DNA of 64,000 nt from positions 42,036,001 through 42,100,000 of the forward strand of contig CM075101.1 in NCBI GenBank assembly GCA_037576195.1, written 5' to 3'. Within the stretch, counting starts at the first letter, position 1; each line of letters begins with the position of its first letter. This document shows positions 1 through 64,000 of this stretch, in pieces. Under the pieces are notes generated by a model. That model was given only the letters and a program-made list of their open reading frames with translations, searched no databases and was not told the origin of the DNA. A program made the translations under genes and the position numbers. The DNA comes from Phytoseiulus persimilis. Taxonomy: Eukaryota; Arthropoda; Arachnida; Mesostigmata; Phytoseiidae.

Positions 1-418
1 ACACGACTCGAGTCCATCCCGCGGAATCGAACGCGGGACTCTCTGTTCCGCTCCCTTCTCGATTGAACTCGATCCCGATTCCACCGTCAGCCTTTTCGCG
101 ACTGCTCGCTGTTGCGATGAACAAGAATTTATTTTTTTATAGCTCCCCGATCGGGTCCCGTGTTCGGAGATGGTTTTAGTGGTGTCGACCGGGTGGCGGA
201 GCGGACGAGAAGGAAAAAAGGCCACGGCTGAATATTCTCAGCTTCGTTCCGTTCTCAAGCTACGCGGTCATGATTCAGCCGGTCGAGCCGTCATTCAGTC
301 GAGTAGTTCTCGCGGTGCGCCACTCAGCGATCCGAGTTAGTTCCTGGGAGCGATAGAGGAAGCGCGGAGACGGAGCTCACATCTGTCGCCCCCTCCCCTC
401 TTTTCCTTATTAACTCAC

Positions 419-445
419 CCGTCTATTCCGTTCCGCAGGTAAGAC
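419..445 (+). other. candidate recursive (zero-length) splice site 1
   Basis: A pyrimidine-rich stretch from about 380, containing the branch-point-like TATTAACTCAC, ends TTCCGCAG at 438. It is followed at once by GTAAGAC, so acceptor and donor consensus abut at 438|439. This juxtaposition is the signature of recursive splicing in long arthropod introns. Alternatively it may be the acceptor of an exon 439-929. Confidence 0.5.
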
Positions 446-929
446 AAGCCGTGGATCTTTTCCTGGAACATTGCTCGCGAGTTCATCTCTCGCTCGTTCC
501 AGTAGGAGTCTCGCGACTTGAACACCGCATGGTACGTTGCACCAACGCGTCGGACATCGTCTCGGATGAGAAAAGTTGAGCCGCAGCTCCGAGAGAACTT
601 CGAGTCGGGCGAACCGGACGGCCGGATAGAGAGATTGGGGCTCTCGGAGGGAAAGAACCGCAAGGCTTTATTGACGCTTGCTACTCCCATTGTTGGAAGT
701 TGTTGTTGGCTGTGAGAAGGGGAGCCGGGAACACGCGCGGGGTCGATGGGAGGGAGGGAAGCGGTCGAGTACTTCATCCTAGCAAGTGATTCTATGACGA
801 CGGAGAACAAACCCTGCCCGCGCCGCTGCTGAAGCTCGTCTGCAACTGACGACGACGACACCATCGGAAAGGACTGAGGGGAGCAGAGGGAAGAGCAGCA
901 GGACGGTGACGACGACTATACCCATCATG
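439..929 (+). other. candidate alternative 5' exon ending in ATG
   Basis: The stretch is bounded by the acceptor at 438 and by a good donor, ATG|GTAAGC, at 929|930. Its last codon is an ATG in context CCCATCATGG. If spliced to the luna exon at 57832, the ATG would be in phase 0 and in frame with TILEMERYL. That would give an isoform lacking the usual first coding exon. The frame is open upstream of the ATG back to a stop at 795-797. There is no transcript evidence, and the donor could be fortuitous. Confidence 0.25.
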
Positions 930-1175
930 GTAAGCAAGCGTTCACGCAAGCTAGTCGGGCGCGCATCCGGCCGCCTAGATCCGTCACTGTCACAGGCGAT
1001 CCGTTATGTACGGTCAACGCAAAGTGCTGTTCAATTTCACAATGTTTGGACTTTTCCGTCGTTCAGCAGCTCGAACGATAAAGCCGATCGACGAGTCCTG
1101 CGTCCCGGGAAGCACCCACTCGGACGCACAAAGGGGGGAACCATCGAAGTCCGATTTCGATTCATCATGCGGTTC

Positions 1176-1180
<5 letters not shown>

Positions 1181-1212
<32 letters not shown>
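1181..1212. repeat. (AG)16 microsatellite
   Basis: Uninterrupted AG dinucleotides. They create repetitive Arg-Glu or Leu-Ser frames on the two strands, which are artefacts of the repeat. Confidence 0.98.
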
Positions 1213-1214
<2 letters not shown>

Positions 1215-4200
1215 GAACATTCCATCCGCCTTAGGGGATCGCCACTGCCGCACAGAACCGCGCCTCCGCTATCGGCTGTCTCCCCTGCCTCGGGTTGCAT
1301 GGCCTTTGCACAGCGGCGGCGGCATCGGGCGCGGCCGGTTCGCAGGCTCCTTGGACCTCTCAGGCGTCTCACGGAGACCTGCTTGTATACCGGTCTATTT
1401 TTCACATTTGTCACCAACTTTATAAGTACCCTGGAAGACGCCGGAGATTCCCGCGGGAAATTATTGACTGCGCTGAAGAAGAAACACAAGTTTACGCTTC
1501 CGGTGTTGTTATTGACTCCATCGGGTCTGCTCTTCGAGGGCACCACTGACGAGGCTAAGCTGGTACGTTTTTCCAGCCGCTGGCTCGAGTCGTTGCTTCC
1601 TCCACTCCCTCCCCGCTCTTTTCATCTCGATTTCTCTGCCTACCACGATCTGTCTTCAATGCTATAGTCCCGAATTTATAGAGCAGCAGCCCCTTCTCGT
1701 CGCATGGCGCTTGAGCCGCTCTCCGAGGGAACCGATGCATGCTTGCCGGCCGGTCGCTCGGGTGGCTGGCGATCCGCTCGTTTTTCGTTCAGAAGCCGCA
1801 TCGAGAGTGGAATCTTCGGATTTTTTTCCCCCCGTTCGGGTCGTCTACATGACGTGCCATTCCATAAATAGTCGTAAGCCGAGTGCGCGGCGTAACCGGT
1901 GACAAACATCAGAAGTCCTCCTCGCGGTGCTGTCTCCTCGTCGGTTCGCTACCAAACTAACTCGACTTCCATTCTACCCACGCCTCCCCCTTCTCCGGTT
2001 CCCGACCCTCGTCGTTCACATACGGAACAACAGCGGCAGTGGCAGTCACCCACTATATCAAGTGACTTCTAACAAGCTGTCGGCGTCACCGACTCAACTG
2101 CATTCGTCCACTCTCTCGCATCAGCATTCACTGCTTTGTCCTCTATCCACCTGTTGAAACAGTTCTTACGCTCGAGTCGGTTCTTGTTGCCGTGACGCAG
2201 CTACCAACCCTGCCGCCCCCGCATCGGATTCAACATTTCCAGCAGAGATTTTGAGCCGACTCAAGTTCGGGGGCCCCTCGGTCAGGTCCACCGGGCAGCC
2301 AGCCAGCCTCGCGGATCAAACAGGCTGCCAGGCCATCGACCTCGAACTTCCCTCCAGGAACTCTATTTGAACAGCTCTGTCAACTCGCCGGTATTGATTG
2401 ACTCGAACTCTGGCGTCGACGACCAGCAAGCCATTACGACAACTGTGAGCCACTGATCAAAACCATCGACTTTCCATGGACTCCAGGTCGCGGTATGGCG
2501 TGGATCTGGAGCACAGAACGTGTCCGGACAAGTCTGGTTCGGCTTCGGTAGTATTGTCATCGGTTGGTTGGCGCGCAGCCTGGCGCTGTGGCTCCCCGAG
2601 TGGGTTGGCAGCTAGATTGCTCGCTGTTTAGCGAGCAAGCTGGGACCGAGTCAAGTCACCAACAGCGTGCACGTGTTCGTCAGGAAACAGGACTCAGCTC
2701 CGAGTATATCCTTCACCCGGTCTATCCTCCCACCCATTTCTTGGTTGGGTGCCCGACGACCAGCGTGATATATTCGTTTGCTCCCGACTCGCGTCTATGT
2801 GAGGGACGGAGGGAGTTCGGGGATGACGGGGGCAGCTGGACGTTAGACACTCGAGCAGACGTTACGCAGCTTCAGAGCGTTTGTTTTGAACGCTGCCAAG
2901 CTTGCCGTTGAGTACCAGACCCGAAGTTTATGCGAGGCCACGTTCCGTAGCGCAGGGGAAGGAGAACGAGATCCGGGACGAGCGGAGGAAGAAGTACAAA
3001 AATTCCCTGAACGCCCTGCCAGAGATCTGGGCAGAAGGTCTGACCACGCGATCGCGCAACGATTCGCCGATTTCAAATCTCCGAACCGTTCTGAAGCCGA
3101 ACCAAAGCGCGGCCCTAACCAGGGAGGAAGAGCTCGATTGTCGGATATTCCGGGTTGTGAGTAGATCGCTGAGAACGCAGCGCGATTCGTCGGCGGGAAG
3201 CAAGCGAGGAGCGGAGTAACGAAAGAAGAAAGAAACAGTAAATAACCGTTCTCAATGAAGTCTTGGCCTCCAGATCGGTTCATGACGTTTGTAACACGCT
3301 TCTACAAACAGTAGCGCGATGATGCTCTAGTCTGGCGTGGTTTACTCTCCTCTAGAAAGCGATTGAGCCAGCGGACCGAGCGCCGACGAGGTTTATCAGG
3401 CCCAGCTCGTCTAGTTATTGTGGCTGGAAATTTACAAAAGCCCGCCCTATTTGGGCGCTGATCTGTGTTTCGCGGATACATTTTATGGCCGCGCGCCGAG
3501 GCCATAGCAGCATCGGTGAGGTGAACGGTCGACGATTCCTCGGGAGTTTTCAAGGAGCGTATTTCCAAAATGGCTGACGCAATGAATGCGGGTTTCGGCT
3601 GAGCCCGGAGCCGAGAAGTCGAATAACTCGGACGGTGCTGACGGAAGTTGGTCTCCGTGGCTCGAATCCTCAAGCCTGGTACTAGAAACTTGGTCCTGCG
3701 ATCGCGGATTTCCCGTTTTCCCGGGGTTCGTTTCAGAGCTTGCCCCGCTCCCCGGAGCATGAGGCTCTCTCTGTCTCCAGGGTTGGTTGGCCGGGTGGCG
3801 GACTAAGCCAAAGAACACACTCGAATTGTGGTGTCAGCGCCATACTCTGCCTGGAGCGAATCATTATTCCAATGCCCTCAGGCCGCTCAACATGTCTGCT
3901 CCTGTTGGCTGCGATGACCGCGTCGTGATGAGGCTTGTCCTCCTCAGGAGACGAAGAGCACGAGACAGAGGTCTGCGCACCTCCGTGGTCGCTCGATGGA
4001 ATTTTCGGGGAAGACGCACTCCCGAACAGCGAAACGGTGCGTCTCTCAGCGTCTCTCTGGGGAAGTTTCGTTTGGAGCGTTGGGCATCTTCGTTTCAGTT
4101 TCGCATCTGCGCCATGAATTCTAGTGATTCTCGGCACCCGAAACAAAGAAGGAGAGGAAGCCGAAGAAGTGCGCAGGAATTCCCTGAGTGAGCTCCGTGA

Positions 4201-4801
4201 AGGGCTTCTAGGATGAGCCAGTTTATAATTAAATGGCAGACTCGTATCTGCACCGGGTCAAGCACAGGTCTTCACCCGCGAGTCTGCCTCGGGTCACAGA
4301 GTCGTCGTCGTCTCCTTCGTTGTCGGCATTGTCGTCGCAGGAGAATCTCCTCAGGAGCACAGGGTGTAATGAGTCCTTTAATATGTCCGGCGCTCTCCAC
4401 CAGCATTCACATCCTACTCACTCAACCCAAAGTGCTCTAGAGGATGTTCGGATGCTCTGACGCCTGCCCGTTTCATACCACATTGGACGCTCTCTTCCAG
4501 CTAACAAATCGTTCGTCTTCTCTTCATGTAATGTCTCGGTCAGCCTCGACAGCGTTTCACGACGCATCATAGATCCGGATTTCAGGAACGAATTTCAGGT
4601 CCCAGTAGCGACGAACGCACGTTGGAAAGAGAGGTTGTTTCGTGGCGGTTTGATGTTTTGAGCGAAAAAGTCAAGGCCGCCTTAAATTTCGCGAAGGGCC
4701 GGCCCCACGGTCCAGTGACGTCCGGCTGGGGCTTTAATAGAGAATTGGAAAGACCAACGGAAAATGCGGCTTGTCCTGCCTCTCCTCGAGGGGGAGGAAG
4801 A

Positions 4802-4821
4802 GGGGGGGGGGGGGGGGGGGG
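4802..4821. repeat. poly-G run (20 G)
   Basis: Twenty consecutive G on the + strand, in a local G/A-rich context (GAGGGGGAGGAAGAGG before it). Confidence 0.97.
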
Positions 4822-7800
4822 TACTACCGCCTGGATCGCCTCCATCGCGGATGGTCAGATGAACCGATGGATGAAAAAGTGGACCGGAACTCAAAAAGCT
4901 GCCAAACCGCTTCCGGTCAGTAGGCCTGAAACTAAAAAGTTTCCTCCTCCCGAGCGGTGCGTAGTACACCGCTGTGTGGTCGCTCAATCGCTCGGTCCGA
5001 CGGTCGGTCACGGAATCGATCGACCCCGGCGCCAGCCAGGTAGCGATCGAGAAACGCATCCAGCGGTGCGGGCGAACCCCGAGTTCCCAGCCCCTCAGAG
5101 TAGTGGGGGGTGGGGAGGGCGAGAAATCGTAGCCGGAAAGCGAGGCGAGAAGTGGAGAGATTCGGAACACCCGAAAGCGAGCCAAGACGAGGGACATGGT
5201 CGACCATAATCACGTTCGCCACGTTTATGATCGCGCGATTGTTCGTGTCCGATAAGCAAAATACTTGTGTTTCGCATTACGCTGCTGCTGTTGCGAGGAA
5301 GGCAAGCAAAAGGAGGAGGAATGGAGCTACCGATCCCGCTAAGTGGTCGGATCGTCTTCGGGCCTTCCTCTCGCCGCTCTGGTTCTCGATAGCAATTTGC
5401 CGAAAGCTCCTTGCTTTCCGTAGTACGTCGCAGTCATCCACGAGAACACAGTTAAAGCGAGACATCGTAGGGAACATCTGGGAGCAGGCACTCCAGGGGT
5501 TTCTCTCTGAACAATGCAGCCAGACACGCAGTTCTCCCTCGTTGGCTGCTTCGTGTTGGGCTGAAGTTTGTTTTGCGAGACTCGGATTTCATTGCAGTTC
5601 ATTTTTTCGCGGCTGCGCCTCCAACGCTGCGCTTCTCTACTCCGAGTGCGTTCCTGTAGCTTGTCAAACACTCAAGGGATGCGGCGTCCCGTCCGTCCCT
5701 GGTTTCCGACCGCTTTTCCCGCTCGCTATCTTCGCAATCGCCGACGACACCTGCGAAGCATCCTGAACCGAGGCAACACTCGTTCGCGTCGCCTAGTAAC
5801 CGAGCGCGAATCGCTGATTTCCGGCTGCGCTGCTAGATTGTGCTCCAGATTCTCGGATCAGCGTCGATTCGCAGCAATCCTCATGAATCTTGCCCAACTC
5901 GGATTCCGGGCGTGTGTGGTTCCCGGAGCTCAGGACGGAGCGGCCGCTTCCTCGCAGCAAAACTCCTGATCTAAAATTTCGTCCTTTCGCGGTCAGTCTC
6001 ACAGATATCTTCGAGTGGTTAGCTGAAACATCGTGTTGGCGAACATATCGCACTCATTCGCGGTAGAACTTGTTGAGACGCTTCAGAATTGCATCGTCGG
6101 CGGAATGACGCACCAGCGATGAGGTAGATCAAGTGAGCTGGGTCAGCGCACGCGAAAAGCCGATCGCGGCAGGGGGAGTCGGGACGAGCGAGAGAGCTCA
6201 ACGACTCTGTCCATTATTATCACACGAAACATGGAGTGATGGACTGACTGGCAGACATCGAGGCGGAGCGATAGATGAATGAATTCCTGCGTCGAGTGGA
6301 GTTTCGTCGTTGTAGCCGCCACCGTTCGATGCATTTTCCTTTCTTTTGTGATCGCGTAATTATTTATGCCGACGACTCCGTGGGGACCCCGGATGGGAAC
6401 GAGATCACGAAGCGACTCATTTTTAACCCGGACCTCTCCTCCGGCCCGTGCCCTGCTCCCGCGCGCTGTCCCCTCCGAGCCCTCGTCAGTGGAAGAAGCC
6501 GCTGTGATCGAATATCTGAACCTCTTCCCGTGACTCTCTGCACACACGAGAACCAGAAGTCTGAATCATGGGTGAATTACGGGTTGAGCGCTTTACCTGC
6601 ATGATCAGCTCGGAAAGCTTCGATTCCATTCGGAACTGCTTTTTCGCTGTTGAGCAAAAGCCCTTTTCCCGTTTCGGCCCCGTCTTCGTGGTGGTACGAA
6701 TTATTGATGGGATTTCGGGAGGAATGGTCATTCACTCTCGGAGTGAACTCCGACGCATCAAAGACGCGGAACTCCTCGCCTCGCTTCTGAGAAGGTCACC
6801 GCATCATTGCAGCTTAGTGGAGTTTTTTCCTCGAACGAGCGTGAGTGTTTCTAATGCCTCCGTCTCGTCTCCTCATATTCCTGCCTCTCCTCGGTGTCCT
6901 CTCCGTCTCTTCTTGAATCCTCTGTGTCCTCCTCCCTGCTTGGAGTGACGGAGTCGGGGAGAAGGGTACTTTTCCACCCCTCCCGTTGTTCGCGTTGTCG
7001 TCATTCTACTCTCCCGTCGAAGAACGGAGAAGATGACGAATCACTCCGAGCCCGGGGCCATGCGGCGCGTGGGGAGACTTTGCACGCTTGCGAGAACTTG
7101 CGGAGAGAGAAATAGAGAAAGTGGGCTGCAGACACGGAGGACGACGTAGAGGAATCTTTTGTTTGGATTCAATTCATCTGGTCAACGAACGTTGAAATAA
7201 TCTCGGAGCTATTGTGGAACTTTCAACCGCTATCGACGAGAACAACCACAAGCTTGAGGCCTGACTCAGCCCCTTCTCCGGAACGGCATCATGTGCTGAT
7301 AACGCGGGTTCAACTGAGGATTCTCAACTGGTGTTCGACTTTTTTGCTAACACGGTCTTGGCGTCGATTCGGGAGAATCGTTTGAGTTCACCTATGGGTC
7401 CAGGGAAGGAGAAGTCTTCGGGAAAAATGAATTCTTCCCCTCCTGCTCGAGCGATAGGAGCTGCAGAGGCAGGCATGAGTCGTTTCCCCTAGGCCAAGGG
7501 CTCCGCAGCACCCCGGAAGAAAGAGTTCTCTGCCGGGCTCAGGATGAGCCTCCACTCAGCTAGTGAGCAGACCGTCCGTCCACTCATGCAGGCAGTCGGA
7601 CAGACGGGGCAGACGCGCAGCCTTTGTGCCCCGCGTTAGGGGAAGATTAATAGATTCGTTTTATTGTACAACAAATGGACCCGCCAGCATTTGAGTTCGG
7701 ACGCCAGTCGGCCGTCCAGCAACCCCATCGGGACCCTGACGGTCCGATTCACTGACTGAGTGCCCTCCTGCCTATCTGAGTACCCAGTCACACATTCTTA

Positions 7801-8088
7801 CGCATTCTTCCGCTTATTCTCCTCTCGTTCGTTTCTCCTCTCGGTGAAAACCGTGATAAAGGTGATGATTGTCCGAGGCCTGATGATGGAGATGTGATGT
7901 GAATGAACACTATGTCCTGCAGGACTTCGTCTGCGCCTGACACGTCGCTGGAAGGAATGGCCAGGAGCGAGGAGAAGGCGTCGAATTCGGCTACGCCGAT
8001 AATAATTCCTGATCTGTATTGGCCCGCTGAGTAGAGATTCAAATCGCAGAGTATTCACTTATCTCTGAGCCAGATCCGTCAATATCAA

Positions 8089-8103
8089 CCCCCCCCCCCC
8101 CCC
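8089..8103. repeat. poly-C run (15 C)
   Basis: Fifteen consecutive C on the + strand, followed by ACCCGCCTCCC. Confidence 0.97.
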
Positions 8104-11100
8104 ACCCGCCTCCCTTCCCCAGGGCGGAGGCCTTGCCCGACTGGCAGGTTGAGATCCCGATTTTGATTTGACGAACCGCTGTAGAACTGTTTCAGAAGAG
8201 AGGAGGAGTGGAGACGGGGAATCTGTTGAAGAGAAATTTCGTGGGAGGAAGGGAGAAGATATATCAGCATGAAGGCGGACGAGTTCGGAAGATATTTCGG
8301 ATTGCGATAACCTGCCGGCTGCGGGACTGGTTCTGACAGCACTTGGAAGCCTCGGGATCCGAGGGCAACGATGATTTATCTGACGACCGGGTGAGCGGAC
8401 TAGCGAGAGGTGACAGCCAGCCTCTCGGCTCATGATGAAGTCGACGGAAGCTCCCTCGAAAGTCGTTTCTCCCTCCGTTGCTTCCCTCCCCACTCACTCA
8501 AAGAAGGACAGACCGAGCCCTGACTGGCAACGTCCTGATCCGCGTGGCCGCGTACAAAGCCTTCACGCCGCTTCCCACCCCACCGAGGTCTGAGAGAGAA
8601 ATGATTTAATATTAAAATGATGCCATGCTGCGTTCATTGAAAACGCGAACTCTACTTCACGGCAGGGTTTGTGTCTAGGAACGGACCGGACGCTTTTCTT
8701 GGAGCATGCTTTCCGGGAAGCTTCGAATCTTGTTGCCTCTTTGCATACTCCGGCGCTTTTCGTGCCTTTCTCCTTTGGAGCTCGCTCGACTTGTGTGCAT
8801 TCCCCGGCCGCCAACGACTGCACGGGAACGAAAGTGCTATAATCGCTGTCAAGGAGCTCGCGTTTCCTGTTGCGGAGGAGGAGAGGTTGGAACAACCCTC
8901 GGATGAAGTCGAGCTTCCAGAGAGTTCGCATCTCGAGTATTTGCCATGCCACTCCCACGGAATCTCTTCTCGTAAAGTCGCCTGGTGGCGGCGCGGGAAA
9001 GCTGGAAGCAAATGTCGCTGTTCCGCTCGCGCCTCCGAATCGGATCTGAGGGAGCAGCTTGAGAGTCAGCGGAAAGTAGGGTCGAGAGCACAGGGATCAT
9101 CCGATTCGCTATCTCCCTGCTTCTGTATGCTCCATATTTTCCCTCTTTCTTCCCATTTCGCCTCGAATCGGATAATGAAATTCTTGAGCGGCAACAGACG
9201 AAATAGTTCCGGACAAAAGACCCGCCGCCCCGGGCACTGTGCTCTCCCCCGAAACTGTCTTCCGCGAAAGTCCAGACGTATGGTTCTCTTTATTTTCCAC
9301 CTAGCCGGTTGCTCTCCTCCTTTCCTTGAACTTACCGCTAGCTGCGCACGAGGGCGATGTAGCGACGCGAGTGTGGCACGGTTTCAACCCAACCCCGCTT
9401 TAGTGGTCTGCGACCAATCGTGTCCTGCCGGCACCAAACCGCCAAGTGAGCAAGCGATCGCTGGGCGAAGAAACAGGCGACCGGGCAGACAGGTTAGCGA
9501 TCATTCATCAATGATATTGGATTTCATCAACTCGCCAGCAATGGAGCAGAGCCTGGGGCGATCTCTTCGGGGGGAACGATGCTCAACACCTTAACTGATG
9601 TTGAAGCCGTCGCTGAGGTCCCGCCCGAGCTCTCGTCGGTGTCTTTCCCTCTGGCTCGCGAGCGTCGTCGAACTCGGCTTCGCCGCCGCAGCTGAGGAAA
9701 CCAAATCGGAGCCATCGTGACTAATCCGTGACCAACGGGGGGACTCGCGTTTTAGCGAACGACCGGACATCGCAGCGGCTCGCAAGCAGCAAGCATGGGC
9801 ACGCAGCGCCCAGAGTACCAAGTTACCGTGTTTCGACGACGGGAGCGCCGGATCGTTGAGACTTGGCTCGCGACAACAGAGCGCGTAAAACAGGAGAAGG
9901 CTGACTGACTCGCTAGCTGACAAAAAGAATCTTTAATTCGTGTCCTCCGGACTGCTCTGGGCCGTTTCCGTCCTCGGGGTTTTTTCTTCTCTTTTCCGGT
10001 CCCGCTCTCGGGGCGTACGAAACATTCAAGCGCACCTAGAAGCCGACTACAGAAGCAGCAGCTGTCATCATCGCACAAGACAAAAGATTATTTATGGAAT
10101 AGCTGGCTAGGGAACGAGCGGGAGGCAAGCGAAGGAAAGGGGGCCGAGAGGGGGGAGCCGCGATGTATCTAACGCGGCAATGCTAACTTGTGGTTTGCGA
10201 TTCATAAAGCTTTGCGGTGTTCCAATGCTGTTCCTAAAGTCGAGCGGGAGCTTTGTCAGCGTCCATTGCGGCGAGTGTCCCAGTGGCTGCAGCCCCCTCC
10301 CCTCCGCCCGCCCCTGCCTGCCCGCGAGGCTCAAAAGTTGATTTGTCAAGGTGCCACGGCGAAACCATGCAGCTGTACGCTAACCAAGTCGGCGGCTAAG
10401 ACGAGGCCCGGACATCTCTCAACTCGAGCTTCTCCAACAAGTTCTTTCTTGTTAGGCTTTTGTTTTGTCCGCACTCGTTCATCACACAGTTGTTGCACTG
10501 AGCCCCTGTCCTCGTGGTCCTCCGCTCAGCGTCAGGACGAATCCTCAGAGGGTCCTGCCAGGGTTTCCCGAGAAGAACGCACTAAATGGCTCCGCCGAAC
10601 CAAGAAGAGCGATGATCCAATATTACAGAGAACTCTATCCTATCGGTTGATAACAACAACAACTCGAGCTTCCCAGACGATACTTGGTAGTTATTCCGTA
10701 CTTTTCCGCCAAATCCACCTGGCCCTCGTGAACTGGGTTTGCATTCGAGCAATCGAGATGCGCTTTGACCCCGTAACCTGCGGGTCCGTGCAATCGATGC
10801 CCGTCTCGGTGGTGTTCGCGACAGCGTCGGCGGAAATCGAGCGTATGAACGACTTGTTCATAAGCGTGGAAAAATACTCTTCTTCCTCTCGGAGGGAGGG
10901 AGGCAGAGCGGCTCCAATAACATCGAGAGAAGAAACGGTGCGGCGGCCACGTCAATGACGGAACTGTCATCTGATCCGAATATCGGAGCCAACACAGGCT
11001 GCAAACGCTTTCAAACTCCTCGCTGGGAAGAAAAGAACAAGATAGAAGGAGCGACCAACTCACGGATGGGCGCCGCCGCTGCCGACTCTTGTTCTTCTTG

Positions 11101-11741
11101 GCCCAACAACTCTGCAGCCGGAGCATCTGATTCTTATTTCACTCGGACGTGCTCTCTTTTCTCACACTTACAATTTCCTCTAACGGAGCGAAAATAAAAG
11201 AGGAAGGCGCGTCTCTGCGTGGTGCGCGGCCCCTTCTTAACTTAACCTTATTAGAGTCCATTGAGAACGGCGAGCTCCGTCCGTCCGTCCGCCGTCTCTT
11301 CCTTCATCGTATTTTGACTCACTCTCGTTTTCGCTCGAGTACACCGAGTTTGTCTTTCAACCGGGCCGGCGAGAGACCGACGACGAGCGGTGGGACGGAC
11401 CCTCTCTGTCGGCTGGTCGTTCCGAACGGCTGTATAACAACTGTCTTGCTTACTCAATATCGCCCGTACGATGAGTCTTCATGCCTGGCTTTCATCACTC
11501 ATGGACGTGGCGCACCCTGTGACAATACGAGTGAACCGTATCCCGGAGAAGCAGCGAGAGCCGGAGAGAAACAAAGAGAGAACGACCAGCAAACGCCTGA
11601 GCGACGGCCAACTGCTGACATTTATATTTCCTCCTATGAAAGAGTTCTCAGAAGTGATGACCCAAGTGAGCAGCGGATTTGTTTTGGCCAGAGACGGGGG
11701 TGCCCAGCAGCGGAAAGCCTAGCGCCCCGAGGGAGCGAAGC

Positions 11742-11762
11742 GGGGGGGGGGGGGGGGGGGGG
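11742..11762. repeat. poly-G run (21 G)
   Basis: Twenty-one consecutive G, the longest mononucleotide run in the window. Confidence 0.97.
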
Positions 11763-14254
11763 CGGTGACGTTTTCCGGTTTTCCGACGGGCTAGTTTGTG
11801 CGTTGGCCTCGCTGACCCGACCAATGCTCATCGTAACGGGCGCACATGTTTCCTTGACGTCGCTGCCGTCGCGACCGTTGTTGATGCGAACGATGTTGTC
11901 GTTGTTGCAACGAGCGGCCGTTTGATAGCTGCAGACGCCTAGCCGACCGCCTGACGCCAACTTAACGACTCGATAGCGCAACCGAGGCCAATACGGAGTC
12001 AGCCTCCATAATTCTTCTAGATGGTTGTCGTCGTCGTCGCCGCCCGAGAACGAAGTAGTTAAGAGTCAGCAAGCCTAGTTCACTTCCTTCCCAGATATGA
12101 GTTTCGCGGAGGAGACGCCGAAATCCGAGAGGCGCCACCGAGGGCCGATACTCGAGTCAAGAGACTCCCTTAATCGAATCACCAGTCACATAGGTGCGGT
12201 CGGTGTTCGCCCCCACCCCCTGAAGCAGCGGCAAATGTCATGGCCTCAACTCCGACCTCATTTGTGAGAGTCGCTGCGGGCACGGCCAGGCTAAACGGAA
12301 CGAATCGAAGAAGCGTGGGCAATGGGAGGGGGTTCCACTGGCAGTCGACCCTATAGTTCGGGGCTGTAACATTTATATGTCTGTCGTAATTTCCATATGA
12401 CCAGTCAGTCATATATGTTCCATAATGGTCCAAGCCTTTTGGGACAGCGAGAGCAGAGTGAGTGAGCAAAGACGAACGCATAAATTATGCAACCCAGCCA
12501 GGCATTGTGATTTGATCGGGTGTAGGAAGGGACGAGCAAACGAACGAACGACAAATCTGATTGTGTTCTGCTTTTATGACCAGCTTGACATTGAGACGAC
12601 GCCCCCGGCGGGCGCCAACGGACGTTTGTTTTGTCTCGCTGAGCATCCATGTACAAGCAAGATATTCCTGTTCGGTGTTGCAGAGCGAGCGCAGCGGGTC
12701 CAGACCGCGCGACGTTTGTGACGTCCGGTGTCTGGTTTTCTCTGTCCGCCGGTCTGGGGGGAGTCGCTCAGGTTTCTGTCGTCTATTTCGGTCAGCTGGT
12801 TCCCGGCTTCCGGGGAAACTTGTCGGTCAGCTGTGCGACCGATGGTCGTTCAGGCAAGAACGGAGCCAACCGAGTAGGGAGGCACGCAGCACGCCGGAGC
12901 ATGTTTCTGCCGACTGATCGACTTCAGCTTAGGCAAATTGCAAGCGCTCTATCTTCATTGATGGCTCATTCCTCCATTTCGTTGTATATTGGCTTAGTGT
13001 GGTGCTGGTGGCGCGGTGCCACATACAAGATTAAGCCTACGACCGACGTCCAAACCTTCCTCCCCCTCCTCCGGCTACACTGCCTACCACTTGGTTCGGA
13101 TCCCTTGATTTGATTCCTCCCGTGAAGCAGAATCCCCCTATGGGCGGCAGACTCCTATCTCTTTCTCTCTCACTCTCTACAGCCTTCTTCTCCATTTCTT
13201 CCCATCCGTACCGCGAATACATACCACAGACATACGACAAGTAGTCAGACATGAATACATACATATCCCTCATCCGGGCTCTGATCAGCGGAGTTGATCT
13301 TGGTCTTAGTAGTTTCCTTCTTTTCTCCAATATAGACAAAGGGTTCGTCCTTTCTGCTCTCTTCTTGTGTTCATTCCTCCGCTCCATCCTTATTTCTGCT
13401 GTTCTCAATACATCCAGCCGCAAATACCCCGCTGAGGAGGGAAATTCCACCATATTGCTTCGATCGCAGTCCGGGGCCCGGAAGAGACCTCATCGACGAC
13501 GGTCTAATTACAGCCAGGCAGCAAGAGCGGCGATCCCGTGAATCCTGTACGGTATCTGTCTTGTTGCAGGACTTTGTCATGAGAAGCGCCGTCCGAACAT
13601 TCAGGATTCGGAGCGGCCGTCCTGGGAAAATCAGCGCGAAAGCACCGTTGTCGATTGCCCGTGTGACGCAGCGCGATGGAATGAAATTTTAACCAGACGG
13701 GAACTACGGCGAGTGAGGCGCTCTGTCGTCGGACTCGAGATGATTTTTTTCCCGTGTCTGCGTCTCTCCGAGTTCACCTGTTCATAATTGTAATCCCGAT
13801 CCCTCGCCCACTGCAAACCTAAGAAATGGGATTCCCAAAGAGCCCGAATAATACGCTCGAGGAAGCACACACCGCATGAAGTGTTGAGTGGTGGTCACAC
13901 CGATATTTGCATGTCTCAGATGTGCTTCCGCCTAGTGACCACCGGAATAGCATCAATTGATTCGCGGAGTCTCTGTGGGCTCGGCGTGACGAGGCTCGAT
14001 CCTTCGAGTTCTCCTGATTGCCGAGTTCCTTCGCCCGAAGTTCCGGACGAAAACTGATACCGAGTCGGAGCTCGAACTCCGGCCATTCTCGCTCCCCATC
14101 ATCGAGACTCATTCGGTTCGAGCTCGATGCACTTGTACGGGATCTCGGCAACGTACTTTTCCGTGATGGCTTCGGCAATATCGGACTGTGGTACTTTGAA
14201 TAATAGAGCCAACGAGCGAATCAATGGCGGCATCGATCAGATCGGTTTGCGAAC

Positions 14255-14291
14255 TGCAACAGCAGCAGCAACAACAACAACGACAACAAGA
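14255..14291. repeat. imperfect CAG/CAA trinucleotide repeat
   Basis: Mixed CAG and CAA units (CTGCAACAGCAGCAGCAAC...). The repeat would encode a poly-Gln run in one + frame. No splice sites or surrounding domain support translation. Confidence 0.9.
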
Positions 14292-16560
14292 AGTGTTCGC
14301 CAGCTTTGTGAATAAATGGCCGAACCATGTGTCAAGTGGCAACCCCGCCACAGGCTGCCCGACTGGGTGGCAAACCAACATATGGCATCTCGCCGAGCGG
14401 AGAAAGAAAAGTAGTGTTTGATATAGGAGTTGCGGCGAGACGGCTGGCATCAGGGTGGGATTGGGGTAGGATTGAGGGCTGCGCCACCGAGCCTGGCGAG
14501 CTCAAATGAGGCATGCGTTTCTCCTCCTGTTCGCTGTTTAGGCTGAGAGATGAGATGAGCTGAATAACCAGGCTATTTGATGGCGGAAACTGTATCAGAA
14601 GGCGTCGCTGACAGCCTTTGCCTTCAGCGGGCGTGCGACCGACGCATCGTCTCTGATCTTCCGATTGAGAGCCTCTGCCACGGCCGGATCCGTCGCCGGA
14701 GCGGTCACCAGCGGGACTTCGGTCGGAAAATGTTCGATCGGGGAAAAACATCCTCTCCTCGAAAACTCCAGACCAAGTGCTCATCGGCTCACTTTCGACG
14801 TGACGTAGAAAACAATCCGGCGATGACCGTTCCTCCTCAGCCGTTGACTGTTCTGATGAGTTCCCTGAGGAGTTCAGATGATAACAACCGAACACGTCAC
14901 AGTGTGCGGGCGTTCGATTGGGCGTTTGATTGAGTCTCTGCTTCTGTTCACTGTGACCGTTTCGTTTGAGAGATTCGGGCTCTTCGGAACTTCCCCGCCG
15001 AGGAGGGTTCCCGCGGAAAACGCATTTCATGAAGCTGCCCGTCTGCTTCGGTCGAAGAATTTGTGATCATCGGTCGCTCCCAGCTCGATGGAAGGGGGAC
15101 GGGATTTTTTTTCCAACGAAGCCTCCACTAGTCGGGGCAAACAAACCCAAATTCATCTGCGTGACCCACAGCGACACGCGGACCGAGACGGAGTGTAGAC
15201 CTTGCCGACAATGAGTCCGTCCGTTTCGGCTCACGGTCGCTCCCCGTCGACGGTGTTTGTGACCCTGGGCCTGCTGCGGGGTTGGCTGCGAGCTCCGGGG
15301 CACGTATATCACGTCGTGTTTGCTCCGATTCACATCACATTAACATCCGGGCGATGAAACGCACAGCGGGTCTGGAAGACGGCGCACCAGGCCACGCAAC
15401 CAACCGGTTAAGCCGCCGGAGTCATGCTGCTGGGAGTTTTGATGAACTTTCGTTTCCGGCTCTTTCGACCAGGGGTGGCAGCGTTCTCGCCCTGGATGCC
15501 TTTGACATCCTCCATTCCTTGTATCGTCATCTCGGAGATGGTCAGGAACAGTCAGCCCATTTCGAGTGCGCCTCCCGGCGGTCGGGGAAGTCTCAGTTCG
15601 TCACTCAGCGAACCACTGAGTGAGTTTGCCAGTCTCTCGGCGTGTAGCTCATTGTCAGTCACTCTGTTAGTCAGTCAGTCGACAGGAGCAGTCGTAGTTA
15701 ATCTCCGTAAAAGCTTTTTATTCGCGTTTGAGCGCGTCCAGGAAGCTTGGAGAACACACTCTCGAACTGGTCCTCTGCGACGATTCCGGTCCCCGAACGT
15801 CGTCGGACTTTTCAAGCACTCGATGCGTGAAACAAAAGCGCGCAACACACGTAAGCATCTGGGTTTTCCCCCGATTTCCGAATCGACTCATGACGAGTGC
15901 ACGTCGCTCCTTTCCTCTGAACCGCTGTTTGGTACGCTCCAGCTCAAACTCCTCCTGCCGGGTCGCTTTCGACGGATGAAACGGTGCCCGCTTCGACCGT
16001 AGGGGCAGCGGGGTGAACAAATGGAGTACAATGTGCAAAGGTGGTCCGCCGGTAGCGGGGCGGCGAAATGAAAGTCTGAAGATGAATTGATTACGGGCGC
16101 AGTGAGCGGCGTTCTCGCACCGTTTAGCGGCTACTTGGTTGGTTCCTCTGTGTCGGCTGCTAGCTCGCCTGCTTTTGTTAGGTTAGCGATCGCAGGAGGG
16201 GGAGTGGAAGGAAAAAACGCCAACTTGATTAATGTGCTCACAGTACCGTAGCGGCAACCGTTGCGGATAGTCCTGGTGCAGCTCACCGCCACGACTACAA
16301 GGTGCGGCACTTTGTGTGTAAATGTGTGTACGTCGTGCTCGTTTACCCGCCTTCCCGCGCGGCCGCCCGCTCACCCGCCCGCCCTTGATAAACACCGTGG
16401 ACCCTCCAGCAGCAGAAAGCCACTTCATGGAGGAAGCCCGCCGTCTTTGCCATGAGTTTTCCGGGCCAGTTAGCAGTCGGCCATGAAAAATGAACTCCAT
16501 CCACCATCCCGTTGAAGTGCGTCTATCAGCTTTTCATCCCCGTCACCAACGCCGACCTGA

Positions 16561-16584
16561 ACAGCAACAACAACAACAACAACT
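16561..16584. repeat. (AAC)n microsatellite
   Basis: AACAGCAACAACAACAACAAC-type repeat, about eight units with one variant. Confidence 0.9.
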
Positions 16585-17289
16585 TCTCCTCCTGGTAGGG
16601 CACCCGATCCCAGGGTCGAATTCGTGGCGTTGTCGCGAGTGGAGTTCCCGAAATTGAGAGACGCGTTCTCCAACTTGACCGGAACGACACACTGGCCACC
16701 CACATTCATTTGCTCTGCCCCAGACCCCAATGCAAACTCACTGTGTGACTGATACGCCCCGAATGGAAATTCATTAAATAGGGCAGGAGCGGACTCCAGA
16801 ACAGATGGAAGACACGTGTTGGGCGAAATATTGGCTGCGAGTGCCACAACTGCTCGATGACAGCAAGCGCTCTTCGTCTGGGTGATCCTCGAGAGAACCG
16901 CGGTCCCGGAACGTGTCGGTGATGGTTGTTAGACCTTCCTCCGGGTCACCTGAAACTCAGAGTCGAGCAGCCCTCCGACCGACGGCGCTCGAGGAGTGAT
17001 TCTTAACGATGGGCGATCACCTCACTGACAGTCGACGGCGAAGATTTCTCGCTCACTCACTTGCTCCACTATTGTGAGTGAGTGTGTTCGCGGGTGGGTG
17101 ATTGGATGTATGGAATTGATGAAGCTCGCCACTCTGGCAACCCCTCCATCCTCAGCAGCAGCTCAGTGAAGTTGAGGGATGAGTGTCATCGTGAGATCAG
17201 CGTGCAGTGAGTGGGAAAGGAATAACGACATCAGATGGTTTTTGGTGATTCTTGCACTACCGATGGAATCCATCGCCGAACGATGGGGA

Positions 17290-17300
17290 GGGGGGGGGGG
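17290..17300. repeat. poly-G run (11 G)
   Basis: Eleven consecutive G, preceded by GGGGA. Confidence 0.95.
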
Positions 17301-19806
17301 TCGGGAAGACCGCGCAGAACGCTAGCTTCGTCGGTATCGGGGATTTCCTCGGCGCGTTTTCTCTCCACGCCGTGGTCCCAGCTGCAACACTCGCCCGCGT
17401 ACCCGGGGAACGTCAGTCATCGCCGCCCGCGAGTCACTCGCCGGCTGCGTGAGTGAGTTCCTCTAATAGTTTCGCTTGTAGTGACAGCTTTATTGCAACG
17501 ATACGAATCTTTGCACTGTTTGTTCATGAGCAAGACAGTGTGCGGAGGGATCATCCACTGACGCTTCTGAAGATATCTGCTGGAGTAGTGCCTGTTGCCG
17601 TTTGTGTTTGCGATGCCCACCCCTGGTGTCACGAACAGCTACAAAGGACGGAAGCGCTTCATTCCGAGCAGATAAGCGGGCCCGGCTGACTGATCTGAGG
17701 AGATCCTCCCCTCGACATCCTGGTCTCTCGTCCTGCGGTGGCGCCTCTTTCATCTTCCTTGAGTCGTCAATCTCGAGGAGTCCAGATCCAAAACTCAAAC
17801 ATATCACTCCCACTGCTCTGGATAGCCTCAGTCTCGTCGCTGCCGCTGTTGTTGCGGCTTCAGCTGCTGATGCTCTGCGTGTGATTCTCTGTGGCCGAGA
17901 AGACACCGCATGGAGATTGTCAGCCACATCTAGAGTTCTGCCCCCCGTCCCTCTCTGCTCATTTTTGCGGAATTCGGGCATACTTGTCTTCGTTCGCGTT
18001 GGCTCGCTGTTTCTCTCCCGGGCAGCTTCTGGATAGTTTCTCTGTCGGTCCTCCAGCGAGGAAGAATCCGAGAAGTAGTTCGAACGGCCCTCGGACCGGC
18101 CAGACGCGTCAGCGATACGTGTGCTCTGGGAGTGGGAGACATCCTGTAGCCTATAATCAACACAGTACAAATAAACATCGATCGTATATCGATATCTATG
18201 CGCTCGATGGGCGAATCGAGGGCTCTGATTGATTACGAGGCTTTTGAAGGGCCCCGGAGAGCCCTCGGCTTCGTTGGCGGCCCTCCCCCAGTTAGGCATC
18301 ATCTATTCACAGGCCGGCGGACGTCTGGTCGCCTGCCCCGCTTTATTGCCCTCTTCCTCCGAAGGCTGCGCTCTTCCTGGTCCCGTAAACATCCTCGTGG
18401 AATATCCGTGTGAGAGTTAAACTGCGACGACCCGGGCGGCTGCAAACTTTGACAACAACTGCTTGTGAAATTGTGTTAATATGGCTGCTCGGCGGGAAGA
18501 GCGGCTGCTAGCCGGCCGTGGCTAGCATGGTTCGAGTGGTAACGGAGCGAGATGAGGGGAACAGGAGCGCACGCACGCGGCACTCACTCAGAAACTTTAA
18601 ATTCTTTTACGCGGCGATAGAACACAGCCTCGACTACTCCTACTTGCTCCTTCTTCTCCTTAACTTGTTTCTCGCCAAGCGTCCGGCCCCATCCCCGGTG
18701 GAGGTGCTGGAGGAGGCGGCGCGGGCGCTCCAGCTCGAGGAGAGCAACAGTGCTCTCTCCCCGACTGTCTCTCCTCGCGGAACCCCTCCACCATCAGTAA
18801 CCCCTAGTTCAATCTCCTCTCCGACGCTCCCCGGGTTCAGACCCCTTGCCAGTATCGTCGCACCAGGCACCCCCAGGAATCCTCACAAGCCAACAGCTCT
18901 CTGTCCTAGAGCGTCTTTCTCGATTTTCCTCGCCATCGCTCCGGCAGTTGGCTTCGAATACTCTCTCAGCCATCCGCAAGAGCCTAATTTCGGCGCCATT
19001 TTTTATCCATAGCAACGGTGGCTGGATGCCGATATCGAAATTTGACGGGATAGGATTTAGCCATCACACCAACGGAGAGATCCCGGCCCGATCGGCAAGG
19101 GCAATGTCAGGTCAGCGACGAGCGTCGCTCCAGAACTCAGATTAATGCGGCTCGAATCGAAAGGAGCGAGCGAGGGAGGGGAGACAGCCTCGACAGTTCA
19201 TCAGGTCATTGGGATCGGTGTGCTCGGGCGGCATCCTTCAAGCTGTCGTGGAAAACCGAACGAGATGAGAAAGTTGACCTGGGTCTTGCGTGGTCTTTTT
19301 CGCTGCTGGTAGCAGTGTTATTATTGAGGGCTACTTATCGACCGCGGCTCGATCGAACACGTGACAGTTTCCTCCTCTCCCAGAGAGGAAGAAACTTCAT
19401 TGAACCTCTTCTCTGAAGGGTGGCTTTTTTAACAACGCGGGGAAACTTGCTGGAGGCTAGCCAGGCAGCCGGTCGACCGGGTGTGTAGCCGGGGAAATGG
19501 AGAGAGCTTCAAATATAGCCGGAATTCGGAATTGAGTCGAGCTGGTTTGAAACCAGCCAACACGCCGGTCTTCGAGCTCAAATCGCCGGGGTGGGTAGCC
19601 GCGTCCGGCAGCGGTCCGGACTCCTGGCGAACGAGTCGAGCATCGGCAGCAGATCACCGGCTCCACCACCCCCGAGTTTCTGCAGAAGATGAAATTCGTC
19701 AAGGAAGCGTTCAAACCAACTATGAATGATAAACGAGCTATTTTTCCTCCTTCGCCTCCCCATTGTGGGTGGCGATAGTCTCGGCGAGTCGAGCTACGCC
19801 ACAAGT

Positions 19807-19823
19807 GGGGGGGGGGGGGGGGG
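19807..19823. repeat. poly-G run (17 G)
   Basis: Seventeen consecutive G on the + strand. Confidence 0.97.
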
Positions 19824-21562
19824 CATGGTCGGCCAACGCAAATAAAACTGAGGAACACAGCACGGCACTGTTTCTCAGAGTCGTCCTGTTGCGCGCAAAC
19901 GCCACGCATGACCCACTATGGCCAGAACACTCAAACTCTCCAAGCGAGAGGTGTGAATCGAAAGGCCGAGAGGAACGCATCAAGCATATTTGTTCGGCGG
20001 CGTCCCGGAGCTTGAGGAAGAGTTTTTTATTTGAAAGAGAATTCATCTGCGTTTGTCGTTCTGTGGAGAAGAGAGGACAGTGAGAGGGGCTCGATCTGAA
20101 ACTGAGCCTCTCAAAAGCTTTTCGAACAATATATAATGGAATTTGGCTAATGGAAAGAAGCTTCGAGCTGCTTGCTTACTTACTTGGATGCTCCCTTGCC
20201 TCATTGCTTTGGCTTTGAGCTGGCTAGCTATGCTCATAGGCGGCAGCCAGCCAGCCAGCTAGTTCGGTGTAAATCATATGAGCACCATCCTCGCATTCTG
20301 ATGATGAGTCATGTCGTCACCGTCTGCACGGCTGGCTGGGTCGGCAAGCTTGCTCCGGAGAGCAGAACACATATGGCATGGTGGCATACGCTTCCAACAA
20401 GTGACGAGCAGGGAAAGAGAATGAAAAAGCCTTTCACGATGACGTTGCCTCTTTTCTCCGAGCCTCCTCTTCATGGGCTACCACCCCGCGGAATAGGCCG
20501 CTCAGTTCCATAGCGTGGCGCTCCGTGTCTCCCACCAGTATCTTCCAGTCTTGAAAAAGGGATGGTCGCATGACAAATACAGAACACCGAGACGGATGCG
20601 GAGCAGCTGAAGCTGTGGGTATTTCTCCGAATTCGGGGATGGAGACCCGTAACGAGTCGGAACCGTGGAATACCGGCGAGAACACGAGCATGCTGCGGAG
20701 AACGAGACAATGCGTCCCCGTCTATCGGCCTCCCTCGGAGAGCAGATCCTCATCTCATCCTATGAGAGCTCCTGGCAACTGTCCTCAGAACCGGGCGGCA
20801 GCGGGAACATCGAGGAGGGTAATCACCAGTGGTTTCCTCTCGACGGTCACATGGAAAAAAATGCAGACAGATCCGACGGTTCCATGAAAACCGTGATGTT
20901 CGCTTCAAAGCGCTCATCACCAAAACATGCCTTGCTCTAACTCCTCGGCCTTCCCTCCTAACTTCCTACGGCAACTTCCACTTCGCTCGGCGTACCCTCC
21001 TTTCGCTCACAACCTGGTCTGGTGAACGATTTGCATTTTTCCCATTCTTTTCGGGCAGATGCCGGACCAGACCTCGTGAACAATGGCGTAGAAACAGACC
21101 CCGGAATCCCGAATCGAACGAAATCGTCTCTGTTCGGAAACCGTGCGAGGAGCCCACGAGATTTTCCCTCATGAGCTCTTCGGTGCCGATGACGACACAG
21201 ACGATTTGATTAGAAGCTGCATTCGATCCATCTTGGAAGCGAGTGGCCGGGAGATAGCTCCGTTCGTCTGTCGGTTTGTCTGACATCTGACAAGAGTGAC
21301 TAAACTGACTGAATGACGAGCCACGTGCCTCTGCAGGTACAATCAGAAGATCCCCAGAAGCTGCTTGGTGGCGCATTCAAAAGATGAAGTAAAACAGTGG
21401 GGCAGGAGAGCCAGCGGCGGCGGCGGCTCTTGAATGTGCAGAGAAGCAGCGAGCGTATTAACGAACTTCGATCGAGCGGACGGTAGTCTGCCCCACGCCT
21501 TTTTCGCCCTTCTTACGCTGTGTAGAAAATGGCAATGAGCCTCTCGAGCGAACGAGAAGACC

Positions 21563-21586
21563 ACGACGACGACGACGACGACGACG
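21563..21586. repeat. (ACG)8 microsatellite
   Basis: Eight perfect ACG units. On the minus strand they read as a run of Val codons, an artefact of the repeat. Confidence 0.95.
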
Positions 21587-24500
21587 ATTAAAGAGATCAA
21601 TTCTTCAGGGGACCTGAGTCACCCAGGGGACACGTGCAATCAACCGGTGTGTGAGTGAGTGCGCGCCTGCCTTCCTGCCAGTCAGTGTCGCGTACCAGTT
21701 GCTCATTCGCTGCTTCTCCCTCCTACCCGCCAGCACATATGGGCTGCTTGCGCCGCGGGCTCGCTCACTGAATGGTTGGAGACAAACTTAAATGCCTGAA
21801 TCTCTGTCGCTCTCTCCGCATTCTCGACGACTCAAAGGGCCGCCGCCGCATTAACAGCAGCAGCCAACCGGAGACAACGACCAGGATGGAAAAGAAAATG
21901 CAAAACACCTCGTTACCTCTCTCATTCTGTTCAGGATCGATTTATTCTCGTTTCCCCAGAGTGGGCTCTCCGCGAAACTGTTGTTGGGTTGTCATCATGG
22001 CTGGGTGGTCTGAGTCTTCCGATGGAGCCCGCGTCGAGAACGCAAGAGGTTCATTGTTAGTTCAGAGAACGGAGCCTTCCCATCTGAAACTGGGTCTACG
22101 AGATACAGTGAGAATCACGAGGTTTTTCGCCCGACGACCTCTGATCTGTACTGGTGCTCCTGATCGTGTGAGAATCTCGTATGCGCCGGCTGCGTGACGA
22201 GGAGAGTTTGATACGTCTTTCCCGGATTCGAGGAAAAACGGCGAGTGGAAAAAGAAGACATTAACTGATCAGGGAAGAGAATCGGGGGAATCACAGGTAC
22301 ACATGGAACTTTCGCCCCTGGCTCCTTTCCTTCCGTCTATCTCGCCGCCTACGTGCTCTGGGGGAATTGGCTCCTGTGGCGTGTTCGTTTGTATCTCTGT
22401 TGCTTCGCGCACTCCCTTACCCGTTTCTCTTCTGTGGTTACGCGAGAAGGGACGGGAGGCGATTTTACGTCCTCAGTCTTCTGTCCCACGGAGGAGAACA
22501 CATCTCCCTGCCCTCTTGTTAGCTATGGAATTTCCTGGAATTCGCATCAATATCCGCTCCCGCGATGGGGTCCTCGACGCTCCGACGGACCAAGCCTGTC
22601 TCAACCATCGCTGAGTTAAAATTGTGTTATTGAGCAGCCGAAAATAGTAACCGATGTTCACGAGCGACTCAATCAGACGTTTAGATATGAAACAAAACAG
22701 CAGTGCACCAGCTAGTCGGCCAGCCGCAGGAGACAAGCAACCGCATACGAAATGTGATCTTTAGATCTGACATAAACATACATCCATACGACCGCCGTGC
22801 ATACATCCTTCATTCATATTGGACAAACGCAGCGACACATACCCGGTTTCATAGGCCATATCCATACATCGAACAGCGTGTATGTAGTCTCCCGCGCATG
22901 TATTTATGATCTGTCGGCACAACGATCCCGAGCACGTCGATCTGTGGACAAATTCAAATTTCGCGGCTCCTACCCACTTCGTTGAGAGCCTCCATTCTTC
23001 CTGTGAGTCCGCTGCTGAACACACAAAGTCAACCGAGCATAGTGGGCAGCTTTTCCCCCCAAGTTTTGCTCTTTTCAGATCGCTCGCCGCTCCTCTATCG
23101 TTTAGGTGGTTGGATTTTTACAGGGCGAGTGTTGTGGATCCGCCAAGATCCCCCGCTTCCTCTGCCTCTATGGCTTGTTATAATCCTCTAACCTGATGCC
23201 TCGCCGCGTCACCCCGCCTTCGACGATACCCGATATGAACACCTGTTGTGCTATTCGGCAATAATTCCTGTGTGTTCTCAGCGATCTCGCTGTCGGTCAA
23301 CTTATCCGAATAGCTCGAGGGGTCGGAAAAAATGTGAGCGGAAGGATTAGAGAATTAAACACGACGGCAAAATCACCCTTCTCCGTAAATGCGATAAATC
23401 CAGGCGAATAAGACTCTGTCTGGTGTCCAGCCAGTTCGCATCAATATCCGGGTATGCATAGCGGTCACAAATAAGTCACCCGAGTCGTGATTGGGAGCTC
23501 ATCCGAGCTGAAGCTGTGATACTGCGCGTCCGCGACGATTGAGCTACAGTTGTAAACATGAAACTTGTTGGAATTCCTAAGAATCTCAGCCATGCGTACA
23601 CGAAGAGCTTCGCGCACCGTCCACCGAGTGTTGATGACGGCCATCTTCAATCCCGGAGGGAGCGAGTCTCGCAAAATCTTGCCGAATCCTAGTCTCGATG
23701 ACCCTGGTGATTCCCGAAATGATCGAGCGGGTCCTCTCGGATTCCATGAATCTACTGCGCCCAGCTGCACAGCCGGAAGCAGGAAATCGAGCGGGATTCG
23801 TGTCCTACCCTGCAACTCTGAATTCTCACAGGATAACAAGGTGAACTAATTCAGGCGTGCCTTATGATCTGCTAATCCTCCCTTTAGCGGAGCTCCTACC
23901 CCTGCTAGCTGGCTGAACGAGTGATAGATGAACTCGCATTATTTGGAGGCCCGATACAGCGGGCACAACCCTGTGCGCGCCCTGACTTCCGCTCCGAGAA
24001 CTGCCTGCCGGTCTGATCTGGTGTTTTGGATTGAGTTTTTATCCCGAGCCATCTGCCCCGAGTGTGTGCGCCCGTCTCAGTGCCGCAACGTGGAACGTCT
24101 CGGGCACGTTTTTTTTTTCCGAGCAAGTTGCGCGAGACGCCCGTGGTCGCTGTTCGGCGGAGGAGGGTGGGATGATGGCATGAAGTTTCGTGGCATCGAG
24201 TTTCGAGTGACTGGACGTCCAAATGTGGACTTGAAGCGCCGATGAGAAGGCGGTGGATATTTTCGCACTCAGCGACTTCAGTATTTAGAAACTCTGCGGC
24301 TGGCTGTGACGACGGCCGACTCAACCAGCGGCACTTATCAGCTCAATTTAAGGTTCCACCCGGTTGGCCAGGCGCCATCTCTCCCTCTCTCTCTGGTTCT
24401 CTTCGTCGAAATGGTGGAAATAGCTGCAGAGTGAAACATCTCGGAAGGGAGAAACATATGTTTACAATTGGCCGTTCGACAACTGGCTTCCGTTCGGCAA

Positions 24501-25590
24501 GTTGACTTCGACCAAATGAGCGCGTTGTGTAGAATGGATGTCACATACAAGCGAGCGAGAGCCGCTTGGTAGGAATTCAAGCGCGCACGCCACGAAGCGA
24601 GCGTTTCGAAGCCTTTCAGGCCCAAGAGCAACTGTTCGGCATGATCGCTCGGGTAGATTCTTCTCAGACTGCATCGACAACGGCTCTGCCTGCTGCGAGT
24701 GACAGTAATTCACGTTCGCATCCGGATTATTTCGGCTGATTGCTTTGAAAAATCACCTTCGCGATCGAGAGGTTGACCGAGACGAGCTGGGCCGTCCAGA
24801 GGAGCGCCGCGTTGACTAAGATACACGACCAAAGATCACAGTCATCATTCCTCGTTCGGAGCCCTGCGCGATTCGGTGCACGACAGATAGCGGCTCGTGA
24901 GAGCAACGATTGCACGAGGGGAACAATGAGTTCTCGGAGCCTCAAGTTGTGCACCCTCGAGGACAACCTCGGCCACAACCGAATCCAGGGGGAAAGCAGA
25001 GAGCCGAGTTGAAAATATCAAATTTAATACCCTCTGAACTCTGACCTCCCGTCCGGGCCTCCGCTTGTTCTCAGTCGCCACCCACTCCTCACATTTCCCG
25101 CTCCCCAGAGTAGAGAACGAATCTCCCTCCGGCGGGCACTGTTCTAAAGGAAAGAAAAACGAAAGAGGAACAAAAAGGGAGAGGACCATAGGGTATTGAT
25201 TACTGAGGGGAAACGGGAGACGAAACTCGGCCCCGAAGTCTGGCCATCTTTGAGGGTGGTTGTGTTAAGCTGCTCATCCTCCTCTGCCGGCCGCGTTCTT
25301 GGTGAACTGCTTTTCGAACTACATTCGGTTCAGAAGACCTAGAACGAGAAGAACTTCGGAAACTCTGAGAAGACGACAGAAGCTGAAAACTCGAGCGACT
25401 ATCTCTGGGAAGGGCGACCTCCCCGCTCAGTGAAGTTCCGGGTTACCCGACTGTTCAGGCCTCGAGACGGAAAGAAATTCTTGATTCTCAGATCGAAGGT
25501 TTGGAGAGCTGCTCCGAACAACGAGATTGCTCGATCTGTTTGATTAATTAACAGCGATCTAGCAGGAACCCTCGGCGAAAAATCCAACCG

Positions 25591-25616
25591 AGTTCTTCTT
25601 CTGATTCCAGGTGAGT
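25591..25616 (+). other. candidate recursive splice site 2
   Basis: TTCTTCTTCTGATTCCAG runs straight into GTGAGT at 25610|25611. This is a near-ideal acceptor fused to a near-ideal donor. It lies 25,172 bases after site 1 on the same strand as luna. Confidence 0.55.
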
Positions 25617-28600
25617 TCGCGCAGAACACCGAACAGAGCAGGACGGTGAGAGCTGGAGGAGCGCTTCCAAAACAAATGATTCGTCGGGAATAGTTATACA
25701 GTCCCGCGGCGAGGCCTCTTTGGTGTATATGACCCAGGACGGCTGGAACCGGGCGCTTGTGAGATACGATCCCGTGGAATGATGATTTGTGGGTTTCGAC
25801 TGGAACCCAAACATCGCGGAGCTGGGTTACGAGCAAAGGAACCAGGCAGGGATCGGTTTGTCAATAAACAGTTTTGATTCACGCACTGTTTGAGAAGATA
25901 TCTCCAAAACATTGGGGCCGCTTCTCCCTCCGATTTGTTTCGGTGCCGTTGCGAGGTCTGACGCGATGATGCACCGCATTGAGGGGTCCGGCCTCTGTGT
26001 TTAGGAGAGAAACGCGGCCCAGCCAAGTATTCACAGTCTCGTTCCGGGTGATGTTTCCGAGCCTGTGCTGTAGCTCATGTGGTTTTCGCGAGACGAAATC
26101 CTCCGAGGAACGGACAGATGAGTTCACCGTGAGCTGTGAACGAGCCTCCCCGACTTCCTGAGCTGACTTAACTCGCCATGAGCACGTGTTAGGGCTGTCT
26201 TCTGGCCGTCAATCGCTCCCTGTTGCCTAATCATGTTTCGCTCGATACGAGCTTGGCTCCACGATCAATTAATGTGCCAAGCAAGGCCCGGTCCGTCGGC
26301 CGAGATCATTATTGGCATCAGCCGTCAAGGGTCAAGCCCAGTCACACTATTCTGAAAATGTCGAAGCGTTAATTGAGCTGCTGCAGCGGTCGCTGACCAA
26401 TCATTGATCCTGAACAGTAGTAGGAGGCCAACGGGCGGGCGAGCGGGCAGGGAGCCGCTGTCAGGTATGGTTTGCTTTGCCCTGCAACTTATCGAAAGGG
26501 TGGCAGAAATCCTCGACTGCCACCGGCATGTCGACGGGCTCCAGTAGCGCTAAGGACGACGGAGGAACCACCAAACACAGCCTGGGCCGAGTGTCCCTGG
26601 ATCTTTGGAGTTTATTAGATTATCGCCCATTAAAGGATCGTTTGGTGCGCTCGCCTCCCTTCAGGTCCCCTCTATCTCTACTTTCTGTGGCAGCAGCAGC
26701 ACGAGCATCGAACGAGCCTAAGGAACGCACGAATCTGCTCTGCTCAATTATTCTGATGTCTCTAACTAAGAAGAATCCAGAGATTCAAAGCTGCGCGTCC
26801 CGTCGGTCCGACTTTTGACTGACGCATGCTGCCCAGCATTGCTCCGAATATATCCTTCGGCGTATCGGCTTCGATAGTTCCCAACAGGCGCAGATCGAAA
26901 CCGTAATCATATTAACCCTTCGTTCAGGTGGCCGGCCTGTTCGCCCGCCTCTGCTTATCAAGCTTGAGCGAGTGGGTGAGCGGAGCGCCTGAAAGTGCAG
27001 TCAACCAGCGTCCATGCACCAGCCAAGAACATCATCGTTGGACTCTGCGAACACGGCACTACCTGCTGTCTGAGCTCGCGAGCGCCTTCTGCCGACGGCG
27101 GTCGTCGCGGTGGTGCTGTTGATGGTGCTCCTGTTTCTCGGTACACGAGCGTGAGTCGAGACAAAAGAAGATAGAGACTCATCAAAGGATCTGAGCCCCC
27201 CGAGGATGGACATGGCGCAGCGGAGCCAGACGACTTTGAAGAACCAACTGGTCGGCTGTTCCTCCTTGGATGCTGGCGCCTTCAGTCCGTTCGTTTAAAA
27301 TTAACATTGCCCGTTAGTTGGTAAAGGCCGCCGCTGACGATGAGAACGTTTTCCCTCGCGAGTGAGGCTGCCTCGCCTCACCGGGTCGTCGTTTCGCCCG
27401 TTTTTTGGCCTTTCTCGGCTTTCTTCGCTATTTCCTAACCCTTATCCCATTTTGCTGGGGTTTGCCCCTCGCTCCCTCCTCGGGGACTGCGGCGGCTCCC
27501 GGCCAAGGGGGGAGCTCGGGTGCTTTATGCACTGTAGGAAATCCTGGATCCTGAGGGAGTGTCGAGCACCCAACGAATAGTTGGGATCCTTTCCGCTTAT
27601 TTCGGACGCAGGAGAGTGCCAAAGGAAGAAAGCGCTCGCCCCACTGCACGAGAAGAAGAAGAGGACGACGACAACGGCAACGACTTGGGAGCACGAGAGA
27701 GGGAGAGAGAAAACGAGGGATTTGCTTAACTTCTTCCTCTTTCCTGGTACTCGTTTGGAGGCCAAAATGCTTGGACTCAGTTCACTGCACCATCACCGCA
27801 ACAAAACGGGAGCTTCCCGGTCGGCTCGCTGTTCAGCGTGCACGTTTCACATGCATGGCAAACATACGCATGCTCCTGGCGCGTCGACTGGCCTTCGTCT
27901 GCCGCCTGAGCAGACTTGCCGAGCTGCGTGAGATACGAGTGTAAGCTATTCAAGGCATCGCTCCTCCCGAGCACGTCAGACAACTGAGCTGTACGTACGA
28001 ACAGGATCTGCATGCCTGGTTACCAGGTAGACCCGAGTAGCGGTAGCCGTTGCAGAACCTACAATTGCTTCGAGCAGCTCTCGAAGCCCCACCCAAAAAC
28101 TGCTGCACGGCCTCTTGGTTCACTTTTTGCTGCGTGCTTCTAATTTATTCCCGAAGACGATGTCACATCGATGCGAGGACGCAGATTCGCTGGATCCTTC
28201 GCAAATGTGCGCGGCTCATCTCGTCCACCTGGAGCCCGTTATTCTCCCGGCTCGTACTCGTAGCTGCAAGTCGCGACCCAGGTTTCGCACGTTTCGACAC
28301 GCGTGCATCTCGAGAGTGTGTTTCGGTATTTCGATCGAAAACTCCGTTTCATGGATTGGAGTGCACGACGTAACATGTCGCCTTCATGCATCACTGAACA
28401 CTCGGATCGGGAGGTGTTGTGATAGGAGGTCTTGGCTCCGTCACGACCCGATGGCCGCAACGGACAGGCGGTCAGTAGCTTCCTCGAACCGTTGTGCGTG
28501 GGAACATGTTGACCAACTTCCGACCAGCGGAAAAAAACGTTGTCGCTTATTCCCTCGTGTATTTTCGGCCTCGTCGCCCCGCCTGTCGCATCGTTATGCC

Positions 28601-31600
28601 CTTGCTTGCCGTTGCCCTCCTCCATCAACAGGCAACTGTCGCGCCTGAAGCATATCGCTGAGATCGGAGAGTGGATCGAGGAAAACGGTTCCAGATTCTG
28701 GTGTCAGCTGAGCCGCTGACAGCCACGAAGCCATCTTTGAGCTGCGTTCCCTTCCTGACCGGTCCATGACTGCGTCCGGAGAGTAGATGCGCGCGCAAGA
28801 GGCTGATCTTCACTCGAGTTTGTCACTTTCGATGTCCGTTGTAACAAGCCACGAGCAAGTGAGCCGCTAAACGGATACACGGCCATCTAGTACCGGTGGC
28901 TGTGGAAACATTCTGAGATTTGTGGGTGCTGGAATTTCGCGCCGGCAGCGGGCGGGTGAACGGACCGGCAGACAAACTGACTGCCTGCCCGCCTGCCTGT
29001 CAAATAATCCGTGCCGGTTCATTCGTGTAGCAAGGCGATGCTCGCTCACGGCCGACAGCAGTTTGAGCGCGCGTGTGAAAGAGACGGGCGCAGTCTTTTC
29101 GAGGAGTCTTAGGTGGCAGTAAGCTAACGAACGAGCGCGCAGACGACCAGCCAGCCGGGCAAACAAGCTATCGTCGTCGTCAATAAGTTTCAGCTGAATA
29201 GCTTAAATGCCGAGGGTGACATCGTATGAGCTCACCCGCGATCCCCCCGATCTGTTCAGCTCCAAAGAGCGTTGCGCCGGGGGAGGTCAAGAAATCGAAG
29301 ATCGTCGGGAAGGAATCGGGGTGTTCAGGTAGAGTCCCGTCGGAGGTCAGCGATCTGCACCTTCAGACGTTGCTTCTGTCCAGTCGGGAAGTTTCCTCTC
29401 TGATGATTCCCTGCTTGTGTTCGCTTCCGTCAGCTGATGGGATTCAGCCAACGACTGACGCAACGGCTGAGCCTCACTCTGAATGTCTGCTGATAGATAG
29501 CAGGCTGACTGGAGGGTATCTGGCAGGTGTCTGGGCTATCTGACGGAGGCTGGTTACTCGACAGCGGATGACGGGCGAACGGGTGATCGGCGATCCTTTT
29601 TCAAAGCGTCGTGAAACGTTAAAGACCACTCAGGCACATAGGTAGACAGCGGGCGAGGAGCGGGGCGGTGGACGCCCGCCCGCCCGCCCATCAGCTTGTC
29701 CCGTAAGAGTCGCCCTAATGCACATTCAGTGTTGTCCCGTCTCATCTCATGCTTTCGCTCATTCACTAGCTACTAGTATTGTCTACTCTCGGAGCCGATG
29801 AATAATTGAAGCCGAATTCTCCAGAATGAGACACCGGGCTCGCCGGCGCTAGTCCGTCTAGGAGCTCACCCTGTCATTGGAGGAAGTTTGAGATTCACTT
29901 CCCCCTCGCCCCCGTTTGTCACTTCTCGCCCAAGTTCTCCATTCCGCGGTCCGCGAAGGAAGTATCCCTTGTGACGCCCTCAGCAAAGAGTTACTCTTTC
30001 CCGAGATGGAGAAAGTCGTCTGTGTATGAAAAACCACATTCACAGCTGAACGAGGAGGCTGTTGTGGAGAACTCGACCACGCAGTGTTTCAACGATAGCG
30101 CGTTGATTAATTGTCATGACGCGGAGTCCGCTCCGCGATGGACTCGTCGAGCGAGCTGAATATCTCATATACAGTTGTCTCCATCTCGCCCTCATCCCCT
30201 CCGTGCTCCCTACTCCCCAACGGCGTGCCCTCGACCGCATCGTCATCTTCATGTCTCTCATCACTTACTCTACTAAGTCTCGAAGTAGCTTCCCGAAGTG
30301 GTGTTGACATGACATTCCTTCGCGCTCTCCTTTTCCCTTTATTCCCGTCTGAGGAGCCGTCCTCCGTCGCCGAGTCCTGTATACCGATTCATAAATCATT
30401 TTGAGAGGAGCTCAAATATGCGCCGCGTGCAATACTTTCAAACCCAGCATAGTCGCAGCGAGTCGCCCGACTCGTTGGCTTATTACGCCATTCAGCCGGC
30501 TTGGTGGAGTTCTCCAACGACCGACGACGGCGGTGGACGAGATAGGAAGGGGAGGGGGAAATGAAAGAAGGCCGAACCCGAATCTTGGGATTGGCAGGAC
30601 CATCATGTCGCAGTTCTTTCTCGAGGCACTGCAAAAAGTTGTCGCGAACGATCGGACTCGAACGCGTCCCTGTTCCCCGGTGGCCTTGACATCGACGCTT
30701 CAAGCGAAACTGTACTTCCCCTCGAATCCGAGGATACCGACCTGGGAGCTGCTCAAGCAGTCATGGGAAACTTCAGGACAGCAGGGCCTCGAGCAAGTCT
30801 CGGTGAGCTCCTCGCTTCCCGAGCCGTTTGCGAAGAGTTGCACGGTCCTGAAAAGGTCTACGAGAGCCTTGCGTCAGTGCCGAGCGCCTGCAGGGGCCTT
30901 CTGGGAAGGGATGTGGCAAGACGAGCACCCTTCGGGCCATTTGTCTCGGAAGATGTCCAGCTCGCGAAGGCCTCCGGCGGCCTTTCAAGATAATGAAACT
31001 CTTATAGCATCGTTGCTAAAGCGTTTTTTCTCTCGCGTCTCCTCTTTCTGTCTCTCTCGTGCTTTGTGTTCGTTGTCGGCGCCGCTGTTGTTGAAGCCGG
31101 CGTCGCCGCCGCAGTTGCGAAGGAGGGTAGGAATCCTCCCGTAGAAACGCAACGGCGAGCTGCTCTCGACTCTCATCCGCAGAGGCATCGGAGCGTTCCC
31201 TAATTCGACCGGGCCTCGTCTTAGCCCTTAGCTCCGCAGAGGGAAGCCGTCGTTCTGGAGATTGTAAAACACTTCAACAGTGTCGCTGTTGGTTGTTTTT
31301 CCCTGCCGCCGGAAACTGCTCGCACCGTTTGCTCGTTGCACAGAAAGTCCGACTGCTCGCTGAGCGGCACGTCTGCACCGGGGAAAATTGGAGCAAAACA
31401 GGAACAAAAGGAAACCGACGATTTAGGGGATTCAGCAGTTTGTCGTTGAACGTGTGTCCAACGACCAACCGAGCCAAACGAACCAAGACACGGGAGGCGA
31501 GAAACAGACAAAACGAACGGACCGCGCCGGACTTGGCAGAGCGAGCGAGCGAGGCAAAGCAAGGCAATCAGAGCTGGCAATTACCATCACTCTGAGGCGG

Positions 31601-34600
31601 AAATCGTTCAAGTTCAAGAAGCTAACGCGGGCGAAGTGACCTCTTTTTCTTGGGAACGCTCTATTCGAATGTCGCTCTCTGAGTAGCAGAGGAATCAATT
31701 CGAGCTCCGACTCGAAGAACTTATGGTAATCAGGGAATTCGTTCTGCCTTCCCGATCCGCGGCGTTCGAAATGGTCTTTTCGTTTGACGAGAGCCGCCGT
31801 CGCATCGTCCCCCTCCCCCATATTCCTTCTCGGTTACCATCTTCCTTTCAACTCCACCCACCTCTCCTTCTTACGTCCCAGGTTTCGTGTGAACTGCGCA
31901 CGCTGTGAAGTTCTCCAACCGGTATTCCGCCGGGAAAAATTGAGACCGGATCGGAGCTCGCTTCCAAGCCCGGTGCCAAGAAGGAGAAAAGGAACAAGGC
32001 GAAAATCGTAAACGGTTTTGGAGCGGGATGCTCGACGAGAAGAAAACAGCAGAAGGCCAAAGGAGGGGTCACTGTTGAGAGCCATCTGTCATGACAACGC
32101 CGGTCCTTCGATCTTTCCCGTTCGTCGTTCTTTGTTAACCGAGCAACGGAACAAGAAGCGGACAACGGCAAGCTCTGAAGCAGAGCAAGTGCAAGGAGGG
32201 GATTTGTGTCGGGAGAGGACGTCATCATCTGGGGGAGCGGCGACCTGTGGAAACGAGGGACTGGATGTGGGCGGGAGAGTAAACTATTGTGCGCAGGGGC
32301 CCGCCACCTGAACGCGCGCACTCGGTGTTTTAACGAGGCTTCCAGCGAGTGCTCTTTGCATATTCAGTAAGAAGTCGTCGATGGCGGCGGCGTTGGCTGC
32401 CCGTGCCGCCCTCCAGTTTCTTTCACTGTTATTTCCTCTCGGCGACCGTAACTCGGGCCCCGCGTCTTCCTCGTGCAGAGCGCTTTTCGCGTGTGTTACG
32501 ACCTCCCCCGTCGGCTTCGTGGCGCAATCCAATTTCTATTTTAATAACTCGCAATGCGCTTGTCGTCTTTCTTCGGTCATTCCCTAAAGGGCCTCGTCGC
32601 CATAGACAGTGCCATGATCGTCTGAGGTGCTAGAACTCACTCCGAAACTCTGGAAGCTTCACGACCGCAGACACACTCACGCAGACAAAGGAACCGGAGG
32701 CTTTCTGCGGACTACAAAAGATATTAATTCGTCGTTGAAGCTGTCACTCAACAGCTGGGGAGCAATTGTGTTCGGTACTTCGAAATGAAAAAGAAGGAGG
32801 AGAAAGGAAAAACGCGCAGCGAAGACGCGGCCGAGTCGACATAGGAATTCGCCTTTTCTTCGAGCGAAGGGTTCGCCAAAAATTTCCGCCGCAGCTCTTT
32901 CTCTCCGCGTTCCATCGGCCCTTCATTCGGCGTTTCCTCCGAGTACCCAACGTTTCCCACATCCCTCGAGCGTTGCGGCAGTTCTCCCCGCGGTTCCGCT
33001 TTATGGCATCAAAGGTTCTTGGCGAATACAGGCACCTTGAACGATACGGCCCACCGGAAAACGTCAACCTTACAGAACGCTACAGGGATCAGGGAGCAAT
33101 TTGAACTCCCGTTCTCTCCCGTTCCGTCGACTCCCGCATTTCCTGGATCGTCACACAGTTCTCGACAACCAGAATGAAGCCTGACATTGCCGGAATCTCA
33201 CAAGCCCCGACCTTCCCCGCTGCTGCTCTGAAAGGTTTTATTTTTCGTGGGGCCGCTGTCGGCAGCGAATGATCCGATCCGCCGCGGAACATTTATTTCC
33301 CATTCAAGGACGTTACAACTCTGGAGCTGACTCGCTCTGGATTGGCCAAAATTCAGGACCTGGTTCCTGGCCGTGGAGCATATGTGACTCGGGACAATCG
33401 GGCTCCGACTCGTGGCCTCGTTGGCTGTGTTGATCCAAGCGTGTCCGGCCCCATGAACGATCTCTGGCCCCGAGCTTAAGGAGTCGGTGGGGAAGGGGGA
33501 CCCCCCCCTCCCCTCCGAGTTGCGGATGGAAAGTGGAAATATCAACAAGTCCTGACGCTCGCGAGATCCACGAGCGGTGGATGGTCATGACTGACGAAGC
33601 TCAGTCATTTGGAAAAGGGAAACAGTTTTTTGTGAGTGCGGCGCATTCAAATTGTGAGCGAATCATTGCCGAACAACAGGACCACGAGCCGAGATAACAG
33701 CAGCGAGCACTCGGTCGCATTGTCGCTTTGTTTGTTAATGTTGCTGATGCCCGCTGCTTTCAAGTAAGAAAAAAGAAACTGTAATTACTCGAGGAGCATC
33801 CGAATCGTCGAATCGCTCGTTTGTCACGCCGCTGTAGGGCAGAAACGTGTAGCCAGTCAGCGACTTCACTTTCTGGGTGGCTATTCCGCCGACCAGTAGT
33901 GCGGCTCGCCACATGGTCATCTGCGTCTATTGTTGTCAACGACTCGAGCCAGACAGAACGCACGGTCGTTGCAAGGGAGCCCGTCCATTCGGGGGTCAAC
34001 GGTCGAGCAAGGGCATCAACTTCGGCTGGCTGCATGAAACGACACTCAGACTGACGATCGTTGCGGCTCGAGAATCGACCTCAGACGTTTTAGCCGTCGT
34101 CTAGACTACCGACTGGCTTGGCTGTGTTGCTGACCGGTCGGCTGGTGTCTCCTCCGCCGGCCGTAAAAAATGTATCAGACGGCGGTGAGCGATCGATTCG
34201 GTGTATGATGTCAATGTCCTCGCCGCTCTCGTACCTCGTCTGAGTCCCCCCTTTCGAAAACTGCTCTGCCACTCGCGCTCCCTTTCATGACGTTTGGAAA
34301 ATAATCGAAGCTGTGGGCTCCTCGCCGACAGAAGGGCTAGGAGGAGAGTGGGAACACCCCGGTCGCTGACCTTCAGACAGATGGTCGCGAGGTTGGCGTT
34401 TGGAAGCCATCATCCGTTCCTCCGTCGAGTTAGTTCACCGGGTCGAAAGTCTCACCTGACCGAGCGTGGCGAGCGAGGCTTGAGAGGCTAACCTAATCAA
34501 GTCGTAATGGAACACTCGTTGCTGGTGTATAGTAATTGCTGATTTAGCCTGTTTGGCCAGTCTGCTCACCAGCGTACGGCCACAACGAAAGGAGCAGCCG

Positions 34601-37600
34601 ACCTGGTTATCCCATCCCGCGGCACCTCGATCGTTCGCTGGCTTCAAGCAGCAAGCTCCTCCGCCCCTCTTGCAGTCATTGCGATGCTGGATGTGCAGCG
34701 AGTGGAGAGTTATGCGAGCGCTTGTTGGTTGCGTGCCTACTTGCTCGGTCGGTTCGTCGCTGAGATGATTCTATGCGGCGCACGTTGACTGTTTGCTTGC
34801 TCGCCCACTCCGTCTGAGGTGGTTCCCTTGGCCGCGCTCCCCTCGCCTCCTTCCCCACCCCAAGACCCGACCAACAGTTCCACAAAAAGCGGGTGTTTTG
34901 AACAGGTCCGTGATCCAGGTCTTGTCTACCTTGGTCTAATCAGAGTACTCCGAATAGATCGAGTTATTGAAGTGACCGATTGCTGAGTGACTCGTTAGCG
35001 GTGGAGTCGGAGGCAAGCTCTCCTGACGTCCTTCGGCAGGGACTCTCGAGCGCCGTAGATCTACCTAGCCGCGCCTCGTCCAACACCCCTTTCTGGATGC
35101 CGGGGAGGGAGGAGGGGGTTACGATTGAGTTCGATCATGAGCAGCTCCACCGGAGGAGATTCCAATAGGCCGAAGCGAACCTCGACGAACGCTTTCCCGA
35201 GTCTGTGGCAAAACCGAAACCAGTGGAAAAAATGTCGCGTCCCTGCTCAGCTCCACTCCTGCCATGGCTATGCAAACACACTCGCTTGCGAGGAGCACCG
35301 ACCGACCGACCGGCCGGCCGCAGAGGCCGTCGGCGGGAAAAGCAACGAGAGGTTTCTTCATTATTATGTATGCTCACCAACGACTTACGATGGGCTTCGC
35401 TAGCCTGGCATGCCTCAGTCAAGAGTGAGACGCCAGTCTCCTGGGGAACCTTGCGAGAGCATCTTCGTCCTCCTTCCCTCGAGCGGCTCCTCGAGCGAGC
35501 GAGCGCCTCCATCGTTGTCGTCGTATCTCTCTTTTGTCTTGCAGTAGTTGCCAGACAAGTTAATCTCCGTATCCGCCCCGGCAAGAACAGCGAGCGCCGA
35601 CCGCCATCGAGCCGAGCAGGCTGTTGGTTTGTTACTTTGGTGGTCCAGCCAGCCAGCCATCAATCCGCCGGATACATGTACGCGCCGGGTGAGCAGCACC
35701 GCCGCGGAACTAAATCAGATCAGGCCACGGCGGAATCAGTAGCCTTTGTCTGCCTCCCCGCCCGCTTGTCTGTGGAGAATTAGTGTAAGGGGTGGATCGG
35801 TAATGGTTGTCTTGGAAGGCAAGAGGGCGAGGGGCGGTCGGTCGAACGAACCGAGGTGAGACTCGTGGAGGGCTCAACCCCGCCAGCGACAACAGCAACA
35901 ACGAGTGCGGGCTCTCTCGAAGCCTCCACCTCGCTTGCCGCAATGAAAACAGTACCAAAGCATTCATGACCTGTCATTTATAGACTGGCTACCACTGCAC
36001 GATAACCGGCTGTGAGCAGCGAGCATTTCTCTCTCAATTTACTCCGGTCCGCTCGCGCATTGTTGAGCCTCAATCAGAGTAATGGAGTCGTCCACCGAGT
36101 CGCACCTCGGATGACGAGCATTAAAATGACTCAAGGTCAACTCTCGCTTGACGTTCGCGGCGGCTCTTGAGGCGGACAATATAGAACGCAGAGCTCCCGT
36201 TTTTCCGAGGTTCTGATTTGGGGGACGCGATCTCGACGGGAGACGTACAGCGGGAGTGTCGTCAGTTGTTGACATAATCCGCAATCTACATACACACGGG
36301 CGTTTGATGCGTTTGTGGAAGATGGACAGGAAGGGAACAAGAGGTTCGAGTAGCTTTTCGGAGAGGTTGCGAGGGAGGAATGGTTTCGAAAACGCCAGCC
36401 GGACCTGGTTAGAGGATGGAAACAATTATGGAGATGGCAGTGCCGAGTGAGCAACTTACGGAAGACCCACCCTCAGTGACGTAGCTGGCGGACTTTTACT
36501 TCCCAAAGTTGACACGGTGTCGGCTGAATAATGGGCGGATGTAGCCCGGATCGATGTGTATAATTCACTCGACAAAGTGAAATATTCGCGTTACGCTTCC
36601 ATCTCGTTGTCGAGCTCTTGTATCTCTTGCTGGCGGCGGTAACTGCCGTCATGACCACCTCCCTCTGTGAATATCTTGCGGTCAACTTCTCGCTGAACAC
36701 TTTCGAACAACTTTTCTCCCGAGTTCTCGATGGGAGCATTCACCAAAATTTCGCAACGCCCCGGCATTGCGTTCAAACGAGGCAAAGTCTGGACGGGGGA
36801 CACGAAGGTTTTGTTGTCAACTTCCGTTCCACTCCCGCCGGGTGGACCTCTGGCCCACCCGCGAGAGAACCCTATCTGGCTCGCTATCGGACGGCGAGCA
36901 GCCAGAAATCCGTTCAGCCTCCGAAACTGTGTAGAGGACGACACAGCGGAAGCCTGTCCAAGGTCCTGTACGCAGTCCGACGGTCGACTGACCCAGATAA
37001 CGCCCTAAAAGTGCCGTGATGCTAGAAGTGCTCTTGTCACGCTCCGACCGGAAAATAGAGCTGCCGCTGCTACTCTTCATTACCACAGAACTCAACGCTC
37101 GAAAGAGCCAGAATCATTTGTCAGATCGGGCCACGGTCGGAGCTCGCAAGCACTCCCGGACATGCGCTGCGGCACGTCCATGCGCGCGCGCGGACGAGCG
37201 GGCGTGTCAGTTCGTTACTATGTAACAGAATCGGATGTAACCAGAACACGGTGCGAGTCAGCCTGAACGGGGTTCATTCCTGTGCGTCCGGACGCACGTA
37301 CTCGAAAAGCTTCGATGCAGGCTGAAGCCCGCGGTTTTGAATTTCCGCCAGCATCAAACGGACTCGAACTTCTATCGATTCTGAAGTCGTGAGTCATGTC
37401 CTCTATTCGATCGATGGTGCTATTCCGGCCGGCTCCGAGCCAGCGAGAAGATCATTAGCCGGACTCGATTGCCAGAGATTCGCTTCGATAGGGAACTGAA
37501 ACACGAACTTCCACGATTGATTCTTCTGTCCCGATACAGCGGCATCGAGCTGCGCCGACGCATGGAAGTGTCCATCCGAGACACATTTTTTCCCAATCCG

Positions 37601-37992
37601 GTCGGCTCGCATGACAGAGAGTCCATTACAGCCATATTTCAAGGCACGTTCATCAACGCGCACTGGGTCGCAGCCGTCACGTACCATTCAAAGGCTGCTG
37701 CTGGAACTGTAAAGCTGGTTTCGAACTGCGGGCTGGTCCTGTTCGCTCGGCCTGGCTCGCGTCTGTCCGTGTTCGGCGGATGTCTCGACCATTCAGAGTT
37801 CGTCGATATCGAGGCGTTTGAGGGCTCCCTAAGGCCCTATTGAGAAATATCAATCCCTACGGCGGCCTGTCAGAAAAACGAACCCACCACGGAATCTACG
37901 CGCGGAGCCCGCGAGCCTCGACGAGAAGGGCTGCAGACCTGGCCGACAACAAGCCGGCCCGCGAACCAACTAACCTGGCTCTCGGCTCGTCG

Positions 37993-38005
37993 CCCCCCCC
38001 CCCCC
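37993..38005. repeat. poly-C run (13 C)
   Basis: Thirteen consecutive C on the + strand. Confidence 0.95.
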
Positions 38006-39268
38006 ACCGCTCGCTCGCCCGCCTGCCACACGGCTCCCTGGGTAAAAGTCCGCGGCCATCTATCATGCGAGATGGCCGAATGACTTAACGGAAGAAGGAC
38101 CCCACGGCTCTAATGTATTCGCAAAGACCCGTTCGTCTGTGCTCTTCTTTTCCTTTCACGTCACAGTTTCCTCCGCAACCAACAGGCGGACGGATGGGAT
38201 GCTTATCTCGTATCTTCTCCGAAATCCAGGCCGGGTCAGAGTTGAAATCCGGGTTTGTCCCCCCGTCTCCGCTGGATCATGCCGCTTGTGGATTCCGATG
38301 GCGACGCCCGGACGCGGGCTCATCGTGGACGTTCGTCTCGCTTGGGTTCCTTGAACGCAGGAATTCGTCATCAGCTGCTGGACGCCATGGTTAGGATCTC
38401 GAGTCGGCGCATAGACCATCGATCGGGATCACCCGGCCACTGCCCGGAGCGACCTCACGTTAATAATTAACTCCTTCGTAGCCCGTCGACTCGGAGTCTG
38501 ATCCTCTGAACGCCGTAGTTTCCGGCCCCAGCGGATACGACCGCCGGGACCAGGAGACCGATGAACAGGACCACGTCGTCGACGACGTTCTTCCCGACAA
38601 CAGTCCTCAAATCCTCGGCAAACGATGAGGCTCCAGAGAGGGCCCTGTGGACGAAGACACGCTCTTGGAGGATCCTCTCAACCAGCCACTTGTCGGTTCC
38701 CAGACGAACTTCGTCAAGCATCTCTCGCGAGTGTGGCCGACACCGATTCCGCTGCCGCCCGAGTTCTCTCGTTCGCCAACATTCCGGATGGCGGCTCCCC
38801 CGAAAGTTCCGCCAAAGTTCGCCCGCCGCTCGCACTTATCCCATCGGCTGGTGGAATCTCGACGAATCGAACAGCTCGTCGCTTCAGAGTTGGTTCCGCC
38901 ATGCCCGTCTGTTCGCTGGCGATGGCGTGCAGGAACGCAATATTCTTTCAAGAACTGAAACCATTTCGAGTGAAAGCACTTTCCTCCGCTCGGCTGCTGC
39001 CTACCGCGGCTCCCATCTCGCTGTTTGCCTGCGTGGCGGGCTCGAGGCGAGACTCCGGGAACTCTCCACCTGCTCCCGTACTCATGGTACGAGGATCGTT
39101 GCGCTGGCGCTATCAAAATAATTACCGTCTTTGTCAAGGATTCAACTGACCTGAGTTGGCGAGCTCCCCGAGCCCGCGGGCCTGTGGAGCATTCCGAGAC
39201 GCTGCCAGCGGAGCTCGCGTTTTCAAATCACCGGGAGCTCTGGCAACGGTCAGATCGAACGAACACTT

Positions 39269-39283
39269 CCCCCCCCCCCCCCC
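39269..39283. repeat. poly-C run (15 C)
   Basis: Fifteen consecutive C, followed by TCTCTCGG. Confidence 0.95.
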
Positions 39284-41272
39284 TCTCTCGGAGGGATCCA
39301 TCGGGTTCAGTGTCGCTCGCTGGGAGCGCGGGGTCTCCGCCCGTTTCCGCGGGTCGTAACTCATGCACGAAGAGGAATCGAGCGTCGTGATTTTGCCATA
39401 ACTCGATGTTACAGCGCAGGAACGCGCGGCGCGGACACGCGGTATTCCTGTGTCAATTCGTGTGTTGTGGTGGTGGTGGACAAAAGAGAGCGGCCCTCGG
39501 GTGCCGTTGCAACTAATGCTGCGTCGCCTCGTCGCTGCGGCCATATACTCTCGGCCCGCGACCGAGCATAGATGGTCATAAATTAGGCATAAACCTCATA
39601 CTACGACACTCTGGGGAAGCGTTGCTTTGATCACTGCCTACGAACGGAGCGGGCGGGGGCGAGGGAGTGAGCCGAGGGAAACGAAAACCGCCATCTCATC
39701 CCGCGGCATCGCAGACCACCGGGATCTGCGGTCGGCTCCGCCGCTTATTCGTTCGTCCATCTGTTCGTCTCCGATAATCGCTGTTTATCGCGCTGTATGC
39801 TCTCCCGAGTTCACGGGGCTGCCACAGTTCTCGAGAACATTCGACCAATTCATGTGCGAACAATCCCGCAGAGACCGCTTCGTCACGCCGTATCTCCTCC
39901 AGGATCACCCGCATCCTGGAAACACCGCTGTGGTTACGGATAGTTCGCCTGTTTTCGGGGCGATCAAATCGTTCGAAGCCTCAACAGAACGGAAGTTCTG
40001 TCGGACCCGCAAGCACGAGACGCGGTTCGGGACCGAGAGCGGAGTCTCGCGGGGCGGGAAATCGAGCGGGGCCTCGGCAACTGCCATAAAGAAGAGCCGG
40101 TCAGGTAGCTCGATCGGAGCTATGGCGAGCTAGCGTGCGCAACGGCCATACCGTCAGCGCGCTTCGTGGTTTGAAGCAATCTGTTATCGAGAATCTAATT
40201 GATATTTGCCGGCCGAGATGTACTTGTACGAATGGGAGATTCACTCCACACCGGATAACATCTTGCTCGCGACATAAACTCCGCGAGTTCCTCGCCGAGG
40301 AACAGCGACGCAATGCTGCCCTGCGCCGCACAAACTCCGCGGTGCGCAGCTCCGTCCTGTCGGTGGAAGCAACTAGGGGATCGGGTTCAAACGGATGTTC
40401 GAGACCCGGTTTTCCGGATTCGAGCGCTGCACGCAGATCACGACGGAGAAGTACAGACCAATGAGGATGGGCGAGCCAAGGTGTCCAATTAGATTCAGAG
40501 CTTGCTCGCCGGTCGAGGGCTCTCGAGACGAGTGTCGCCCGTTCGTCCATCTATCCGTCCGGCCGACTGCTCCTCCGGCGCGGGAGTCAACCGCCTCCCG
40601 TGGTCGGAAGCGCAATCCCAGCAGCTCTCAAGTTTTCTCCAATCTGAGCGAGCGAGGAATTCTGGGAAACGCTGGTCATTCGAGGAAAATCCACGAGAAG
40701 ACGTTGGCTTGCGACACAATGGCACCTCGGCGAATAAGTCCGAAACAACGGCTGGCTACTCCCCTCAGCCGCGGACTCGGGAGCAGCTTGGGCCCCCGGA
40801 AGAATACGCAGGAAGAGTTCGTTGTTGGGTGCAGGTGGGCCCCGCGCAGGGGAGCTTTGCGGGGTCTGGACACGCGCTGACTGAGCTAGTTGGTTCTATG
40901 GGTGATCGCTTCTTTCGTTCTCGTCAAACAAAGCCTAAAATTTGCATCGAGTTTCTTTCTGACGGCAACAGCCAGCCGGGATGGGTCTCTGAGTCTGAAT
41001 CCTCTGCTCCGAGCAGGGCGGAACGAAAACCCGACCCGAACGCAAGCAACTCGACTCATCAATGGCATTCCTCCGGGAGAGAAAGTTCCAAACCTCTCGG
41101 ATCCGTCGGCTGCGGCTCTCTCCGCGCGATTCCGTGGTGACCAACCGCTCGATCGAACTCCTGATCCGCGCTGAGCAGTATCCTGATCGATCTCCGCAGG
41201 TTGCTACGGGTCCGAGTGTACAGCTCTAGAAGGAATCCGAGGCGCTGTCTCGCGGAGTTGGCTTCGATTTGC

Positions 41273-41300
41273 GTCTGGATCCGGCGCGCCGGATCCAGAC
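41273..41300. repeat. perfect 28-bp palindrome
   Basis: The half-site GTCTGGATCCGGCG is followed without a spacer by its exact reverse complement. The core contains GGCGCGCC flanked on each side by GGATCC. Flanking bases (C at 41272, A at 41301) break the symmetry. Confidence 0.97.
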
Positions 41301-42492
41301 ACGGATCTCTCTTCGGCGAGCCTGATTGCATTTTTGCTCGTTCTTCTGTCGTCATCGAGACGGAATTACGAGTTAATCCCGAACCAACACTCGTCGTCAG
41401 CAGCCCGTTCCATCGATTGAGCCGATCGCTGAATATTGGTACTGCGATTTAGCTGCTGGGAGGAGAACAGTGTGTTCCAGCAGCCCTGCCACGGTAAACA
41501 TCAAGGAAGGCTATTACGAGATGAGTGTTGCTCGATTTTCCGGTGATCGGCTCGTTCCGTGGGACGACGTGCGAGCGCTCCACCATTCGGAACGATCGCT
41601 ATGATCTGACAATATCAGCTACCATGCCAGGAGAACAGTTCGCGAACAGTGCTCTCCGTGCCCATTCGCAACTCCGGCGTACAGAAAACCTGAAAGTTCG
41701 TATCAGCGCGACGGCGAACGTGTCCAGCGCCCCGCTTCCGGATGGGATGACTCAGACCTCTCCTGAGTCATCGTCAGCCGGGGAATTTGCCCATGACTAT
41801 TATCCTGAAGGGTTAGTCATCGCTCGTTCCAGCAGCCTCGACTCTTAGTTCTGACGGAGTGTTATCCGCGAATGAACGTCACACATTCACGACCGGACTG
41901 GTCCGGAGCTATTCCGGCGGCGCCGTGCACCGTGCGTCCTAATGAATATCTTCGTGTTTCAAAAACTTGCGAAGACTCCGGACGCTCCAACACAGCACTC
42001 ATATAATGGGCGGCGGCGGAGGGCTGTGGTTACCCCGCAACGGGCCATCTCTCGAGACGCAATCGGATAAGGGCCCAGCCCCCGAGCGACTTCATGGGGG
42101 GTGGGGGGGCGAGGGGGATTGAGAGGGTCCGAGACGGACGGAAGGAAGGCTTCGAGGGAGGGATATGGAAACACTCGGAAGAGTTAGGGGACGGGGCTGG
42201 AGGGACCAACAAGGCGCAGGGGAAGGGACGCAAAAATGATTCATCTTCTCCGTTTCTCTCTCAGGAGAACAACGGCCTCACCCAGATCCATTAAACGAGG
42301 CGCCGCGCTCTATCCAAAGAGTTCGTCCGCGCGCCCGCTGCCTGCCTGTTTGGGAACTCAAGTCTCGAAACGCAAAGTATTAAAACCGGCATTCCGTTCC
42401 GAATTCCCCACGGCATCTGCAAATTAACACAAGTTTGTTATCAACAACTAAACCTGGAGAACACTTTCTCAGAGCTGCTGCACACGTCTAAC

Positions 42493-42750
42493 AAAAAAAA
42501 AGGCGAATGGAAAAGACAGCGGATTCGCTCCACCGTCGTCCGAATGGAGAGAACGAAGGGAAAAAAAAAACTAAATTGAGTACGATCGTTGAGCTCTCGG
42601 AAGAAACGCTCGAAGGCTTTCAGTGTTTGTTCAGCAGTCGAAGCAGCTGCGGCAGCGGCGGCAGATCATTCTGAACTCGACAATTAAAACTAACGACGAC
42701 AATTGAATTCAAAGTTCTTTCTAAACTGATTTTTCGGAAGAAAAAAAAAA
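42493..42750. repeat. cluster of three poly-A runs
   Basis: A-runs of 9-10 bases lie at 42493-42501, 42561-42570 and 42741-42750. No target-site duplication or retroelement body was recognised beside them. Confidence 0.8.
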
Positions 42751-43223
42751 GCGAAGGCGTTCCGCCGTCCCGAATGTTCAGCGGAGGGAGCTCACACAAT
42801 AAGGTCCGAGGCGGGTGAGATTCGGCAAAGGAAAAAGCCCAGCTGCCCTGAACGCTTTTCAAAAACTCGGCTGAGTTAGTTAGGGTGAGACGAAAACTGA
42901 GCGGCTTTTCCACGCGATTGTTGCGGACTCGGGAGAAACTTGAAGAGCAGCTGTGAGGCCTCTGTCTGAACTGATACAATGTTGCAATTCTGGACAGGAG
43001 CAGGTCGTGAACTCCGCCCCTCGTTACAGCCTGGTCATGACTGTGCTTAACCCGAGTGGAGGCTGAACGAGCCCTGGAATCGCTGAGGGCGATGACTGAG
43101 AAGAGTTCTGTTCCTGCTGAAAGGTTCACGAATTTCCCGCCAGGAACGTTCTCCTCCTTGATCGAGAATCGCGAAAGCGAAATAACTTCTGAAATGGAAT
43201 GAGCATCCGAATGATCGCTCAAA

Positions 43224-43249
43224 AGTATCTTCTCTATTTCCAGGTAAGA
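43224..43249 (+). other. candidate recursive splice site 3
   Basis: TATCTTCTCTATTTCCAG is followed directly by GTAAGAG at 43243|43244. It lies 17,633 bases after site 2 and 14,588 bases before the luna exon at 57832. Confidence 0.55.
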
Positions 43250-46200
43250 GATAAAAAAGGGAGCTGCGAGGGCATTCTACAAGGAGGCCGTCTGCGATTC
43301 CGCCAGTCGCAGACTGACGGTCGTTGAGGGAGACTCCACCTACCCCACGAGGAACGCCTCATCAGCGAGACTTCGATGTGCGGCACGTGATTTCGCCGCC
43401 GCTGCGGCCGTCGCCCGGCTTGCCCCCAGCTCTGTCGATGGACAAGCCACCAGAATCCCGAGCACGGCCTCTGGCATCGCCGTTTCCATGTTCTGGTCTA
43501 AAATGTATCACAATGCTTCATCCCGGTCGAGCACCGCGTACCCGAGAGGCACGCTCGGAGAATATTCCGAAGTATGGGACTCAGGGCTATTGCTCAGTAA
43601 ATCAAATCGTGACGGTGCGGGCGGAAGAATGAGCGCTCGATAGAGATATCGAAACAACTCGCTCTATCATGAGGTGAGAGAGCGCACGCCAGAAACGGGA
43701 ATCACTCCCGGTCGACGAGGTTGCGGAGAGAACTTCCAAGGAGCGCTTCGTCTGGAATTCAAAGGTTCAACTTGTCTCCCGGACATCTGATATGAAAAGT
43801 CTGGAGGAGAAATTTGAGGAAAAGCCTCGATCCGGCAGTGATCTCCAGCTCAGGGAGCTTACAATGTCGTCTTAGTTAGCAGTCACGAGATCGCTTGCTT
43901 CTTTATTCTCCGTTCCGCGACGACGTCCCCCACGCGATCCAAGTCCCCAAAGGTTGAAGTTGTAAAGGCTCATCTTCAATGCACACGAGCTCACTTAGTC
44001 ACGCACGTTTCACGTATGTCGTCTCTGCTTTTTCTTGAAACCAGAGCTTCCTGACTCCTGTCCGTCGCCTCAGAATGATCCGCAATAGATGGGTTCAAAT
44101 GTCGTTCGAAAGTATTACGGGATGGATCCCTCCGAGTCGACGCTGGAGTAGAACGGAAACTGAAAAAAAAAGATTTATTCCCATGGGACAATTCCTTGGA
44201 GTTCCGATGTAGAAAGTCAACTAGCCGGGAAGCGGTGGCGTTTGAAACAGTTTTCGAGAGGGGCGGAGAAAGTTTGCGGGAGAGCCAGCGAGGGAAATAA
44301 ACGATCTCCTCTCTTGTTTATTACTGGCGACAACTTGGATGGAGCGAGCTCGCGGGATATTGAAAACGGTTCAGGTTTTTATATGCGGAGCGGAAGTGAA
44401 CGCTTTTTTGCAAAAGGGAAGGAAAGGTGTGCCATGAGGGTCAGGCGAGGCGAAGCGCCGAGCGCGGGTAGGGCAGCGAGGAACTAGCAAGCAGCTCTCA
44501 GTTGGGGCAAGGCGCTTTTGCGGAGCAGGGGGAGTCCGAGAGAGAAGTCTTGAATCCATAAACATTGTCGAGGGGACCAAGAAAATGTAAGGCTCGCTGC
44601 TCGTCACCCTCCTGCTGCCTTCGCGATGGCCAACGTGCCTGTCAAGTTGGCATCGGCTCCGCCGGAGTCACAGGGTTGACGGGAGAAGTTTGCTGGCGGG
44701 AAGTACGTCAAGGGAAACGAGCATAACGAATGAAGTGAAATCATCGATATCTAGGTGAGCTTCTAAGTGCGGGTTACATCCTCTTCTGAAATCCACTCGG
44801 TTGTTCCGGCCGTACATGCCTGCTGAACCGTCTTGTCGGCTGCTTCTCAGCGGGAAAGTGTAGTCGGTCGCAGGGAGGAAATGTGAGAACATTCCTCTTT
44901 TCTTTTCTATTTTTCGCAGGTCTTGGCAGGCTCCCTCTCGCGGCTAGAGTCGAGAGCGATTGCGACAGCCGTCTCGACTTCGGAGCGATACACGTTCCCC
45001 TTCTGTACCCTATACCTTTCCCTCAACCATCTGCCCGCCTTGCTGGAAGAGACGACATTCCGCTCTCTGCGAGGTCTTTTTTTCACTCAGAAATGTGGGG
45101 GTTTTTTCCGTTCCCTCCGTTCTCAACGTCCCTTCCGGTATCCATAGCTTTCGTTGTTTAACTTGAACGGTACGGGAACAATTCAAGCGTGAACCTCGTT
45201 GGTTCTACGCAATCCCATGTGAGCTTGCTCCCTATGGGGGCGAGGGAGAGAGAGGGAAAGCGGAGAGGGCAGACGCAGGGCTCGTGCCGATGTGGGGGTG
45301 TCGCCGGTATCCAAAAGAAGCAAAGGCTGTTTTGGGGCTTGATTTCCATGTAATTACAATCCATCGATTTCTTGTTTCCCAGTCATTCCCGAGCCTGGTA
45401 TCCGAGGCTTGTACCTCCCATTCCTATCCGAGCGGGCTCACTCGACCCCTCATCCAGTCACCAATAAGCTGTTTTTATAAATCCTCTCTCAACCTGCCAG
45501 ATGGCGTCTCGGTGGGTTCATGTCGCCGAACCCGTCGGGACGTATGAGAATGGAGAGAAACATCCACGGCATCAATCAGCGGCGATCCGCGCTCCCCCAT
45601 GGTCAGCGCCTGAAAACCGATCGACTTCGAACGCGTTCGTTGACCGATCGTTGAGCTGGACGGGCCCTGGAATCGAGCATCACTTCAGACTGGAACACAA
45701 CTGCCGGGCTGATATTTGAGCGGGATCGCGCGCGGTCTCATCGCCGTCGGCGGAAGTCAGGAGGAGACCAGGCCGTGTTCATTGGTCGGAGCAGAGGCCA
45801 ACGCGCCCGGAGTTTGTGAATTCATACGGACGACCGACCGAGGTCTTGAGTTACTCGCTCGTTGCCTCACTTGCCGCTTGCAATCTAATCGATCGGGACC
45901 GGAGCTGAGGGCGGTGGAGACCCAACCGTTTCCGGGAGACAGTCTGTGAGTCAGAATTCAAAGCCGAGGTTCGAAACCAATTTCCCGTTCCATCTCTCCG
46001 TCGTTCGTAGCCAAACGTTCTCAGTCTCCGGTGCCCGGCGGAGGAGAGCAAACGCCGATGGTGTTTCTCTTCGGTGTCAGGCGGTGTCTCCGTCACAGAA
46101 GCAAGTCGATCGTCAACGACGACGAAGCAAACCCCATGCTCGTAATGAGTGACCCTCGAGAGCGATGGATGAGTTTGAACCGGGTTTCGTGACGTGGCCG

Positions 46201-49200
46201 AACTCATTCGAACGTGTTCGACAGCCTCATGATAACGCGAATACGCGTTATCAGCACGTGTGAGATAACATGACTGTCGACGCCATCTTCACCACAACCG
46301 ACACGATAACCACGGCGAACACCAGCAGTAACGATGATGATAACTGATAAAATTATTCTTCTCATGTCATGTTGCTGCGTGTGGTTCCGCACAAACCGCC
46401 ATTAGCGAGCGAGCTCAACGGGTGACTTCGGTAGTGGGGAGCTTTTGGCGGCTTTGCCGAACGCAACGAGAACGACGAACTCGGCCGCGGCTATAACGAG
46501 GACGATGAGTACGACGACTCATTGTGATGGAGCTTTCGGCAGAAACATCGAAAGTAGAGATGGCGGCTGAGACCGACGTCCGACAAAAGAAGATCCTAAT
46601 ACAATTTGGACACGTGACCCGGGTGAAGCTGAGGGAATCGAGATTTGAATGCTCCTCTGAAAATCGCGGGTTCGTGGCGAAAGATGACGATGCTGCTGAT
46701 GATGATGGAGAAATGATGGATGACTCTCTGAAGAACAGTTAGCGACGCGAGGGCTTTGGACAGCTCGCTCACTGAGTCGCTTGCCCGAATCCCCGGCTGT
46801 GGCGACTGCTCACCGCGAGTGGAAATAAAGCTCCGTTTCACATTTCGTCGTTCGCACACCCTCAGGACGGCTGTGGACCTTTCAAACTCAAGTTTCGAGA
46901 ATGTTGGCTCCTGCCTCTCGGTCTTTGTGCGAGAGCGGTCCGTTGAATCCCGGCTTTCCCTTTTCTTAGAGTATTGGATGAGTGCACCGCGACTGGGCAG
47001 AAGAGTGACTGGGTTCTTGAATGAGCGACATCGTTCTCATTGAGGAGGGGCGCATTGTTCACTGCTGGACGGAACACAAATCTCATTATGAGCTCTCCTA
47101 TCGGGCGCCCGCCGGCCCCGTCCAGCGGCCACACTTAATTATGCCTCTACTACAAACCCAACTCGGAATTCGGGTGAAACTCGTACGATGAAGTGCAGCG
47201 ATATTTACTTCAAATCACTTTTGGTCGAGTCCGATTCGGTCAATGCTTGCGATCAGAGGAGGAAGGGTATGCTGACCACCTGCAGTCCGAGTGGTGATCG
47301 AAGGAAAGGCAACAGTGGCAAGCAAACTTCGCTGCTCTCATCCCTCTCCGTCGTCGTCGTCATCGTTTACGAGGGGCTCGTCGTCGGCCAAGTCGTCTCC
47401 ACGTCCCTAATATCCAAACGTCAGATAACGTCGGATAATTAGGAGGCCATCGGATGCGACGGCTGCTGCCTGAGCAGACTATAAACTTAATGCGGAGACG
47501 ATCCTAAGGCGCCAACGCGGCGGAGACGGGCTCGGGGCGAGACCTCGCGGAGACAACTATCCATTAAAGCAGATGGGAGCAGATAGAGGCGATATGGCCC
47601 CTGCAACGAGGACGGAGCCCAGTCGGAAAGCCGTTTCGTTGCTGTTTCTGTCGTTGCGACCACACTTGGACTAAGTTCCACATCTCAGAGGACAAAACCC
47701 ACTAGTCGGCATGAGGCGCGACCATGGTGTTTTTTTTTTCAACCGGAGCGCACAGTTGACGGTCGCGGTGCGGATGGATCGCCATCATCTGTGCGGTACG
47801 TGCACGACTCGCTCGCGAAACCGGTTCGTATTTCGTCTGCCGGATGCCTCCTCGGAAATGTTGAAGGGACCGCGCCACAATCTTCTTTCGTCGAGGCTGA
47901 TGAGCGCGGATGAGATACGCTGAGAACAGCTGGCTGGAACCCGGTCAACACAGGACCGTATCGGCACTTTCGACCCACCGAAGATGTCCGTACCTTCCTT
48001 TTAGTCCTCTCCCCTCCCCCGTAGTGCTGTCTCCTTCCCTCGATAACGGACACAAGGACATTCCGGCAACGGCTCTCATTCATTAACGATTCCGGCTCCT
48101 TCTCGACTCTCTGATCTGACGCGGAACGACCAGACCGGCGCAGCTCGATATCATCCTGGCGGGCATCCGAGTCGACGACTTTCTGACGCGGACCGCCGTC
48201 GCCACGCTCGAGCTCCGAGCGAAGCTGATCTCGTAGAGATAATCACCCGTCGGGGAAGCGCGGATGGAGCCTATCTATGAGGATAATCTTCGTTCTCTCC
48301 TTCATTCAGCTCATGGGTCGGCCCGCCGGAGACACTCCAGAGCTTCCGCTCCTTCTTGTAGAACTTCCTCGCATCTGGGCAGCGGTTGATTCAGCGGAGA
48401 GGTGGGTGACGGGAGAATGGTGCGGATTACGCATGGAGCTCGAGTGAATTTCCCTCTCCATTAAAACATCCTCCATCCATGAGGAACAATGAGCTCAGAT
48501 TCACTGTACCGGGGAGGCGGAGTCAAACCCAGTAGTGGACTTTAACTTTCGTTCAGGACGCTCCGAAACACGCTCCGCCGGAACCGGGTCGGACTCGAGA
48601 AGACAAAACATCCCTCCCTTTCCCGCGTTGCCGTAGAATGAAGTAATCGCGACTTTGAGAGGATCTGGAGTGCACGCGTCGGTGCGGTGGGCGCAAGTTT
48701 CTTGTTCGTTCGACTCTCGTTTGCGACGGTGCGCATGGTGCTTGCCACTTATTCGCTCACACCCCGAGTCTGCTCGGAGACCAACTGACTGTCTGTCTGT
48801 CCGAGGGAAGGATGGGAAGAAAGGAGAACGCTAAGCGGAGAAACAGAAGCATCCTGACACTCACAAGATTAGGAATTCGGCTTCTCCTCCACGCCGTTCC
48901 TCTTGCTCTCATTTCTTGGGCGACGGCAGCCTCCCCGCCGGCTTCAGGGTTCGCTGGCTGGCGCATTGGCTCGTTGGCCGATTCGGTTGGCTAGATGGCA
49001 AGTACGGCGATCCTCTAGAGATCGGTTAGAATGGCTCTGAGGTAGATTTTCCTCCTCTCGGATCTCCTCGGCCGGACTACGGGAACTGCGTTCGGAACAG
49101 ACAAATAAACAAACCAACCTCTTCGCCTCGGCGGAGAACCAACGTCCGGCGACGGTCGAACCCATTCGCGCCTACTCGGAACGAGGGTGTTACGCTCACG

Positions 49201-52200
49201 ACGCATCGATGAGCGATATCTTTCCGAATTTCGCGACCCGGAGAGTCGTTGAGGCTCGTTTCGCGGCGTCAGTCAGAGCGGCGCGGGCTAATCAATCGTT
49301 AAACGAGTTCCTGGTTTTCCTTCGGCTGTTGGCGAGTCGACATCCGACCGGAAATAACCTGCTCGTGGTTAGCGTCAAATATTTGCGTGGCAAGCTTCGG
49401 TTTTGTTGATTGCCCTCTGCGGCGACGCACTCGCCGTTGCCGGCGAAGGTGTCCTCCTTTCGTTTGTGGAGTCGTGACTGTGGCCGACAACGTACTCAGA
49501 AAGCAATATGGCCCAAGCGGTCAGCGACTCACTATTACAAAGTTCGAGCCGCGGCTAGTCGGCGGGAAATGATCCTGTCGACTTCATAGGCCGCCACTCG
49601 TTCTCCGGATTTCGACGAGATGGGAGGCAGCAAAGAGGAGAAACGGGAGCAGCTCGACGGTTCCGGCGACGACCGCCCGCTGACAGGGCTTCGCTTTTTC
49701 AGGCTCAAACTTTGAGAGATGGAATCATCTTTTTCGATAGATTCCCGGCCCGAAAAATGAAACTTTGCCGCTCAGGGAGAGCGTGGAAAGCTCTCTGGCT
49801 ACATTGTGCTCCGAGCTTGTCTCGGCGAACCGGGCTCCCTGGATTCCGGAACTCCCCCACGGTTGAGATTCCGCCATGGGTCAGCGGCCAGATACCCATA
49901 CATGATGACTCCTGATGAGCGAGGAGCTCCCTGTGCCGCCACGTCGAATTTCGCGCGTGCCATGAAGTCTCCGTCCATGCAACTGTATCCAATCGGCTGT
50001 GGTGAGCGGAGGAGATTTCCATCATGCAGACAAATGGTGTAACCATTGTGGACTTGTGGTACCGGACGGATACCGGCCGGCGTAATGACGGGTTTGACCA
50101 GCTCTGACGGCGGGATGAGGAGGAATATGGGGGCGGGGGAGGTGAGAGATGGGGGAACACCCTTGGCGTGAGAATGCTCTCCAAGATAGATGATTGAATC
50201 CAGAGAGTGCACCTTTCCGGCTGCAGTTCGCCGCCGTCATAGAGGGCTATGAGTGAAACCTTATCTCCCCCCTATGCTGGGTCGAGGCCAGGCGGGCAGA
50301 GCGCGGCCGTGCGGCCTGGGTGGAGTAGTTTGTCTGTTCGAAGAAGAGTGGAGCGGTGCTTGCGTTCCGAGCGACGGAGCAGCCAACAGCGAGCAAAACG
50401 AAGGGCTTTATATGTCTGCTGAATTATTATGGAGCTACGTGCCTCCAGAATATGCCCTAGGACCCGTCATAAAACTCGAGGTCGGTCGTCGTCGCCGCCG
50501 GCGGCTCAGCTGGAGGCTTCGAATGTCGTCGTCGTCGACGACCACGCCTAACGGCGATAAAGTGTCTGTGACACCCAGTTGCGTCGTGAGATCTCTGCAG
50601 GACGACAACGAGTCAAACCATTGGCTTGTAATGGAAAATGGAAAACGCCATAATGGACCAGCCAGACGATCCCGCGAGAGCAGCAATCCAGACCGTCGGC
50701 CAAGCAGCCAGCCGGCGAGCCGCCCGCCCGACCGACCGGATGGCCGACTTGCAGGCCACCTGCCTCACGGAATCGTTAACCGTCGGCAGGCCTCGCAATC
50801 ATCAATCATCATTACGAATCTATCTCAGGACCACTTTCGTCTACAAGACATTGCTTAGCTCGATTCTGCCTAGAAGGCCACTTCAACGCTCCGATGGATC
50901 CCGTCTGTGATCGCGATGATACCGGTCATGATGATCGCAGTGATGAAGACAACGAAGCAGACCGAAAAGAAGCGATTCAACATCGCAATCCTCCCTGAAA
51001 GACGTCATCCCCAACTCCCTCTTCGCTCTCAATGCTCGCTTTGCAATGGGGAAACTCTCGAGAAGATGAGTTGGGAAAAAAAAAGAGGCGAGATCATGAT
51101 CATCGGAACTCTCCGAAATCCTTGCATTCCCAAACCCGTCCATTCTTGCGAACGCGCTGAGGGAACTCAAGGCCATCCGGTAATGAAATCTGCGGATGTG
51201 TACAATCAGCTGTCAAAACAAACAGGTTACATTCGACTCGATGGTAAGGCCAAACTGTCGGGGTTCTACTCGCGGCGTGGGAAGCTCGATGCAAGGGGCG
51301 CTTTTCGGGCAGGAAAAAACGGTTCTCCAACAGAAAACCGTTAGCGATGAAGGCAGCCGAAAGGAGGAGGGAGAAGCACAGCAGACCTTATCTGTAATGC
51401 GTTCGCTGGCTCCCGTATAGGAACGTAGCGAGAGCCGAACACAGCACGGCCACACAGCTTGGCGGAACCCTGTGAGAATAGCGGCAGTTTCTCGTAATGA
51501 ACAAAGATAAAAGGCCAATATCAAAACTATTTTTTCCGTTCCGGTTTAAATTATTTCCTCTCCGCGCTCACTGATTGTGCGCGGAGGCTCGACGAATCGT
51601 CTCGTTCCGACTCGATGCTCCTCTATGGAAATACCTCGAAATCCGACTGATGCATGACAACTTAGACACCTAGGAGTTCCGACGCTGCCGGAAGTTTCCG
51701 AGAATATCCGCAAGGCGGCTTATCTCCACCAAGGGACAGACTTGGAGTCGCTCCATTTGTGCATTACTGATAGAAATGAGCTTATATTTGGGAATTCCCG
51801 TTCGTTGTTTACTGTTTTGCATTCTACCCTCGGGAGGAATTCATGGGCAGGAGGACTAAGTCATGAATTGAGAAAAGATGTGAGTGGCAACGACACGGGG
51901 AGGGTAGCGAACACAAGGAAAACGTGAGGCGAAGGGAAGTAGCACGCGGAGCGGCAAGCATTTCGCGCGCGGGAAAAACCTCCGCCGAGGAGAAACGAAA
52001 GATGGTTCCAGAGGGAGAACAGGAGATGGACTTAGCAATGTTCTACGCTGTCTACGCCTCTAAATTGGATTTAACTCCGTTGGATCTCGTTTTTTTCTCT
52101 CAGTTCGCTTTGTTCGTTCCCCCATTCCCTCTCGTCGATTCGATCTTCCGTCGCCTGTCTCGCGTCGGGACCGGGCTTCCAACTACGCTTCCCTTTGCTC

Positions 52201-55200
52201 GTCGCGAGCGGTAGACTCCTGGGAATCTCACAGTGATCCAGCCGGAACGTTGATCTCCATCTGACAATAAAGGCCGCACGTGCTGAGTCCACTCAGCAGA
52301 GTACATCACCGTACATCCATTGTGCCGCCTCGAGAACAAACGAAGGAGCAACAGATATGGTTCAGCCCTTCCTCGAGATCTTCCTTCCAAGAAATCCGTC
52401 GAGCTCAGCCACAGTCCATAGTTGTCGCTCCTCGTTTTTCCCGGCCGCTCGCTCTTCTACCCGAGGGGCGATCCGATCTGTGCCGAGTTGGTTAGAGCGC
52501 AGCACAAGCTCTCGAGGGCCGTCTGTCCCAACAATTGTCCAACGAACCGACCGCGCGCCATCAGTTCCGCTCGCGTTCCCGCAATTCGTTCTCTTCGCCG
52601 TTCACCGGCCCGTTGCGCGTATTGTGAACAGCAATGCTCCCACTCGCCGTGTTCCCATAAAGCGTTACGGGGTGATTCGGTTACCTTTCCGACGGCACCC
52701 TTTGTCCTCTTCTGAGCCCTTTCGATACTCTTTTCGCGAATTGCGTTACAGCCTGCAACGCGGGCCGCCGTCCTGTCTGCTCGCTTCCTTCTGTTCCTGG
52801 CGGCTCTCCTGTCTGCAAGACCCCCCTGAAAGGCTGGCAAGGTGCAAACTGAGGGGGGCACTGTCCTGCGGGCGGCGATCCCGGGGCTTTGTGTGGCGGT
52901 CTGCTCTATCGAAGCCGGTCGGCACGAAGTCGGCTGATACGGAGATCGCATTTGATGCAAACGAAGCTGATTCCCCATCGGACTACCCGCAAAGAGTTCG
53001 GAGCTGGAACTTCCCCGGACGCGAGCTCGATCATCGGTCGGTGGCACCGACAACGACAGATTCGACCCGCGCCGCGATGGGCGCAGCAGCGAACAAGGCT
53101 TCCGAAGGCCGGATCTCTTCAAAACGCCTCGCGCCGAGCTCACCCGACTCCAGAACACGAGACTATTGTAGAGATCATTGCCGTTGCCCGCGTTCGCGAG
53201 CGTTGGTAACGGCAGCAGCAATAACGGTGCCCGAATCCCGAACCTGCTCACGTTCCTAGAGCTATTTCCGTTCCCTCGACGTCCTTAGGCGCAGGAATGC
53301 AAAGGTGCTGCACAGGATGAACAGGAGAAGGAAATAAACCGGGGGCGAGCGCAGTGGCTCTGGGCCCTCCCAACGCAGTGTCACCGCGGCCGGTTATATT
53401 TAGTGCCATGCTGCCAACGATCTCCGGCGTGGAAGTTGCGCACAGGAACGACCCACCAACAGACCGAGTATCGGAAAACTAAGCAGACGATTCGCTTGCC
53501 AAGCCAGCAAATCTCGAAAGTTCGCTGTGCCGCAGCGCCCTTCCCCGAGGAGTGGACGGTGCCAATTTGCGTAACTCGGCATCTGCGGTGGGTGGCGGGA
53601 TCTTCGAGTGCCGACTCGCTGCCTCGGAGCGCTTGCGGGAATTCACGCGGCGGCGGAGGAAGACCACGCGGGGGAGGAAGACGGGGAACCAACGTGGGTC
53701 GGCCAGTGTTCTGTATGAGATGGGCTTCTCTGCTGGTCTCGACTCGGGGACCACCATGCAACTGCGGCGGCAGACGGCTTGCCATCCTGTCGCCATGAAT
53801 TCGCTACGAAGCTTTCTATAAACAAGCCTGGCTGGTTTACAACCTGCCGCGGGCCTGGGAGATCCTAGGATGAATATTTTACTCCCGTTCACAGGAGAGC
53901 AAATTGATTCTTCCTTTTTCGCTGTCTCCTGCATCCCATGCGTACACTTCTGTTCTCTTCGAAGCTTTCGCGAACTCTTGGAGATTCGGGACGAGAAGGC
54001 CAGCGTATCGGAGATAGTATCCTCAACTGGCCGATGTGCGCCAGTACCTCGCAGTCGTTCCGAAGAGTTCCTCTCCGAAGAAGTTTCCGCTAAGCCGCTT
54101 CGTGAGGCTCACGCGTCGAATGCTGTGGAAACGCAACAAACGATCCGTCCGACCTCGTGAGATGAATGCAGATCAACGCACTCCGGTCAGGAGTCACTTC
54201 GAGGATCTTCTGCTCGAGAACTCCACCCTTGAAGCAATCGATCTCGAAAGTTTACGCGGCAAGCGAACTGGTCTCGTCAAGATAAGTTTTGATGTGGCTT
54301 CAAGACGAGCGGGAGCGAGGGAGATAACTCAGTCGGCTATTCGAGAGACGATCAGACCGATCGGGTGCAAGGAGATAGGAATTCTCCAAAAACTTCACCA
54401 TTAGCCCTCTGCAGAGACCGCGGCCACCAACGATTAGCAAGCTACGTCTGGAACTGCCCCAACGTATCCGGAAGAGCTGTCCATGATCGTGTCGACCATG
54501 AGTGTACTCTGTGGTGGAGTTGATGCATCGAGATAGCGAAGCCATGAACTGGGCGAAAATGCGGACGGCCCGCGGATGCCGACTTTCTTGGGAACATCGC
54601 AGCCTCATCAGTACTTCTGAGCTGTGGATCGAAACATGCCCCCCTCCCCCGTTCAGGCTCCAATCCGAGCCATGGGCTCGGATGCAATGTCCGATCCCGG
54701 CGCTGATGCGCACGTGATCGCGTGCAGCGCCTCACCAGAACCGGAGCACCCTGCTTGTACGCCTTTGTCGACTCTCGGACGTTCCCGACCTAATTCCGAT
54801 TAGGTTTTCCTCCCTGCGTCTGCGAGCCCACGACTCCGGAGGCGCTCGACAATGTTCACCCAGAAGCTCCGGGGGAGCCGACCTCGGGGTTGAGTTCGGC
54901 GACAGCATTCGTGTTGCAACGGTGGACGAACGGTATCTGCAGCTGCTGCTGCCCGCCGTGTTATCTTGTCAGCTTTTTCCCCATAAGTTGAAATTGCTGT
55001 TGTTTTTGTGGCCCAAGTTAGAAGCTGTTCCGGGGTCTTATCAGTTGTTGGGTCTGCTTGGCGAGATATCGCGGGCCATTGAGCACCATTATCAATAGTA
55101 GGTAGCCGGCTGGCCGGCGCGGCGTGCGCGTTTGTTGCCGTTACTCTGTCAGCCACCCGCCGCTCCCCGACTCGTATGCCCCGCCGACCAGCCCGCGTGA

Positions 55201-57831
55201 AGCTTGTTCGTTTGTTTTCAAGCCAGCCAGACAGCCATCCTGTCCGGCATGTCGTGAACCGTGAACTCATCCTCACTATATCACCATTGATATTTTGACA
55301 GGGTCTGTTCAGGGCCCTTATCTCGGAGTGTCTCACCTCACTCGACCCCTCGCACCCCCACCTCCCCGCCATTGGCGCCATATTCCTCGCCCTGAATGAT
55401 GTGAACCCATTTCTCCACCGCTCTCAACTATTCCTTCAGGAGGGAGCAGTTTCCGAGCCTTCGTATTTGTTCCGTTTCCCAGGGATTATTTCCTTGCCCC
55501 CGTCGGACGAACGCGATGCTTTTCCGACAACCTTCCGGACGTCTCCAGCGCATGCGTCTGCTCGATGTCAATCTCTTGCTCCCTCGAGAGACAGAGGTGA
55601 ACAACTGACAACACAGCTAACAAGAGCGACAGATCGAGAAAGCTAGGCGAATCACCTGAATCACCATCAATCACCGGGAGAAACTAAATTTCCGGCACAA
55701 ACTTTCCCAGTCTGTTGAATAATAGAAAGGGCTTCGAGACGAGTTCGGCCCTGCTGCTGCCGCAGCCGTCTCCGCGCTGCTGAGGCTACTTCTCAGGCGC
55801 CCCGGCCTTTCCAGCAAACAGCAAGCTATCCCGGAGGGTTCCTGAGTGCTAAGTTGACCAACTGAGGTCGCGGGAAGCCTACCAAGTTGGCAAGACCGCA
55901 ACAGTCCCGTAATCAGTGTTTATAACGTCATAAACAGGCGATCGTCGAGCTGGTGACGCAGGATGGTCCCGATCAAGTGACTCAGCTGTTCCGCAGCGAA
56001 AAAGAAGGGACGACGAGTGGAGGATGGGGCAGGAAGCGCCGAGGGTCGCCATGAGTGTGAGCGAAGTCGGGGGACGGCTGAGTAGCGAATCCCGGAGAGG
56101 AGTCGAACAACATCCACCCAGCCATCGGGCGCCCAGTCCGTTGGTTTGTCAACCGGTACGAGTCATCGAGCGTATCTCTATCGACAGAGACGCTGAAATT
56201 CGAACGGTGCTCGCTCGCCTGCTGGATCTACTTCTCTTTTTTGGGTCTGAGCTATTTATGATTCTCGTAAACGAGGATAAAGAGGATACAATAACACTCC
56301 TCAGGAGACGACACTCCTTTACCTCTGCCGGATGTCCTGTCAGCTAGCTTTTCCGTGGATCTAGGGAAAAGATCTCTCACCCCCGAATTCCGCTCTCCGA
56401 GACGACCTCGTTGAAGTTTTGCGCTCCCCGATTATCGTTCGAGCCTCAGGACCCTCCTCCAACGGTTCCATGAGGAAATCGTGTCTAATCGACTCCCGAG
56501 CCCCGATCGGCGTCGAGATTCGCTTGGTCTTCGATCGGCCGATCTCATGCCGTTCCCGATGCCTTGTTTCCGAATATTCCCCCGCTGTCTCTGACGCGGG
56601 CAGGACGACAATGGAAATAGAATGGAATCGAGAAGCATATCCCGTGGCGATCCCCCCGCACCGCGTCTGGGAGAACTCACATTCGATTAGAGTCCGGAGC
56701 GGCACAACCAGACGGAGAACGGATATTATAGAGTTCGAATTCGAATCGAGTGACAGCCATGCTCGCGATCGCGAAGACCCCGGTCCTTCGTTCCCATCCG
56801 CCACCGACTTGCTCGCCCGCCTGTTTGCCTGCAGCTCACTCCGTGGCATATGCAAACGGGAGAAGCAAGAGCGCGATTGCGAGCAGCCGCTGATGGCCAT
56901 ATGATCGCTTTTTTAGTTACTGTTGTTGAAATATTTCACAAACACTGGCCCCGCTCGCGGGTGCTGCCGCTTCTCGATTTCGCAGACTCAGAGTCATCCG
57001 AAGACACACTCTATACAGATCCTGCGACGATAGATCGCAGCGATGGCGCGAATCCCCGCTTCCTAATGGGCCGTTTGGTGCGCGGATTTGCAAATGTGAG
57101 AGTTTTGCATTGGAATAACCGCCATCCTCGGCAGACGACTGTGGCTTGATGACGATTGCTAAGTTTCTGCTGTCCATCCTCCGAGGTTCGCGGGTTCTGC
57201 CTTCGAACCGCTTCGTGACTCCCGAAAAAATCGTTTCTTCCATAGTTATTGAGCGTTATTGTGGTCTTTATTCCCCGAATATATTCCACAATCCACTGCG
57301 GATGAAAATTTTGTGGGCCATTAAAGAAGTGGTCGAGTATAAAAACCAGCGCTCCTTGAAGACCTAAAGCAGGGAAACTGTCACTGAATGGGAGTGCAAG
57401 AGGAGGTGCATCAAGAGGCGGGTTCAGGTGGCACTGAGCCAGGAGCGGAACCCACAATACCTAAAAGTTGGGCCACCGGGATAGCCATAGGTCTTGCTCG
57501 GTGACGCGTACCACCTGTTCGCTAATTCTGGCAGTCGATTCGAAGTTATCTCCTTTGAGAGAGACTTTTCGGAACCACGAATGCTTCCGTCATCCCTCTG
57601 CTGGCCGGCGAGCTATCTCGGCCGCCGTCGTTGCAAAAGCGAACGACGGACGATCGAGTGGGGAGCTTCTCCAATTGAAAGAGCTGCTTGTCCTTTGCTC
57701 TCCGAAAGGGAGTAAAAAGCGAGCCTTCTGGGTCTCGAGATATGTTCTTTCTCCTATCAATACTAATCTATTCGTTTCTTCTCTCGGAACGCTCTCTCAC
57801 TCATCTATATCTTTCTGTTTTTTTTTTGCAG
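43250..57831 (+). other. presumed luna intron segment 3, ending at the exon acceptor
   Basis: About 14.6 kb ending at the strong acceptor TTTCTG-T(10)-GCAG (57811-57831). No exon is supported. The longest frames (52357-53259 + and 52457-53251 -) overlap almost completely on opposite strands, which argues against both. It contains one acceptor-like site with an unusually long pyrimidine tract (44919|44920) and an inverted repeat at 46230-46253. Confidence 0.5.
46230..46253. repeat. inverted repeat, 10-bp arms with 4-base loop
   Basis: TGATAACGCG, loop AATA, then CGCGTTATCA. The arms are perfect. There is no T-run after it and no gene context to suggest a terminator or known RNA. Confidence 0.9.
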
Positions 57832-58407
57832 ACGATCCTCGAGATGGAAAGATATCTGAAGAACCGAGCCGCGTAACGATCACGCATTGGCCGAAGCTCT
57901 CGTCGAGGACGTTTTCATGCGATCGTGGGAGGACATCTCGGTCGGAGCTAAGGAACGTCTCCTGTGCAGTTCGATCTCGTCGCACCTGGACAGCGGTATC
58001 GGCAGCTCAGAGGAGACCGAGGACCTCGACGAATTCAACGCTAACATCGACGCCGTCAGCGTGTCGTCGTCGAGTAGTGTTTCATGGGATAGCGACACAA
58101 CTCCTCCCGAACCGACACCATCGTCAACATCGAAACGACGGAAGACGATTATTCCCGACAGGCATGATCAGCACGATGAAGATCCTTCCGGTTAGCGGGT
58201 CGACGAGTCCGTTGTCGCCACCTTCCTCGCCGGAACTCCCACGCAAGGCGTCCGGCAACGGTGTGGCGTTCCGGGTTTCATCGAGTCGCACCCGGCGGTA
58301 CGAAAGCGAGTCCAGCAAACGGCGGGTTCATAGATGTCAGTTCAACGGCTGCAAGAAGGTTTACACGAAGTCTTCACATTTGAAGGCGCATCAACGGACA
58401 CACACAG
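57832..58407 (+). CDS. luna: KLF6/7-type Krueppel-like factor, penultimate coding exon (acidic/Ser region and zinc finger 1), frame-broken
   Basis: This exon belongs to a nuclear C2H2 transcription factor that would bind GC/CACCC-type boxes. It opens right after a T-rich acceptor ending TTTTGCAG with [10 protein letters not shown]. That matches the KLF6/7 motif TCLELERYLQ, which also starts an exon in phase 0 in vertebrates. A region rich in Ser, Asp and Glu follows ([18 protein letters not shown]), then [14 protein letters not shown], resembling the family's TPPSSPELSR, and then finger 1 (Cys at 58335, last His at 58401-58403, [12 protein letters not shown]). The exon ends one base into a Gly codon before GTGGGT. 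Oddity: these parts lie in three frames. Codons start at 57832 for [10 protein letters not shown], at 57863 for the TEPR...acidic part, and at 58323 for the finger. Each change equals one extra base. The family is certain; whether the breaks are assembly errors, decay or tiny introns is open. The first coding exon was not found and probably lies upstream of the window. Confidence 0.9.
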
Positions 58408-60510
<2,103 letters not shown>

Positions 60511-61074
60511 GAGAACGCAAGATGACACGACCCTCGCAAGCATCTTCATTACGTATTCATGATCGACCTGAATGCAATGTGAACACGGAGAAAAGCGGAT
60601 GTAGCGTCGTTGAAGACGAAGAGCAAAACAACTCGGAAAAATCTCTACCGGCCACATCGGATCCGGCGAGCCCAGCAGAAACAGAGGAGGGGAGAGAGAG
60701 GGCATTTGGAGCCTTAATATTTTCTACGTCACCGTGAGCCATAGTGTGCATTGACCATGAAATCATTCTCGCTCGGTTGCGACATGGACGGCAGAGGTTT
60801 TTCCGTTTCTTGCGAGGCAACAAGTTTGATAGTCATCGATTGGAATGGCATCGGTGACGCCTATTATGATTATTGATAATATGACGCCGAATAACGACTG
60901 AAAGTTGCAATTGTCGCCCGAGACCATGTCGGTTGGAGCGATGATGTGGAAGGTTGACGATACCGTTGTGTTTAGAAATTTACAAATCAATTGAGCATGA
61001 GAGGGAAGGCGAGAAAAAGGCCGGGACAGGGCAGCCAGCTGTGAGCACTGCCCCGAACTCCGTTCTTTTTTTAA

Positions 61075-61127
61075 CTATATATAAGTATATATATATATAA
61101 ACGAGGATGTATTTATAATATATATAC
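61075..61127. repeat. TA-rich repeat in the luna downstream region
   Basis: Alternating TATATA blocks interrupted by ATAAG and AAACGAGGATG. This is part of the AT-rich stretch after the luna stop. Confidence 0.9.
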
Positions 61128-61737
61128 GAACGAGAAAACATATGAATACAAGTGAAACTGAAGCAGACACGAAGACATAACGGAAATTGAACACAGAGAA
61201 CACGAGCGAACACAAGTCTCGACCGAGGACCCTGTATCTTGACGACAAAGATCGCGTGGATGGCCGACCTGTTTGGCTGACATTAACGCCCGCTGTATAA
61301 AAACAAACCAAGAGTGGATGTGACCGAGAGAGAAAGTTAATAGAGTGAGAATGTGGAGAGTCTTAAACGGAGGCAGCCGACGTCGGCAATCGGGGAAGAG
61401 AGTCTCGAAATTCCGATCTCTCAATCATCTTGTCAAAGAGCTGTGCCCGACAGCTCGAACGAAGTCACCTACGTGCAATACGTACACATGCTGAACATGT
61501 GGAAGACTCCCGCCGGTGCCGATATTGGACGAGTTTAACAGAAAGCAGACAGGACGAAGCTGAGGACAACGTCACGTCTGAAACAGCAACACCTCATTCG
61601 AGAGGAACGGTCAAAATCTACACTGCCTAAGTCAGGGAACGTCATGTCGTTCCCGAACCCCGAAGTAGGGCCTCCCTGGTACGTCATTCTCTCGCAAGAC
61701 TGGCGAAAAGGGAGGCGAACTCATTTGCTACTTTAAT

Positions 61738-61806
61738 AGGCATATACTTATATGAAAAATATCTATATGAATCTATACATGCATATATATAAATACAGAT
61801 ATTCAG
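61738..61806. repeat. second ATA/TATA-rich tract
   Basis: Repeated ATAT/TATATG motifs (CATATACTTATATG, CATATATATAAATAC) in the probable 3' UTR. Confidence 0.85.
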
Positions 61807-62100
61807 ATGAAACAATTGATTAGGTCAAACGGAAACAACGAAAAAACAAATGGAGACAACAAATCTAACCATCACGATAACAAGAACTACAACAACAGAA
61901 ACTGTATGATGACGACGATAATGATATGCGGTGCAGCATCGATGAATACGAAGATCGGGAATCACACAGTCAAATTAAGTGACACACAGACGAAAGACAA
62001 AGCGACTCGAAAGTTCTCAGGTAGTCGGGTGCGATCGAAAACGGTTTTGTACTGATTGTATTTTTCTGGTCCACTCGACTCCGACAAACGGTGGCAAATT

Positions 62101-63457
62101 TACTATTTTTCATGACAAGAAAAAACCCTAAAAAGCGAAGCTGATGGAACGAAAGCGGAGCGAAACGCAAGCTGACGGAGAGCTGTGCATAGATATTCTC
62201 TATGACTTTCATGCCCTTTTGAAAGACGAAATTCTTGGTTCTTGGAGAACGCAGCTCCTCTATCGACTCTCCTGCTTTGACTAGGAATCAGCCTTCTCAA
62301 AATCTCTCCCTTCGTGAAATTCTCGTTGGAGTGGAACCTCAAGATTCAGTCTTTCGCCTCAGGATATTGAGGGAATCGCGATCCTTGGAATATTCGGCTC
62401 TCCCTGCCAGATCTTCATCGAACTCAAACTTTGCGCTACAGGAAACAGCCTCGCCTTCCTCTCAGCTTGACTTGCAGAAATCGGAGCAGTTCTGTTCCCA
62501 TAAACAAGTAATGATTCGAGGATCTGACTCTTGTTTCATTGTCTTCCGATAAACATACACATACATAGCTACCTACCTGCGATATGTGTTCTATAGAAGT
62601 TGTTTTGCATAAATTTATTTCTGTTCTCGCTTCATCTGTGAAAATCTCCATGGAGGGTTTGCTTTCGATATCCGATCCCGAGTTTAGTACCGTTTGTATC
62701 CTCGCCGGATCCATTGATCAACAGGTTTTTGAATTGCTGCTATTTCTAGTCTCTCATTAACGACGGTGCAGCGTTTAGGAGAACGGCGATGACGAAATCA
62801 CTCTCCGATAGGAGCATTTTAAAATCATTATTTCCGTGCCAGTGAATCAGCTTTGATTTCCATCCAAGAGACGGTTTCATTTTTGCTTCGACAGCTCGAA
62901 TCAGTGATTCTTCGAATTAGTTCATCGAATGGTCACGATCATTGGCGAAACACCTTCTAGGCTGATATTGGAACGAAGACTTCATATTCTATGTACAAAC
63001 AGAGGAGCGTTGAGAGCGACGTGAACTCGAAACAAAGGGTGCCAGAACTTGACGTGTGTGTTATCATCGAAAATTTCATGTCTCGACGTGCTTCCGTAAA
63101 TTCGCCGCATTTCGCTCATACAGATAAAAAACGTTCACCTACTGCGCCATCTTCCTCCGTCGGGCACGTTTGCCACAGTTTTCACCTTATTCACGACCCA
63201 ATTGTTCAGTTCTCGGCTCGACGGGAGCGTCGACCGCACGCGGAGGCCGCTTACCGAGCCGGAAGACACAAAACGTTTTCCAAGCTATCCTCCTGAGCGC
63301 ACGTCAGCGCTGGAGGGTAGCAATTGCGGGAACTTTCTCGATCATCAAAACGATCCGACTTTGACGGTCTGAAGATGACAGCGCGCATCGCTACAAAATG
63401 TTTCCACGTAGTTTCGAACATAACCGACATCTGCACGCATACCATACGCCGCAAAAC
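62101..63457. other. region between luna and the converging gene
   Basis: No exon is supported here. The stretch may contain overlapping 3' UTRs of luna (+) and the unknown minus-strand gene that stops at 63458. Open frames on both strands are short and have no recognisable domain. Confidence 0.4.
62614..62619 (-). promoter_or_regulatory. possible poly(A) signal for the minus-strand gene
   Basis: TTTATT on the + strand reads AATAAA on the minus strand. It lies about 840 bases past the stop codon at 63458. It is the nearest canonical hexamer I saw, but the distance makes it only a candidate. Confidence 0.2.
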
Positions 63458-63713
63458 TTACATTGACATTTTAACATTAATCGAACGCATCGGTTTCTTG
63501 CTCATCTCGTAAAGCACCTTGACGCAAGCTTTGTCATCTTCAACAACCATTCTTAGCTGTGTTGGTGTGGACTTGGGCCACCTGCTCCTCATGCGGGTCC
63601 TGGAATGCTTCGTTACTTCGCCGTTCGTGCCCAACGGATCCGGAGCCCGCGGCTGCAGGTGGCCGCCTCGCGTCGACAAGATGAACTGTGATTTTGGTGT
63701 ACATAAGATGTGT
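63458..63713 (-). CDS. unknown protein, last exon with stop codon, converging on luna
   Basis: On the minus strand a strong acceptor (CCTCTCTTCTCTTCATTCTCTAG with the AG at 63714-63715) opens an 85-codon frame. Its first base completes the codon left by the exon at 63961-64000, and it ends at TAA (63458-63460). The 247-base intron is GTAAGT...CTAG. The encoded C-terminus is basic, with segments such as RTRMRSRWPKSTPTQLR and MSKKPMRSINVKMSM. It has no signal peptide, membrane segment or metal-binding motif. I do not recognise the family. The frame uses codons evenly and has no breaks. It is tail-to-tail with luna. A chance open frame cannot be excluded without a transcript or homolog. Confidence 0.5.
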
Positions 63714-63960
63714 CTAGAGAATGAAGAGAAGAGAGGATTTTCGGATAAAAAGGAAAAACATGACAAAAACACTGATATGACAACAGAGCCACGATGCTGA
63801 GCGTCCTCTGAGTACGTCTGGGCGGGAAGAAAAGAAGCGTTCTGTGACCTCGATTTCACCACTCAAAACGAATCGTTAGCGTTACGACCGCCGCCCGCGA
63901 AGTCCCTGTTTCGACAGGGGTGAGTGTTCCGTCGCATTCCAGCCGTACGTTTCGACTTAC

Positions 63961-64000
63961 CGTCGATCTTCACACAACGCCTCGTTCATTTGGCTGAAAT
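63961..64000 (-). CDS. unknown protein, penultimate exon (5' part beyond the window)
   Basis: The last 40 bases of the window, read on the minus strand, are open in one frame only (residues SQMNEALCEDR plus two bases of the next codon). They end at a perfect donor, CG|GTAAGT. The other two frames contain stops. The open frame ends in phase 2, which is the phase required by the acceptor of the next exon at 63713. The exon is cut by the window edge. No family is recognised. Confidence rests on the splice-site strength and the phase match. Confidence 0.5.

Follow-up and report, generated by a model that had tools for sequence, protein, structure and literature searches.

The window, a stretch of 64,000 nucleotides of the Phytoseiulus persimilis genome (C1:42036001-42100000; genome of 181 Mb in 127 contigs), was scanned together with its surroundings, 150 kb on the upstream side and 50 kb on the downstream side. 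The final third of luna's (KLF6/7) first coding intron lies in it, followed by two exons; the first coding exon was found by tblastn 107 kb upstream of the window, on the + strand and in matching phase. In the following, plain positions are those of the window, negative positions are window-relative and lie upstream of it, and a slash marks a splice junction.

C1:41928997-41929098, + strand: luna/KLF6-7 exon 1 (tblastn, best E 3.6e-15)
1..57831, + strand: final 57.8 kb of luna's first coding intron
57802..57831, + strand: final 3' splice site of the intron, T-rich tract and GCAG/
57832..58407, + strand: luna/KLF6-7 exon 2, through zinc finger 1, donor AG/GTGGGT
60332..60510, + strand: luna/KLF6-7 exon 3, zinc fingers 2-3, end ...HNKRHQP stop

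Judged by its N-terminal exon and its zinc fingers, the host gene is KLF6/7 (luna). Over 41 amino acids, of which the last 7 lie past the exon end, exon 1 is 63% identical to a KLF7 query (E 1.7e-14), 54% to a KLF6 query (E 1.3e-11) and 68% to a composite KLF query (E 3.6e-15), all three being typed N-terminal sequences. The protein encoded by exon 1 ends in ...EETWQQ, and the exon boundary CAACAG/GTCAGT is in phase 0 as required by exon 2, the start of which matches the KLF6/7 sequence TCLELERYL. The zinc fingers match a KLF query with 89% identity (36 aa) and 95% identity (62 aa, exon 3), this query having been partly written from the window itself; with Pfam zf-C2H2, finger 1 gave a match only below the cut-off. 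Exon 2 (57832-58407) is open in three successive frames, the first ending in a stop, the second in ...DPSG and a stop, and the third containing zinc finger 1. The frame changes may be due to indels in the assembly, to short introns that escaped notice or to a genuine frameshift.

Because exon 1 lies 107 kb upstream of the window, the first coding intron measures 164,733 bases and not 57 kb. The very long luna intron of the preliminary description of this DNA is thus real, and longer than the window had revealed, with both flanking exons on the same strand and in the same phase. Long poly-G and poly-C tracts occur inside it at 4775-4819, 8089-8137, 11718-11762 and 39264-39305.

All AGGT sequences in the intron were scored as a 3' splice site fused to a 5' splice site, using generic splice matrices rather than ones trained on the Phytoseiulus persimilis genome. 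The coding strand yielded nine strong candidate ratchet points, the opposite strand not one (score at least 16).

C1:41941833 (-94167), + strand: candidate ratchet point 1 of 9, score at least 16
C1:41961901 (-74099), + strand: candidate ratchet point 2 of 9, score at least 16
C1:41981499 (-54501), + strand: candidate ratchet point 3 of 9, score at least 16
C1:41993102 (-42898), + strand: candidate ratchet point 4 of 9, score at least 16
C1:42013376 (-22624), + strand: candidate ratchet point 5 of 9, score at least 16
C1:42026601 (-9399), + strand: candidate ratchet point 6 of 9, score at least 16
415..443, junction 438/439 (C1:42036438), + strand: candidate ratchet point 7 of 9, tract and CAG/GTAAG, score 16.4 (acceptor 8.5, donor 7.9)
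25587..25615, junction 25610/25611 (C1:42061610), + strand: candidate ratchet point 8 of 9, tract and CAG/GTGAGT, score 19.1
43220..43248, junction 43243/43244 (C1:42079243), + strand: candidate ratchet point 9 of 9, tract and CAG/GTAAG, score 18.6

In each of the nine, a strong 3' splice site (acceptor scores 8.5-13.8) is fused at AG/GT to a strong 5' splice site, with combined scores of 16.4-20.7, and together they are the top nine among the 650 AGGT of the intron (309 on the + strand, 341 on the - strand). The cut-off of 16 was chosen after the score list had been seen, the lowest of the nine scoring 16.4 and the next best site 15.0; at a cut-off of at least 14 there are 10 sites on the + strand versus 2 on the - strand, where the best scores 14.4. 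In the roughly 99 kb of flanking sequence outside the intron no site reached 16 (best 14.3). The site scoring 15.0, CCAG/GTGCGT at -81894 (C1:41954106) on the + strand, may be a weak further ratchet point.

The three sites within the window had been proposed earlier as serial recursive splice sites, and the description of them holds to the base: CAG ends at 438, 25610 and 43243 and is followed by GTAAG, GTGAG and GTAAG, the tract contains 12-13 pyrimidines in 16 positions at each, and the intervals given as about 25, 18 and 15 kb measure 25,172, 17,633 and 14,588 bases. The minus-strand match near 34451, said to be without a tract, indeed has an acceptor score of 1.5 compared with 8.5-13.8 for the coding-strand sites. 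If the sites served recursive splicing in series, more of them would be expected on the same strand in the remaining intron. Six further sites scoring at least 16 were found there, and none on the opposite strand of the whole intron, which supports the serial reading; lying outside the sequence behind the preliminary description, these six are independent of its choice of sites.

The juxtaposition of the two signals, and not either signal by itself, distinguishes the strands. Strong acceptors (score at least 8) number 131 on the + strand and 143 on the - strand, and GTRAG donors 250 and 232, so that there is little strand bias in either. GTRAG follows a strong acceptor in 9 of 131 cases on the + strand versus 0 of 143 on the - strand (Fisher 0.001), and the two pentamers met most often behind strong + acceptors are GTAAG and GTGAG. 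The nine sites divide the intron into ten segments of 12.7, 20.1, 19.6, 11.6, 20.3, 13.2, 9.8, 25.2, 17.6 and 14.6 kb, which are more even than random placement would give (CV 0.28, P ~1.5e-4). A YTNAY-like branch motif is present within 70 nt upstream in seven of the nine (a raw count without control), with none in the last 70 nt at -22624 and 43243; for the site at 438, possible branch sites are TTAAC at -29 and CTCAC at -25 relative to that site. The sites are not copies of a repeat family, since their flanks of 300 nt on either side show no match to each other.

Nine evenly spaced double splice signals suggest that the intron is removed in ten bites and not in one. Once Pol II has passed a site, its polypyrimidine tract and CAG would act as the 3' splice site for the donor of exon 1. 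Joining of exon 1 to the site would regenerate a donor, consisting of exon 1 and the GTRAG of the site, which would then be spliced to the next site downstream. Up to ten such steps, each taking out about 10-25 kb, would remove the intron, the last of them ending at the exon that begins at 57832, and the mature mRNA would keep no trace of the ratchet points. On the strength of the sequence we consider it very probable that the 165 kb first coding intron of luna is spliced recursively, in up to ten steps, with the nine sites as its ratchet points. The sequence evidence for the series is very strong, and from it we infer that the ordinary spliceosome uses the nine sites one after another, in 5'-to-3' order.

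A variant of the same mechanism would place each site at the 5' end of an RS-exon of the Ubx microexon type, acceptor and donor being fused there and a further donor following after 35-250 nt; this is compatible with recursive splicing, and some mRNAs would then keep a small exon. Ratchet points of the fly are thought to be recognised via cryptic RS-exons, according to PMC8605326, and donor-like sites were found 35-93 nt downstream at four of our sites: a possible RS-exon donor ACG/GTGAGA 35 nt after 25610 (score 8.1), and others 93 nt after 438 (score 8.0), 58 nt after -94167 (score 6.0) and 47 nt after -9399 (score 5.5). At three other sites they lie 132-254 nt downstream. However, the downstream donors are not enriched overall in comparison to 5,000 random places in the intron (mean 4.7 versus 3.9, P 0.17), and at two of the nine sites, -42898 and 43243, the 300 nt downstream contain no donor with a score above 5. 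We regard RS-exons at these sites as less likely than not; the sites may be zero-length, as the preliminary description had it, or may pass through a cryptic exon.

Far less probable is that another transcription unit, a nested gene or a separate non-coding RNA, occupies part of the interval and that some of the sites are its ordinary splice sites. An intron of 165 kb may well contain enhancers, alternative luna promoters or lncRNAs. However, in the intron part of the window (1-57,800) no Pfam match at 1e-3 was obtained with the 110 longest open stretches, among 189 that reach 100 aa, and nothing in the window reached the Rfam gathering score, so that a nested gene found no support there. Ordinary exons seldom begin with GTRAG, and GTRAG as the exon start in nine of nine sites would be odd.

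Whether such a series could arise by chance depends on what is counted. There are four CAGGTRAG in the window, at 436, 25608 and 43241 on the + strand and at 34451 on the - strand, which is unremarkable: 100 shuffles gave a mean of 2.84 and at least four in 31 of them. An expectation of about two per 64 kb had been stated before; the chance level of the bare octamer is thereby confirmed, the shuffle mean being somewhat higher. Because of this, the earlier argument rests on the pyrimidine tracts. In the whole intron, a tract with at least 12 of 16 pyrimidines precedes CAGGTRAG in 9 of 10 cases on the + strand and in 0 of 3 on the - strand. Markov sequence yielded a mean of 0.14 sites scoring at least 16 for order 3 (300 runs) and 0.15 for order 5 (60 runs), with a maximum of 2 in both. 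With the tract scored, the Poisson probability is ~2e-5 for the three sites in the 57.8 kb of intron in the window, 7e-10 for the six upstream sites alone and 5e-14 for all nine, values that are indicative because the threshold was picked after seeing the list. That long introns simply hold CAGGTRAG octamers, from which a reader selects those with a tract, would agree with the ordinary count of the bare octamer in the window, but it is hardly credible, and was rejected, once the tract and the whole intron are scored, with nine sites observed against 0.14 expected, none on the other strand and an even spacing of the nine.

Genome-wide, Y6NCAGGTAAG is not commoner than its backward-read control (118 versus 139), whereas Y6NCAGGTGAG is (278 versus 147). 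Neighbouring Y6NCAGGTRAG sites 3-40 kb apart lie on the same strand in 22 cases and on opposite strands in 5 (P 7.6e-4), in comparison to 47 and 48 at 80-400 kb, which at face value pointed to recursive splicing throughout the genome. This test used 284 sites of the 396 matches (118 + 278), setting aside 18 GTAAG matches, 5 GTAAG repeat matches, an 11-member array on C3, GTGAG matches on C2-C4 with A or G in front of CAG and 8 matches on small contigs. A control with a broken acceptor, based on 54 of its 56 matches, gave 0:1, and one with a purine tract (47 matches) showed by eye no pair at 3-40 kb beyond one tandem repeat. The acceptor-only control Y6NCAGGAAAG was one-sided too, with 8:0 in the first 100 of 212 matches and 4:0 after removal of 5 repeat matches, and close pairs on C1 were near random (14 seen, 10.4 expected). 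Because of these two results the same-strand clustering is suggestive only and is not proof that recursive splicing is general in this genome.

Pattern searches also gave other same-strand series. One of them, singled out as the best-looking one, lies on the - strand at C2:17909096, 17936022 and 17954829, with scores of 18.1, 22.1 and 22.0 and distances of 19 and 27 kb; the next best site within C2:17908001-17958000 scores 13.0. This region is a candidate for a second recursive intron. At C2:17914995-17916962 there is an open stretch of 634 codons with 15-residue repeats (ITPPELETNGQIGLG-like), in which other frames are open too. By eye and without control, same-strand series of ratchet-like motifs were also seen at C1:36.73-36.85 Mb (-), C1:25.29-25.33 Mb (-), C3:27.65-27.67 Mb (-) and C4:17.16-17.18 Mb (+); from each of these, a homeodomain match on the same strand lies 68-161 kb further downstream. 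On the - strand of C3, CCTTTCTCAGGTGAG occurs eleven times at intervals of mostly about 5 kb, apparently as a tandem array (C3:24774180-24841611), and C2H2 zinc-finger matches are densely packed at C3:21186479-21206551, in open frames that are very long and reach 4504 aa.

The luna intron of flies is the closest known counterpart of the series described here. According to Duff et al. 2015 as cited in PMC8758631, five ratchet points lie in an intron of the fly gene that measures 108 kb and is removed in six steps, and RT-PCR of Luna is mentioned in the legend of S3 Fig of PMC6110457. Compared on this basis, the two have in common an orthologous gene by domain content, a very long intron and several same-strand AG/GT ratchet points; they differ in number and length, with five in 108 kb in the fly and nine in 165 kb here irrespective of intron position, and in that use of the sites is reported for the fly and inferred for Phytoseiulus persimilis. 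More broadly, the Drosophila ratchet points of Ubx, kuz, osp and Ten-m, as presented in PMC6110457 and PMC8605326, share with our sites the motif (Y)nNCAG/GTRAGT and their location in long introns of developmental genes. PMC6110457 gives ratchet points in most fly introns above 40 kb, with segments of typically 9-15 kb compared with roughly 10-25 kb in Phytoseiulus luna, and seven high-confidence sites as the highest number for one fly intron compared with nine candidates here. Unlike in these Drosophila accounts, donors of downstream RS-exons are not clearly enriched in the mite intron.

The preliminary description had added that such sites would extend stepwise intron removal to this lineage. 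The candidate series is present; the novelty is smaller than supposed because ratchet point enrichment has already been computed for mosquito, bee, beetle and sea urchin in PMC2773006 (Shepard et al. 2009). For introns above 50 kb, that paper states an enrichment over the complement of 21.7-fold in the fly, 8.2 in sea urchin, 8.0 in beetle and 4.0 in bee, no ratchet point on the complement in mosquito, and 1.5-fold or less in vertebrates. The type of test, intron strand against complement, and its outcome are the same as ours and place the signature beyond fruit flies; the scoring and the species are different, and bulk densities are given there, whereas here the sites of a single gene are mapped as a series. 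Thus the 5.5 ratchet points per 100 kb of the single luna intron are not directly comparable with the 0.5-2.2 per 100 kb stated for invertebrates. Among titles and abstract openings of the literature on recursive splicing (mite, chelicerate, luna, KLF6), a luna-intron case outside flies was not found. As to the distance from flies, two pieces of ribosomal protein L3 from this genome matched vertebrate and fly chains about equally well, the fly chains ranking 23rd and 24th with one of them, behind many from vertebrates, so that a close relative of flies is unlikely.

In conclusion, the nine-site luna series is a new case of a known phenomenon, and an unusually long one. It provides nine candidate ratchet points that are mapped and testable and apparently lie outside flies. 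Its special interest comes from the gene, whose fly orthologue is recursively spliced too. We put forward, leaning slightly towards doubt, that stepwise removal of the first coding luna intron is ancient, going back to the common ancestor with flies and kept as the intron grew, up to ten steps in the mite. A comparison of luna between fly and mite would tell whether recursive splicing is tied to a gene and intron in the long term or arises anew with intron growth. Ten steps, if true, are more than is reported for any single fly intron in the papers cited here, and with nine candidate sites exceeding the fly maximum of seven high-confidence sites given in PMC6110457, the intron would therefore test how many consecutive steps are tolerated.
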